Assembly: GCA_028554795.2 (NCBI GenBank)
Contig: CM068842.1
Coordinates: 24,834,590-24,898,589 of the forward strand
Length of the DNA: 64,000 bases
From: Sinohyriopsis cumingii
Lineage: Eukaryota > Mollusca > Bivalvia > Unionida > Unionidae
Direction of reading: 5' to 3'
In this document: in pieces, positions 1 through 64,000 of the stretch
Position numbering within the stretch: position 1 is the first letter of the stretch
Layout: each line of letters begins with the position of its first letter
The notes under the pieces: generated by a model
Told to the model about the DNA's origin: nothing
Database searches by the model: none
The model's input: the letters and a program-made list of their open reading frames with translations, nothing else
Program-made: the position numbers and the translations under genes

Positions 1-466
1 AAAGAGATAGCCTTTCGATTGCCTACCCCTTTTTTAATTTTTTTTTTAAAAAAAAAATCCCATGTTCAATTCCCCTTGTCCCTACAGTAGTTTTTTTTAA
101 CATGTTCAATTCCCCTTTGTCCCTAGACAAACCCAAACTCTATTCCCATGTTCAATTCCCCTTGTCCCTAGACAGACCCAAACTCTATTCCCCATGTTCA
201 ATTGCCTTTGTCCCTAGAATTGATATTTTTTCCATTGTTCGAATGCCTTTGTCGCTAAAATGGATATTTCCTTTTTTTTTTTCCTTTCTCCAGTGTTAAA
301 TTCCATTGTCGCTAATCTTACCCAGGGTTTTTTGCCCGTGTTAAATTTCCATTGTCGCTAATCTTACCCAGGGTGGTTAATGTTAAATTTCCATTGTCGC
401 TAATCTTACCCAGGGGTGTTTTTAATGCTAATTCCCATTGTCGCTAATGTCACCCCATTCACTACT
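1..466 (+). mobile_element. Right terminal repeat of a neighbouring Polinton (body lies left of the window)
   Basis: Positions 1-40 match the inner part of the main element's right terminal repeat (compare 20799-20840): AAAGAGATAG, then ATTGCCTACCCC, then a T/A homopolymer block. After this come spaced units containing TTCCCCTTGTCCCTAG and then TTCCATTGTCGCTAAT, parallel to the TTGTCCGTA units of the main element. It ends in CACTACT at 466, as the main element does. The sequence differs clearly from the main element, so this is a related element and not a copy of the same insertion. Its own target duplication would be GTTAGT (467-472); the other copy should lie outside the window. Confidence 0.82.
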
Positions 467-970
467 GTTAGTCTACTATAAAATACCCACATAGCGAATT
501 ACAATATTAACTCTTACGACGGCTAGCAAGCTATATAATTCTTTACAAATATCAACAAATTTCTTCAAAATATGCAAACATATTAACAAAACAAAGTAAT
601 TCTTCGTACTATGATTCTAGTAATAATAAAGTATACATACGACCTACAATTAAAATGCAGTCGCATTCCGCAAAGACCGATCAAATAGCTCACTGACCTT
701 ATTTGTAGCTGTCTGTACTTAGAATCTCCTGTTGTAAGATTTTCCCGCCAATAACGAATGGCTATTCGGAGTTACGCTAACCTCCTCTGGGTAATTTCTC
801 TTAGCGAACTAATTCTTGCCGGAACACGCGGAGATATCATTTTACCCCAAATCAGGGTCTCTCCCCTATCTCGATTCTGATTGGGTGGCGCTGTGACCCT
901 GTCCAATCGTCTCTGCGGCCAGTTCAACCTGTATGTCTGTCTGCAGGGGAAAGAAGTTAAGACACTCACA
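467..970. other. Spacer between two Polinton insertions
   Basis: These 504 bases lie between the right end of one Polinton and the left end of the next. They are moderately A/T-rich. I see no convincing gene, repeat or RNA. The short open frame here on the minus strand runs into the terminal repeat of the next element and shows no protein-like composition. Confidence 0.6.
965..970. repeat. Target site duplication, left copy (CTCACA)
   Basis: CTCACA directly precedes the AGTAGT terminus at 971 and recurs directly after the ACTACT terminus at 21036. Six-base duplications are the known hallmark of Polinton integration. Confidence 0.93.
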
Positions 971-1243
971 AGTAGTGAAAGGGGATACTTTACGGACAAT
1001 GGGAATTAGCATTACAGAACCCCTTGGGACACTTTACGGACAATGGAAATTTAACATGGCGAAAAATCGTGGGTCAATCTACGGACAAGGGGAATTTAAC
1101 ATGGCAATAAATCGTGGGACACTCTACGGACAAGGGGAATTAACATGGGATTTTTTTTAAAAAAAATTTTTTAAAAAAGGGGCAGGCAATTCAAAGACTA
1201 TCTCTTTTCGAGAAATATGGCTGGCCCTGAAAAGGGCCTTTGG
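971..1243 (+). repeat. Left terminal inverted repeat
   Basis: These 273 bases match the reverse complement of 20764-21036 with only scattered differences (for example GGGGCAGG here against GGGGTAGG). The outer part contains TACGGACAA units starting at 991, 1035, 1080 and 1125, a spacing of 44-45 bp. Inside these is a T/A homopolymer block (about 1150-1178), then a purine-rich block and a GGCCCTGAAAAGGGCC palindrome. The palindrome read on the minus strand is a histone-type 3' stem-loop. Confidence 0.95.
1201..1238 (-). terminator. Histone-type mRNA 3' stem-loop and downstream element in left TIR
   Basis: On the minus strand the sequence reads GGCCCTTTTCAGGGCC (1238-1223), a 6-bp stem with a TTTC loop. 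It is preceded by CCAAA and followed by AGCCA, then TCTCGAAAAGAGA (1213-1201). This is the layout of metazoan histone 3' ends: stem-loop bound by SLBP, then a purine-rich element that pairs with U7 snRNA. It lies 22 bases after the stop codon of the minus-strand gene at 1261-1491. Confidence 0.8.
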
Positions 1244-1260
1244 TTTATGTTAATATTCCC

Positions 1261-1491
1261 TTAACATAAAGGGCATTTGCGACATCTTCTTTTCCTCAAA
1301 CTTCGTCTTACAGCAGGGCCATACATCAGAGTCCTCTTGAGGCAACCTTGTCTCTCTATATAGACTCTTCTTATCCACAGACTGCTGTTGGTCCTGTAGA
1401 CAACGGTCCACTTGGATCGGACATACATGAGCATGTCCGTCCTGAACATCATTGTTGACACAAGGGTTGAAGATTCAACGTCGGTCCACAT
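1261..1491 (-). CDS. Small basic protein with Cys-rich tail, left-edge gene (76 aa)
   Basis: I do not recognise the family. The ATG is at 1491 and the stop at 1261. The C-terminal third is strongly basic and ends in a short run with three cysteines (RRSLRKRRCRKCPLC), which could bind nucleic acid or metal. A TATA box on the minus strand (1543-1535) sits about 45 bases upstream of the ATG, and a histone-type stem-loop follows the stop within about 22 bases. These two flanking signals are the main reason to accept such a short frame. It diverges from the gene at 1711, with which it shares an intergenic promoter region. Basic core proteins are common in Polintons and adenoviruses, but I see no specific match. 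Confidence 0.55.
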   Translation of the reverse strand: MWTDVESSTLVSTMMFRTDMLMYVRSKWTVVYRTNSSLWIRRVYIERQGCLKRTLMYGPAVRRSLRKRRCRKCPLC

Positions 1492-1710
1492 GTTGAGGCT
1501 CCGAGAATAGGTGAATCAATGCAGTGAACTGCGCTTATTTATAGGGACAGAAAGGATTGAAACGGATTGAGTTCATTCACCAATCCGAACACGCGTTACA
1601 GAATTCAGTCAGCCCGCATCCAATCCGAAGAGAGCAGTCTGTGACGTCACGTAGTCAATATAGATTCGCTAGCGCTTGTGTGCAGTCAATCTATGCGATA
1701 GTGATTCAAC
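1492..1710. promoter_or_regulatory. Divergent promoter region at the left edge
   Basis: For the minus gene there is TATAAATAA (1543-1535). For the plus gene a weaker AATATAGA lies near 1657. Between them are two CCAATCC boxes (about 1580 and 1620) and a perfect palindromic CRE/ATF-type site TGACGTCA (1642-1649). CCAAT and CRE-like sites are common in cell-cycle-regulated animal promoters; that these are used here is an inference. Confidence 0.55.
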
Positions 1711-2277
1711 ATGACGGAAACTCAGAAAACGATCCAGTGGGGTGCACCAGCAGGGGAGACCGCCCAAGGGAACCCGGACTTACTTTCAGAAGAGGTGAAT
1801 TGGGATTTTGTGGATTTTCTCTCCTCGCAAGAATTTGTTCCGGAACCTGCGTTACCTTCTTCATTACCGCAAGTGGAGAATTTTAGACAGAGACAGAAAG
1901 AAGAATTGGAGAAATTTATACAACGACAAAAGGAAGCGGAACAAGCTTTTCTCCTACAGCAACAGCAACAAGAAGAAGAGGTAAGAAAAAAACAACAGCA
2001 AGAAGAAGTAGCAGCAAAGAAACAAGAGGGTGAAAATCAAACGGTCACGGTACTGTTGGACATTTTAGCGGAGTTAAGAAGTCTGAAACAAATGTATCAG
2101 ACTTCTTTATCACGACCGAAGAGAATACGACCTTCCCGAGCCAAACATGTCAACCCTGTGACTAAGCCTACCGTACCACCCTTAGTGATTTCAACCCAAT
2201 CATTATCATCATTACGCAGTCCAGAAGTAGGCCTTGGCCGTGGCAAGGGCTTAAGGCAGTTAAAATTGATTGCTTAA
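1711..2277 (+). CDS. Coiled-coil protein, left-edge gene (188 aa)
   Basis: The family is not recognised. Residues 1-50 are acidic and aromatic. Residues of about 58-125 are rich in Q, E and K with heptad-like spacing, typical of a long coiled coil. The C-terminal 60 residues are basic with Pro and Ser and end in a Gly/Arg/Lys patch. An overlapping frame (1557-1886) is a shadow. The stop is followed 22 bases later by a histone-type stem-loop and downstream element, so the mRNA may lack a poly(A) tail. In charge pattern and gene ends it resembles the coiled-coil genes at the right edge (18779-20749), though no clear sequence homology is visible. Confidence 0.75.
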   Translation: MTETQKTIQWGAPAGETAQGNPDLLSEEVNWDFVDFLSSQEFVPEPALPSSLPQVENFRQRQKEELEKFIQRQKEAEQAFLLQQQQQEEEVRKKQQQEEVAAKKQEGENQTVTVLLDILAELRSLKQMYQTSLSRPKRIRPSRAKHVNPVTKPTVPPLVISTQSLSSLRSPEVGLGRGKGLRQLKLIA

Positions 2278-2298
2278 ACTCACCCCTGCACCAAAAAA

Positions 2299-2337
2299 GG
2301 CCCTTTTCAGGGCCACCCACATTTCTCGAAAAGAAAT
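2299..2337 (+). terminator. Histone-type mRNA 3' stem-loop and downstream element
   Basis: GGCCCTTTTCAGGGCC (2299-2314) is preceded by CCAAAAAA and followed directly by ACCCA, the canonical histone flank. CTCGAAAAGAAAT (2325-2337) follows in the position of the purine-rich histone downstream element. It is the closest of the five copies to the animal histone consensus. Confidence 0.85.
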
Positions 2338-2470
2338 ACAATTTCAATTTGCCAATAACTCAAAAAAACTCACCCATGTTACCCTTATAGTACGTCTCTG
2401 TGTATGAGTGCGTGAGTGTAGCTTCTTATTTTAAAATCAAAACTCAAAGACTCTTACCTTATATCATTCA

Positions 2471-2476
2471 TTTATT
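2471..2476 (-). terminator. Poly(A) signal of the minus-strand zinc-knuckle gene
   Basis: TTTATT on the plus strand reads AATAAA on the minus strand, about 50 bases past the stop at 2529. This gene therefore appears to use ordinary polyadenylation, unlike its convergent neighbour at 1711-2277. Confidence 0.6.
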
Positions 2477-2528
2477 CTTTTCTCCATTTTTTACAACCCA
2501 ATTTACAATTCACATCACAACACTTTAA

Positions 2529-3035
2529 TTAAAAGTTCATTGATTTCTTCTTTTCTCCTTGTTTAGTCTCTCTGTTTTTAAATTTCTTCACCGTCACACT
2601 CTTTTCCTCTTCTTCTTCCTCCTCGCTTTCATCCCTTCTTCTTTTTTTCTCCTGTTTCTTTTTCTTCACCTGTCTTCTTTCTTCCTCAGAAGAATCCCTC
2701 TCTTCCTCTGAAGAATCCCTCTCTTCTTCTGAAGAATTCCTCTTTTCTTCTGACTCCTCTTGTTTCTTTTTTGGGCAATCTGGAGACCAATGTCCTTTTT
2801 CTTTACAATAATAACAGGTATCTTGACTTTTGTCTTTTTTATCCCCTGTTTTTTTTCTTTTTTGACGGTCTGGACACTCTGAAGACCAATGCCCTTTCTT
2901 CTGACAGATATAGCAAGTATCTTGACTTTTATCTCTAAAGGAAGGAGAGTAGTCCGTAGGCTGGTCTGAAGAGAATTTTCTAATGACCCCTCGCAAAGCT
3001 CTGACGAAACGTTCCATCTGGTTAGTCTCTTCCAT
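2529..3035 (-). CDS. Protein with two CCHC zinc knuckles and a charged tail (168 aa)
   Basis: Two CX2CX4HX4C knuckles (CYICQKKGHWSSEC and CYYCKEKGHWSPDC) sit in near-identical linkers, indicating an internal duplication. Knuckles of this kind bind single-stranded nucleic acid, as in retroviral nucleocapsids and cellular CNBP. The C-terminal half is low-complexity, with repeated SSEEERD units, then Lys/Glu-rich sequence. The first ATG is at 3035. A longer frame to 3083 would need a GTG start, and the TATA box (3098-3090) places the transcript start near 3065, so the shorter form is preferred. It diverges from the polymerase gene. Its presence beside a Polinton polymerase is unusual in my knowledge; a role in genome handling is a guess. 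Confidence 0.72.
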   Translation of the reverse strand: MEETNQMERFVRALRGVIRKFSSDQPTDYSPSFRDKSQDTCYICQKKGHWSSECPDRQKRKKTGDKKDKSQDTCYYCKEKGHWSPDCPKKKQEESEEKRNSSEEERDSSEEERDSSEEERRQVKKKKQEKKRRRDESEEEEEEEKSVTVKKFKNRETKQGEKKKSMNF

Positions 3036-3169
3036 CGTTGTGCTCGGCTTGAGAGTGAAATGAATAGTGAAAGGACAAGACACACACCCTTTTATATACG
3101 CTGGTCTGCTATGACTATAAAGTAGTTTATGGTGTTTGAACTTGAGTCATTTGACTTTTTGCTTTCAAG
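3036..3169. promoter_or_regulatory. Divergent promoter between zinc-knuckle and polymerase genes
   Basis: A minus-strand TATATAAAAG (3098-3089) points to the zinc-knuckle gene. A plus-strand TATAAAG (3116-3122) lies 48 bases before the polymerase ATG at 3170. The two TATA boxes are about 20 bases apart, back to back. Confidence 0.7.
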
Positions 3170-6100
3170 ATGAAACGATCCCATTCATTCGAGAAGAAAG
3201 AAGAAGAAAGTAAGAGGCAGAAACGTGATCTATCGCCTCGTACCAGGGCTGAAATCTTGGCACAAATTCATGCCAGTGATTTTGAAGAGGACATGAGTGA
3301 ACCAGAATCCCAACCCTCTAAACCAAGTTCATCACCCTTAGTCAACCCTGAAAAGTACTATTCCATTCGAGAGACGGAAAAGCGCTCCTCTAGAAAATTT
3401 AGAACTACGGCTTACAAATACACGGTGAAGTTTAAAGATTTCAAGTCCGACGTGCCGTTAGAGAAAGCAGAAGTGTTCATCACCGAGGTGTGGGATTCTT
3501 TGCTCACTTCACTCAAGCGACAATGTCAACCCAAAGAAGACGATCGCTTGAGACTTTCCATACAACACGACGGTTTGAAATCCCCTGTTTGGATCGAGTT
3601 TAGCACGCCTGCAGAATTAACTGCTTCCAAAGTCATGGACAAGATTCAACACGTACAACAATCTAATGATCAGTTTGACATCACCGATGGTAAAGCCACA
3701 CTGGACATGACCCACGTCTCTCCTCCTCAAGGGACTGGACGCAAAAAGATGTTATTGGTGGACGACCTTCGCAACACCAAAAAGAGTCTCGTCCGAATTA
3801 ACAACCCTCAAGACCAGATGTGTTTAGCCCGTGCCATCGTGGTGGGACGAACCTATGCCAACAAGAACAACACGGTAGAATGGAAATGAACCTGGGACAC
3901 TATTCAACGTTCCGACCGAGCCAAACAACGAAACGAAGCAGAACTCCTGTTACAACAAGCCGGACTGCCCAAAGACACACCCTGCGGCATTCCTGAGATG
4001 CAAAAATTGCAAGATGTCCTAGCTCCACGATACACCTTGAAAGTGCACCCTCAAGAAATGCGCGGGCCTCTATTGTTTCGAGGCCAAGATTTTAAGGACG
4101 GAAAATACATTCATGTTTATCATCACGATGACCATTTCGATACCATTACCAGTATCACCGGATTCCTGGGATACGGTTATTACTGTGAGAAATGTGACTA
4201 TGGTTATAATAATCGAGAGCAACACAAACATTGTGGATGGAAATGCTCAGGATGTTTGGCCTCTCCACCCTGTCTGAGCGAAGAACCAGTGCCTTGTTCC
4301 ACTTGTCTGCGCACGTTTGTCAGCCCTACCTGTTACCAACAACATTTGAAGACGCAAGGTTCACAGAAGAAATGCGCTTGTCAACTCCTGAGATTGTGCC
4401 CTACGTGTGGACAAGGCATACGTACCAATAATACCAAGGCACACGTATGTTCAGGAAAGAAAAAATGTCACATTTGTCACCACATCGTGGACTTGGAACA
4501 CGAATGTTACGTGCAAAAATACCAACCCCCACCAGAGAAAGAGGACGGTCACAAGAAGAAAGGCAATTTCATCTTTTTCGATTTCGAATGCATGCAAGAG
4601 ACTGGCATTCACATTCCTAATTTCTGCGTGGCTCATCGAGCGTGCGAGAAGTGCATTCAAGAACCTATCTTCAGTCATTGCCCTCACTGTAGCAAGATTC
4701 CCGGAGGGCGTGAAAAAATCTTTCGGGGACCAAACACGTTAGCCGATTTTGCCCAATGGGTCTTAGACCCCGTCGACAAGACGTGGAGCCAAGAGGACAT
4801 CGAACGTTACGGAGATTGTCATCGCCATGCCACGGTGATGGCTCACAATTTCTCCGGATACGATGGACAGTTTCTTCTCAGATACTATACGGAACAAGGC
4901 ACCGAGCGTCCTAAAGTGACTTTGAACGGAGCCAAAATCATTTTCATGCAAGTGGGACAAGTACAGTTTAAAGATTCGATGAGCTATTTGGCCATGCCTT
5001 TGAGTCGAATGCCTAAAACGTTTGGAATGACAGAAATGGCTAAAGGGTACTTTCCACACTTTTTCAATACGGAAGCCAATCAACACGCCGTTCTACCCCA
5101 TTTACCTGAGGCTCACTATTACGACCCCGACAACATGCGTACCGAACAACGAGAAGCTTTCTACGCTTGGTACCAGATTCACGCCTCGGACCCTTTCGAC
5201 TTTCAGGAAGAAATGCTAAAGTATTGTCGTTCCGACGTGGACATTTTACGGCGTTGCTGTGGAAAATTTCGAGAACTGTTCATGGAACACGGAGGGGTCG
5301 ATCCTTTGAAAGAAGCTTGCACCATTGCCAAAGCGTGTTCCTTAGTGTATCGACAACGATTCATGCCTGAAAACACCGTGGCTGTCATCAGTCCTCAAAC
5401 GACCCACTTTGTCAAACGTCAATACTCGGTCAAAGCCCTACGTTGGTTACATTACTTGTGCGACAAGGAAGACAAGTGGATTCAGCATGCTCGCAACGGA
5501 GGGGGTGAAAAGACCATCGGAACGTATTCGGTCGATGGCTGGGACTTAGAAAACCCCAAGATCGTGTACGAGTTTAACGGTTGCTTATTTCACGGATGTC
5601 CCGTCTGTTACCCTGACCGTGGCACTAAAAATCAGTTTTTGCAACGAACCATGGAAGACTTGTACCAGGACACTTGTCAGCGACGCCTAAAGTTAGAACA
5701 GCAAGGATACCAAGTGGTGGAAATGTGGGAACACGAGTACGATCACCGTATGAAAACCGATCCCGAGTTTAAACGTGCCGTGGAAAGTTACCAGTTCATG
5801 GACCCACTGAACCCGAGGGATAGTTTGTACGGAGGAAGGACCAATGCCACTTGTTTGCTGTACCAAGCCGACGAAGAGATAGGAGAAGAAATCAAATACT
5901 TGGACGTGTGTTCGCTGTATCCCTACGTGTGCAAATATTGTCGCTTTCCTGTAGGGCACCCGCAATTGTTAACGGAACACATCGACCTGAAAAACATTCG
6001 ACAATACGAAGGCTTGATCAAGTGTAAAGTTTTGCCTCCCACGAACCTATACCATCCCGTCTTACCTCACCATTGTCAAGGCAAATTGATGTTTCCCTTG

Positions 6101-7207
6101 TGCCGTACTTGTGCCGAAACGTGCAACCAAGATCAACCTTGTCAGCACAGCCAGGAAGAACGGGCCTTGACGGGAACCTGGGTCAGCGTAGAATTGTTCA
6201 AAGCTTTGGACATGGGATACCAACTGTTAGAAGTGTACGAAATTTGCCACTTTCCCAAGACACAACAGTACCGCAAGGGTGATCCCAGTCAGAAAGGCAT
6301 TTTCGCCGACTACGTGGATGCCTTTTTGAAACTGAAGCAAGAAGCCAGCGGCTATCCTTCCTGGTGTCACACTCCCGAAGACCAAATACAATTCAAAGAG
6401 AAATACTACGAACAAGAAGGCATCACTTTAGACCACATCGAGAAAAACGAAGGCAGGCGATCGTTTGCCAAAGTGATGTTAAATTGCTTGTGGGGTAAAA
6501 TGGCACAACGACCGTGTTTACCCAAGACGGAATATTTGACAGAACCTTCCCGCTACTTCCAGATGATTCACGACAAAACCAAATACATGAAACACGTGGA
6601 CGTCGTTCGAGAGAATTTGATCTTGGTCAATTACGAAGAAGATCTGGACTTTGTACAAGACGACCCTTTTGGAAATGTCATCATTGCGGCTTACGTGACA
6701 GCCCATGCTCGCTTAAAATTGTACGAAGCTTTAGAACTGTTAGAAGAACGCGTCCTGTACTTTGACACGGACAGTTGCATTTACATCCATCACCCGATTC
6801 AACATCACCCTGACATCGAAGGAGACCGTTTAGGAGCCTGGACAGACGAGCATCCCGACGACAAGATTCTAAGTTTCGTCAGTGGCGGTCCTAAAAATTA
6901 CGGCTACGAATACCGGGACAAACAAGGAGAAGTGCACACGACGTGCAAAGTGAAAGGACTGACTCTGAATTATCGTACCAGTCGAGTGGTCAACTTTGGG
7001 GTATTGAAAGAAGCCTTGCAATCGGGAGAGGATGGAAACTTTAAAGTGACCACTCACCAACCGAACAAGATTGTACGTTTACCCACTCACCACATCGTCA
7101 GTCGACCTTTGGAAAAAGTTTATCAAATCGTGTACCAGAAGCGAGTTCGACTTCCCAATCATTTCACCTTACCGTATGGACACGTTGGTATAAAACATTG
7201 GTTGTAA
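3170..7207 (+). CDS. polB: Protein-primed family B DNA polymerase, interrupted by one in-frame TGA
   Basis: This would replicate the linear element from a protein primer at its ends. The frame is open from 3170 to 7207 except for TGA at 3887-3889. After that stop there are 36 sense codons before the next ATG at 3998. The first part (239 codons) resembles the N-terminal domain of metazoan Polinton polymerases. The second part has Cys/His clusters (about 4180-4510), the exonuclease motifs (DFE near 4580, HNFSGYD near 4843, YCRSDVD near 5221) and polymerase motifs A (DxxSLYP, 5903), B (KVMLNCLWGK, about 6470) and C (YFDTDS, 6758). All catalytic acidic residues are present. The stop could be a real nonsense mutation, a sequencing error, or a readthrough codon. 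If real and not read through, the catalytic part might still be made from 3998 but would lack the N-terminal domain. Confidence 0.93.
7189..7195 (+). promoter_or_regulatory. TATA box of the first BIR gene
   Basis: TATAAAA lies inside the last codons of the polymerase gene, about 40 bases before the ATG at 7231. Confidence 0.6.
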
Positions 7208-7230
7208 GAGGATAGCCACCCACCAGAAAG

Positions 7231-7689
7231 ATGACTTCGCCACAGCAAGAATCGAGTGAGAAACCCGATGAGAACTCCAAGTTCAAACCCTACCATTTTC
7301 CAGTCTTCTTACCTGACTATTGTGATTGTGCCCGTCGATTGGACACGTTTCAGAAATGGCCTACGGATAGGGAAGGATTACCTTCTTCGCATGTTTTAGC
7401 TAGAACAGGATTTGTCTACTTGGGACCTGAGTCAGGATTGGGATACGAGGTACAGTGTTTCGCTTGTGGATTGAAGTTACGAATGGATCTATGTATCTAT
7501 AAAGATTCAGCTATTCTGGAACATACTCGATGGTCTCCGCACTGCCCTTACCTTTCTATGGCCTTTCCACCCATTACACTACGGTACAATGTTGACGGTA
7601 CCTTAGAGACGGTACCTTCCGAAACAAGACATAAAAAACGTAAAAAAGGAAAGATGTACAAACTGGAGACTGCATTGCGACTAGTATAA
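7231..7689 (+). CDS. BIR-domain (IAP-like) protein 1 (152 aa)
   Basis: A single BIR domain spans about residues 30-108. It begins with RLDTFQKWP and has the LARTGFVYLGP turn, then zinc ligands C76 and C79 (CFAC) and H98 and C105 (EHTRWSPHC). BIR domains in inhibitor-of-apoptosis proteins bind caspases or other BIR partners. There is no RING domain, so ubiquitin-ligase activity is not expected. The tail (about 125-152) is basic. The spacing between C79 and H98 is two residues longer than in classic BIRs. It lies 23 bases after the polymerase stop with its own TATA box and is followed by a second, diverged BIR gene. A role in restraining host cell death is a reasonable inference. Confidence 0.9.
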   Translation: MTSPQQESSEKPDENSKFKPYHFPVFLPDYCDCARRLDTFQKWPTDREGLPSSHVLARTGFVYLGPESGLGYEVQCFACGLKLRMDLCIYKDSAILEHTRWSPHCPYLSMAFPPITLRYNVDGTLETVPSETRHKKRKKGKMYKLETALRLV

Positions 7690-7693
7690 AAAG
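7685..7693 (+). promoter_or_regulatory. TATA box of the second BIR gene
   Basis: TATAAAAAG overlaps the end of the preceding gene and lies 64 bases before the ATG at 7749. Confidence 0.65.
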
Positions 7694-7748
7694 GGGGCTA
7701 TGGTCAAGATCGATAGTTCATTGTGACTACCAAGACCGAGCGAACAAA

Positions 7749-8492
7749 ATGAATACTTTGAAAGAGACATCGTTCCAGTTTGGGGATTGTAAAAAAGCTG
7801 TATCTTTCTCTAGTGTGACTAATACTGGATGGATAAGACCCAGACATTGCGAGGGAAAATGTCCGGAAGGAAACTGCGATTGTCCATGTGGTTACCATTG
7901 TAATTGCGTAACGGAGTTTGCAGACGAGTGCGATTGTGAGCCTTGCGATGGGACCGATGCTGTACCTTGTGACCTGAGCGATGCCGTAAAGCATCATGGG
8001 AACTTTAGTGCCCCTACCCCTGTCATGGAAAGTGATGCTGTGCGTGTCAAACCTGTGGGATGCGAAAGCGATGCTGCTCGTCCTCTTGGACATTTTACTG
8101 GGTTTCGTTTTAAAGGGGAATGTCGACCTTCACGTTTACCTCCCTACGGATGTCATCCAGCCCTGAGCAAACTCCTGCCCATTTCACTCAACCCTCATCG
8201 AAACGAACCTGTGAAAAACGAATATTCGTTTCCTGTGCGTTTGTCGGAATACTGCGACTTTGAAAATCGTCTTCAATCGTTCAAAGGAAAATGGCCTAAG
8301 TATCTGGGAGGACCGACCCCCGAAGAATTAGCCAGAGCCGGATTTTTCTACTTGGGCGAAGGAGATAAAGTCAAGTGCTTCAGTTGCAGTGTGTCACTTC
8401 ACCACTGGGAACCGCAAGATTCGGCCTACGTAGAACATGCTCGATGGTCACCGAATTGTCATTACTTACCTTTAGTGGGACCGAGACATTGA
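7749..8492 (+). CDS. Cys-rich plus BIR-domain (IAP-like) protein 2 (247 aa)
   Basis: Residues of about 36-78 form a dense cysteine cluster (CEGKCPEGNCDCPCGYHC and following) that may bind metal. This is followed by a repetitive stretch with recurring SDA and DAV motifs. A BIR domain occupies about residues 158-240, with RLQSFKGKWP, ARAGFFYLGEG and zinc ligands C210, C213, H230 and C237. The C213-x16-H230-x6-C237 spacing is exactly canonical. No RING is present. It is clearly related to the BIR protein at 7231 but has an added N-terminal half. I do not recognise the Cys-rich region. Two tandem BIR genes suggest duplication inside the element or two captures. Confidence 0.9.
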   Translation: MNTLKETSFQFGDCKKAVSFSSVTNTGWIRPRHCEGKCPEGNCDCPCGYHCNCVTEFADECDCEPCDGTDAVPCDLSDAVKHHGNFSAPTPVMESDAVRVKPVGCESDAARPLGHFTGFRFKGECRPSRLPPYGCHPALSKLLPISLNPHRNEPVKNEYSFPVRLSEYCDFENRLQSFKGKWPKYLGGPTPEELARAGFFYLGEGDKVKCFSCSVSLHHWEPQDSAYVEHARWSPNCHYLPLVGPRH

Positions 8493-8520
8493 AGTAACTT
8501 TTTACCATAATAATCTGTTC

Positions 8521-8976
8521 ATGGATACTTTACAAGAGAACATTTGTGCTTTGCCTGTGGAGTTGAGAGAACGCATTTATCGAGAACTGGTCAAAATACA
8601 AGTGAAACGTAAAGAACAATTGCATCCGATACGTCACCGGTGTTTGAACCACTGGTACCTGAAGGCTATACAAGGACTGATTCAATTGAAAGTGTTCCAT
8701 TGGACAGACATTGATCAACGACCTCCTGGTTATAAAAAGGAATGGTTTGGTATTGACGATTTTATCTACTACATTGTAAACGTACTGCATCGAATTCCAG
8801 AGGAAGAGTTAACGAATTACCAACATCTTGAACACAATGTCAACTTGGTGAAAGAGGAAACTTCTGAACGAATTGTAATGTGTAGATTAGTGACTCAACG
8901 ATTTAAATTCGACACTGAAGTGAAACCATGTTTGTGCAAAGAGTACATTTCTTGTGTCAGACCAAAGAGGATTTAG
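8521..8976 (+). CDS. F-box-like accessory protein, tandem copy 1 (151 aa)
   Basis: The N-terminus contains ALPVELRERIYRELVKIQ, which resembles the start of an F-box (LP-x-EL-x3-I). F-box proteins recruit substrates to SCF ubiquitin ligases; this assignment is tentative because only the first part matches. The remainder is charged and aromatic with no recognised domain. Residues 1-35 are almost identical to the next gene while the C-terminal halves have diverged. That pattern is expected if the N-terminal half binds a constant partner and the rest binds varying targets. There is no clear TATA box; the ATG at 8521 follows the BIR gene by 28 bases. Confidence 0.72.
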   Translation: MDTLQENICALPVELRERIYRELVKIQVKRKEQLHPIRHRCLNHWYLKAIQGLIQLKVFHWTDIDQRPPGYKKEWFGIDDFIYYIVNVLHRIPEEELTNYQHLEHNVNLVKEETSERIVMCRLVTQRFKFDTEVKPCLCKEYISCVRPKRI

Positions 8977-8988
8977 TATGACCTATTC

Positions 8989-9507
8989 ATGGATACTTTG
9001 CTAGAGAACATTCGTGCTTTGCCTGTGGAGTTGAGAGAACGCATTTACCGAGAGCTGGTGAAAATACAAGTCAAACGTAAAGAACAATTGCATCCGTTAC
9101 GTCACCAGATCTTTAACCACTGGTACCTGAATGGTATAAGAGAACTGATTCGTCAGAAATTGTTTCAGTGGTCAGACCTTGTTCAACACTTTGAGTTAGT
9201 GAATGATCGAAATGTTCATTATTTTGGTTACTTCGAGATTCACCTACAGCAATACATTGAGGAAGACAAGTTAAAGGATTATCAACATATTTTACGTGGA
9301 ATCTACTTAGAGGAAGAGGAAACTTCTAAACGAACTCTGAAGTTTCGGTTACAGTATGCAAGATTTAGATTCCCTACTGGAGAACGAAGATCTCTGGCTA
9401 GAAAGTACGTGTATTGTTTCCGAAACAAAGAGACTATAAAAACAGGCTGCCATGCCACGACTTATGTCACATGTCATCCAACAGATTCCGTGGAAGGAAC
9501 TCAATGA
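8989..9507 (+). CDS. F-box-like accessory protein, tandem copy 2 (172 aa)
   Basis: A paralogue of the gene at 8521, only 12 bases downstream. The first 35 residues differ at about five positions. They share the F-box-like ALPVELRERIYRELVKIQ, and the following HWYL segment is conserved. The C-terminal part differs and ends in a Thr/His-rich tail. At the DNA level the first 120 bases of the two genes are also nearly identical, so the duplication is fairly recent or kept similar by gene conversion. The 3' end overlaps the start region of the next small frame (9452). The function is unknown. Confidence 0.72.
   Translation: MDTLLENIRALPVELRERIYRELVKIQVKRKEQLHPLRHQIFNHWYLNGIRELIRQKLFQWSDLVQHFELVNDRNVHYFGYFEIHLQQYIEEDKLKDYQHILRGIYLEEEETSKRTLKFRLQYARFRFPTGERRSLARKYVYCFRNKETIKTGCHATTYVTCHPTDSVEGTQ
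9435..9443 (+). promoter_or_regulatory. TATA box before the small gene at 9452/9464
   Basis: TATAAAAAC lies within the end of the F-box-like copy 2. With usual TATA-to-start spacing the transcript would begin near 9465, so the ATG at 9464 or a later one is more likely to be used than that at 9452. Confidence 0.5.
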
Positions 9508-9790
9508 CCATATTCAAACCGTGGATCATTACCATCGATTATTACAAGAACTGTATCCATTCAATTTGGGTCGACAAGTGTCATGTGTCTTAGTGACTTG
9601 TTTTCTGGGATTTCGTTTACCAGCCGATTCTTTCTGGACTCTTTACGATCAGAACTTACCACACCCCCATGGCCTTAAATGGTCACGAAAAACTCCTTTT
9701 GCTCAAAGCCTTGCGTTTTCATCTGGATACTTCTCGACCTCTACGGGAAAAAAGGATTCGTCAACTTTTAGCTACCCAAGACGTGTATGA
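9452..9790 (+). CDS. Small accessory frame, possibly the 5' part of a frameshifted gene
   Basis: The first 75 residues look protein-like, with IPWKELNDHI near the start that faintly recalls the F-box-like motif of the two upstream genes. After about 9680 the frame turns Ser/Thr-rich and less convincing. From 9669 a different frame becomes protein-like. The switch coincides with a run of five C (9664-9668). Either this is one gene broken by a single-base shift, or two overlapping genes. ATG codons are at 9452 and 9464. The family is not recognised. Confidence 0.45.
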   Translation: MPRLMSHVIQQIPWKELNDHIQTVDHYHRLLQELYPFNLGRQVSCVLVTCFLGFRLPADSFWTLYDQNLPHPHGLKWSRKTPFAQSLAFSSGYFSTSTGKKDSSTFSYPRRV

Positions 9791-10010
9791 CGATGTGTGT
9801 GTAGCTTGTGACTTACACCCCCAATGGACAGTTGTCCGTGCCTGGAAAGAATGGGATTTTGAAGCTTGGACCCAAGAAGTGGCCCAGTATGCACAAGAGT
9901 TGTTCAAGGAAAAAAGTTACTTTTCAACCTGTGTTAGTGACGGTGCCATAAGAACCCGTCACCGAGAACAACCACTCGCTTCAGGACAGGACTGTCATGG
10001 ACATTCCTGA
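9669..10010 (+). CDS. Small accessory protein or 3' part of a frameshifted gene (113 aa)
   Basis: Residues 1-85 are Leu, Trp and Lys-rich and look helical (LLLLKALRFHL, then a Trp-rich WTVVRAWKEWDFEAWTQEV segment). No domain is recognised. The ATG lies right after a CCCCC run where the previous frame (9452) loses protein-like character. No TATA box is visible just upstream, which favours the view that this was originally the 3' half of the previous gene. The last 12 codons overlap the next small frame. Confidence 0.5.
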   Translation: MALNGHEKLLLLKALRFHLDTSRPLREKRIRQLLATQDVYDDVCVACDLHPQWTVVRAWKEWDFEAWTQEVAQYAQELFKEKSYFSTCVSDGAIRTRHREQPLASGQDCHGHS

Positions 10011-10218
10011 AAGGTCATTCCGGGAGGACACTTGTGTGACAATACCTCATGTAGAGACTGTAAGAACATTACACACTATCCCTAGGACATCTTGGTTACC
10101 CAAAACATGTTGTACAGACACTTGTTTATATTCCACTTTGATCGCTTTGCTGTGTTTTATATTCCTGTACATCAATATTTGGGTTGTATGTATTTTTGTC
10201 TTTCGTATTCATGTTTGA
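9997..10218 (+). CDS. Possible small single-pass membrane protein (73 aa)
   Basis: The last 30 residues are strongly hydrophobic (LYSTLIALLCFIFLYINIW and following), long enough for one membrane span. The N-terminal 40 residues are polar with several Thr and Cys. The frame ends 13 bases before an AATAAA signal. No family is recognised and the frame overlaps the previous one, so it may be spurious. Confidence 0.4.
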   Translation: MDIPERSFREDTCVTIPHVETVRTLHTIPRTSWLPKTCCTDTCLYSTLIALLCFIFLYINIWVVCIFVFRIHV

Positions 10219-10230
10219 AAAAAAACATTC

Positions 10231-10236
10231 AATAAA
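10231..10236 (+). terminator. Poly(A) signal AATAAA for the accessory gene group
   Basis: AATAAA lies just after the last small accessory frame and 20 bases before the TATA box of the ATPase gene. It probably ends transcripts from the BIR/F-box-like region. Confidence 0.6.
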
Positions 10237-10251
10237 CGTGTTCTGAAAAAG

Positions 10252-10259
10252 TATATAAA
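10252..10259 (+). promoter_or_regulatory. TATA box of the packaging ATPase gene
   Basis: TATATAAA lies 54 bases before the ATG at 10306 and is preceded by an AATAAA, so it marks a transcription unit boundary. Confidence 0.65.
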
Positions 10260-10305
10260 CTCTTGTCTTGTTCGTTTTCGTGTCACAAGTGACATTTCCC
10301 ATACC

Positions 10306-11061
10306 ATGGCTACCTCTGCTGTCTCTGCTCCCTCTTCCTCTACTGTCAAAGTCATCGACGAACACTTAGATCGTGCCAGTTGGGAGGCTTTGTATCTTCG
10401 CCATCCCTTTAACATGCTCATTGCTGGACCTAGCGGTTCAGGCAAAACCGAATTCGTCAAACGTTTGATCGAACATAAACATCATTTGATCGATCGACCC
10501 CCTCAACGGATCGTGTGGTGTTACAAAGAGTGGCAATCGGCGTACAACCTCTTGCGAGAAAGTCAAGGCGATTCCATCGTGTTTGTGGAAGGCATTCCTA
10601 AAGAAGACGACGGCATCGTCTCTGACTCCCGTCTAACCCATTTGGTCATTTTCGACGACATGTTAGGAGAAGACGAAGAAGAAATTAAATTGTGGTTCAC
10701 GCGCAAAGGGCATCACCGTAATGCCAGTGTCGTTTACATCACCCAAAATTTGTTTCAACAAAGTAAAGCCCATCGTACCATCAGTCTCAATGCGCATTAC
10801 GTGGTCTTGTTTAAAAGCCCTCGAGATAAATCGCAAGTGCAAGTCTTAGCCAAACAGTTAGGAACACCTTGGCTGACTCAGGCGTACGACGATGCCACTC
10901 AAACGCCACACGCCTATTTACTCGTCGATTTGAAACCTACGACTCCTGAGGATTTGCGATTTCGTACCCACTTGTTTCACCACTGGTGCCAAGACAGAGG
11001 GCCTGTCCTGTACACGTCTCCGTCCTCGACTTCATTTCACTCCCCATCAAAAAATCTATAA
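10306..11061 (+). CDS. FtsK/HerA-type (A32-like) genome packaging ATPase (251 aa)
   Basis: Polintons and many eukaryotic DNA viruses use this ATPase to move DNA into capsids. The Walker A motif GPSGSGKT is at residues 41-48 and Walker B HLVIFDD at 112-118. The segment around 140 (ASVVYITQNLF) fits the sensor strand of this family. The length is in the usual range for Polinton ATPases. The gene has its own TATA box and is followed directly by the TATA box of the basic core-protein gene. Confidence 0.93.
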   Translation: MATSAVSAPSSSTVKVIDEHLDRASWEALYLRHPFNMLIAGPSGSGKTEFVKRLIEHKHHLIDRPPQRIVWCYKEWQSAYNLLRESQGDSIVFVEGIPKEDDGIVSDSRLTHLVIFDDMLGEDEEEIKLWFTRKGHHRNASVVYITQNLFQQSKAHRTISLNAHYVVLFKSPRDKSQVQVLAKQLGTPWLTQAYDDATQTPHAYLLVDLKPTTPEDLRFRTHLFHHWCQDRGPVLYTSPSSTSFHSPSKNL

Positions 11062-11065
11062 AAAC
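11057..11065 (+). promoter_or_regulatory. TATA box of the basic core-protein gene
   Basis: TATAAAAAC overlaps the stop codon of the ATPase gene, 48 bases before the ATG at 11105. Confidence 0.65.
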
Positions 11066-11104
11066 CTCAGACCCTTTTTCGTCTGTCTCACTCTCAGTGC
11101 GAAC

Positions 11105-12049
11105 ATGACGTCCCTTCAGTCGCATCTTCCCGTCAAATTGATTCGTGCCTTGTATGGCATCAGTCGAGAAAAAGATCCACAAACACGAGCTCGTGTCTTA
11201 GAAGCTAGTCTCAAAGAAGTCTTACGATGGTTCACGGTGACGGCACGTCAATTACTCCAAGGAATCATTCAGATTCCTCATCAAACCAAACGCTTTTTCG
11301 ATCGAAACAAAGTCGCTTTGGTCCAACTGGCCGATCCCCGCATCGACACTCAAACCAAAAAACAAATCATTTTGAAACCTGGAGGGAGCGGTACTCTAGG
11401 AGGGGTCATCATTCGCTCACTCTTAAGATGGGATCCTAATGCCCCCAAAGTTATCCCCAAGACAAAAGTCCAACGAAGCCCCAAGAAGAAAAAGAAAAAG
11501 ACCAGGTCCCCAAGAAGAATAACTTCTCCAGTGGCGGGACCCTCCTCTTACCAGACACCACCCCGAAAAAAGAAAAGAAGCCCCCAGAAAAAGAAACAGA
11601 GAAAAAGTCCTCAGAAAAAGAAAAGTCCACAGAAGAAAACTAGTCGCAAGAGAGGCACTGCGGCCAGGACGCAGCCTTACACTCGCAAACCACGACCTGC
11701 CACAGCGTCTCCGACAGCCTCACGTTTGTCCACTTCTTCGTTGATGTCACCAGGAACTGAAGAGTACTTGGAGACGTTGATTACACCAAGAACTTCTCCG
11801 TTGATGACCCCCAAAAGAACTTCCCCAGTGGCAGGACCTTCCAATTTAGCGGCAGTGGCTGCTGCTCACAAAGTACCTTCTCCCAAAATCAAAGTCCATG
11901 AAAGATCGGGCATGTTACAAAGTTTACTGGATTTGTCCAAGCAAGAACTGGCTCGATTTAGTCCGTTACGTACCCCTGCACGACGTGTCATGCCTGTCCT
12001 CAAACTGATACGACGTAAAGACAATCAATGGCGACGCGTTCCAGTATAA
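11105..12049 (+). CDS. Large Lys/Arg/Pro-rich DNA-binding core protein (314 aa)
   Basis: Residues of about 1-115 form a more regular, possibly helical domain with a Gly-rich PGGSGTLGGV segment. From about 120 the chain is extremely basic and low in complexity, with repeated SPKK-, SPRR- and SPQKKK-type motifs. These recall histone H1 tails and adenovirus core proteins, which bind the DNA minor groove and condense DNA. The repeat TSPVAGPS occurs twice (about 141 and 240). The likely role is packing the element's DNA in the particle. The homology to any named family is by composition only. Confidence 0.75.
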   Translation: MTSLQSHLPVKLIRALYGISREKDPQTRARVLEASLKEVLRWFTVTARQLLQGIIQIPHQTKRFFDRNKVALVQLADPRIDTQTKKQIILKPGGSGTLGGVIIRSLLRWDPNAPKVIPKTKVQRSPKKKKKKTRSPRRITSPVAGPSSYQTPPRKKKRSPQKKKQRKSPQKKKSPQKKTSRKRGTAARTQPYTRKPRPATASPTASRLSTSSLMSPGTEEYLETLITPRTSPLMTPKRTSPVAGPSNLAAVAAAHKVPSPKIKVHERSGMLQSLLDLSKQELARFSPLRTPARRVMPVLKLIRRKDNQWRRVPV

Positions 12050-12054
12050 AAAAG
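12045..12054 (+). promoter_or_regulatory. TATA box of the small hydrophobic-tailed basic protein
   Basis: TATAAAAAAG overlaps the stop codon of the preceding gene, 63 bases before the ATG at 12108. Confidence 0.65.
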
Positions 12055-12107
12055 GCCTGTGACCGAGTAGGATATCAGTGTTTTTTGGTGCTCCTGAAGA
12101 CTCAAAG

Positions 12108-12488
12108 ATGTCACCCTCCAGAAAACCCCAAGGAAAGAAAAGGAAAGGACTGCCACCACGTTTAGCCAAACATGGGGACATGTTATCTGTCCTGTCCAAA
12201 GCTTCTCCACCCCTACGAAAAAAACTCATTCAAACGGCCTCCAAAGAGGTCATCGATACCGTGTGCGAATGTTGTTTGAACGTTTTGAAAGGCCCTTTGT
12301 CCAAACACCAGAAACAATGCTTAAGCAAACATCGTCACGTTCTTCGCCAAATGGTTCGAAAGAAAATTCCCATTCGTCAAAAAAAGAAGATGTTAGTGCA
12401 ACGTGGAGGCATTTTGCCCCTCTTGTTAGGCCCCATACTGAAAGGAGTCTTGGGAACCATGTTGGGAGGACTAGTGGGAGCAAGATAA
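12108..12488 (+). CDS. Small basic Polinton protein with Gly/Leu-rich tail (126 aa)
   Basis: The frame extends upstream to 12078 only with a GTG; the first ATG is 12108. Residues of about 50-105 are basic and helical (LSKHQKQCLSKHRHVLRQMV, then RKKIPIRQKKK). This leads to QRGGILPLLLGPIL and a Gly/Leu-rich hydrophobic end. The combination of a KKK-x5-QRGG motif and a hydrophobic tail is a recurrent small protein of Polintons and adintoviruses, and it has been compared with adenovirus pX-type peptides. Its role is probably virion-associated; DNA or membrane binding are both possible. Confidence 0.75.
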   Translation: MSPSRKPQGKKRKGLPPRLAKHGDMLSVLSKASPPLRKKLIQTASKEVIDTVCECCLNVLKGPLSKHQKQCLSKHRHVLRQMVRKKIPIRQKKKMLVQRGGILPLLLGPILKGVLGTMLGGLVGAR

Positions 12489-12537
12489 AAAGGCCCTCGA
12501 AAGTCCCAAGATCTCAGAATTCACCCCTGACAACCCC

Positions 12538-13164
12538 ATGGAAGGACGAAAACTAGCTTTAGTGCCTTACAAACGATGGATGGAATACCATCGGTGGCAA
12601 GAACAACGCACCCCGCATTTACCTCCCAATCCCAATTTGAGCGAGATGTCCCAGTTACAACACGAATTGCAGTCCTTGATGGATCGCCAAGATTTGTCCG
12701 AAACAGAAAAATCGCAAAAGTACGGTCAACTCTTGCAACGACTGCAACTCTTTCACCAGAAAGCTTTAGACGAAACAGCTCTACCCACTTTGAAAGATTT
12801 TAAGACCTTGATGAAAAGTCCAGCACCATCACCAGTACCAGTACCAGTACCGGTACCAGTGGTCAAGAAAGAAAAAGGAAAAGAAGAAGAAGAAGAAGGG
12901 TTTCAAACTCCACCAGAAAAAGTACGCAAGTTAACAACACCACCTACCTCCAGAATTGAATGGATTAAAAAGATGATGGCCACCCCTTCTTCATCACAAG
13001 AGAAAAAGAAAGTGAAGACAGAAGTGAAACAAGAACCGATATCCCCTGCTCAGACATCCTCCTCTTCGACACCTATTGCCGGTCGCACACGCAAAGCCTT
13101 GCAATCCAAGAAAATACCCCAAGAGAAAAAGAGTAGCCTCTTCCAAGAGTGGGTGCCTTATTAA
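12538..13164 (+). CDS. Conserved Polinton protein with LVPY N-terminus (208 aa)
   Basis: The start MEGRKLALVPYKRWMEY matches a small protein found in many Polintons at this place, beginning with a short basic stretch and LVPY. Residues of about 35-85 are Gln/Leu-rich and probably helical. From about 95 the chain becomes disordered, with a VPVPVPVP repeat (near 12834-12863), an acidic run and Lys/Pro/Ser-rich sequence. The function is unknown. A TATA-like GATAAAAAGG (12484-12493) lies 45 bases upstream. It precedes the integrase gene by 17 bases. Confidence 0.75.
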   Translation: MEGRKLALVPYKRWMEYHRWQEQRTPHLPPNPNLSEMSQLQHELQSLMDRQDLSETEKSQKYGQLLQRLQLFHQKALDETALPTLKDFKTLMKSPAPSPVPVPVPVPVVKKEKGKEEEEEGFQTPPEKVRKLTTPPTSRIEWIKKMMATPSSSQEKKKVKTEVKQEPISPAQTSSSSTPIAGRTRKALQSKKIPQEKKSSLFQEWVPY

Positions 13165-13181
13165 CACACAAACACAAAAAA

Positions 13182-14294
13182 ATGGAAAAAGTCTTAGCCA
13201 GCATTTACTACGATCCCTCGCATCCTGCAGGTTACGCAGGAGTTCAAAAATTGTATCGTGCTGCCAAAACCCGACTGAAAAGTCTCCGTTTACCTCAAGT
13301 GCAACGATGGTTACAAGAACAAGCTACCTACACTTTACACAAACCCATTCGACGCAAGTTTGCCAGAAGTCGCACCCGAGTGGAAGGCATCGATCATCAA
13401 TGGCAAGCCGATTTAGCCGATGTCTCTCATTTGGCCAGCTACAATCGCGGCTACAAATATTTGTTTTGTGTCATCGACGTCTTTTCCAAATTTGCCTGGG
13501 TCGTACCCTTGACTTCCAAATCCAGCAGCGAGTTAGTGCGAGCCCTGCAACGAGTGTTGAAACAAAGCGGTCGTCACCCTCTTCGATGGCAAACGGACAA
13601 AGGCACCGAATTTCTGAACCAAGCTTTCCAAAAAGAATTAAAGAAACGTGACATTCATTTTTTTACCACCGAGAATCCCGAAACCAAAGCCAGCATCGTG
13701 GAACGTTTTCAACGCACTTTGAAAGAACGCATGTGGAAATATTTTACGCATCACCACACTCTGAAGTACATCGACATCTTACCGCACCTGGTGCAAGCGT
13801 ACAACCAATCTTACCATCGAAGCATCGGACGTGCCCCGCAAGACGTGACTCCCGACAACGAAGTGCTGGTGTTTGAGCGCCTGTTCGGTACGTCCCCGAC
13901 GAGGGCTGTCCCTAAGAAAAGTGGAGAGTTGACCGTAGGAGATTGGGTGCGCATTGGCAAAACCAAACGCACTTTCGACAAAGGTTACTTACCTAACTGG
14001 ACGACCGAATTGTTTCGTGTCACTGGACGAGTGCATGGCCGTCATCCTGCCGTCTATAAATTGGAAGACATGAACGGAGAAGTACTCAAAGGAACGTTTT
14101 ATTTGCCCGAGTTACAACGTGTCACCAAAAAAGAAGACGACGTGTACGACATCGAAAGCATTCTCGAACACAGAACCCGTAAAGTGGGCAAACGACGTGT
14201 CAAAGAAGTCAAAGTACGTTGGAAAGGATATCCACCCAGTTTCGATTCTTGGATCGACGCTTCGCAAGTCATCGACTATAAAAAGAAGAAGTGA
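13182..14294 (+). CDS. int: Retroviral-type integrase with C-terminal chromodomain (370 aa)
   Basis: It joins the element's ends to host DNA and makes the 6-bp duplications seen here. The catalytic triad fits D,D35E: D77 (WQADLAD), D139 (QTDKGTEF) and E174 (KASIVERF). The segment after the triad (YNQSYHRSIGRAP) is typical of the rve domain. A chromodomain covers about 322-365 (YDIESILEHR to SWIDASQVI, with VRWKGYP), which in related elements binds methylated histone tails and can steer insertion. The upstream frame starts at 13149 only by GTG; the first ATG is 13182. No mutation is visible in key residues, consistent with a young, active insertion. Confidence 0.95.
   Translation: MEKVLASIYYDPSHPAGYAGVQKLYRAAKTRLKSLRLPQVQRWLQEQATYTLHKPIRRKFARSRTRVEGIDHQWQADLADVSHLASYNRGYKYLFCVIDVFSKFAWVVPLTSKSSSELVRALQRVLKQSGRHPLRWQTDKGTEFLNQAFQKELKKRDIHFFTTENPETKASIVERFQRTLKERMWKYFTHHHTLKYIDILPHLVQAYNQSYHRSIGRAPQDVTPDNEVLVFERLFGTSPTRAVPKKSGELTVGDWVRIGKTKRTFDKGYLPNWTTELFRVTGRVHGRHPAVYKLEDMNGEVLKGTFYLPELQRVTKKEDDVYDIESILEHRTRKVGKRRVKEVKVRWKGYPPSFDSWIDASQVIDYKKKK
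14277..14285 (+). promoter_or_regulatory. TATA box within the end of the integrase gene
   Basis: TATAAAAAG lies 23 bases before the ATG at 14300. The spacing is tight, so the transcript may start at or after this ATG and serve the penton-type gene at 14707 instead. Confidence 0.45.
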
Positions 14295-14299
14295 CCATC

Positions 14300-14710
14300 A
14301 TGCCCTTTCACACATCAGACGCAGCTACGTCGACCACTCCTTCTTCCCCTAGTTCTTCTGTGCAAGATTTACAAAAACAACCCTTGTGGGTGTGGTGTGG
14401 AGAACGTGTGCCTAAAACGCAAATCGTCTTTTTCTGCCAAATCTTCGTGGTGTATTGTGTCATCGGGGCAGCCATTGCCAATTTGAGTTTGCAACAAGGA
14501 GACAAACAATTGTGGACCATTTTATTGAGCAGTTGCATCGGTTACCTGCTTCCCAATCCCTCCCTGAAATTCTCCTCGAACGGGAACCCCGGGAACCTTG
14601 TGTCCAGTGCCAGTGTCAGTCACAACCACAACCAGAACCCCATTTTGGGTGGAGACACGCCTCTGACGTCCACTAACCCCTCGGACAGCCACAGAACTCT
14701 AGAATTATGA
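14300..14710 (+). CDS. Conserved Polinton two-span membrane protein (136 aa)
   Basis: Two hydrophobic segments lie at about residues 40-60 (IVFFCQIFVVYCVIGAAIA) and 72-87 (WTILLSSCIGYLLP). They are joined by NLSLQQGDKQ and followed by PNPSLK. This small protein with an NLSL turn and a GY-LPNP end recurs in metazoan Polintons and adintoviruses. Its role is unknown, perhaps in virion membranes or entry. The ends are Ser/Thr/Asn-rich and likely disordered. The stop overlaps the next start as ATGA (14707-14710). The frame begins at 14291 only by GTG; the first ATG is 14300. Confidence 0.78.
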   Translation: MPFHTSDAATSTTPSSPSSSVQDLQKQPLWVWCGERVPKTQIVFFCQIFVVYCVIGAAIANLSLQQGDKQLWTILLSSCIGYLLPNPSLKFSSNGNPGNLVSSASVSHNHNQNPILGGDTPLTSTNPSDSHRTLEL

Positions 14711-15642
14711 GTCACCAAAACCAATTTTACTTGACCTTACCCAGTGACAGTTCCATGGAGGTGTTTCCCAATAACACGTTGTGCTGTTACACGGCCAAAT
14801 TACCTCAAGCCATCCCCTTAGACCACGATGCCCATTGGGAAGTGGCTTTAGTGGAAATGATTCACCCGACCCAAGTCCTCAATGTCCTTCCCAATCAAAA
14901 TAAATTTGATGTGGAAGTTCTTGACGAGCAATTGCAACAGGAGTTGGATAAGAGAGTTACCATATCTGACATTAAAACCTATAATGAGAAAACTCAAAAG
15001 TCGACCTACCACTTGTTCATTCTCCCAGGCTATTATTTTAGTGGTCAACATTTGGTCAACACCATAGCTACCAAGTTTAATGGCGTGTTTGGGAAAGCGT
15101 TTGACATTGTCAAGAACAAAAGTGTCACCATGGAGTACCACAAAGTAGCTCGTCGCTTCTTGATGAAATTTGAACGGACTAAAATCCTGTCCATTTTATT
15201 TTGTCCTGAATTGTTTGACATGTTGGGCGGAGACATGAACCTGAGAATGACCATACTCAAGAACAACGAATTACCCAGCGTTTACGACAACGAGTCTTTT
15301 AGCAAGTTATTTCGTACCCCGGTAGAACTGAACCAAGGACTGAATTTGATGTTCGTGTACTCCGATGTGGTGGAGTACAACGTGGTGGGACACACCTCCG
15401 TGCCGTTACTGCGTGTCATTCCTTTCAAAGTGGATTCTGCCGCGAACGCTGACGAGGAAGGTGGAAACACTTACCACGTTCACCGCGAATTTGTCCATCC
15501 TCACTATTTGCCGGTCAGCAAGTCGTATTTGGACACGGTCAACATTACTATAAAAGGAGATTTGGGACAAAATATTCCATTCACCAAAGGAAAAGTCACG
15601 GTGAAACTCCATTTTCGAAAACGGTTCTCTCACGACTCGTAA
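14707..15642 (+). CDS. Penton-type minor capsid protein (311 aa)
   Basis: The start is FYLTLPSDSSMEVFPNNTL, then a KLPQAIPL segment and HWEVALVEM. This is the characteristic N-terminus of the Polinton minor capsid protein, which has a single jelly-roll fold and is predicted to form the five-fold vertices. The segment ILFCPELFDMLGG and the C-terminal strand-rich region also fit. The length is usual for the family. It overlaps the preceding membrane protein by four bases and is followed after 7 bases by the small basic protein gene, consistent with a late structural block. Confidence 0.9.
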   Translation: MSHQNQFYLTLPSDSSMEVFPNNTLCCYTAKLPQAIPLDHDAHWEVALVEMIHPTQVLNVLPNQNKFDVEVLDEQLQQELDKRVTISDIKTYNEKTQKSTYHLFILPGYYFSGQHLVNTIATKFNGVFGKAFDIVKNKSVTMEYHKVARRFLMKFERTKILSILFCPELFDMLGGDMNLRMTILKNNELPSVYDNESFSKLFRTPVELNQGLNLMFVYSDVVEYNVVGHTSVPLLRVIPFKVDSAANADEEGGNTYHVHREFVHPHYLPVSKSYLDTVNITIKGDLGQNIPFTKGKVTVKLHFRKRFSHDS

Positions 15643-15649
15643 GTAAGTC

Positions 15650-16066
15650 ATGTATCCAGTGTACCGAGGGGTTGCTCGACAGCGAGGACACGGTTTAGGA
15701 GATATGTTAAAATCGGCCTTTCGTTCGGTGGCCCCAGTGTTGAAACCGATGGTGACACGCGGATTGCACGCCTTGAAAGATGCGGCACTGACGCAAGGCA
15801 AAGAATTTCTCCAAAATGTCATCATCGACAAACAAAACCCTAAAGAAGCCTTCATGAGGGCAGGCAAAAATGTCTTGCTGCAAACGGGTAAAGACATTTT
15901 AGGTCGACGAGACACACCTATAAATGCCCTGCACGCTACCGAGTCAGGCATTCAGCAAGGACAAGGCAGAAAGAGACGACGAAGAAAACACCCTTTCACC
16001 AGACTTCAAGCGAGAAAGGCCAAGAAAAGAAGAACCGTTCGAGACTTAGACGTTTTCGATTATTGA
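15650..16066 (+). CDS. Small basic virion protein, pVI/core-like (138 aa)
   Basis: The N-terminus MYPVYRGVARQRGHGLGDML is followed by an amphipathic helix (FRSVAPVLKPMVTRGLHAL). The C-terminus has two basic clusters (GRKRRRRK and KAKKRR) that may be nuclear signals or DNA contacts. A protein of this form, YRG...RGxGLG plus helix plus basic end, is usually found beside the major capsid gene in Polintons and adintoviruses. It has been compared with minor adenovirus virion proteins. It starts 7 bases after the penton gene and ends 16 bases before the capsid gene. Confidence 0.78.
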   Translation: MYPVYRGVARQRGHGLGDMLKSAFRSVAPVLKPMVTRGLHALKDAALTQGKEFLQNVIIDKQNPKEAFMRAGKNVLLQTGKDILGRRDTPINALHATESGIQQGQGRKRRRRKHPFTRLQARKAKKRRTVRDLDVFDY

Positions 16067-16082
16067 GAAAGAACAGAACAAA

Positions 16083-17381
16083 ATGATGCACCGAGAGTCT
16101 TGCGCTTGTTCCAAAACGGAACTGGATCTGTTTACCATGCCCCCCACCATGATGACGATGCAAGAATCCCAGTGGGTGGAATTTCATCCCGTCTCCTCAT
16201 TGACCGATTCCGCTCCCATCGAGTTTGAAATCAAAGGACAACCCGAAGATTACATCGATTTGAATAGCAGTTACTTGTACTTGAAAGTCAAAGTTCTAGA
16301 TAAGGATGATGGTGGAATAGATGACACTGAGAATATAGCTCCCGTCAACAATTTCATGCATTCCTTGTTCAGCTCAGTGGACTTGTACTTGAATAACAAA
16401 CTGGTCAGCAGCAGCATGGATACTTACCCTTACCGTGCCTACCTGGAAAATCTCTTGACGTACGGAATAGATGCCAAGGATACCCATCTCAATGCCTGTG
16501 TGCTGTGGGAACCTGACGAAGCGGGCAAGTTCGACCTTGTAGATGGAACCAATAGTGGCTTTGAGCAAAGAGAAATCAAAATCTTAGACAAGAGGAGTTT
16601 AGAACTGATGGATCGTTTGCATTTGGACATGTGGTTGCAAGAGAAGTATTTGCTGAACGGGGTCAATGTCCGCCTCAGACTGAATCGAAGCAGTACCGCT
16701 TTCCATTTGTTGGCTGATGCTACTAAGGCTCCTAAAAGCAAAATCGAAGAGGCCAAACTCTACGTACGACGCGTGGAAGTGTTACCCAAAGTAGGTAACG
16801 ACATCAGTCAAACGTTGAGCAGAACAACCGCCAAGTATCCCATACGACGTGTGGAAGTGAAAACGTTCACCATTCCCGCTAACCATCATTCCATGATCGA
16901 AGATCATCTGTTTCAAGGACAGTTACCCAAACGTTTAATCCTTGGCATGGTCGAGAATTCAACCTTCAACGGACACTTCGCTAAAAATCCTTTCAACTTT
17001 CAGCACTTCAACGTGAAGAAAATCGAAGTCAGTCGCGATGGCAAGACCTTGTGTACCAGACCTTTCGAACCCGACTTTGCCAAGAACAATTACTTTAGAT
17101 CGTACTTGTCCTTGTACGAAGCCACGGGCCAGTTAGGAACCAACACCAGTCACGGCATTACGTACGACGATTATGCAGGAGGCTATGCTTTGTGGGCTTT
17201 CGATTTCACTCCAGACCAGGGCAGCGACGAGGGACATTTCCACCCTATAAAATCAGGCCAGATTCGTGTGGAACTTCAGTTTGCAAAGCCACTGGACGAT
17301 ACAGTGAACGTCATCCTGTATGCAGAATTTGATAATACCATAGAAATCAACAGTTTGAGAGAAGTCATTCTAGATTACTAG
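16083..17381 (+). CDS. Double-jelly-roll major capsid protein (432 aa)
   Basis: This is the hexon-like shell protein of Polintons. Landmarks include PIEFEIKGQPEDYIDLNSSY near residue 42, an NNFMHSLFSSVDLYLNNKLV segment near 88, and the second-barrel LPKRLILGMVENSTFNGHF region near 282. The C-terminal strand VNVILYAEFDNTIEIN also fits. The length is within the usual range. It lies directly between the small basic protein and the NCYGC protein. It is complete and shows no obvious defect. Confidence 0.93.
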   Translation: MMHRESCACSKTELDLFTMPPTMMTMQESQWVEFHPVSSLTDSAPIEFEIKGQPEDYIDLNSSYLYLKVKVLDKDDGGIDDTENIAPVNNFMHSLFSSVDLYLNNKLVSSSMDTYPYRAYLENLLTYGIDAKDTHLNACVLWEPDEAGKFDLVDGTNSGFEQREIKILDKRSLELMDRLHLDMWLQEKYLLNGVNVRLRLNRSSTAFHLLADATKAPKSKIEEAKLYVRRVEVLPKVGNDISQTLSRTTAKYPIRRVEVKTFTIPANHHSMIEDHLFQGQLPKRLILGMVENSTFNGHFAKNPFNFQHFNVKKIEVSRDGKTLCTRPFEPDFAKNNYFRSYLSLYEATGQLGTNTSHGITYDDYAGGYALWAFDFTPDQGSDEGHFHPIKSGQIRVELQFAKPLDDTVNVILYAEFDNTIEINSLREVILDY

Positions 17382-17386
17382 AAACC

Positions 17387-17872
17387 ATGGAAGACTGTTA
17401 TCCCTCTTTACCTAGTGGAGAAACTTTGGAGATGGAATGTGAGGAGACCCTGGAAAAAGAAGAAGTAATCATGATGAAGTCGAGATGGCCAGAAGAAGAA
17501 GCCCATTTAGTCTCCTGTTTTGCCAAACACTTGGCGGACAAAATGACGGAACTGATCAAGAAAAATTGTTATGGATGTCAAAACGATCATCCCAGTCAAA
17601 TTCAACACGATAAATGCCTGATGTTAAGTCAAGAAGAAAAATTGGACGAGTATCTGGACGAAGCTTGGAGTCTCATCTCGGACAAAGACGTGTTGCACCA
17701 GTGGTATAAAGACTTGCGTGAACATTCTTGTCCACCATTAACCACTCAAGAGATCCATCGTATCGAAGCTCTCCTGAATCAGAGTGAGGAAACAGAACGA
17801 ATAACCGTTTATTCGTCAGACATTTTCAAGCAAAAAGTCAGGATCGAATTGACGACTTATTATTACCTGTGA
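17387..17872 (+). CDS. Conserved Polinton protein with NCYGC...HPSQ...HDKC zinc-like motif (161 aa)
   Basis: Residues of about 59-78 contain NCYGCQNDHPSQIQHDKC. Two Cys, two His and a further Cys suggest zinc binding. This motif is a signature of a small protein found in many metazoan Polintons between capsid and protease genes. The N-terminal 40 residues are acidic; the remainder is predicted helical with Leu and Trp heptads. The function is unknown. It follows the capsid stop by 5 bases and precedes the protease by 25 bases. Confidence 0.78.
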   Translation: MEDCYPSLPSGETLEMECEETLEKEEVIMMKSRWPEEEAHLVSCFAKHLADKMTELIKKNCYGCQNDHPSQIQHDKCLMLSQEEKLDEYLDEAWSLISDKDVLHQWYKDLREHSCPPLTTQEIHRIEALLNQSEETERITVYSSDIFKQKVRIELTTYYYL

Positions 17873-17897
17873 AGAAGAAAAAAGCACACACAAATCA

Positions 17898-18458
17898 ATG
17901 GATACCTGGGAACTTTATTACCTTTTGAACCACAGTTCGTATACGGCTTCTTGGAATCCTGTCGTCTGTGCTAAAGATGAACTCCCTCATCGCAAACCTA
18001 AAGACCATCAAGCTTACGTGATCAACACGGACGACAGTCATCTCCCAGGAACCCACTGGGTAGCCGTCTACTTTCCTCAAGAAGGATGTGTGGAATATTT
18101 CGATTCGTATGGATTGCCCCCTTTGGAAGACGATATCATCGACTTTATGAGAAGAAATGCTCAAACCACCCGATTCAATAACGTGAAATTACAAGGCACA
18201 GATTCCTTGGTGTGTGGACAGTACTGTGTGTATTTTCTGCATCATCGCAGCCTGGGCTATTCCTTAGAACATTTAGTGACTCATTTCGATCCTCGTTCTT
18301 CTGCTAGAAACGATGTGAAAGTAGATCGATGGTTTTGTGACCATTATGCTTATCTTTTGTCTCAAGCTAGGAAACGTAGTGTCCATCAATGGCCTAATGA
18401 TTTCCAACAGTGGAAATCACAATTTCATTCACAACGTTGTCAGCCTTGTTTAAAGTAG
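17898..18458 (+). CDS. Adenain-like (C5/Ulp1 fold) maturation cysteine protease (186 aa)
   Basis: Catalytic residues are visible: H53 in GTHWVAVYF, D69 in EYFDSYG, and C110 in CGQYCVYF. Gln 99 or 108 is a candidate for the oxyanion hole. In adenoviruses and Polintons this protease trims capsid and core proteins during particle maturation. The length is close to adenain. It is the last gene of the structural block and is followed by an A/T-rich region with AATAAA at 18564-18569. Confidence 0.93.
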   Translation: MDTWELYYLLNHSSYTASWNPVVCAKDELPHRKPKDHQAYVINTDDSHLPGTHWVAVYFPQEGCVEYFDSYGLPPLEDDIIDFMRRNAQTTRFNNVKLQGTDSLVCGQYCVYFLHHRSLGYSLEHLVTHFDPRSSARNDVKVDRWFCDHYAYLLSQARKRSVHQWPNDFQQWKSQFHSQRCQPCLK

Positions 18459-18687
18459 ATTGTATTTGAAGAAAAAAATGTTTGTGATTTGAAAAAAATT
18501 GTTTGATGTTATAGTGTTGGATTATTGTTAAAAATGTTGTTGTTTAGTGTTAAGTGATTTTTGAATAAAAAATGTTGTGTTTAGAAAAAAAATGCCTTTG
18601 TCTTTTGTTTAGCTATAAGAATGTTGGATTGATGCTCTTTCATTTCTTACTATCCCTCTCATGAACGTTGCGGCTCGAAAACCGTGT
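18459..18687 (+). other. 3' region of the structural block
   Basis: These bases are T/G-rich with several short repeats of ATGTTGTGTTTAG type. AATAAA at 18564-18569 is the likely poly(A) signal for the late genes. After 18600 the sequence leads into the first right-edge promoter. No gene is seen. Confidence 0.6.
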
Positions 18688-18713
18688 GGGGATGTTTTCC
18701 TTCACGTCCGCGC
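18688..18713 (+). promoter_or_regulatory. Right-edge promoter motif, copy 1
   Basis: GGGGATGTTTTCCTTCACGT, followed by CCGCGC. The same 26-bp motif occurs at 19564, 20230 and 20300. Here the TATA box seen in other copies is degenerate (CTTTAAG near 18720). The coding start follows at 18779. Confidence 0.7.
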
Positions 18714-18778
18714 TTTAACTTTAAGAACCGGGTTGTTCCCAGTCTAGCCATCCATTGTCGACTCATCCTCCTAAGAAG

Positions 18779-19156
18779 ATGTGCTCCAAACTAGCTAAGC
18801 TCAACGAAGCCTACGTGAATCTGCATAGGGTCAGACACAGTCTGATACCGAAACCAGAAGAAATAGAGAATGTGAGAATGTTAAAAATCACTGAAGACCT
18901 GATAGAAGAGCTCTTCAGAGAAGAAATGAACAGGGAGAAAGAAGAATGGACAGAGAAGTACAGACTTCAGAGACAGCAGCAACAGGAGCAACAGCAGCAG
19001 CAACAACAGCAACAGCAACAGCAGCAGCAACCTGAAGCTGACAGAGGCTTTGTCGATTGTCGTATCGACACCAAAGAATTCTTCTTCTCTTTCCGAAGAA
19101 GCAGACCTATCGCCAGAAAGTCTATCCTCAGAGGACATCGCATTCTTAGAAACTAA
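18779..19156 (+). CDS. Right-edge coiled-coil protein with Gln tract (125 aa)
   Basis: The first ATG is 18779; an upstream extension to 18755 would need a TTG. Residues 1-60 are Leu/Lys/Glu-rich and helical. A long Gln tract follows (DNA about 18976-19030), then a short basic C-terminus with several Ser and Arg. The family is not recognised. The start KLAKLNEAYVNLHRVRHSL loosely resembles that of the next gene (19654), which has KLLELHVHLEYARRIL. Promoter motif and histone-type 3' end are shared with it, so the two are probably old duplicates. Confidence 0.68.
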   Translation: MCSKLAKLNEAYVNLHRVRHSLIPKPEEIENVRMLKITEDLIEELFREEMNREKEEWTEKYRLQRQQQQEQQQQQQQQQQQQQQPEADRGFVDCRIDTKEFFFSFRRSRPIARKSILRGHRILRN

Positions 19157-19195
19157 AAAAAGAATGCCATAGCAAAAAAAAAACAACAAAAAAAC

Positions 19196-19235
19196 AGCCC
19201 TTTTCAGGGCTACCCAATACTCTAGAAAAGAAATA
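19196..19235 (+). terminator. Histone-type mRNA 3' stem-loop and downstream element
   Basis: AGCCCTTTTCAGGGCT (19196-19211) is followed by ACCCA (19212-19216) and CTAGAAAAGAAAT (from 19222). The outer stem pair is A-T instead of G-C, a paired change that keeps the 6-bp stem. It lies 40 bases after the stop at 19156. An AATAAA (about 19275) follows downstream and might act as a backup. Confidence 0.82.
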
Positions 19236-19563
19236 ACGATCCATTTGCCAATGTGTGTAGGTAGAGTAGTGTGAAAATAAACACTAACTCTTTCTTAAAA
19301 AATGTGAGGGTATGAGTTTGTGTGTTTGTGTGATTGTGTTTGTAAGTGATAAAGTAGGTTGGTGTGGATAGTAGATTAAAGTGATGTTTGTTTTTTGGGC
19401 TGTTTGAGGTGTATATTTTGGGTTAGATTGGATTGCTTTGCGTATGTGGATAGTCTATTGAAGTGATGGGTAGCATAAAAAAGTGAGCGAGTGTTTCTTT
19501 TAGGTCCGCGCGTTGTTGTTGTTTCTTGGTCATGATCTAGGTAAGATGAATTTTATGTTTTTA
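19236..19563 (+). other. Intergenic stretch between right-edge modules 1 and 2
   Basis: Contains a T/G-rich region, a truncated promoter motif (AGGTCCGCGCG, 19502-19512) and GGTCATGATCTAGGTAAGAT (about 19528-19547). That last sequence recurs at about 20262-20281. No gene is seen. Confidence 0.55.
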
Positions 19564-19603
19564 GGGGATGTTTTCCTTCACGTCCGCGCTTTCAGTATAA
19601 ATT
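19564..19603 (+). promoter_or_regulatory. Right-edge promoter motif, copy 2, with TATA box
   Basis: The 26-bp motif GGGGATGTTTTCCTTCACGT plus CCGCGC (19564-19589) is followed 6 bases later by TATAAATT (19596-19603). The ATG at 19654 is about 55 bases beyond the TATA box. Confidence 0.78.
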
Positions 19604-19653
19604 GAAACTCGTTCGGCAGTCCAGCTACCCTTGTTGATTGATCAACACCAAAA

Positions 19654-19863
19654 ATGAACACGAGACTGGAGAAACTGTTGGAACTTCATGTGCATCTGGA
19701 ATATGCCAGGCGCATATTAAATGAACTGGCCGCTGAAGCCATTGTCGAGGAGGGAAGGATAAGAGAGGAGGAAAGAAGAAAAAAAGAAGAGGAGGAAAGA
19801 AGATATAAAGAAGAGGAGGAGGAAAAGGAGAGAAGAAAAAAATTTCAGAATCCCAGAGAGTGA
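19654..19863 (+). CDS. Right-edge short coiled-coil protein (69 aa)
   Basis: Residues 1-30 have a Leu-rich amphipathic helix (RLEKLLELHVHLEYARRIL). The rest is a highly charged E/R/K helix, suggesting a continuous coiled coil. The family is not recognised. The promoter motif with TATA box lies just upstream. The histone-type stem-loop is 145 bases after the stop, farther than in the other cases; the sequence between (about 19870-20000) may be an untranslated tail or a decayed 3' part of a longer gene. Confidence 0.62.
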   Translation: MNTRLEKLLELHVHLEYARRILNELAAEAIVEEGRIREEERRKKEEEERRYKEEEEEKERRKKFQNPRE

Positions 19864-20007
19864 AAATTGGGATTCTGAAGCGACATATCCTGCCTCTGCT
19901 CTCTCCCCCCAAAAGGTAAAAAGTAACTGGGGGATAAGATGTGTATGTGGCGCCAGGCCTGGAAGGTGCCACCATTAACCAGGTGTCCATGAAGTTCCAA
20001 ACAAAAC

Positions 20008-20047
20008 AGCCCTTTTCAGGGCTACCCAATACTCTAGAAAAGAAATA
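20008..20047 (+). terminator. Histone-type mRNA 3' stem-loop and downstream element
   Basis: AGCCCTTTTCAGGGCT (20008-20023), ACCCA (20024-20028) and CTAGAAAAGAAAT (from 20034). The stretch 20003-20105 is a near-identical direct repeat of 19191-19290, so this 3' end was duplicated with its module. Confidence 0.82.
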
Positions 20048-20229
20048 ACTATTAATTTGCCAATGTGTGTAGGTAGAGTAGTGTGAAAATAAACACTAAC
20101 TCTTTATTAATAGTGGAAGTGTATGTGTTTGTAAGAGCTCAGGTATGTTTGTGTGAATAGTAGATTATGGGTTTCTTAGCAAATGTGGAGAGTATAGTTA
20201 GGGTTATATTATATGAAATGAGAAAGTAG

Positions 20230-20337
20230 GGGGATGTTTTCCTTCACGTCCGCGCGATGTTGGGTCATGATCTAGGTAAGATCCATTTTATGTTTTTAGG
20301 GGGATGTTTTCCATCACGTCCGCGCTTTTCGTATAAG
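20230..20337 (+). promoter_or_regulatory. Right-edge promoter motif, copies 3 and 4, with TATA box
   Basis: Copy 3 is at 20230-20255 with no gene of its own. Copy 4 is at 20300-20325 (one change, CCATCACGT) followed by TATAAG at 20332-20337. Between them is GGGTCATGATCTAGGTAAGAT, which also precedes copy 2. The ATG at 20387 follows copy 4. Confidence 0.75.
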
Positions 20338-20386
20338 AACCCACAGTATTAGTTGTTCAAACCATTCTGCAAAGAATAAAAAGAAG

Positions 20387-20749
20387 ATGGCGTCAAACCA
20401 AATGGACAAAATACAAACCTTGCAAGACGTTTTAGACAACTTAGGAATAATGGAACAGATGCTATTAAGACTGGTTGAAGACCATTATTCCTATAGTCCC
20501 CATCGTGTGAAGATGGAAATTAATAACTTAAGGAAAGCAAAGGACAAGATTAGTGGTGTCATGAAAGAGATCAAGGAGGAGAAGGAGGATGAAGAGGAAA
20601 GAATAAGAATACGCAATTGGAACGAAAAAATTGAAAAAGAAGAAGAAAATGAAAAGAAGAAGAAAGAAGAGGAGGAGAAGAAAAAAAAGAAAGAGAAGAA
20701 GAGTGTAGGAGATAAAATAAGAACTTGGTGGAGGAAAAGAAGAAATTAG
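20387..20749 (+). CDS. Right-edge charged coiled-coil protein (120 aa)
   Basis: Residues 1-60 form a Leu-rich helical region (KIQTLQDVLDNLGIMEQMLL). Residues 60-120 are almost entirely K and E with some R, ending WWRKRRN. The family is not recognised. The gene has promoter motif copy 4 and a TATA box upstream. The stop is 19 bases before the histone-type stem-loop in the right terminal repeat, mirroring the arrangement of the minus-strand gene at the left end. Confidence 0.7.
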   Translation: MASNQMDKIQTLQDVLDNLGIMEQMLLRLVEDHYSYSPHRVKMEINNLRKAKDKISGVMKEIKEEKEDEEERIRIRNWNEKIEKEEENEKKKKEEEEKKKKKEKKSVGDKIRTWWRKRRN

Positions 20750-20763
20750 AAGAAGAAGAAAAC

Positions 20764-21036
20764 CCAAAGGCCCTTTTCAGGGCCAGCCATATTTCTCGAA
20801 AAGAGATAGTCTTTGAATTGCCTACCCCTTTTTTAAAAAAATTTTTTTAAAAAAAATCCCATGTTAATTCCCCTTGTCCGTAGAGTGTCCCACGATTTAT
20901 TGCCATGTTAAATTCCCCTTGTCCGTAGATTGACCCACGATTTTTCGCCATGTTAAATTTCCATTGTCCGTAAAGTGTCCCAAGGGGTTCTGTAATGCTA
21001 ATTCCCATTGTCCGTAAAGTATCCCCTTTCACTACT
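20764..21036 (-). repeat. Right terminal inverted repeat
   Basis: These 273 bases match the left repeat (971-1243) inverted, ending CACTACT at 21036. They contain the outward-facing histone-type stem-loop, the T/A block and four TTGTCCGTA units at about 45-bp spacing. Confidence 0.95.
20769..20806 (+). terminator. Histone-type mRNA 3' stem-loop and downstream element in right TIR
   Basis: GGCCCTTTTCAGGGCC (20769-20784) is preceded by CCCAAA and followed by AGCCA, with TCTCGAAAAGAGA near 20794-20806. The last element could pair well with the CUCUUU of U7 snRNA. It lies 19 bases after the stop at 20749. Confidence 0.82.
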
Positions 21037-21042
21037 CTCACA
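21037..21042. repeat. Target site duplication, right copy (CTCACA)
   Basis: CTCACA immediately follows the ACTACT terminus and is identical to 965-970. Confidence 0.93.
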
Positions 21043-21856
21043 CTTTTTCAGGCAACTTCTTTTGATCTGGACAAACGTTTCCACAACTAGGTGATAATTG
21101 GCTATCTGGCGTCTTCGCAACTCCTAGGTCCGGCTCTCCACTTCTAGCCACGGCAATCTTACGTAATGGATTAGTGGTAGCCTGCGGCAATGTTTAACAT
21201 CAAACAATGGCTTGTCAGAATTACTTTGATTATACATGTTTCAAACTGGGGCTACTCTGGGTCGGGGTAAACATGACACCGACCCTAGGGCAAGGCGAAC
21301 AAGGCAACCGCCTTGGGCCCCGCGCTTTCAAGAAATCAACTCCGCAATGCAGTTTTTTTTTTTTTTTTTTTTTTTTTGCTTGTGGCCCCACTTATCGCTT
21401 GCTGCCTTGGGGTCCCGCGTGCTGCCTTGGGCCTCGCACATCCGAAGGTGGGGCCTTTATCCATACTACAATATTGAGAGAGAATTTAGCATGTAAATTA
21501 AATTATAACTCACACTTTCAAGATTTCTTCTTAAAAAGATTTTAAATCAGGTTGCTTGTGTCATTTATAAAATGAGTACATCATGTTGCTTGTTTCATTT
21601 ATAAAAATGAGTACATAGAAGTATTCCATTCTTTGTGAAAATCATGAATTTCTTCTCAACAATTAAACTTAATTCTTTTTGGAACTATTCATTTTATCAT
21701 GCCCGTAGTTTTAGTCTTCATTCCCGCCGAATGTTCAGTGAAAAATCAATCAATACGAAAGATACAGTAAAAAGCTCAGCTGAGGAAGAAAATTCCAGAT
21801 GTTAGTTCGCTGAGTTTTGTCCCTTTAACTAGGTTCATTGTCACGTGAGATCTAAA
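21043..21856 (+). other. Host sequence upstream of the P2X start codon
   Basis: This 814-bp stretch should hold the promoter and 5' leader of the P2X gene. It contains a run of about 25 T (21353-21377) set between C/G-rich segments with repeated CCTTGGG, possibly a short transposon remnant. I see no clear TATA box and no gene. Confidence 0.5.
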
Positions 21857-21993
21857 ATGGTGCCGAAAATTGTTCGTTCAGCTGTTGGCGTGTTCTTCGA
21901 GTACGATACACCAAGAATTGTCCACATTCGAAGCAAGAAAGTTGGAGTGATAAATAGATTTATTCAGCTTGTCATAATAGCTTATGTCATAGG
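21857..21993 (+). CDS. P2RX: P2X purinoceptor, coding exon 1
   Basis: P2X receptors are trimeric ATP-gated cation channels of the plasma membrane. Starting with ATG at 21857 the exon encodes 45 codons plus 2 bases. It contains [19 protein letters not shown], with the conserved T-x-K/R phosphorylation site (TPR), then the first membrane span [15 protein letters not shown]. It ends ...ATAGG before the donor GTAAAT. The split Gly codon is completed by exon 2. This is the N-terminal cytoplasmic tail and most of TM1. The subtype cannot be assigned. Confidence 0.9.
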
Positions 21994-24900
21994 GTAAATA
22001 TATCGCAGGAGGTTGTCATTCACTTCATTTCTTGACCAGTACTCTTCGAGTTTTACTCACTTGAGCAGTTTCACTTTTTTAATAAAGATACGCCATTGAC
22101 ATTGATCCTCCTCATTTCGTTTGAAACAAAACTTATATTAATAAAATATGCATGACAAATGCCAGCAATATATTTATTATATTCTTGATGGCCTTGTCCA
22201 TCCTGTATGTCACTTGGTGACGCATCATCCTCTTCCAGTTAAGTACTTTGCCGTATACGCAGGCACAGTCGCACCGTGGTGAACTTTGTACGTGTGTGAA
22301 AAAAGGCTTTTTGTACAAGTTAAAAATGGGTTAAAAGAACACATGTTGTCCATGCTGAGACATGGGGCCTCCAGCGTACTTATCATGAATAAATTTCTAC
22401 CCATTACACAGTTGTATATAATCTGTAACAAAAATTTATGGTAGATCAACAATCAATAGCACATAAAAAAACAAAATATTTGGGGAAAATCACAACGAAA
22501 TTTATCATTCGTAAATTTTTTATTTATTTAACGATTTTAAGATTAAAAAGCCTCAAGGATATAAAAAAGTGTACAAAATTTAGTCCATAATTTATTAATA
22601 TTATCATTTCTAACCATAGTGTTGCCAGGGGTCCCTCACACTATCATCTTGTTGGACTGTTCTAAGCCAACCAAGATTTGTTTACTGACATAACAGCTAC
22701 ATTTGCATGGGCAAGTCAATTTTTTAGATGACATTAGTGATGTACTGGTTACTAGAAACAATGAATTCTACTCGAAAACCAAAATACACACAGAGCGACA
22801 CATATTTTTTTACAATAATACCCATAATGACAAATGTTTTATGATTTATAAATATTGAATAAAATAAAAAGTAAATAAAACTTTGATTTTTATGCAAATT
22901 ATTTTAACCTTTTTTTTTTATTGATAGCACAATTCATGCAATGAAGTCAATTGATCATACTTTGCTGGATGGGTGTGATAAAAGACAAACATTAAGATAT
23001 ACACAATGAAAGTGTATGTATCAAAGTAACATCATATTATATATTTACTTTAACTTTTAATAGTATAGATGTTGACAAATTTTAAATAACTATTTGCAGA
23101 CCCTCCACCTAGCCATGTGACCATCTTCGTGTACATATGGTCCTTATTCAACCCAGCATAGTATATGTGGATTAGGACAACTTGATCTTTGCCAGGCTGC
23201 TGATTCAAGGGTTTATAGGCAAATTTTTTTGCTGGACTTGTTTTTTGAAAGAATACTTTTCATTTGGAAAAAGGAATTATACTCAGATCCCTGTTGTCAG
23301 ACAAAAAATAGAATGATTTAGGGAATGCTCCGGTAGGTGTATCCAACACACAACAATTATCTGAAAAAGAATTTTTTTCCATTATTCAACCTGTTTTTGT
23401 TTTTTTTCTCATTACTCAGAATGAAGAAGACATTTTCTTGTAAGCAACATGGAATGCATTTAATGCTAGAGTCTGATTTTAGCAAAATTTGTCAACTTTT
23501 TATGTGTCAAGAAAATTACCCTGACCTAATTTGCCTTCTGATGGATGTTTGTATGTGGTGTTTCCATCTTTTACCTTGTTTTGTGTGTCAGTGAAGTTGT
23601 CAGTTATATCAGTATGTGTCTCCGTAATAATATCTTCAGTCCGGTCAGAATGAAGAGAAGCAGCATATTTTGAGTCATCTTTGAAGAGTAGTTTTCTACA
23701 TTTATAATGACCATATGCTCCATTAAAAAACTGTGGCTCAAAAAGTGATTGTGTACAAACCCGTTTGTTCTTTCTGGAACAGACATGTTTCCACATTATG
23801 CATGCTCTCTGCGATACTGATTTGTTTATTGCCCTTCCATCAATCTTATGACTCAAAAGATCTGATGGAAATTCTGCTTGTAACTGTGGTAATTCAGCAG
23901 TTAAATAATAACAATGACGAGGAAAAGGTGCTGTTTCATTAATGTCCAAGACATTGTTTTCTTTGTTTGAATAAGAAATGGGATTAAATGGAAGACAGTA
24001 AAGGGTTTGCAGTAAATTTAAAATGAATTAAGCAACTTAAAAAAATGAATGAACTGATTTTCATCCATCCATTGCGGTGATTTCCTCCATTCTTTTGAAT
24101 CTGTTCATTGCATTTTAAGTCTTTATTTCATTTAAAACACACAAGTATATGATATGAATACTGAAAGTATGTAACATATTCTGGCTTCTAACAGTCATAA
24201 TTTCATTCTTGCATATGCTATTATCATATTTTAAGTTTTGACCAATTAGCTGTTTATCATACCATTATTGTCCAACTGAGTAAAATCAAGTATGATCGAG
24301 TGACATCATTAAATGAATTTTGCTAGAAATTGTTTAAGAGTAAATAATGCATATAAAAATCATTTAAATTAAAGTTTGTTTTGCTTTTTATTATTATTAA
24401 AACAATTACAATCATAATATCAGTTTACACTGATATATACACAGAAAACATGTAAGCATTTATGTATTTTCAGTGTATTTCTGTTTTTTTAGCATATTTT
24501 GGTGTTTCTAGTAACTCGTGATTTAGTTCATTGTGTTTGGTGTGCTGTGAATAATTCCATAATTTCAGTAACTGCAAGAGTTACATCCCTTAGAATCTAT
24601 GTTCATAATACAAGTTAACACTATTTTCTCCATTTTTTTGTTGTTTAGTACTTTTGGGAAATATTAAAACCAAACATTGCAAATGCTGGATGCCAATGAT
24701 GCAGTGTTTACCTTCTGCCTAACCCCTTCACTATAAATGGACTTTCAGTAAATTGAAAATAATAGTGAACATGCTCATTGTGTACACTTTGGGCTTGAAA
24801 CAAGCACAAGACAACACTGCTAGCAACCCCTGGTGACATTTGGGATAGAAATCATAAATTTATGAATAAAATGACTGAGTTTTGTGCATTTTTTTACATC

Positions 24901-26509
24901 CTTGATGGTTTTCGTTTTTAAAATCGCTTGGGGGATGATAACTGCAAGAACGGTTAGCAAATACTAAAAAAGTATCAGATTGGGAGAAAATTCATGATGG
25001 TATTTTTAAAAAATTGTTCAGTTGGAATAAAAATGTTAGATTCATAATGTAAACTATTTGAGAAAAAAAATTGTAATTGAAGAGTGGGTATGCAGAACTC
25101 AAAACTTAGTCTCTTGAATATACAGTTTTAGAAGTTGGAACATACAGGCATTCATCATAGCTCATTCTACTAGAAGAAAAAAAATAAAGTTACTGGAGAA
25201 AGTTTTTATTTTCAATTTCTTATCATTCTTGCGACCATCTGTCGTAAAAATTACAAGTGTTATGTTATAATGGAAAGGGAAAAAAATTCTTTTGGGACTT
25301 ATATTAATAAAATAATAAATAATGATATGACAAGGAAAGGTGAATTGCTTTCCAACAGAAAACTGTTATAGTTAACTTGAACCTGTGGTCTTTGTAAACA
25401 CATCTATCTTTCTAGCCAGAGGGCAGTTTCACTTTTGCATTGCCATTGATGTTCTGCTCAACCAGGTGTTGGGAACCTTGTTGCATATTTGGCAGTTCAC
25501 TGTAGTTTCCAGTCAAGGTGTCACAGTCTTTTACTGCCTGGTGAAACAAGTTCATGTAGGCATCAGTCACAGGCAAAATATTTTTTAATAATCTGCAAAA
25601 TGTCTGTTTTTTTGATGTTGCCGTAAAATTGTTTTTCAGTGAAAATCATTGAATTGGCACAATGTTATTTATCATATGACAAAAAATACTGTTTTTATTT
25701 GATAAAACATAGAACAGTGTTATGAAATAACTTTAAAAACCGTCACATTCCACAGTTATTATGCCTTTGCCTTACATATGCCTCCATCACTATGCCTTTG
25801 CCTTACATATGCCTACATCATGTCATTGCCATACATATGCCTCCATCACTATGCCTTTGCCTTACATATGCCTCCATCACTATGCCTTTGCCTTACATAT
25901 GCCTCCATCATTATGTCATTGCCATACATATGCCTCCATCACTATGCCTTTGCCATACATATGCCTCCATCACTATGCCTTTGCCTTACATATGCCTCTA
26001 TCACTATGCCTTTGCCATACATATGTCTCCATCACTATGTCATTGCCATACATATGCCTAACTCAAATGGCCTTTTATGTTTGATAAGCTTCAAAAAGAG
26101 TGAAAATCAAGATTGATAGTAATGGCAGTCGATATGGCAATTTGTTTATTAAGGACTTGCTAATACAAATTTAAGACAAGTTTTATTTGGACACCAGTAA
26201 AATAATTTACATATTTTATTCAGCTTTACTGCAATTTTCTTATTTCAGATGTCTTCCTGAGCTAAAAATATACCAAAGCAATCTGTCCTTTAACTTTGTT
26301 CCTAATGATTTTCTTGTCAAAATGATGAGCCAATAAGTTTGTCATTAAAACAAAATCCTAGTAAAGTTTTAATTTTGTTTTTCTAAATGTATATTAGTCA
26401 TTTAAAGCCTAAAACATCAAGGTTTATTTGTCACCCTGCATCATATGTAAACAAAAACTCGGAAAATGTTTAGGATGATTGTGTTGAGATGGGAGTTTTT
26501 TTTTTCCAG
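21994..26509 (+). other. P2X intron 1
   Basis: Holds a 31-bp minisatellite (25761-26060). An unrecognised 149-codon minus-strand frame (23500-23949) has no ATG in a useful place and no known motif, so it is not called a gene. The rest is A/T-rich with homopolymers and nothing I can identify. It ends with a T-rich tract and CCAG at 26506-26509. Confidence 0.75.
25761..26060 (+). repeat. 31-bp minisatellite, about 9.7 copies
   Basis: The unit is ATGCCTTTGCCTTACATATG followed by CCTCCATCACT. Copies vary mainly between CCTTTGCCTTAC, CCTTTGCCATAC and TCATTGCCATAC. All three plus frames are open because 31 is not a multiple of 3 and the unit lacks stops; these are not genes. Confidence 0.92.
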
Positions 26510-26663
26510 GTATGCCATTGTTTACAAGAAGGGCTATCAGGAATTTGATGATGTTCAGGGAGCAGTGACTACCAAGCTGAAGGGTGTAGCCAGGACTAAC
26601 TTGTCTTTGCCAGGTCTTCAGGATCGAATCTGGGATGTGGTTGATTATGTAGAACCACCTCAG
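26510..26663 (+). CDS. P2RX: P2X purinoceptor, coding exon 2
   Basis: 154 bases between a T-rich acceptor (TTTTTCCAG) and donor GTTAGT. It begins with the last base of the split Gly codon and ends in phase 0. It encodes YAIVYKKGYQEFDDV, the outer end of TM1, then VTTKLKGVARTN with the two lysines that bind ATP phosphates in known P2X structures. RIWDVVDYVEPPQ closes it and is a strong family signature. Confidence 0.95.
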
Positions 26664-26852
26664 GTTAGTTGAAATGGCAATGCTTCCCATGCAAGTACTG
26701 GTGTCATAGTTGCTAGTGGTTTTTGTCATATAGACCATTCGGATTTGAATTAAAGGGTCGCATAGCAAGAACTCAGGGTCAGCTAGAAGGAAGCTGCAAA
26801 CCCTGACCAATTGCTAATATCACTGGCTGATAATTATTTTTATGCTGTTAAT

Positions 26853-28847
26853 TAGTGTGACCCTGCTATAACATGGTAGTTGGGAGCCATAGAACCCGAC
26901 CATGTTATTGATCGAACCAGGCTTTAAGCAACCAGGTCAATTAGCTGAAGAAAATGATGCATGTACCCAAACAAAATTGCAAGGGGGAGGCAATAAATGC
27001 AGGCAATATATTGCATGCTTCATCTGCACAGTTACCATCTTAAATTGATGCAAATTAAATGAGAAATACACCTGTAGTGAAAACAGAGAAGGCATATGTA
27101 TTATTTTACTTTTTTTAGAGAACCATGAATTGGTACATGTATGTATATACTGTTTATATATACATGTCTAATGTATAGTATAAATAGAGTATCAACACCG
27201 TGTACTCACCCGCGAATCTCATCACATACATTCAGTCCACAATGCAAGTAATTCCATTGAAAATATGCACACACACAGATTTAAAATATTCAGTACTTTT
27301 GTCACAGGTCATATAGGTCTGAATTCAGTGGAAAAACATACCCCAATCAAGTAATGATGAAGCACATGATTTACTTTTCAGTACGTCCCAAGTCGGTAAA
27401 AGTTAGTTTGCATTTTAAGCCATTGTTGATAGCGTTCGTAAGCATAAACTTTTGTCCCTGCAAAAAGGAAACTTTCACAGCACAGTTCATATGTTCCAGT
27501 CACGTTGGAAAATGCAAAAATCGACCACATTCCATTGCTTTTATTTAAGTTTGGTACTGACTTCCTTTGAAGAAAGGTTCTTTGTTTTTATTAATGATCA
27601 TATTCGGCTTACTTTGATGAAGGGTGCATGCGTTATTGAAGTCACCGCTAAAGGCCAGCTTTGGAGAGCCAAACAAATGTCCATTTCTTATTGTGGCGGC
27701 AACATCAAATAATTGTATTGCATGATTGAGGCAGATTTTTTTCCGTTTGCTTAGTTCATTTTTATAACAATTGGTGCTTCAAAGGAAATCTGTTTCCTTT
27801 GAAATTTCAGCAAACTATTGTATCTGGCAGCATTTTTAAGAAGGAATTGGCCATCATTTGGTCTCTTCTAGTTACTGTTCCTACCTGCCTACTTAATAGA
27901 CCAACAGGTGAGATTTTTTTTTACATTTGTGGTAGCAGAGTGATGCTGCCTTCCATGCATGTGTTAGAAATCTAAGAAAGGGTCAACAGATGATAGAGAT
28001 GCATGTGTTCTGGTCTGATGACAGGGATTATTACAGAAAATGTGAGTGTTCTGAAGGATTTAATTCTGAGCGAAAAGAAGAGTAATTTTACTTAACATCC
28101 ACATACAAATGTCAGTCTGTTTAAATATATTAATTATTAGCATACGGCCAAAAATCCGATGAAAGATAGATTACGAGATTGATCTCTGTTACCAGAAATG
28201 TCAGCAACAAAAAAAGCGGAAATCTCACAGCATACAGTACTCATACTAGATGTCAAGATAAGCAGATTTTGATATAACAATGCACTGTTTAGATGGTTTG
28301 TCAATATAGACAAAGAATTTGTTTACGTAACAATACATAAATTTTAGTGCATTTTATATCAAGTTTGCAGCTTCCTTTTGTGGGACCTCTGAATTTCTCC
28401 ACTCGAAACCAATGGTTGTATATATAAGTTTAAACAGCCTACAGTGGCACCACACCAATAATAAAAATCGCCAGATGGTATATCTTGCCAACAATAAGGA
28501 AAAAAATCCAAGTTTGCGACATTGGCGAAGCCCTACGCAATCCCAGAATAAGCTTTTTACATGTTATTTTCTTGTCCTTTTATGAAGAAAAAGCTATATT
28601 TTCATGTGTGAGAAAAATGCATATAAAATTTCAGGCACCATGCCATGATCATCATGTAATATTCATATGCAATCTCTTCCCCCAAAAAATGATAATAAAC
28701 GTTTTAATTTTTTTCGTACTTTCAAGAAATATTTGTTTTTTCATGTACGAGAAAAATACATGTTTATGAAATTTCAGGAGCCACACAATAACCATGTTAT
28801 ATCTGAATTTGTGTTATAACGGAGCTTGCTATAGCAGGGTCACACTG
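26853..28847. mobile_element. Candidate DNA transposon with about 17-bp inverted ends
   Basis: The left end reads AGTGTGACCCTGCTATAACA and the right end is its near inverse (CTATAGCAGGGTCACACTG). Both inner flanks also have the ATAAC/GTTATAAC sequences common in pogo/Tigger-type ends. A TA follows the right end (28848-28849). No intact transposase is visible in the about 2 kb between, so it would be non-autonomous or decayed. Confidence 0.6.
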
Positions 28848-29229
28848 TATACAGTCAAACTGTCGTAAGCAGCCACTTCATCAAAGTGAGGAAAGCAACA
28901 GGGCCTGAGAATTGTGGTGGTCCGAGGTGCAGGATACATTTTTTTTTAGCTGCTGACCTGTCTTATGTTAGCTGATCAGACCTTTAATATTGGCTGCTTG
29001 TTCCAATACATTGAGGAAAGTGCACTTTAAAATTCTTCAGTCATCCTTGAAGAGTCATAAATGCAAGCAAACTCAATAGATATTTAAGGCTGGTGGTCTT
29101 AATTGTTACTGGAAATAAACAAATTTAGTCTGCAATGTATGGATCACCAGTCTTTTGATCTTTGTCAATCAAACATCTGTGCTCGTCCATAGCTAAAACT
29201 AAGCATCAGCCATATGATCTTAATGTGGA

Positions 29230-29398
29230 AGACTGAGATTTTGTTGATGGATGACTGAGATTTTGTCGGTGGATGACTGAGATTTTGTTGATGGATGACT
29301 GAGTTTTGTTGATGGATGACTGACTTTTTGTTGATGGATGACTGACTTTTTGTTGATGGATGACTGAGATTTTGTCGATGGATGACTGAGATTTTGTT
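29230..29398 (+). repeat. 22-bp minisatellite, about 7.5 copies
   Basis: The unit is TGAGATTTTGTTGATGGATGAC with small length and base changes. The minus-strand frames through it (repeated HPSTKSQSS) are by-products of the repeat. Confidence 0.88.
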
Positions 29399-31212
29399 TT
29401 AGTATAAATTTGTTGGTAGGGGAAAATAATGAACAACAAGGAATTTGTTTGCTAAAAGAATTATTGCATTGCATGACCTTGAACATCCCAGGTCCATAAA
29501 GGACACAAACTATGATAAAAATAAGCATATTTAGACTTGGTTTTCCATGATCACTGGAAAAAGACCTGGCCATGGGTCGAGTATGATGGGAAGAGGTTGC
29601 TCATGTTTTGTTCAGCATGTACTGCATACCCAGCGTTAGCAGATCATTCGGTTTTAATACTGTCTCATTGATAGCACATTAAACATAGAAAGAGCATATT
29701 ACTTTCACTGGAAAGGTTGTTGCTAGTAAATCAAACATAATCCTTCCATCACTGAAACCCATATTTTAAGGCCTTTACAAAGCAGAGTACAGATCAGAAG
29801 AAAAGGCTTGAATATCTTTTTAGTGTTTTCCCTGAAGTGATATAGCTGGGATTTGTATCTCAGATTTTATGACAGCTAGTATCATTCAGCAAAAAATGCC
29901 TAGATTTGGGAGAACTTTACATGAACAGTTACAGCTATGCATCTTTCTTAACTCCACAGGTTGTTCCCTAAATGTGTTACGTATATTTGATTTAATTTAT
30001 GTTTGATTTTATTTAATTGTTTGTTAGTTTTAAATTTTTGTTTATTCCATTACATGCTATTGTAATGTAACTTTATTTGCTGGATTTGACATTTTCCAGA
30101 AATTCAGTTTGACTTGACTCTTTTTCGTAAACACCTAATAATAGATACTTTGTATCTAATATTGATCTAGTTCCTGACCTTGATTCAGAATCAGTAAGAG
30201 TTGAAGTAAACAACTTTTGGAAGAAAAAAATTTATAATTCTTTCTCAGAGTAAAATCATTGATTTTAGTCAAGGCCATACTGGGAGTACATGATGTTAGG
30301 CATGTAAAAAGCTTCTGTGTGTTTCTAGAAACGTGATCATGTGGCCCTCATACGGGAATCTGTTTTGAGTCTTACATTAGTGTATAACTGTTTTCTAATG
30401 AGAATATAGTCAGCTGGGCTTTAAATTATTTAGACTTAAAGGAGTTTTGTTGTGACCAGTTCGAGTTTAATTTTTAATTTTTCTTCAAATTAATTGGATG
30501 CCAAGAGATAATTTTTCATTGGAAATACTTGAGCTCTAAATTAATTCTTGGACAAAGACAGTTATCGAAATTTATAGAGAATTCAAATTGGTATATTATT
30601 TTCTGTGATTCAACAAAGAACTGTTGAGATATCAGTATGACGCTGACCACAGCATACATCATCGCCTTCCATTTTGGATTTCATTGGGATTCAAACTCAG
30701 TTTCATTAGGACATTTTATTACTAGGACTTGTAATATTTAATTCTTGGATTATTTTTGGATTTGATTTGTACAACCAAAAGTTCTTTTTATCATTTTTAC
30801 CTTGTTTTTCTAAGGAAATAAATTATTTGTTAGATTTTACAAAGCTTGTTTTCTTCACTCTTTTCTTGTTACTCTTTTAAAGAGCCTAAAACATAACAAA
30901 AGCACCAAAACGAAGACAGATACAGTTCATATGCATTCTTACTGATGGTAGCACTGATCAGGCCATTCTTGAGAATGATATATATGTAAGGTGTCTTGCC
31001 TGTAGACAATATGCCAATCACCAGAATGATCTCGTTTATTCCACTAGCTAGTATCACACTAGATGGTATTTATGATGCAGTCAGGATTGTTGTAGAAAGT
31101 ATTAAATTAAAATAGATTCCTTGAAACCTGATCCAGAAAAGTTTGGGAGTCATCCCTTTGTGAAGTTTGGATCAGAGACCGGTGTTGCGCACAAGTTAAA
31201 GGAGGATGTACT

Positions 31213-31441
31213 GGATATCATTGCTACACACTGCTACTTGACATCATTGCTACACACTGCTATTTGACATCATTGCTACACACTGCTATTTGATATCATT
31301 GCTACACACTGCTACTTGATATCATTGCTACACACTGCTATTTGATATCATTGCTACACACTGCTACTTGATATCATTGCTACACACTGCTACTTGATAT
31401 CATTGCTACACACTGCTACTTGATATCATTGCTACACACTG
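31213..31441 (+). repeat. 26-bp minisatellite, about 9 copies
   Basis: The unit is GATATCATTGCTACACACTG followed by CTACTT or CTATTT. Confidence 0.92.
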
Positions 31442-32131
31442 CTTAGCTTATAAGCAGTCATCATTAATGGCAGCATTTGAGGATACCATTAAGGCATATT
31501 TGGGTTTTACCATTTCTCACTCAGATGGACGCCTTAATTGAAAGAAGTAGCAATTGTGATTGAAACTGATCTGGTACATTTTATCTCCATGAAACAGTTT
31601 GATGGCTTGTAAGTAAGGAAAGAACATGTGCTCTTGAGAAGACCGTGGAGGCAGTTGCTGTACATCTTGATTTTGTATTTGCTGCTGCCAACCTTGGTGA
31701 TGATACAGACAAAGCTGAAGGCTGTCTCCGGGACGTAGCATCTATGACCTTCTTGATTAGGTTGTTCAGTGCTTGACTATTTGCCCATCATGGCTGATCT
31801 GTCCAGGGCTTTCCAGATGGAAGATCTCCTGATTATCTAACATAGCACAGAAATATCTAGTGCAGTTAAGTGCTGTGAAGACTAACCAGGCAGAAATATG
31901 AAAGTATTTCTGCAAACGTGTGACCCTGTAGCTAAAGGTTTTGGCAATATTTCATGGAAGGGTTTATGTCAGCTTGTTACATTTCATAAGTGTAATGAGG
32001 TGTAAATTTTGTTAAACAGTACTATCATATATATCCAAGATAGATTTTCATGTATGATTAGGAAGAACCAATCCAGTAGCTCTCAGTGTTGAATTTCCAT
32101 GAATGACCTCTGGACAAAACAGAACTTCACA

Positions 32132-32378
32132 GGGGCCCCGAGTGGCCGAGTGGTCTAAAGCGCTCACCGTTCCGGATCACTGCCATCTCACCTCTGTCTG
32201 CGTATGTTCGAGTCCAAGGCTCGGCTAGTGTGGGTACGTGGGAGAGCCTGCCAGTAGCTTCTCGTGGGTCGGTGGTTCTTTCCTGGGTTTTCCAGGGTTC
32301 TTCCTCCACCAGTTATACTGGCCACCATATATGGCCTGTCTTGTGCTGAAAATGGCGTTAAACCCCAGAACAACAACA
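32132..32378 (+). mobile_element. tRNA-derived SINE, family 2, full length
   Basis: The head GTGGCCGAGTGGTCTAAAGC and a TTCGAGTCC B-box resemble a tRNA-Leu/Ser gene. The body ends in GGCGTTAAACCCCAGAACAACAACA. An 11-bp duplication AGAACTTCACA flanks it (32121-32131 and 32379-32389). Confidence 0.9.
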
Positions 32379-32903
32379 AGAACTTCACAAGCATGATGAA
32401 GATTTAAAGCACCTGCTGTATTAATCAATAAACAGTAATCAAGCTTTATGACTGCAGTTCTGTCAATGTCACATGACTTGCACATAGGTTGGTCAGAAAT
32501 AAAAATTTTGATTATACTGCAAAAAAGACCAAATGTCAATATTAAGGCTACTTTCAGGAATGTCAACATGATAAATTGGTATAGAATTTCAGTTATATTT
32601 ATTAACAATACAGCTGTTTATGGACAACAATGCACTTGCAATGATATAAAAGCTATTTTTAATTTTTTTTATGTAGATGAGTAATGTCTCATTTTTATCT
32701 GTCTGGATTGTAATATTTTCAGAAATGATTGAGAAAATTAATGATGAACAAACACATAATTGATGTCAAAATTGTCTTTTATTATCACAGTAGTACATGA
32801 ACATATATAATAAGTAATATTTATGAGTAATTAAAGTCTGAAATGCTTTTCACATCCTCTTTTCAACAAACACAAGAATCTGACAGTAGGCTGTACACAC
32901 AGC

Positions 32904-33033
32904 CCATACTGTGAAAATCCATTATAATTTCTCCATTTTCATATTTTATGGTGATATATATTAATTGAATTATCACTAAATATCAGCATAAAATATGAAA
33001 ATGGAAAAATGATAGATTTTCATGGTGTAATGG
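32904..33033. repeat. Long inverted repeat (possible foldback MITE)
   Basis: Arms 32904-32950 and 32987-33033 are inverse copies with a few mismatches, for example CATTTTCATATTTTATG against CATAAAATATGAAAATG. The loop itself holds a smaller palindrome (GTGATA to TATCAC, 32951-32976). Confidence 0.75.
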
Positions 33034-33384
33034 TAGCATGTGTTTTTCACATTAAGTGAATAACATTAAGACAGTAGAAATGTCAGTTCTTTGATAACGT
33101 TTTTTTAAATATATGGCTGCAAATGCCAATCTTTTTTTTTTCTTTTCTTCTTCAAATCCTGCTGATTTTGTTCTTCTTTTGGCATCATGATTTCATTACA
33201 CTCAAGGTGAAAGGTCTGTAGACAAAACTAAACAGCATTTTTAGGAAGTTTTAATCTCTTAATTTGGCAGGAAATATTTGGGCCAATTTGAGGTCTGTTA
33301 TTTTCAGAGCAGACACAAAAGTTGTAGGTATGGGGTAGAGAAAGTCCAAAATAATATGTTAGCTTTGTGGGTTTCAGGGAAAAT

Positions 33385-33670
33385 GTGTGTGCGTGTGTGA
33401 TTTGAATTTTCAATGTAGCTTTAACAATATTTCAGTCATATCGTTACAATGTCTGCAGTGTGGCAGTTTATAGTGATGTCTAGCACTGGGGCATCATGCC
33501 ATAGACATGTAGCATGATGTCCCACCCAGTCACATTATCCTGACACCAAGCTGACCAGTTCAAACACTAACCTCTTAATGCTAAATGCCTATTGAGGTAG
33601 CTGTTAGTACCATTTTTGTAAGTCTTTGGTATGACTCGACCAGGGTTCGAACCTGCAACCTTTCAAGGAA
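33385..33670 (-). mobile_element. tRNA-derived SINE, family 1
   Basis: The minus strand carries the family body with CCAGTGCTAGACATCACTATA and TGACTGGGTGGGACATCATG. It includes a B-box-like GGTTCGAACCCTGG and the tail GTTAAAGCTACATTG. It matches the copies at 38645, 52778 and 55107, but its head is diverged. Confidence 0.82.
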
Positions 33671-34133
33671 AAAGAACCTCACTGATTTCGCAGCAGCTTA
33701 TATTTTATTCAGTAGCACAGTGAAGCAAATTGTATAACATATGACACAGAGATGTCCACTAGCCTAACATTTATGTTTCATTAAATCCTTGTATCAGGAG
33801 CATTAGACATATCCTTTCTGCTATTTTAGTAACTTAAACAGACAGATAAAATTTCAAAATTACGATAAACTTGAATCCTTGTTAATCTGGACTCCATTTG
33901 TCCAGTGTCATGATATTTGTGAGAGACTGAATGGAACAATTCCAAGGTTATTCTTTAAAGTAATTCATTAATGCAGATTATCATTTAATCTGACAGGTTC
34001 AAAAGGGTCAGGAATCAAATTGCATGATCAATGAGGTCATACTGTACATACATTAATTGTAATATTGTTGTATTGGTTCTACTTCAAAATGTAATGATTC
34101 CAAAACAGTCATGGTAATATTTTTTCTTTACAG

Positions 34134-34205
34134 GAAAACAGTGCTTTCTTTGTTACCACGAATTTAATCATCACAGAAAACCAAACAATGAGAACATGCG
34201 AAGAG
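34134..34205 (+). CDS. P2RX: P2X purinoceptor, coding exon 3
   Basis: 72 bases, phase 0 at both ends, between acceptor TTTCTTTACAG and donor GTAAAT. It encodes ENSAFFVTTNLIITENQTMR, then TCEE. This matches the P2X segment ENS-x-FV-x-TN with its following N-Q-T and the first conserved ectodomain cysteine. The 72-base length is that of exon 3 in vertebrate P2X genes as I recall. Confidence 0.93.
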
Positions 34206-35286
34206 GTAAATTTAAACGTCACCATAATTCTCCATTGATAATATCACATCTTAATATAAGTCTACCACCATTACGTGGCTTATTATAGGAAAAATACTAT
34301 ACTGTACAGTTTTAGGTGTCACCAATAATATGATCATTGAAGCAATTGAACATAACACACATATTTATTAAAACCTTTTAATATGTTACACGACTGACAG
34401 TCATGGGGATGGGGTAGGTTGCACAAAGTATTTGGTGAAAATGGTCCAATTTGCCACTGAGGCCTGACCAGAGAGTACAGTAAATAGCATTGAGTTTATG
34501 GCCATTTCACAGTACCTATCACTGAAAGTATAGTCTAGGTTAGTAGGAATATTTTGGACAGAATGTTTGATGATGGTTTATGGCAGCAGGTATGATATGT
34601 GATATGATCCCCCACCACTACGGTGCTTTGGTTTTCGTTATCTAGGAAATGAGTAACCATGTTGTTATTGTCTGGATTGAGCAGACAATAAATAAAATGT
34701 TTAGTTAATGGACTGAGTAACAGAGATCTGAGCAAAGATATGGAATAGAGCAACACGAACCCCTATATGTAAAACATAATTTAATTGATTACATAAGCAA
34801 AATGAAACTGAACATGACATTTGAATTGCACACTTTTTCTTTGATATAGAATTACAAAATTTATGTGAAATGCACTTAGCAGTTCTGTTATACTGATAAA
34901 AAACTTCATCATAAATTTGTGTGACTGATTTAATTCAAAGTGCATGTCAGCATAGCCTGATTGCATCTGGTCCTTTCCATATCACTGTTGATAACAGGTC
35001 AGCTTTGTTGTATTTCTTCCTTCTTTCTCTCTCTGTCCAGCCTCTTTGGCTTATCAACTGTAACTTGCTTTCTGCTGTCTATTTCCCACTGCATGGTGCA
35101 CAGGTATGGTGCTGTTTTTTTTTCTCAGATAAATAAAATGCAACCTAAATATTTGTGAGGTGTTTCCTTTCTGGCATCAGACATTATCTCCACTGTTGTT
35201 ATGTCAGATATTTTCATTTCTTGACTCAACAGACTCAGGCTAAGGTTAGTTTGCAAACTGACACTGATACACAATCCTAGCAGCTA

Positions 35287-36942
35287 CAGTAGTCCCCCTC
35301 TTATAAGGCCACACCTACTGCAGCAGGGAAGTAGCCTTATAATGAGGGTGCCCTTTCTAGAGGGGGATGACAAATGCGAATAGTAAATACATATGAAGAA
35401 AGTCACAAGTACATTTAATTCTAAAACATTTAATATTTTCATTAAAATATCACATGCATGTTGTGAAATAAATGAAAAACAAACTGTTTCTTCATTTTCA
35501 AAAGAATGTTATGAATAACCATTGATATAGTTTTAAAACTGTCTTTATAATTATGTTACAGATCACATCATCTGTCACTCTGTTGGTAACAGTCTAAAAA
35601 ACAAACCAGTTTCGTCACAATTAAAAATATCCTTGCTGTCATATCCCCTGCATATATCGTTTAGTCTTTTGTTCCAATCTTTGACAACTTCATTATTAAC
35701 ATCAGCTGATTTTCCACTAAGGACAGAACACTTAATATTGTGCCGCTTGAAATCTGTGCAACCATCCGTTACTTGCGGTGAAGTCATATCCCAATTCAAC
35801 TGACAAAATTGTTGCTTTTTCTTGTAATTTAGATCAGGATACAAATATCTCCTGGCTCAAACAATCTTCCTTTCTCCATCCATTTCACCTTCCCACTTCT
35901 GCAGAATTGTTTCCTTATCTTTCACGATATTTTTTATCCAATTCTTTCCGACATTAGTTTTCTGCAAGGATCCTCGACCACCCCCACCCCCCGAACCTCT
36001 TGGTCAGTTGAATTACTTTCACTTTCTCTTCTAAACTAAGAATTTTTCTTTTCCTCGATGACATGTTGATCTTTTTGCAGTAAGTTATTCATGTTGCCAA
36101 CTACAGTACTGATAAAACTATTTTGTATGCATCTAAACAAATTGCCGTGTGTTTTTAAAGGAAGTGATCTTGTCACGTGATTTGTTAGTCACAGTCTGGT
36201 ACCCTATTGTTTTTATACATTTCTGTACACTAAGTGAGTGATGCCAAAACAGCTTCGATATGTACCATTTAACATCATGCAGATTTGACCTCGCGGCCGT
36301 TACGATTTGTAATTTTGGCAGTTATTGTCAGTAGTAATAGCCACTAATTGTCAAAGTGAACATCTTACTAAGGGAAGCCATACAGGCTATCAAACCATTT
36401 TCCTGCTGACTTGTGTATTGTACATCGATGCTGCCACTTCGCAGCTGTTACTACTGTTCAATAACTGTAATCTTAACAATTATCGAAGTGACTAAACCGG
36501 ACATCTTATGATAACACAGCAGTAAGGCTAATTGGATTACATGTACTTACCCGTTTGTACGGATTAAAATTTGAGGCTTTCTCGGCTTTATGGAATAAAT
36601 GTGGCTTCTCATGAGGCGTAAATGATATAATATTAACCTTAGTGGTACATGTCCTTTAGTCAACATTTCTTTCAGTAACGTAAACCTGACATCGGGGAAA
36701 CAGAAATCGGATTACTTAACACACGTTATGAATAAAATACTGGTTCTGGATACATATCAAAATAAAATGCGGCCGCTTATGAGGGGTAAATTTTATATTA
36801 TTGCACTAATATGCTGGTCACGTTAGCCGGGTGGCCTTTCGTTAGGGGTACTTTGAACACAAACTCGTCAGTACCAACGGATTCTGGCCATAAGGAGCGG
36901 GTGGCCGCTGGTCAGGGGGGCCATTCAAGAGGGGGACTACTG
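35287..36942 (-). mobile_element. Tigger/pogo-like DNA transposon with decayed transposase
   Basis: The ends CAGTAGTCCCCCTCTT and AAGAGGGGGACTACTG are perfect inverts, each flanked by TA (35285-35286 and 36943-36944), the target duplication of this superfamily. The 1,656-bp element contains an N-terminal transposase remnant on the minus strand and is otherwise non-coding. Confidence 0.9.
35575..36064 (-). pseudogene. Broken N-terminal part of a Tigger-like transposase
   Basis: From 36064 the minus strand begins MSSRKRKILSLEEKVKVIQL, typical of the CENP-B-like DNA-binding start. After frameshifts and stops, 35844-35575 carries FKRHNIKCSVLSGKSADVN and DIFNCDETGLFFRLLP, the end of the HTH region and the first catalytic Asp region of the DDE domain. 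The remaining catalytic part is missing. Confidence 0.88.
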
Positions 36943-38170
36943 TATTCGTATTCCTAACTGAGACCATGACATAACTAGATTAATTCTCACAATTTGTATC
37001 AGAGTAATGCTTGAAATTCCTACAATGTGTACTTTCTGTTATTTATTATATGCTCATTTTTTTCCCCATTAACTTTACATTGTCGGAATCGTTCAGTATT
37101 CCTCGATACTGAACACGTGCAACAATACACATATAGCATTCACATGAATAAAGGAACTACTTTCTATTGTAAATAAACAATGACGCAGACACCAGCACTT
37201 TTGATTTGTAAACAAATCATATACACTCGCGTAAGAGGCTCTTTACGTTGTGGTTATTTAAATTTGTTTCTGAATGAACGAAAACATGTTTCATGGACTG
37301 CAAAAAAACCCCAGCTGTTTTGGCACATTCCGCATTGATACAATGTTACGGATTTAGGCTAGCTACATTATATAAAAGACAGACGATTATGTCCTTGCAA
37401 ATAACATACAAGTGACAAGGAATATACTGTATTCTTTATCTGGTGATAAGAATGGCAAAATAAAATACACTTACAGTTTTACATCCTGAATTTCCTCAAA
37501 ATGTTTTTTCTTAATTCTGCAAATTCGAATTACATGAGCCATGTCATAGGTTTTCAATCTGGATTACACATTTTAAAAGTGATGTAATTTTGGCTGATAA
37601 GTGCAACTGCATCCTCCTTACTGCACTCAAAATGAAATACACATTAAATTCCATAGCGTCTTTTTGAAAATTGCAATTGAAAGAGTTCATATTTTTCCCA
37701 CGTTATGATTTCAAACATTCAGTGACAGAAACAGAAACACATTTGCAGACGTAAACACGCTTCTCCTGCACCACTTCAATCCGATGTATTTCATGTATAA
37801 TTTGCACAGATGAATCCAGTCCAAAATCACAAACTTTCGTTGAATCGAAACAAAATACCAAAATATGTTCACTCCAGATCAAATGGAAAAGTCGTTGCAA
37901 TGCGCATTCATTCACAATATGACTGCAAATTTCAATTTTAACTAGACACGCCATTTTCTTTTGAAAGTTATGTCTACCGCACGACTAAGTTCAAATTTAT
38001 CTGAGCGGAGCTATGTGCACATTAATAATGATGTCATTTTGTAATGTCAAACCTGCGCTTGTGTGTTTAGTTTGGAATATGGCATTCATTCATTTACGTT
38101 GTTTCTTGTAGTGTGTTATGTTTATATAATTAAACCTTAGGTAGAATAACAAAATGAGCAAATAATAAAA

Positions 38171-38295
38171 AGGTTACTGCATTTGTATGGGAAAATATGA
38201 ACTCGTTTTGTCGGAAGGATATACTGCACTCACAGGTTCGTGCAGTATTCATTCCGAAAACTCATTCATATTTTCCCATACAAATGCAATAACCT
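38171..38295. repeat. Near-perfect inverted repeat (foldback element)
   Basis: AGGTTACTGCATTTGTATGG at the left is matched by CCATACAAATGCAATAACCT at the right. The arms stay paired almost to the centre at about 38233. It is likely a small MITE. Confidence 0.82.
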
Positions 38296-38644
38296 ATAAA
38301 CACAAACCACTAAATGTGGACACATTCATACCAATGAAATATTGTATGACATTCTTACAGTACATGAATCATGCAACATTCAAGACAAGAAATTAACTTC
38401 TGAACTCAAAGAAAATTGAAGTAATGAATTTAAAATGAATAAATTAAACAAATGATTACAAACATACATCAATGTGTGATTGAGACAATACCTTGTGCTT
38501 TCCTGAAACTCACTCCATTTTTATACAAGCTGAATATCTCTTTCCGTGTCTCTCAAATTTTCCAGACCACGTCTCTTGGACAGTTTAATGGGAAAAGTAC
38601 TTTTTACTGATCTCAGAGCTAGCTTCCCCTTTCCTCAGAAAAAC

Positions 38645-38963
38645 TGCTCCGGTGGCCAGTTGGTTAGAGCATCTGCCTGAGATGCGTGAGGTCTTGGGTT
38701 TGATCCCCGGTCGAGTCATACCAAAGACTTACAAAATGGTACTAACAGCTGCCTCGCTTGGTGCTCAGCATTAAAAGGTTAGTGTTAGGACTGGTCGGCC
38801 TGGTGTCAGGATAATGTGACTGGGTGGGATATCATGCTACATGTCTGCAGCATGATGCCCCAGTACTAGACATCACTATAAACTGTCACACTGCAGACAT
38901 AGTAGTGATATGACTGAAAAATTGTTACAGCTAGATTAAAAATCCAAATCATACACACACACT
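38645..38963 (+). mobile_element. tRNA-derived SINE, family 1, near full length
   Basis: The head is GCTCCGGTGGCCAGTTGGTT, followed by AGAGCATC (A-box) and GGGTTTGATCCC (B-box). The body has GTGACTGGGTGGGATATCATG and the A/C-rich end ACACACACAC. It is the most complete of the four copies. Confidence 0.88.
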
Positions 38964-39539
38964 CCACAGAAAAACTTGGACTGCTGAATTTTGCAAGGAA
39001 ATAACTTAAAACTTTGAATTTTGTTAGGGAAACACACCCGCTTGTTTAGCTTAGCCAATCAAGATTAACTTTCTCTAACTGCTAAAATTTTAATACTCCC
39101 ATTGAAGTCAAAATATTCTCTCTAGTCCACCTTTATTAATAACTATTCAGGAAACTATCATTGTATGACACCTGTTTCAAAATGGCCCAAGATTTCCCAG
39201 ATTTTGTCTCTGGTTTGTCTCTACTTTGTCATTTTCTCCACCTAACCCTATGTTCACATATCTTTTGAACTGTTATCCTGGCAAGTCCTAATTAAAATAT
39301 GGCTCCCAAATGAGAGGTTAACCATTGGAAGCTAACAATTTATGGCGAGCCTGGCCCATAGATCAGTCGTAATGGTTACATCTCGTGGTTGGTGGTCAAT
39401 TTCCAAAAAGAACTTTCATTCATATGAGTAGTGTTGGAATTAAGATATTCTGAAAATAATTGCAAAGATGTCTTTCTCATAAACTGAATAATTGCATTCT
39501 GCAGTTGACAGTTTCCTACTACTATATGCTACTGAAAAT

Positions 39540-42500
39540 AGTAGCTGTCGCTAATCGTAAGTTATGCATGAAGATCGAAAATCCAGCCCCACCCCCAGTA
39601 TGTTTCCATCATACTCTTGCAATAGAACTACCCTATAATCTCTGTAAGAAGCGTCAATATTTAAGACAAAGTTCTTCATCACATATGGTAATTTTACTGC
39701 TGCATCTGACTTCTGTCATTTAACATTTGAAATGCATGTTCATGTGCATCTGTCCAAATAACATTCATTGGAGCCTTCTTTCTAGTCAAAGACAGTCAAT
39801 GGGCACTGAAGCTAGAAGCATACCTGTGATAGTACCCATGCCTGTCCCAAGGTTGAACTTCCCTCTTAGTGGTTGGTCCTGCTGCATCCATGAGTTAGTC
39901 AACTTTAGAGCTATCTGGTGTTAACATGTCTTAGTGTATTTCCCGAACCCTACATGGTGTGGTCATCCAGTAAATTTCATCTAAGTCACTCTAAAACTTT
40001 TCTCAGCTAAATGATATGATTGTCCGAAGTAACTGTTGCTAATAGTAAAGTCATCCATGAAGTTCAAAAATCCAGCCCCCCACCCCCCACCCCAAATAAT
40101 TTCCTCATCATACAGGTGAAGATACATGGTACATTCTGACCCGAATGGCACGACTGTCCATTGGTACATTCCATCTGGAGTTACACAGTTAAGTGTTCAC
40201 TATGAACTGGAATTCGCCAATACCCTTTTGACAGGTCAGTTTTCGAAAAATGTTTCACATTGGTCACTCAGTCAAATATCGACTTGGGATTCTGTAACAT
40301 TTCTACTTGAAATTCTGTTATCCTGTTTAATTTCATATAGTCGACACAGAATCAATGAGTGCCATCCATTTTATACACCAAAATAGCGGGAGAGCTATAT
40401 ACTGATTCAGGTTGTTCTTTGACTCCCAAGTTGTTCATAGATTGAATTTCATCTCTGACAGTTTCTAATTTCATGTGTGTTAGTGGATAAGGTTTCAATT
40501 TCACTGGTTTTTCATCCAGTAGCTTCACTCTGAACTTCCCTAAATCTGACTTGCCAGGTTGTTCTATCAAGACAGTAATATAATCTTGGAGTATTGACTC
40601 CACCTCCTTTCATTGCTCTAATGTTAATGACTCATCAAGGACATCGTTGACATAGGTTTCTTCCCTCATCAAAGGACAACTAGGAAGTTTTTCTGCCTCT
40701 TCTCCTTGTCGTCGGGTTCTGTAGTCACAACTGTAGCACCCATGAGCTCTGCAGTTGTCTCTCTTTCATGATGATACTTAAGTAAGTTGTCATGGTAAGT
40801 TTCTGTTTGTCTCCTACCCTGATATGGTAGTTCTGTCCAACCTTCTTCTCTGTTACAGTGAACAGTCCCCTCCAAGAAACTTGAAGTTTGTTGTGCTCTA
40901 ATGGAAACAACAGCAACACTTTGTCACCCTCCTTGAACTGTCTTTCCTGCATCTTTCTTTTGTAATATGTACTTGGCTTGACATCCCTATACTTCTGGGA
41001 GATCATTCTGAGCCAAGTTACATGCTTCCTGTGAAAATCAACAATATACTTTTATCTTGTTTGTGATTCATCGGATGCAGTTCATCAATCCATAACTGTT
41101 TCAATACAGCCGTAAGTCCCATTACTGTCCTACCATAAACTAATTCAGAAGATGAAAATCCTAAACTAGACGGTGGTACTTTGTGGTAAGCGAAATGTGT
41201 CACAGGAAGGTATTGATCCCAATCCCTGGGTCAACTTTCACAAAGCCTTCTCAGAGCTTGCTTCACAGTCTAATTAAAATGCTCTACTGAACCACTGCAC
41301 TGCAGAAAATAAGGAGAGGTATTCAGGTGTCTAACGGACACTAACTGGTTTACCTCATCCATCAACTTGCTCACATCCAGCACACCCAGGTCATTTATTA
41401 TCTCTTCAATAACACCACCTCTTAACCAGACTCTTAACAAGGTCTCAGCCACTGTAACTGAGACAATGTTTTCTTTATGCGATGATCTACGGGTATCAGA
41501 TGGCATAATAACTATTCTTAATACATAACAAATTCCACTCTCTGATGCAGGCTTTATTTGATTAATCAGATCCATTGCCAACTTTGAGAAAGGCTCATCA
41601 GTCATTGGGGTGGTTCCTAGTGGCACTGGGTGATGGGAGATTTTAGGTGCCAACCGTTGAAACCTGTTACATGACAAACAAAAACTCTGCACATCCCCAT
41701 ACACACCTGGCTAATAGAACTCCCTCACTAGCCTATCTCTTCAACATGCCCATGTGGCTTCCAAGTAAACCGTCATGTGCCAGCCTAAGCACTTCAGCTC
41801 ACTTAGCTCTTGATAATAACCTATTTAAACGTATCTGTCCTTTCCTGACATACCAGTACAAGATACCCCATTTAAACACTTCACTTTGCTATCTGGTAAT
41901 TTCCATATCGACCTGTCTTTAGCACACCTGTGTACTTTGTTGAGAGACAGATCTTCCTCTTGAAGTTTTACTAAAGTGCCACGTAGCAAATTGTTTATGG
42001 GTAAAGTCATGGTTCTCAGCAGTTTGACTTTCTCTTCATAGACCTCATCTCAGCAGACCCCACATACACAGATGCACAAGTCACAGAGTTAGGCTGTGCC
42101 AGCACATACCTATATTTTACGATCACTTTGTGAGAAAAACCCAGACAAACATGCTGCTTCAATTTGCCCTTTCACATAAGGCTAGCTTATGTCAATGTTC
42201 CTGACTGGGAGTGAATCTTTAGTCCTGTCGGCAGACTGAGCTTCCACTGTCTTCCCTGTTTAATCTCCAGGCTTGATATATTTACTTTCTACCAAGGATG
42301 GATTACTGCAGCTGTAATCATAAAGCATGGCTGCCATTTCACTATTTTTTGTAGCTACTGCTGTGTTAGTCAACTGGTTTTTGCTTCTCAGTAGTATGCA
42401 AAGTTACTGTGCGAATCGTTGGACAATACTTTCTACAATCCTTAAACACATGGCCTTGCTTGTTGCAGCCACAGATGATTGAGGGTACCCTTATCTGCCC

Positions 42501-43620
42501 CATTAAGTCTTCCTGTTCCATGGAGATAATCATAGCTGGGATTCCTGGCCCCCCCCCCCCCATTCTGACTATTCTATTTTGTTTATGCTCCCTTGGTGGC
42601 CTTCCTAGGTTTGCTGATGCTGGGTCACTCCCTGTTACCCTAGGTGGTTGGATGTGAGTGCACATTTTCATAATGGTCAGCCATCATGTTGATATCTTCC
42701 AATGTCAAGAACTCATGCTCTGCTAAGAACACGATTAAAACTTTATGATATGTACTCAAAACATGCTCTTTCAGCATCTCTTTGCATATACTGTTGTATG
42801 TTCACACCACACTTGTCATTTCATCCATTTATGAAGAAGTACATGTGCATGAAATTGTGCATAAGTTTCTGTAGTTCTCTTTGACGACTGTCTGAAGAGT
42901 CTTTGGAAACTTTCAGCTGACAGGTCATAGTGCCACACAGTGTATCCCCTTGAGTACAAGACTGAGAGTCATAACCTCCTTAATGTTAAAACTGGGGATC
43001 AGACTGAGTAAAAAATAAACTTTAGTACCAAAACTGGGGATCAAATTAAACATCTGGGGATCTCTGAAGCGCAAATGAGGTTAAAGGGAAACACTGCATA
43101 TTAGTACTTTCTTCAGGGCGTCATAGTCATCTACATTATTTGGCATCATATTATGGTAAATGACTTTTGCTTCTCCCTGCTGGAACATTGATAGCTCACT
43201 GATCTTTGGGCATCTGATGCACCAGTGCCAACTTTTTGTATTGCGTCAAAAATATTTCAGTGATTTCTTCATTGTCATTGGACATGGGCATGGTGATCTG
43301 TATGAGTTGTCTGACTTCAGATCACTTACTTGTGGGTCCTGAACATTCATTCAAGTCTTTGCACCTTCTGGACTCAACTTTGATCCTCAACCTCGCCATT
43401 GCTAATATATGTTCACATTCCCTAGCTGTTTCCTTGGCTTGCAATCTGGCTAACGTGCAATCTTTCTCCTTTTCTCACTCCACTGCTTGTCTTTCTTTTT
43501 CTTGGTCTGCTGTCTGTCTTTATCTTTCTCTTGCTCTGTTGCTGCTGCTTGTCCTTCTTTCTCATGTTCTGCCATTTGTTGTTCCTTGTTTTCTCTAACA
43601 CTTCACTCCACAAATTGAGC
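39540..43620 (-). mobile_element. Decayed Ty3-type retroelement with gag-integrase-RT-RNase H order
   Basis: Read on the minus strand, gag-like sequence (about 43600-43190) and a knuckle remnant (CGCNKQGHVFKDC, near 42470) come first. Integrase follows: FCLSCNRFQRLAP, AMDLINQI and a PYFLQCSGSVEHFN catalytic-Glu region (41704-41280), then LGFSSSELVYGR (41160) and GDKVLLLFPLEHNKLQVSW (40940). RT follows: KPYPLTHMKLETVRDEI and SSPAILVYKMDGT (40500-40355), YQWTVVPFG and FMDDFTI (40165-40050). RNase H-like WTDA and DAS remnants come last (39760-39600). Stops and frameshifts are frequent. No LTRs were recognised. Integrase before RT in a Ty3-type element fits the Gmr1 group. Confidence 0.75.
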
Positions 43621-44684
43621 TAACTGGGCCCCAAACTCATCCTCACCAATCAACTCAAATTACCCGGCTGACTGTCAGTCTGTCACCATCCTGGTCAGTT
43701 TGTGCGGTGTTCTTTGCCTACTTTAGTCTGACTGCCCTCTCAAACAATAGCTCCACACGTATTTGCCTGCTATGTTATGGCCCTACCTATGGACTCATTT
43801 TAACTAGACTATCCCTTGCACAAACAATCAATAAAAAGACAGTACCAGCCTGAATTTTTTTTATTGAAAGTTTATTTTTAAAAATCCAGATACATTAAGA
43901 GCATTTCAGAGAATGGTATTCAGATTCAGGTAATGGTTAGCAGTGTCCACTTGTCAGGAGAAAATGGAAATTATCAACATAAACCCAAATTGTTAGTAGT
44001 CACTTATAAAAGTGCCTACCCAGCCATTTTTTTAAAAAAATGGATGGTTTGTACTTTGAACTAGATAGTCTTAACAGTCACCACGAAGCTATAGATAGAA
44101 ATATTTGAGATGAGAGCTAAGGCTTCAACATTTTATTTTCAACTGAGCTTGATACCAGCTGCAAAGAGCTGAATTCTTGGTGCAAAAACCTTAAACAAAC
44201 GAGAAACTTATGAAGGGTGCACATCATGATCTTCTTCACAGTTGCAACACTGATAATTCCAAGTAGAAATGAAATGAAAACAGAACAGTATTGTTTAGAA
44301 ATTTACTTGTTAAAAACTTCCAAGTTATTGTTACAAATCTAGACTAACCTGCATGTTATAAAGAGATTGAATCTCCATTTTAAAAATATATAAAAAAATC
44401 AAAATGCGTGAATTATCACACTAAAGTTAAAGTTAAATGCCTCGAAAATTTCTTGGAATGAAAACATAAAAAATAAAGAACTGTACATTAATGAGCTTTC
44501 TGTATAACTCTGTTTAATCACTGTCAGTATTGAAAAATTTCGATAAAATTTTCTTTTAAATGGAGTGTGTATTCAGTAGTAGGGTGTAAGAAAAAGGTTC
44601 ACATTCTGGTACAAAAACCTGTGTTCCATTTGCGAAACAATCACTTGCCTGTGTTTGCAATTTAAATCCATTCATATATCCCAT

Positions 44685-44798
44685 GTGGGTCGGTGGTTCT
44701 TTCCGTGGGTTTTCCAGGTTCTTCCTCCATTAATACTGGCTGCCATGTATAGCCTATCATCTGCTGAAAAATGACATTAAACCCTACAACAACAACAA
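44685..44798 (+). mobile_element. 5'-truncated family 2 SINE
   Basis: Matches the 3' half of 32132-32378, starting at GTGGGTCGGTGGTTCTTTCC and ending in CAACAACAA. A 12-bp duplication CATATATCCCAT flanks it (44673-44684 and 44799-44810). Confidence 0.88.
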
Positions 44799-46165
44799 CA
44801 TATATCCCATACCCAAAAATTTTAAAATCCAAAGCTAAAGAGTTCATCACTACACAGTATGTATGAGGGACTGGTTCCAGTTATGTATGGGCCTACATCT
44901 CATGTTATTTTTCTTTCAGTGGGTTGGTTGTACATTATCTTTTATAAACCTCCAGATGTCTTAAATTCTTTTAAAGGATACATTAAACAATTTCAAAAGA
45001 ATGTTTGAATAAAAAGGTGATATGTAATGAATACAAAGCCACATAAGTGCTTTGTTCTGAGTCAAGGGATAGAACCTGTTTGATATGGCATAGGAATATT
45101 CATCTCAGCTGTTTCAAAACTTGTCCTTCACACTGACTTGGAACAAAATGTACCAGAAGTTTTATCTGTGTACAAGAGTAGAGAAATTTTCAAGAAGCTT
45201 GTCTGCCCACCAGACTATCATACAGAAAAACATTTGGTTGCCAAGCAACATCTGGTTGCCTGCGTAAAAGTCGCTGAGGGAATTCCAGTTTTGTTGCTCG
45301 GTTATTTTAAAATGAGTTCTGCAATCTGTGTGTGTGTGTGGATAATACCACATGGAGAGTCTGTTTTATTGATTTCCCTCATCATATGATTGGAAACTTA
45401 GATGGACTTGTTTTAAACCATTGGTTTCAAACGTTGGTTATTTGGTTGGGCTTTGACTTTCAGTCAGTTGGTTTCCTAGTGTTAATTTTAAGTTAAGGGT
45501 TTCAGGATTATTAAATTCCTGATGTAAATTCAAACATAGTTAACTCACCACACAAGTCATTGGTCTCATTTTCATATCGGGAATAATCTTCTATGCATAG
45601 TTTCTGTTGGTAATTTGAAACAAAATTGTTTCCAGTAAATATTATTTTATGCTTACAATTTAGTCTGGTGTCTGCTAAAGTATGTTGTATATTTGCAGAC
45701 TAATTCAGAATTCAAAAATCTTCATTCTTGAGGGTGTAAATTGGACATATAAATTTACACAATATATTTATACAACAGTATGTGTAATGGGATGAAAACT
45801 TGTATCCCAAGTACATTTTTGTCTCTTGAATTCTAAAACAAAGGTAATCCAGTAGCATACTGTATTTCTCGTTAGTATCAGTTTATTTTATTTAATTCAA
45901 TATGAAATGAGGAAACAGTATCGATTTTACATAAAACTTTTTGTTTATATTTTGTTATATTGTTGCAGAAATCTGTTGCTGCCAAAACAAGTAAAGATTG
46001 TCAAAAATTTAAAACCAGTAACCAATAGGCATTATTCAAAGGCAGGTCAGTTAAATGATACACGAAATATAGTCTCTGCCATTTATTTCATTTCAGAAAA
46101 TTACTAAATTTTGGCAATTCAGAATACAAAAGCATGAAACTACAATGTTTTCATTTAAATTTTAG

Positions 46166-46244
46166 GACCCAAGCATATATGGTGCTGATTGCACACTAGA
46201 TCCAAGCGTCTGCATAAAAGGGGAACCACTGGAGGCAGGAGATG
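46166..46244 (+). CDS. P2RX: P2X purinoceptor, coding exon 4
   Basis: 79 bases from acceptor AAATTTTAG to donor GTAATA. It starts in phase 0 and ends with one extra base. It encodes DPSIYGADCTLDPSVCIKGE, then PLEAGD. This matches the second and third conserved cysteines of the P2X head region. The last six bases (GAGATG) and the donor are shared with each unit of the satellite that fills the following intron. Confidence 0.88.
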
Positions 46245-49200
46245 GTAATATTAATATAGCAGAGTGCAAAATAAATTTCAGTATTTAAGATGGTAATATT
46301 AATATAGTAGAGGTCAAAATAAATTTCAGTATTTGAGATGACAATATTAATATAGTAGAGTGCAAAATAAATTTCAGTATTTGAGATGGTAATATTAATA
46401 TAGTAGAGTGCAAAATAAATTTCAGTATTTGAGATGGTAATATTAATATTGTAGAGTGCAAAATAAATTTCAGTATTTAAGATGGTAATATTAATATAGT
46501 AGAGTGCAAAATAAATTTCAGTATTTGAGATGGTAATATTAATATTGTAGAGTGCAAAATAAATTTCAGTATTTAAGATGGTAATATTAATATAGTAGAG
46601 TGCAAAAAAAATTTCATTTTTTGAGATGGTAATATTAATATAGTAGAGTGCAAAATAAATTTCATTACTTGAGATGGTAATATTAATATAGTAGAGTGCA
46701 AAATAAATTTCATTATTTGAGATGGTAATATTAATATAGTAGAGTGCAAAATAAATTTCAGTATTTAAGATGGTAATATTAATATAGTAGAGTGCAAAAT
46801 AAATTTCAGTATTTCATATGGCAATATTAATATAGTAGAGTGCAAAATAAATTTCAGTATTTGAGATGGTAATATTAATATAGTAGAGTGCAAAATAAAT
46901 TTCAGTATTTAAGATGGTAATATTAATATAGTAGAGTGCAAAATAAATTTCAGTATTTAAGATGGTAATATTAATATAGTAGAGTGCAAAATAAATTTCA
47001 GTATTTGAGATGGTAATATTAATATAGTAGAGTGCAAAATAAATTTCAGTATTTGAGATGGTAATATTAATATTGTAGAGTGCAAAATAAATTTCAGTAT
47101 TTAAGATGGTAATATTAATATAGTAGAGTGCAAAAAAAATTTCATTTTTTGAGATGGTAATATTAATATAGTAGAGTGCAAAATAAATTTCATTACTTGA
47201 GATGGTAATATTAATATAGTAGAGTGCAAAATAAATTTCATTATTTGAGATGGTATCATTAATATAGTAGAGTGCAAAATAAATTTCAGTATTTAAGATG
47301 GTAATATTAATATAGTAGAGTGCAAAATAAATTTCAGTATTTCATACGGCAATATTAATATAGTAGAGTGCAAAATAAATTTCAGTATTTGAGATGGTAA
47401 TATTAATATAGTAGAGTGCAAAATAAATTTCATTATTTGAGATGGTAATATTAATATAGTAGAGTGCAAAATAAATTTCATTATTTGAGATGGTAATATT
47501 AATATAGTAGAGTGCAAAATAAATTTCAGTATTTCATATGGCAATATTAATATAGTAGAGTGCAAAATAAATTTCAGTATTTGAGATGGTAATATTAATA
47601 TAGCAGAGTGCAAAATAAATTTCAGTATTTAAGATGGTAATATTAATATAGTAGAGGTCAAAATAAATTTCAGTATTTGAGATGACAATATTAATATAGT
47701 AGAGTGCAAAATAAATTTCATTATTTGAGATGGTAATATTAATATTGTAGAGTGCAAAATAAATTTCAGTATTTGAGATGGTAATATTAATATAGTAGAG
47801 TGCAAAATAAATTTCAGTATTTGAGATGGTAATATTAATATAGTAGAGTGCAAAATAAATTTCAGTATTTAAGATGGTAATATTAATATAGTAGAGTGCA
47901 AAATAAATTTCAGTATTTCATACGGCAATATTAATATAGTAGAGTGCAAAATAAATTTCAGTATTTGAGATGGTAATATTAATATAGTAGAGTGCAAAAT
48001 AAATTTCATTATTTGAGATGGTAATATTAATATAGTAGAGTGCAAAATAAATTTCATTATTTGAGATGGTAATATTAATATAGTAGAGTGCAAAATAAAT
48101 TTCAGTATTTCATATGGCAATATTAATATAGTAGAGTGCAAAATAAATTTCAGTATTTGAGATGGTAATATTAATATAGCAGAGTGCAAAATAAATTTCA
48201 GTATTTAAGATGGTAATATTAATATAGTAGAGGTCAAAATAAATTTCAGTATTTGAGATGACAATATTAATATAGTAGAGGTCAAAATAAATTTCATTAT
48301 TTGAGATGGTAATATTAATATTGTAGAGTGCAAAATAAATTTCAGTATTTGAGATGGTAATATTAATATAGTAGAGTGCAAAATAAATTTCAGTATTTGA
48401 GATGGTAATATTAATATTGTAGAGTGCAAAATAAATTTCAGTATTTAAGATGGTAATATTAATATAGTAGAGTGCAAAATAAATTTCAGTATTTGAGATG
48501 GTAATATTAATATAGTAGAGTGCAAAATAAATTTCAGTATTTGAGATGGTAATATTAATATTGTAGAGTGCAAAATAAATTTCAGTATTTAAGATGGTAA
48601 TATTAATATAGTAGAGTGCAAAAAAAATTTCATTTTTTGAGATGGTAATATTAATATAGTAGAGTGCAAAATAAATTTCATTACTTGAGATGGTAATATT
48701 AATATAGTAGAGTGCAAAATAAATTTCATTATTTGAGATGGTAATATTAATATAGTAGAGTGCAAAATAAATTTCAGTATTTAAGATGGTAATATTAATA
48801 TAGCAGAGTGCAAAATAAATTTCAGTATTTCATATGGCAATATTAATATAGTAGAGTGCAAAATAAATTTCAGTATTTGAGATGACAATATTAATATAGC
48901 AGAGTGCAAAATAAATTTCAGTATTTGAGATGGTAATATTAATATAGCAGAGTGCAAAATAAATTTCAGTATTTAAGATGGTAATATTAATATAGTAGAG
49001 TGCAAAATAAATTTCAGTATTTGAGATGGTAATATTAATATAGTAGAGTGCAAAATAAATTTCAGTATTTGAGATGGTAATATTAATATTGTAGAGTGCA
49101 AAATAAATTTCAGTATTTAAGATGGTAATATTAATATAGTAGAGTGCAAAAAAAATTTCATTTTTTGAGATGGTAATATTAATATAGTAGAGTGCAAAAT

Positions 49201-52200
49201 AAATTTCATTACTTGAGATGGTAATATTAATATAGTAGAGTGCAAAATAAATTTCATTATTTGAGATGGTAATATTAATATAGTAGAGTGCAAAATAAAT
49301 TTCAGTATTTAAGATGGTAATATTAATATAGCAGAGTGCAAAATAAATTTCAGTATTTCATATGGCAATATTAATATAGTAGAGTGCAAAATAAATTTCA
49401 GTATTTGAGATGACAATATTAATATAGCAGAGTGCAAAATAAATTTCAGTATTTGAGATGGTAATATTAATATAGTAGAGTGCAAAATAGATTTCAGTAT
49501 TTCATATGGCAATATTAATATAGTAGAGTGCAAAATAAATTTCATTATTTAAGATGGTAATATTAATATAGCAGAGTGCAAAATAAATTTCAGTATTTAA
49601 GATGGTAATATTAATATAGCAGAGTGCAAAATAAATTTCAGTATTTCATATGGCAATATTAATATAGCAGATTGCAAAATAAATTTCAGTATTTAAGATG
49701 GTAATATTAATATAGTAGAGTGCAAAAAAAATTTCATTTTTTGAGATGGTAATATTAATATAGTAGAGTGCAAAATAAATTTCATTACTTGAGATGGTAA
49801 TATTAATATAGTAGAGTGCAAAATAAATTTCATTATTTGAGATGGTAATATTAATATAGTAGAGTGCAAAATAAATTTCAGTATTTAAGATGGTAATATT
49901 AATATAGCAGAGTGCAAAATAAATTTCAGTATTTCATATGGCAATATTAATATAGTAGAGTGCAAAATAAATTTCAGTATTTGAGATGACAATATTAATA
50001 TAGCAGAGTGCAAAATAAATTTCATTATTTGAGATGGTAATATTAATATAGCAGAGTGCAAAATAAATTTCAGTATTTGAGATGGTAATATTAATATAGT
50101 AGAGTGCAAAATAAATTTCAGTATTTGAGATGACAATATTAATATAGCAGAGTGCAAAATAAATTTCATTATTTGAGATGGTAATATTAATATAGCAGAG
50201 TGCAAAATAAATTTCAGTATTTGAGATGGTAATATTAATATAGTAGAGTGCAAAATAAATTTCAGTATTTGAGATGGTAATATTAATATTGTAGAGTGCA
50301 AAATAAATTTCAGTATTTGAGATGGTAATATTAATATAGTAGAGTGCAAAATAAATTTCAGTATTTGAGATGGTAATATTAATATAGTAGAGTGCAAAAT
50401 AAATTTCATTATTTGAGATGGTAATATTAATATAGTAGAGTGCAAAATAAATTTCATTATTTGAGATGGTAATATTAATATAGCAGAGTGCAAAATAAAT
50501 TTCAGTATTTGAGATGGTAATATTAATATAGTAGAGTGCAAAATAAATTTCAGTATTTGAGATGACAATATTAATATAGCAGAGTGCAAAATAAATTTCA
50601 TTATTTGAGATGGTAATATTAATATAGCAGAGTGCAAAATAAATTTCAGTATTTGAGATGGTAATATTAATATAGTAGAGTGCAAAATAAATTTCATTAT
50701 TTAAGATGGTAATATTAATATAGTAGAGTGCAAAATAAATTTCATTATTTGAGATGGTAATATTAATATAGTAGAGTGCAAAATAAATTTCATTATTTGA
50801 GATGGTAATATTAATATAGCAGAGTGCAAAATAAATTTCAGTATTTGAGATGGTAATATTAATATAGTAGAGTGCAAAATAAATTTCAGTATTTGAGATG
50901 ACAATATTAATATAGCAGAGTGCAAAATAAATTTCATTATTTGAGATGGTAATATTAATATAGCAGAGTGCAAAATAAATTTCAGTATTTGAGATGGTAA
51001 TATTAATATAGTAGAGTGCAAAATAAATTTCAGTATTTGAGATGGTAATATTAATATTGTAGAGTGCAAAATAAATTTCAGTATTTGAGATGGTAATATT
51101 AATATAGTAGAGTGCAAAATAAATTTCAGTATTTAAGATGGTAATATTAATATAGTAGAGTGCAAAATAGATTTCAGTATTTCATATGGCAATATTAATA
51201 TAGTAGAGTGCAAAATAAATTTCATTATTTAAGATGGTAATATTAATATAGCAGAGTGCAAAATAAATTTCAGTATTTCATATGGCAATATTAATATAGT
51301 AGACTGCAAAATAAATTTCATTATTTAAGATGGTAATATTAATATAGCAGAGTGCAAAATAAATTTCAGTATTTAAGATGGTAATATTAATATAGCAGAG
51401 TGCAAAATAAATTTCAGTATTTGAGATGACAATATTAATATAGCAGAGTGCAAAATAAATTTCAGTATTTGAGATGGTAATATTAATATTGTAGAGTGCA
51501 AAATAGATTTCAGTATTTAAGATGGTAATATTAATATAGTAGAGTGCAAAATAAATTTCAGTATTTGAGATGGTAATATTAATATAGTAGAGTGCAAAAT
51601 AAATTTCAGTATTTGAGATGGTAATATTAATATTGTAGAGTGCAAAATAAATTTCAGTATTTAAGATGGTAATATTAATATAGTAGAGTGCAAAAAAAAT
51701 TTCATTTTTTGAGATGGTAATATTAATATAGTAGAGTGCAAAATAAATTTCATTACTTGAGATGGTAATGTTAATATAGTAGAGTGCAAAATAAATTTCA
51801 TTATTTGAGATGGTAATATTAATATAGTAGAGTGCAAAATAAATTTCAGTATTTCATATGGCAATATTAGTATAGTAGAGTGCAAAATAAATTTCAGTAT
51901 TTGAAATGGTAATATTAATATAGTAGAGTGCAAAATAAATTTCAGTATTTAAGATGGTAATATTAATATAGTAGAGTGCAAAATAAATTTCAGTATTTAA
52001 GATGGTAATATTAATATAGTAGAGTGCAAAATAGATTTCAGTATTTCATATGGCAATATTAATATAGTAGAGTGCAAAATAAATTTCAGTATTTGAAATG
52101 GTAATATTAATATAGTAGAGTGCAAAATAAATTTCAGTATTTAAGATGGTAATATTAATATAGTAGAGTGCAAAATAAATTTCATTATTTGAGATGGTAA

Positions 52201-52580
52201 TATTAATATAGTAGAGTGCAAAATAGATTTCAGTATTTGAAATGGTAATATTAATATAGTAGAGGTCAAAATAAATTTCATTTTTTGAGATGGTAATATT
52301 AATATTGTAGAGTGCAAAATAAATTTCAGTATTTAAGATGGTAATATTAATATAGTAGAGTGCAAAATAAATTTCATTATTTGAGATGGTAATATTAATA
52401 TAGTAGAGTGCAAAATAAATTTCAGTATTTGAGATGGTAATATTAATATAGTAGAGTGCAAAATAAATTTCAGTATTTAAGATGGTAATATTAATATAGT
52501 AGAGTGCAAAATAAATGTCATTATTTCATATGGTAATATTACTATAGTATGGTGCAAAATAAATTTCAGTATTTCATATG
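46239..52580 (+). repeat. 48-bp satellite array, about 132 copies, starting at the exon 4 splice donor
   Basis: The consensus unit is GATGGTAATATTAATATAGT, AGAGTGCAAAATAAATTTCA, GTATTTGA. Main variants are AGTATTTAA, ATTATTTGA, TTCATATGGCAATA and GATGACAATA, plus an AAAAAAAATTTCATTTTTTGA variant. Since 48 is divisible by 3, long open frames run through the minus strand with a 16-residue repeat (such as LPSQILKFILHSTILI); these are by-products. The first unit includes the last bases of P2X exon 4. Confidence 0.96.
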
Positions 52581-52777
52581 GGTCATATAGACAGTTTAAT
52601 ACATCAGGTACAAATATTAAGCACAGTTTGAATAGTATGCATATTTATTTTGCTGCTCTTATTTCCGTTGTATATCGCACATAAAGAGTTGTGGCTGAAT
52701 TGTAGATCCAAATATGCCAGTACTTGTAGTATCATATGAGTTGTACTGAGGTTTGTTTTCCTTGAAAAGTAAATGAG

Positions 52778-53008
52778 TGTGTTTGTGTTTTGGATTTTTA
52801 ATGTAGCTTTAAAAACAAAATTCAGTCATATCATTGCAATGTCTACATTGTGACAGTTTATAGTGATGTCTAGCCCTGGGGCATCATGCCGCAGACATGT
52901 AGCATGATGTCCCACCCAGTCACATTATTCTGACACCAGGCTGACCAGTCCTAACACTAACCTGTTAATGCTGAGCACTATTCGAGGCAGATGCTCTAAC
53001 CATGAAAC
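52778..53008 (-). mobile_element. 5'-truncated family 1 SINE
   Basis: The minus strand matches the other family 1 copies from the A-box (GGTTAGAGCATC) to the tail. A 9-bp duplication GTAAATGAG flanks it (52769-52777 and 53009-53017). The truncation removes about the first 15 bases of the tRNA-like head. Confidence 0.85.
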
Positions 53009-53026
53009 GTAAATGAGGTAAAGAGA

Positions 53027-53610
53027 TGACTTCGTCGGTTCAGCTGTATTTGGATAGTTTTATCATTGAGTCCACAATCAGCAGCTAGACACAGCTTTAT
53101 TGGGATAATTTAGAGTTATATTATTGAGTCCACAGCTGTATTAGGATAATTTAGAGTTTTATTATTGAGTCCACAGCTGTATTTGGATAGTTCTGAGTTT
53201 TATTATTGAGTCCACAGCTTTATTAGGATAATTTAGAGTTTTGTTCTTGAGTCCACAGCTGTATTATAATAATTTAGAGTTTTGTTATTGAGTCCACAGC
53301 TGTAGTAGGATAATTTAGAGTTTTATTACTGAGTCCACAATCAGCAGCTAGACACAGCTGTATTAGGATAATTTAGAGCTTTATTATTGAGTCCAAAGCT
53401 GTAGTAGGATAATTTAGAGTTTTATTATTGAGTCCACAATCAGCAGCTAGACACAGCTGTATTAGGATAATTTAGAGCTTTATTATTGAGTCCAAAGCTG
53501 TAGTAGGATAATTTAGAGTTTTATTATTGAGTCCACAATCAGCAGCTAGACACAGCTGTATTAGGATAATTTTGAGTTTTATTATTGAGTCTGCAGCTAG
53601 ACAGCTGTCA
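53027..53610 (+). repeat. 41-bp minisatellite with longer insert units
   Basis: The unit is GAGTTTTATTATTGAGTCCA, CAGCTGTATTAGGATAATTT, A. Some copies carry an extra CAATCAGCAGCTAGACA. About 12 to 13 units are visible. Confidence 0.88.
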
Positions 53611-54559
53611 TTTTTTTATCACATCTCTTTAGTGTGAGATGAGCTACCGTACTTCTCCGAGCATCACTGCCAGCATCTACAAATATATACACATATGTAT
53701 AGCCTCACTGTGTCTAAGCCATTCTTTCTTCATAAGCTTTTGGCAACACTTTGAAATGGGTTTCATTGCATCTAACCCTCTGGCAAAGAGGAAAATGGGG
53801 CTAACTTTTTACCGCCATCTTCATTATTTGTGCATTCTTGGATACATTTTTACATTTAGCATAGGTTTGTTACATCCTGTATACATAACACCTGGAATGA
53901 TGAAATTTGGTGAGGGGATGCATTTTCAGCTCTATTGGCCATAGACAGTTTGTTCCAATATGTCCACCACGGTGGCTATCTTGAAAATCTTGTTATTGCT
54001 GCTTCTCCTAGATAGCTAGTCATGTTGACATTGTGCTTCTCACAAAGACATCTTAAGCCCAAAAAAATGTGTTTTCTATTCGTGCTTTTTAAAATTAGGT
54101 ATGTTATTGTTTTTTGGAACATATATTTTTTGTGATTTTTTTATGTAACATGAGTGAAAAAAATGCTATGGTCAGCAATGAGGAACAGGGAGGGTTGGCC
54201 AACCAAGGAAACGCACATATTTTTTTTGTGGTGCTTTATGATGTCTAGTTGATCCAAAATAGAAATGGTGCAAATCTGATATGCAATATAGCCATCTCAG
54301 CAGCCATCTTGAAAATATGGTTATTGTTTCTCCTAAAGTGGAAATCATATCAGCATGGGGTTTTCATCAGAAGACTGTTTAAGATGCCATGTTGGGCCTA
54401 AATTAAAATTGTCCGATGTCCAATATCGTGACCAAATCAAACAAAAGCTGTGCCGTTGTACCTGTGTCACTATATAGGAATCTTCATGTAAAACCTTGTG
54501 CCCTTCTGGCTGATGTCCTTTCTTCTGTCCTTCACAGTCATGTGAACACAATCAATTAG

Positions 54560-54720
54560 TCCAACAGATTTTGATGGATTGCCATGAAACTTGATGAATA
54601 TTTTGGTGATTGCTTAAAGATGTGCATGTTGACAGTCACTTTGCTCTTGCAGCTGTTACAAACGTTGTTGCCCTTAATGAAGGAACAATGAATGCCTATG
54701 GCAGAAATGGGCATCCAGGT
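54560..54720 (+). repeat. Diverged interspersed repeat unit
   Basis: Contains TTGATGGATTGCCATGAAAC and TTAAAGATGTGCATGTTGAC, then TTGCCCTTAATG. Similar ordered phrases recur in 59080-59880 (GCCATGAAACTTTGTGAATG, GAAGATGTACCTATTGACA). It is a decayed repeat family of unknown type. Confidence 0.6.
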
Positions 54721-55106
54721 CATGGTCATGGCCAATTAGAAAAGGTAATGCTAGTCAATTCAGTGAATAGTGCAAAATTATATTGATTAACAGGTTTTAC
54801 TTTTAGTTTATTGTTGTTAAAAAGTCACTTCATTATGAGGTGGCAGTTCATAAGATGCATAATTCTTGCAAGATGCAGCAGCTGCCACTGAAACGTCAGT
54901 AGTTAGATGATGGCAAGCAAGAGCATGATCAAAAATATGATGTAAAGAATAGATGAAAAAAGTATCAGAAATCATGGAACAATGAATACAAACAACTGCT
55001 GTATGTCTGGGAATGGATTTGGTTTGTGCACTTTCTGCTCGGCTTATTTGAGAAAATGTGAAAGTGCATTAGGTACTCCGTTTGATGATGGTTCTAATTT
55101 TACAAG

Positions 55107-55402
55107 ACCGCTCCGGTGGCCCATTGGTTAGAGCATGCACCTCGGATGCGGGAGGTCATGGGTTTGATCCCCAGCCGAGTCATACCAAAGACTTACTAAC
55201 AGCTGCCTTGCTTGGTGCTCAGCATTAAGAGGTTAGTGTTAGGACTGGTCAGGATAATGTGACTGGGTGGGACATCATGCTACATGTCTGCGGCATGATG
55301 TCCCAGTGCTGGACATCACTATAAACTGTCACACTGTAGACATCATAGCGATATGACTGAAAAATTGTTAAAGCTACGTTAAAAATCCAGATCACACACA
55401 CA
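55107..55402 (+). mobile_element. tRNA-derived SINE, family 1, with intact 13-bp duplication
   Basis: The head is ACCGCTCCGGTGGCCCATTG, then GTTAGAGCATGC (A-box) and GGGTTTGATCCCC (B-box). It is flanked by CTAATTTTACAAG at 55094-55106 and 55403-55415. The intact duplication makes this the youngest-looking SINE in the window. Confidence 0.92.
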
Positions 55403-56880
55403 CTAATTTTACAAGGGTTACGGTAGGATCAGTAAGAATGTTATTTTGGTGATCCTGTGGATCACTGGAAAAGAAAGATAATTTCAAGCCGAGTTGTAAA
55501 TGTCATCAAATATCTATTGCTTGTTCATTGTGAAATGTTTAATATTATTATACAAGATTGAAAAATAAAAGGCTGCAAAGAAGAGATTAAAGTTTCTTTT
55601 TGTTGTAAATTTGTTGTCTAATTAGTTTAATTCCATTTTGTCCTTAATCAGCACAGTGTGCTTTTCTGATGCAGAATAATGGAACAGACTTAAGGAAATA
55701 ACAAATTAACAAAGTTTATTAACCTTTTCATTCAATCCATGACCAGTATAAATGAATTTTGAGGCCATGGAATGCTCAATTCAAAGATTCATTCATTGAA
55801 ACTTTCAGTTTCATAGGTGTTCTGTTTTTGTTATCAGAATTAGATTCATTATCCAGGGTTCCCACGCTACTGGAAATCTGGAAAAAGTCTGGGCAAAGAA
55901 TAATTTTCTTCCTGACTGGGTAAAGCCCTTAAATTTAGCAAACTTGGGGGAAGACCTTAAAGATAAGTAATTGAGTTGTAACTGAACAATTTGTTAATTT
56001 CGTAGCATAATTGGTGGAGGTTGTAGAATTCTTCACTCAGTTGAGATTTAATTGCTGAATGGATCCTTTGGGTGCTTGACCTAAACATATTTATGTTGTC
56101 AATCCAAGCACTCAGGCAATTGGATTGGTCAGATTGTCTTGTTACTTCTTAGTCCATGTCATGGTGGTATCGTTTTTCACTACATTTTTTCTGTAGAAGT
56201 TTTGGAAAAAAACCTGGTTTCATAGTTTGTCAATATGACTTTAATGTGTTATCTGGAAAGTGTAAGAGAAAAATAATAAAGTCTTCATTCCTCAGTTTCC
56301 CTTTTCAAATCTTGAGATGTCTAAAATGCACTGTGATAAACCTTTGTTTGCACTGGGAACATGGTATTCAGCATTATCATCAATATTAACATTTGCTTCC
56401 TCCAACTTGGCCTTTGCGGTGAGTTTTGCTCTTAGACCTTGCTAAATACTTCAGGGATGATTTCAACAATAAAATTTTGGGGATCCCATCACTAGAATTT
56501 TGATTTTTAAATTGCAAAACAAGTATTTTGGTGAAATTTTAGAGTATTTTAGATCATTTTGAACACAGTAATATGGTTTCTAGCATTGTATCTCTCATCA
56601 CTTGTACTCCTTTTTTGTAATTTATTTTTGGCTATCCCATTGTAGCAGATATAAAAATAAATATTGCATATATAAGGGTTTGTTGATAGTGTAAACCAGC
56701 TAACTTATTTTGTAGAGAAGGTGCCTTTTTAAAAAGCCGTGGTAGTAGTTGTGCTGTTGGCATAAAAATAGCCTCTTTAAATAAATCCTTAAATGAAACA
56801 AATGTATCTGTTTATTCAACAAGCATAATGTACATTTAGGTGGCATTATATTAATTTTGTATGCTACCTACATCTGTTAA

Positions 56881-57492
56881 CCGATTCGGCCCCGATCCCG
56901 TCTGTAGGCGTGATGAGGCTGTACCCTACTTCAAAGCCCTGCAGCATCAAGGCCATTTAAGATAGACCAACGTGGATGGTATTAAAAAATAGCAGACAGA
57001 TATAGCTCTAAAATGATATCAAATAATCTGGAAGTTCTAGTTGCACTACAAAATACAGTTAGAAAAAGCTCATTTTTTGGACCCGTTTTTTTTCCACCCA
57101 AAATTCGCTCGAGATCGGAATGCGATTTTGTGTCTGGATTTTAGACCTTTTGGCCTCAGATCTAAGGCATACCGGTCTTAACTGCACACAGACAGGTGAA
57201 CCTTTGCAAAAACTAGGATAAGGTGGGCATTTGGAATAAATTGCGGTCTCCATACGAAAATGATGGGTCTATTAAGCAAAAAAAAAAAAAAAGAACTCCA
57301 ACTTTTACCCTTCTGCTCATGCGCAAGCAAAATAACCAATGGAAATTGATGTTTCTAATACAACTAGGCATTATTCTCATGGATAATCCGTTGAAATCCG
57401 CTGTATTACAATGTATTCAGAAATAGCACCCCAAATCTCGTTCCTACGCACATTTCAGGCAAAAACGACAAAAACCTCTGGGGCCGAATGAG
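56881..57492. mobile_element. PiggyBac-like MITE (612 bp)
   Basis: TTAA flanks both sides (56877-56880 and 57493-57496). The inverted ends are CCGATTCGGCCCC and GGGGCCGAATGAG. TTAA duplication and short C-rich ends fit piggyBac-type elements. There is no credible transposase. Confidence 0.8.
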
Positions 57493-59079
57493 TTAATGGA
57501 ATACACATGCCCTATGATCATATGGTAACATTAGTTTCACATCAAATTATAGTTTAATTCTGCAAATATTTACAAACAATCTATGAAAAGTCAAGTGAAA
57601 AATTCAGTAGTCCAGTCTGAAGCAAGTTATGTCTCTGTGGATGTATCCAGGTCAGTTATTTAAACAAAATGATCATTGTTTACAATATTTCATTATACAG
57701 GCATATGAAAAGAGACCCTCTGGTATGTAAACAGTTTCTGACTAATCTATTTTCAAGGTTGCCATTTTATATTAAAGAACAACTGTATTGAAGCACTATA
57801 AGAAAAGTGTTATTTTTTATAAACTTTGAATAGTATTTCATCAGCATTTTAATCATCAGATATGAAAATTTGAAAAAACAATAGTTTCAAGTGACTTTAT
57901 TGAACTTTGTAAACATGCCTCTCCTATTTTGCCAACTTTGCTCTATTCTGTCTTGAGAGAGGTAATTTTGCCCAAAATGGAATCTGTCTTGGACCCTGAC
58001 TTATGATTAAGTGCACTTAAAAGCAATGGCAGGATGAATGGAATGGAGTAAGATTGTGGCAAGAAAGATTTGCTAATGTTTGAATGGGCTATTTGAAAAT
58101 AAAAATTCTAGGACTGTCAGGTGGCCCCAATTAATATAGCTGAATCATCCCTGTACTTAGAAAATCTGCCAACTACTGGAGCAATTTTCAGTGCAGAATT
58201 CCATGTTCTGTGCATTCTTTACAGTGACATAGATTACATTAAGCTCAATGTTTTGGCACAAAGTAGACATAAAGTGGAAATGTAGAAACAAAATGCTTAA
58301 AAAAATCAATCCTTTCTTTTATCCCAAGGTATATAATTTTTATGGGCTTTTTGTCAAAGTGTTAAATAACAACCATTGCCTTAAACATTTTCATTATATG
58401 AAGCTAAGCAAAGTTTTACATTTTTTATTCTGTAAAGTAAAATAAGTTACATGCAGTTTATTTTCTTGAATTGCAATAGTTCTCACCTACAGCCTTGTCA
58501 TTGGCACCAAAGAAAGTTCGTAAAGTTGCCATTTGAACAGCACACATTTGTTAATTGATAAAAAAAATAAACTATATCTGCAAATGATACAAAAGAGCTG
58601 ATTTGATGACTATTGCACTGTCAAACAAAATCAGTAAATTATTTATTCTTTACATGGTAGAATACCAAAATGTCCCAATATCTTGGCATTATATTTCTGA
58701 ATGTGATATACGAGTGTTCCAAATATTGACACAGGATATACAAGGGATTCAAGTGTGCCAAAGGAGGTGAGGTGTCAGAGCACACACATAATTAGTCTGT
58801 TGATTAAAACAATGAGTTACTGACAATCAGCTGACAGGTGTTTTAATCTCCTTATCTGCTAAGGTCTGGCCTATGCTGCTTCACCCAATCCCATTACAAT
58901 GACTTGAACTCTTTTGATAACCAGGTCACTCATAATTGATACTTGCTTTGTAGAAATAGATCAAACAAAAGACATGTTTGCCCCTTAAAAATGTTGTGTA
59001 ACAAGGACTGGGCTGTTGGAATTTTCATGCATCCAAAATTAAAAATACACATGCATTAGATATAGTTAGAACTTTGCTG

Positions 59080-59880
59080 TTGTGTGTGACAGAATTTTGC
59101 AAATGCAACTTGTCTTACAGTTTGCAGTGGATCATCTTTAAACTTTGTACATGTTATAGTCATTATTTGAAGATGCACATATAAATAAATTACTTTCTTC
59201 CTGCAGAGTTATTGCTCTTTGTGTTGTGCAGCTGAAAGCATTGTATGGCAGAACATTGTGAATACAATGAGTTGTGCAGGTGTTTTTTAACATTGTGAAA
59301 CTTAATATATATTATGGACATCGTTCGTAGACGCAAAATTCACTTTTGATATTTATTAGAGTTATAACAATTGCTCTGTTGACTTGGAACAGAATACAAT
59401 TTATAACAACAGTTTTGAATACAGCTTGTCTAAGTTTGCATCATTTTGCCATGAAACTTTGTGAATGTTGTGGTCATCATCTGAAGATGTACCTATTGAC
59501 ACACTCTGTCAGCATTTTATAGTTAGTGCCCTTTTTGTCATTTAAGCAAAATTTAGTGAATGCAACTTTCATTTATTTTATGGATTGCTGTGAAACTTGT
59601 TACATATTATAATGATTATGAAAAGATGCACCTATTGACAAATGTTTAGTGCCTCCACAATTTTTAAAAAATTATTGCCCTTTGTGACTTACAGATGGAT
59701 ACCATATTTGACAATTCTTAAAAGCATTTACTTTCTCCATTTTTAGTGGATTTCTGTACATGGTATAATCGTCATCATCAGATATGCAGATTGTCCAGTC
59801 ATTGCATGTTGATCATTGTACTTCCCTAATTTTTGTTTGAATTATCCCCTTGTTTTGTACTATAGACTGATATCCATGAT
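59080..59880 (+). repeat. Several diverged copies of an unknown repeat of about 200 bp
   Basis: Phrases such as TTTGTACATGTTATAGTCAT, GAAGATGCACATAT and TATTGCTCTTTGTG recur about every 200 bp in the same order with heavy divergence. They match the unit at 54560-54720. Confidence 0.55.
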
Positions 59881-60032
59881 GGAGGATAGGCATTAGAGGA
59901 TGGAGATATGTGGTCTATTTATGTGAACAAATTAGTTCCCATCAATGTAATAAGCAGAACACTTGGAAATGTTGCACTTGACCAGATTCTGAGGTCAGTT
60001 TTATCTCTAATGAAAACATGTTACCTTTTCAG

Positions 60033-60129
60033 GTTATATGACTGGAAACTGTATAAATTCCACTAGACAAAATAACACAAAAGTATGTGAGGTTTTTGCC
60101 TGGTGTGAGACAGAAATAGGAAAGGATCC
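60033..60129 (+). CDS. P2RX: P2X purinoceptor, coding exon 5
   Basis: 97 bases from acceptor TTACCTTTTCAG to donor GTAAGT. Its first two bases complete the Gly codon begun by exon 4, and it ends with two bases of a split codon. It encodes GYMTGNCINSTRQNN, then TKVCEVFAWCETE. The TG-x-C, the K-x-CE-VFAWC core and three cysteines match the fourth to sixth conserved P2X cysteines. Exon 6 is not seen before the window ends. Confidence 0.95.
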
Positions 60130-61284
60130 GTAAGTAGTTTCACATATCACATAATGCAACAATTTCCTCTGCTACCCTCTGTACATATTTATATTTCATA
60201 AGGATAAGTGTATGTTGTAAACCTGTTTTGAGAGACCACTCCTTCTGCCAAGAATAATTGGCCTCACAAGATAGGTGGTATTTCATAACAGGTTGGTGCA
60301 GGATATCATTTTTTAAGGTCAGAATTTAACATGGCTTAAGGTGGAAAATATCCACAATAACTATATATGCATTTTATTCTTTAATTCATATTTCTTGTTA
60401 AAATATTGTAATCATTTCATTTCAGTAATTTTACATAGCAATAAAGATTTACATCTGTCATAAAACATTTACATTTATATTTAAGATTATGTGTAGATAT
60501 ACAAAAGTAATATTTATTTATCCTGTATATAAGTTAACTTAGTATGTCTATAAATTTCCAGACTCAATTCAAATGCAGCATGACAATTACACAGTTAGCT
60601 ATGGTAACTTTGTACCAATGACTGAAATAAAATGAACAGAATTAACCCATCCAGAAAGAAAAAAGATGTATTGGGAATAAAAAAGTGAAAGGCTCAGTTT
60701 ACCAACAATATAAAGGGTGTGATGGATGATGACTTAGTGTGTGGGTTTCAGTAACTGTAACATCAAAAAGCAACAAACAAAATAAAACTTTTAGAATTAA
60801 ATCTGGAAGAACAGACCTCATTCATTCCATACATTTTAGATTGACTCCATTGACAAACAACATACTTGACTGCTACAGTAAAACCTTTCAGAAGGTTTCT
60901 AATTATGACATTTGGGTTGTATGGGTTTTGCCAAAGATAAAGAAACAATACACACTGTTGAATTAACTGTATAAATCCTTGATTCCTGTCTTTGAAGAAA
61001 GAATGGTCAATTGTAATAGGGATTTACATGACTTTGTTACTGTAATTGCAGTTAGTGACTTGTACTTTAGTCTAGTTTACAGTTTGTAGCATACCTTGTT
61101 TTGTTTTTAAAAAATGAATCTAAGCGGCCATGTTTTCAAAGATCTTCTGTGTTTATCTCTGTTGCCAAAAAAGACATGGTTACTGGAAGCATTCTGCAGG
61201 TGGTTGTTTACAACAGTGTACTCATATAGTAAAATCAATCGGTGCATGATGGTTGTGGTCATAAATGACAGGTGGTTTCTCATA

Positions 61285-61285
<1 letters not shown>

Positions 61286-61366
<81 letters not shown>
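61286..61366. repeat. AT dinucleotide microsatellite
   Basis: About 40 AT units, ending in a short ACACAC segment. The IYIYIY frames through it are by-products. Confidence 0.97.
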
Positions 61367-61374
<8 letters not shown>

Positions 61375-63429
61375 ACACAATCGCAGACTATTGCTCTATC
61401 TTGTTTAGCTTGGAAGAGAATATTCAAGCTCACCTCATTCATATTTATGGATTTGCTGTTCTAAACAAAGGTGAAGTTATTAGTTGTATTTCTTTAACAC
61501 TTTATCAAACAAAGCAATCATCGTTGAATACCACATTTTTAAAATTCATTTAGGTGTACAGTTTGTGAGTAAAGATACATTTCTCCGTCAAGTATGTTGC
61601 CTTTTCACATTATATTATGATAACTTTGTCTGCTACCTCTGAATCCAGTCCTCTAGGAAAGATCGGGGGGAAAAAAGTGTTAATACAGTATGTGGACAAA
61701 GGGAAGTAACTCTTACAGGTTAACTCCCCCTATCCACTACGTCGTTAGGGTGCAATGGACAATTTTTTTATGTTCAAATTTAATGTTGCATACATGAGCC
61801 TGATATACAAAATTCATAAAAATAAAATACATGAGTGGGGGCAAAAAAAGGTCCTTATTTTTTGATAAGTATAATAAAGCAAAACATAAGAATATCATTC
61901 ATTTGACCTGTCAAATCAGTGGAAATTAATTGAATAAAAGCTAATGCAACCCATCCTAAAATTTATACATGCATTTCTCATGTCCGAAGGTCATTTTTGA
62001 GAGCACGTGATGCTCACAGTGCAACACAATCCCTTTCTTTTGGTGATAATTTTGAAAAACATTGTGTATTTAATAACATGATGAAGTTCAAAACAGTTGT
62101 CATCCAGGCAGTGTTTGAGATATTCTACTTGCCTTGAACCAATGTGTCTACTGCTATGAGTAGCTAGTTCTGCTTCCTAGCCGACTGTTGGTATTTCACT
62201 CGCTACATACTGTGCAGTGACTCCATTAGGTGTATATGCCTCACATCAAATTCAAGAACAACACAAGCCGAAAAGACGAATTCACAAATACATCCATATC
62301 CTTAATTATTACACAATAATAGCTCAAAAAGTCACACCAGAGCCTTAAGACAAGGGGTCAATTTATGAAACTGTCCCCTGCCACCATACCATTATACATA
62401 TTTTTAAAAATGATGGGAATTTTACATATTTTATTTTTGCTGTCATGCTGTTAAGATGTCCTTCATAGAATCCATTTAATCTTATAGTCAGATGTCATAT
62501 TTTACTTTGAGTAGTATAGTATGGCATGATGTTGTTTTATATGGTGCATGTGACCTTTTTTGAATTCCAGGGAATTTATTTAGATTTTTGCAACTATCAT
62601 ACCATTCATTATTGTTACATGTGAATTTGATAGGTTACGTTTAATTTTGCTGGAGAAATTTGTGGGCAGTGTACTTATTAACTATTACGCTTCTAAGTCA
62701 TTTTGATTATGCAGTTTACATTATTTCAATTTATATATATTACCTGTATATTAGCTGTATATTACCTTTATATTACTTGTTTGTTCCTGTTCATTAGAGA
62801 GATGACAAGCAAGTGCATGAAGTATAAATAATTTAAGGTCATTGAGGATGGACATGAGACCTGTTTACACTCATGATTGCTCGTTGGCATACATGTTATG
62901 TGTGTGCACTTTGATCAGAAATACTTGGTACATCGTTTTCAAAAAGCAGCTTTTGGTCCACAAAAATGAGCACACTCCAATACATCGTAGCAAGATTTTA
63001 ACATACACCTCACATCTAACTTATTGATTAGCCTGATGGGTGATGTTGAGATACCTTCTCCATTCCCCATGCAGAAGCAGAAACAGCACCTATGAGGAAT
63101 GAGGTTACAGTCAAACTTATCCACTACCCGATAGGCATTAGCATACACAAGAATCATTGACCCCATCCAAGCATGAGAATATTAAGAAAACAAGCTGGAC
63201 ATGAAAATTTGCAATTTAACCAATAAGGTATGGATGAACTGACCACAAGGCATATATTGTCCTTGGTATGCTGTTCTGACTGTTGACCATTTGGTCCAGC
63301 CATATGAATGAGCTATGTATGATTGCAGTGGTCAGGAGTTAGTTATGTCTGACTGGCAAGCTGGTCATCCAGACTGACTGCATAACTGGCTGGCCTTACC
63401 GTTCATGCAACACCAGCTGGCTGGATCAC

Positions 63430-64000
63430 AAGGCATGTCTTTGCGACACTGTTTCAACTGATGACCACACATCGTTTGAACTAGTCCAAACCACACTCAC
63501 ACTGAGCAAAGGTCAGTCCATTTTTTCTGCCTATACCGCCCTCCTCATAGTAGAAAAAACAAGCTGGCTGAATCTCTCATTTTGGAGCAGTTTCCGAATC
63601 TCCTGGAGTATGGAAATTCAGTAGGTGGCAACCTGATTATTCTTGGACATTTCAGCTTTCACTTTGACTGTCCTGGAAACCCAAACACATCAAAACTCAT
63701 AGATTCCATTAATGTTTTCAATCTCTAACAGTCAATTAAACAACCCACCCATAAACCAGGTCACATTTTAGACTGGATTCTTCATAGACCTGATGATAAC
63801 ATTCTACGGTCCTCCCTGATATACCATGACCATGAATCAGATCACCTCTGCATTATATGCCATCTTGACATATCAGTCCCTAACCCTCCACCTTTTTCTG
63901 CTACTCAGAAAAACCTCCATATGATAAATAGAACCAAACTAATGCACAACATCCAAGCAAATCTAACAACTTGCTTACCTCCTACAGCAGAACAACTCGA
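63430..64000 (+). mobile_element. LINE endonuclease fragment, cut by the window edge
   Basis: The plus strand encodes, across frameshifts and a stop, HTSFELVQTTLTLSKG, then GNLIILGHFSFHFDCPGNPN, then LDWILHRPDDNIL and HDHESDHLCIICHLDISVP. These fit the C-terminal half of an APE-type endonuclease as in Jockey/CR1-like LINEs (GDFN, then SDH). The GDFN Asp is replaced by His (ILGHFSF), so this copy is inactive. The RT would lie beyond the window. Confidence 0.85.

Follow-up and report, generated by a model that had tools for sequence, protein, structure and literature searches.

Virophages and giant viruses are characterised by hairpins located just past genes, which mark the 3' ends, and in these systems transcription is virus-encoded and the ends are polyadenylated; we know of no U7-type element at their gene-end hairpins. 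To our knowledge, and in the literature searched, there is no account of a virus or transposon that processes the mRNAs of its own non-histone genes by the histone 3'-end pathway. The Polinton analysed here resembles the virophage and giant virus systems in having a hairpin directly past the gene as a 3' end mark. With the 3' ends of replication-dependent histone mRNAs (Rfam family RF00032, Histone3) it shares the six-pair stem, the four-base loop, the A-rich 5' flank, the ACCCA-type 3' flank, and the purine element, although these signals lie on non-histone genes of a mobile element. For a collection of polinton-like viruses and virophages, six histone 3'UTR stem-loop hits are reported without positions or interpretation (PMC12220804). 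Apart from this uninterpreted count, the statement of the sequence-only reading that the feature had not been described in Polintons was nearly right for the literature searched.

The window, a 64,000-nt stretch of contig CM068842.1 of Sinohyriopsis cumingii, contains the Polinton at positions 971–21036, bounded by terminal inverted repeats (TIRs) at 971–1258 and 20749–21036 (inverted pair I1, 288 nt, 97% complementary) and by a 6-bp target duplication, CTCACA, read directly in the sequence at 965–970 and 21037–21042. Matches above the Pfam cut-offs were obtained for type B polymerase (PF03175, E = 1.1e-41), rve integrase (PF00665, E = 2.8e-14), a chromodomain, BIR, and an A32-like ATPase (Pox_A32, 31.7 bits), while Peptidase_C5 scored 16.2 bits, under its cut-off. 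The capsid protein has no Pfam match and 1292 relatives, and its name rests on its position and these relatives. In common with Polinton/Maverick elements and adintoviruses, it has a type B polymerase, an rve integrase bearing a chromodomain, a probable packaging ATPase, a protease-like gene, TIRs, a 6-bp target duplication, and a putative capsid protein of a family including proteins named from Mercenaria and oysters; relative to what the literature searched describes for them, it differs in the histone-type 3' ends of its edge genes.

At the left edge, gene L1 (1261–1491, minus strand; 76 aa, basic, without a Pfam match, and with TATAAATA upstream) is directed outward, into the left TIR, where a stem-loop (1223–1238, minus strand) begins 22 nt past the stop, with GAAAAGA at 1203–1209. 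Gene L2 (1711–2277, plus strand) encodes 188 aa, and 20 homologues of it were found; its signal lies outside the TIR, 21 nt past the stop (stem-loop 2299–2314, GAAAAGA 2328–2334, plus strand). Structure prediction for L2 gave one long helix with low-confidence ends (mean pLDDT 68.9) and was uninformative on function. In one L2 homologue from another assembly, P0130, the reading frame continues beyond the usual end into WPISGPPTSLEKR, a tail close to LFSGPPTFLEKR, which is the signal of a host copy translated in that frame. A search for translated stem-loops by means of a composite peptide gave no match at E ≤ 10 and did not recover P0130 either.

The three right edge genes are all on the plus strand, as are their signals. 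R1 (18779–19156) encodes 125 aa with a polyQ tract and is followed, 39 nt past the stop, by a stem-loop with an A–T outer pair (19196–19211; GAAAAGA 19225–19231). R2 (19654–19863) encodes 69 aa in the window, with the first stop after 62–150 aa in 11 other copies, and its stem-loop, also with an A–T outer pair (20008–20023; GAAAAGA 20037–20043), lies 144 nt past the stop; this long gap is due to an early stop in the window copy, and 7 of the 11 other R2 copies stop 25–36 nt before the stem. R3 (20387–20749) encodes 120 aa ending in KIRTWWRKRRN; the right TIR has its inner border at the stop codon of this gene, and the signal begins within the TIR, 19 nt past the stop (stem-loop 20769–20784; GAAAAGA 20798–20804). 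The start codons of the edge genes are close to TATA-like boxes, and the UTRs are short. None of the five edge proteins has a Pfam histone match, in agreement with the sequence-only reading that these genes do not encode histones.

The same reading had placed five 16-nt stem-loops in sense after the edge-gene stops, and all five were recovered at the same positions and on the same strands. Each folds as a six-pair stem with a pyrimidine-rich four-base loop (−11.4 kcal/mol for L1 and −9.0 kcal/mol for R1). Against the curated RF00032 cut-off of 34 bits, L2 (2294–2338, plus strand; 41.2 bits), L1 (1198–1243, minus strand; 35.6 bits), and R3 (20764–20809, plus strand; 35.6 bits) scored above it, while R1 (19191–19236) and R2 (20003–20048), both on the plus strand, reached 31.0 bits each (E = 6.4e-5). 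The A–T outer pair and the sub-threshold score of R1 and R2, together with the AGCCA 3' flank of L1 and R3 in the window, distinguish these signals from the typical histone 3' end. With up to three mismatches allowed, the pattern RGCCCTTTTCAGGGCYA was matched six times over the 64 kb, versus 0.24 expected in shuffles; five matches are exact, and the sixth is within the L2 coding region. The GAAAAGA purine block was present at 5/5 sites as claimed, but it lies 13 nt after the stem rather than 10–11.

Host histone genes, located independently of the motif with PF00125, were used as a reference; the comparison covers H3 and H4 at four loci and a single H2B. Past the H3 and H4 stops (at +28 and +27, respectively), GGCCCTTTTTAGGGCC is followed after 13 nt by GAAAAGA, and RF00032 scores are 35.9 bits for H3 and 37.7 bits for H4. 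In the gene which we take to be H2B from its C-terminus, GGCCCTTTTCAGGGCC at stop +34 is followed after 13 nt by GAAAAGA within CTCTAGAAAAGA. The entire H2B 16-mer and the 12-mer CTCTAGAAAAGA, which also encloses the R1 GAAAAGA, are identical to those of the Polinton. All five window sites and host H3, H4, and H2B thus have one stem, one downstream element, and one 13-nt spacing. A search for U7 snRNA with RF00066 gave no match in the host, nor in the control genomes.

The change of the outer pair to A–T in two copies had been put forward as compensation indicating selection on the stem. The A–T pair is indeed seen in R1 and R2, but it probably reflects a single event, since the 3' ends of these genes are 95% identical across 111 nt (repeat D6), and this argument is weaker than first claimed. 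Covariation as proof of the stem was set aside as too weak. Over 85 motif sites in genomic copies, one of them a chance match in L2, each stem pair is formed in 80–85; apart from the A–T class there are 6 wobble and 15 mismatched cells, and the 13-nt spacing is kept in 78/85.

The occurrence of the signal was followed in two samples, both representing one Polinton family in one genome. For the first, 12 of the 97 copies listed by capsid match were picked without reference to the motif (24 stretches). Three stretches held no edge gene (L049, L058, and L059), and ends lying beyond the stretch were left out (L1 of L056 and L061; L2 of L057, L060, L062, and L063). With up to three mismatches allowed, the signal was found at all 47 readable edge sites: R1, R2, and the right TIR at 11/11 each, L1 at 8/8, and L2 at 6/6. 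The R3 protein itself was matched in only 3/11 of the right edges, the remainder having a different ORF there. The second sample comprised 36 of the 75 best RF00032 matches from the scored part of 589472 candidates. All 36 are Polinton edges and none are histones, 35 being assigned by edge-protein matches; the remaining one, L014, was assigned from the tail of its ORF and from its flanks. When the site by which each copy had been selected was excluded and the window counted in, the signal was present at 40/40 edge sites and absent at 43/43 ends of six interior genes (up to three mismatches; the scan covered up to 700 nt past the start of the gene for R2 and 200 nt past the end for other genes).

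Sequence identity was counted by slot among the capsid-chosen copies (for L2 at 5/6 sites, L064 being too short). GAAAAGA is invariant (1.0) in all five slots, and the stem-loop reaches 0.968–1.0, compared with 0.643 (right TIR), 0.675 (L1), 0.808 (L2), 0.955 (R1), and 0.962 (R2) for bases 25–60 past GAAAAGA and 0.669–0.939 for the 80 bases upstream (R1 0.939, L2 0.928). The contrast between signal and flanks is limited, because the copies all come from a single family, recently amplified in one genome, and are not independent.

More distant relatives were also considered. No relatives were found among viral contigs by capsid protein, capsid alignment, or motif patterns, and bacterial genome bins yielded four contaminant contigs carrying distant Polintons. 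In these four, Histone3 gave no match at E ≤ 1 and a looser script scan found no such hairpin; as no TIR was recognised in them, this is a weak negative.

Altogether, the host-identical stem, element, and spacing and their presence at every readable edge site strongly support the identification of the edge signals as histone-type 3' ends. We consider it rather probable (about 0.84), judging from sequence, that the edge genes use the host SLBP/U7 machinery for histone mRNA 3'-end processing, with S-phase coupling as a presumed consequence. The Polinton would have equipped its edge genes with the host replication-dependent signal, an SLBP-type stem-loop and a U7-type purine element 13 nt on. Host SLBP would bind the stem-loop, U7 snRNP would pair with GAAAAGA, and the pre-mRNA would be cut about 5 nt past the stem, giving short messages that terminate in the stem-loop without poly(A). 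If they behave as histone mRNAs do, edge mRNAs would be non-polyadenylated and S-phase-linked and would accumulate alongside histone mRNAs, so that edge products would arise mainly in S phase or in fast-dividing cells of the germline or embryo, keeping pace with replication of the element. Since the outermost signals open the TIRs at their inner borders, right at the stop codons, L1 and R3 messages could end within the element, independent of flanking DNA.

The stem-loop could instead be of minor use, with most edge messages polyadenylated downstream, at a hexamer after R1 and R2 and in flanking DNA for L1 and R3. Interior genes, which are packed tightly, had been said to show AATAAA; this holds for 4 of 19, in which it lies 53 nt past the stop (CCHC gene), 106 nt (protease), 221 nt (gene at 9669), and 189 nt (gene at 14300, inside the next coding region), while 15/19 have neither AATAAA nor ATTAAA within 300 nt. 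The contrast between edge and interior genes is therefore weaker than first claimed. In addition, AATAAA occurs about 65 nt past the R1 stem-loop (19276–19281, plus strand), with GT-rich sequence next to it, as a possible back-up poly(A) site, and similarly after R2 (20088, plus strand). Across copies a hexamer is located 58–66 nt past the stem in 22/22 R1/R2 sites, and its surrounding stretch is conserved nearly like the stem-loop (0.955–0.962); tailed R1/R2 forms are therefore possible. However, AATAAA accounts for just 4 of these hexamers and AATATA for 18, GAAAAGA is invariant at R1/R2, and no more than 3/21 sites filed as L2 (one of the 21 being an R1 site) and 3/35 filed as TIR have an AATAAA at 160 nt or less from the stem. 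Predominant downstream polyadenylation thus appears unlikely.

It is still less probable that the element acquired a host histone 3' end by accident and then duplicated and retained it without function. The identity of the 16-mer and 12-mer with those of host H2B, the duplication of the R1/R2 3' ends, and the youth of the copies, which still have much sequence alike, would fit such a history. Nevertheless, the stem-loop and GAAAAGA are conserved clearly above the L1 and right-TIR flanks, and two different ORF families at the R3 slot can both stop shortly before the same signal. The least probable explanation is a TIR module acting at the DNA level, in replication, integration, or packaging, and resembling histone ends only by descent. 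In its favour, two of the five sites are inside TIRs and all five have some downstream sequence in common; but the L2, R1, and R2 sites are outside, all five are in sense past a stop, the TIR farther out is less conserved than the module, and the stem, spacing, and downstream element common to host H2B predict an RNA role.

Returning to histone-type processing of the edge messages, we give even odds to its extension to two 3'-end pathways, poly(A) for interior genes and the histone pathway for edge genes. Under this scheme edge genes would be expressed only during S phase or in dividing cells of the germline and embryo, and RNA-seq of poly(A)-selected material would miss them. Since the 36 examined of the 75 best RF00032 matches were all Polinton sites, use of the host SLBP/U7 machinery by the Polinton may be notable. 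RF00032 combined with the host downstream element provides a simple sequence test for other Polintons and adintoviruses. If the proposed reading is true, an RNA signal would couple the expression of mobile-element genes to DNA replication in the host, and this would explain why such genes could escape poly(A) RNA-seq.

The Polinton occupies positions 971-21036 of the window and is bounded by inverted arms (TIRs, 971-1258 and 20749-21036) that are 97% complementary, with CTCACA flanking both ends (965-970 and 21037-21042). It carries genes for a type B polymerase, an rve integrase with a chromodomain, an A32-like ATPase, two BIR proteins and a capsid protein, whose nearest named relatives occur in Mercenaria and oysters (at most 53%) and point to a bivalve as the probable host; a weak match suggests a protease gene as well. 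The two BIR (inhibitor-of-apoptosis) domain genes adjoin each other (7231-7689 and 7749-8492), and a tandem duplication (8510-8719 and 8978-9187, DNA 85% identical over 210 nt) comprises two related genes with no assigned function. The window begins within the end of another Polinton in inverted orientation (positions 1-466), whose L1-type stem-loop falls immediately to the left of base 1 (1170-1205 of stretch L041), about 500 bases from the studied element. At least 97 capsid genes in the host genome are 94-100% identical to that of the window (95 of the 97 without internal stops), and, judged from these near-identical sequences, this is a recent, large amplification of the Polinton.

The sequence-only reading had placed histone-type stem-loops at 1223-1238 (minus strand), 2299-2314, 19196-19211, 20008-20023 and 20769-20784, and the search confirmed all five. 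They belong to the left edge genes L1 (1261-1491, minus strand) and L2 (1711-2277) and the right edge genes R1 (18779-19156), R2 (19654-19863) and R3 (20387-20749). Each is in sense orientation and 3' of a stop codon, with GAAAAGA 13 nt past the stem in all five. Three exceed the cut-off of the Rfam Histone3 model (RF00032, 34 bits) and the other two, at 31.0 bits, fall just below; six motif matches were found in the window versus 0.24 expected by chance.

The edge genes are compact, with a TATA-like box near the ATG and a short 3' UTR. A CAGTC motif is present upstream of L2, R1 and R2 and absent upstream of L1 and R3, and a repeated block, GGGGATGTTTTCCTTCACGTCCGCGC, lies upstream of R1, R2 and R3 (18682-18724, 19558-19600, 20224-20266 and 20294-20336) and recurs in other copies; it may be a promoter element common to these genes. 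At either end the inner border of the TIR falls within 3 nt of a stop codon, at 1258 for L1 and at 20749 for R3; therefore, both outward-reading genes end on the signal that begins the TIR. The R3 slot (20387-20749; L042-L053 in other loci) holds one of two ORF families, of about 120 or 195 aa; in several copies apart from the one in the window, the ORF at this place differs from R3 and is longer. The distance from stop to signal at this slot was 16-29 nt in six of 13 loci and 46-185 nt in six, and no qualifying ORF was found in one of the 13. Several members of both families end in a basic, tryptophan-rich tail, e.g., KIRxWWKKxR.

Host histone genes were located in the 2.9 Gb assembly independently of the motif, using Pfam PF00125; many recur on the same contigs at intervals of about 8.3 kb. 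The H3 and H4 genes (four loci) have GGCCCTTTTTAGGGCC at 28 and 27 nt past the stop, respectively, followed by 13 nt and GAAAAGA, and score 35.9 and 37.7 bits with RF00032, within the range of the Polinton sites; their 3' ends could be aligned with all five of these. One host gene with the C-terminus HAVSEGTKAVTKYTSSK, which we take to be H2B, has GGCCCTTTTCAGGGCC 34 nt past the stop and, after a further 13 nt, GAAAAGA within CTCTAGAAAAGA; this 16-mer is the same as the stem-loops of L1, L2 and R3, and the 12-mer is the same as in R1 and R2. Since the stem, spacing and GAAAAGA are common to host H3, H4 and H2B and the Polinton, the signal in the latter is the host's own version.

An RF00032 search of the host genome placed the signal at Polinton edges in all 36 places examined among the best 75 scored. 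In copies chosen by the motif, omitting the selecting site of each locus and including the window, it followed 40 of 40 edge genes (L1 2, L2 16, R1 9, R2 12, R3 1) and none of 43 ends of six interior genes (CCHC gene 6, gene 3170 13, polymerase 2, protease 8, capsid 7, gene 17387 7). For a sample free of motif bias, 12 of the at least 97 copies were chosen by their capsid gene, giving 24 right- and left-edge stretches, three of them without any edge gene. The signal was present at every readable site: R1 11/11, R2 11/11, right TIR 11/11, L1 8/8 and L2 6/6. At the Rfam cut-off, 20 sites were detected, in 16 of the 20 stretches searched out of the 24.

In the capsid-chosen copies, GAAAAGA identity was 1.0 in all five slots, stem-loop identity 0.968-1.0, and spacer identity 0.977-1.0 except in L2 (0.863). 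Identity over the 80 bases upstream was 0.939 (R1), 0.774 (R2), 0.669 (right TIR), 0.768 (L1) and 0.928 (L2), and over bases 25-60 past GAAAAGA 0.955, 0.962, 0.643, 0.675 and 0.808, respectively. At L1 and the right TIR the module is therefore clearly distinct from its flanks; the contrast is smaller at R1, both flanks of which are also well conserved, and the youth of the copies limits this test. Motif-chosen L2 and R1 ends gave a similar result (stem-loop 0.961 and 0.972, GAAAAGA 0.982 and 0.968, upstream 0.949 and 0.616). The compensatory change in the outer stem pair, previously taken as evidence of selection, is real and probably reflects a single event, because R1 and R2 have a duplicated 3' end. 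Other stem departures among 85 sites amount to 6 wobble and 15 mismatched cells.

Twenty L2 homologues were found in other assemblies. One of them, P0130 (67% identical to L2), extends past the usual end into WPISGPPTSLEKR, close to LFSGPPTFLEKR, the translation of the signal in that frame in one host copy; this suggests that the relative encoding P0130 also has the signal. A search with peptides modelled on the translated signal gave no match. Polinton-gene contigs filed under bacterial bins, including symbionts of Escarpia and Bathymodiolus (L009-L012), are probably host contamination; no TIRs were recognised in these four distant contigs and Histone3 had no match in them. Positions 11734-11798 of L010 match the twister-P1 ribozyme weakly, at 28.9 bits and under the cut-off of that model. 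In the literature covered on Polintons, adintoviruses, the histone stem-loop, SLBP, U7 and RF00032, which included few subscription papers, the only description seen was that of six histone 3'UTR stem-loop matches in a polinton-like virus and virophage collection, given there, in the part available, with neither positions nor interpretation (PMC12220804). These sequences establish histone-type edge ends for a single Polinton family of one genome, with a hint of them in one relative.

According to PMC5706932, SLBP and the U7 snRNP recruit the cleavage factors to histone pre-mRNA, and the stem-loop and SLBP also bring about the degradation of histone mRNA as S phase ends. The signal, its place, sense and conservation, and its identity to that of the host are evident in the DNA itself, and under the most economical mechanism the edge transcripts would be processed as histone pre-mRNA is, by host SLBP and the U7 snRNP. 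In all 22 R1 and R2 sites, AATAAA (4) or AATATA (18) also follows the stem by 58-66 nt, with little variation in position (19276 for R1 and 20088 for R2 in the window, where GT-rich sequence comes next), and this hexamer could possibly serve as a back-up poly(A) site. With processing by host SLBP and U7 snRNP, we infer that edge transcripts would be bound by these factors, cleaved, left without poly(A) and restricted to S phase.
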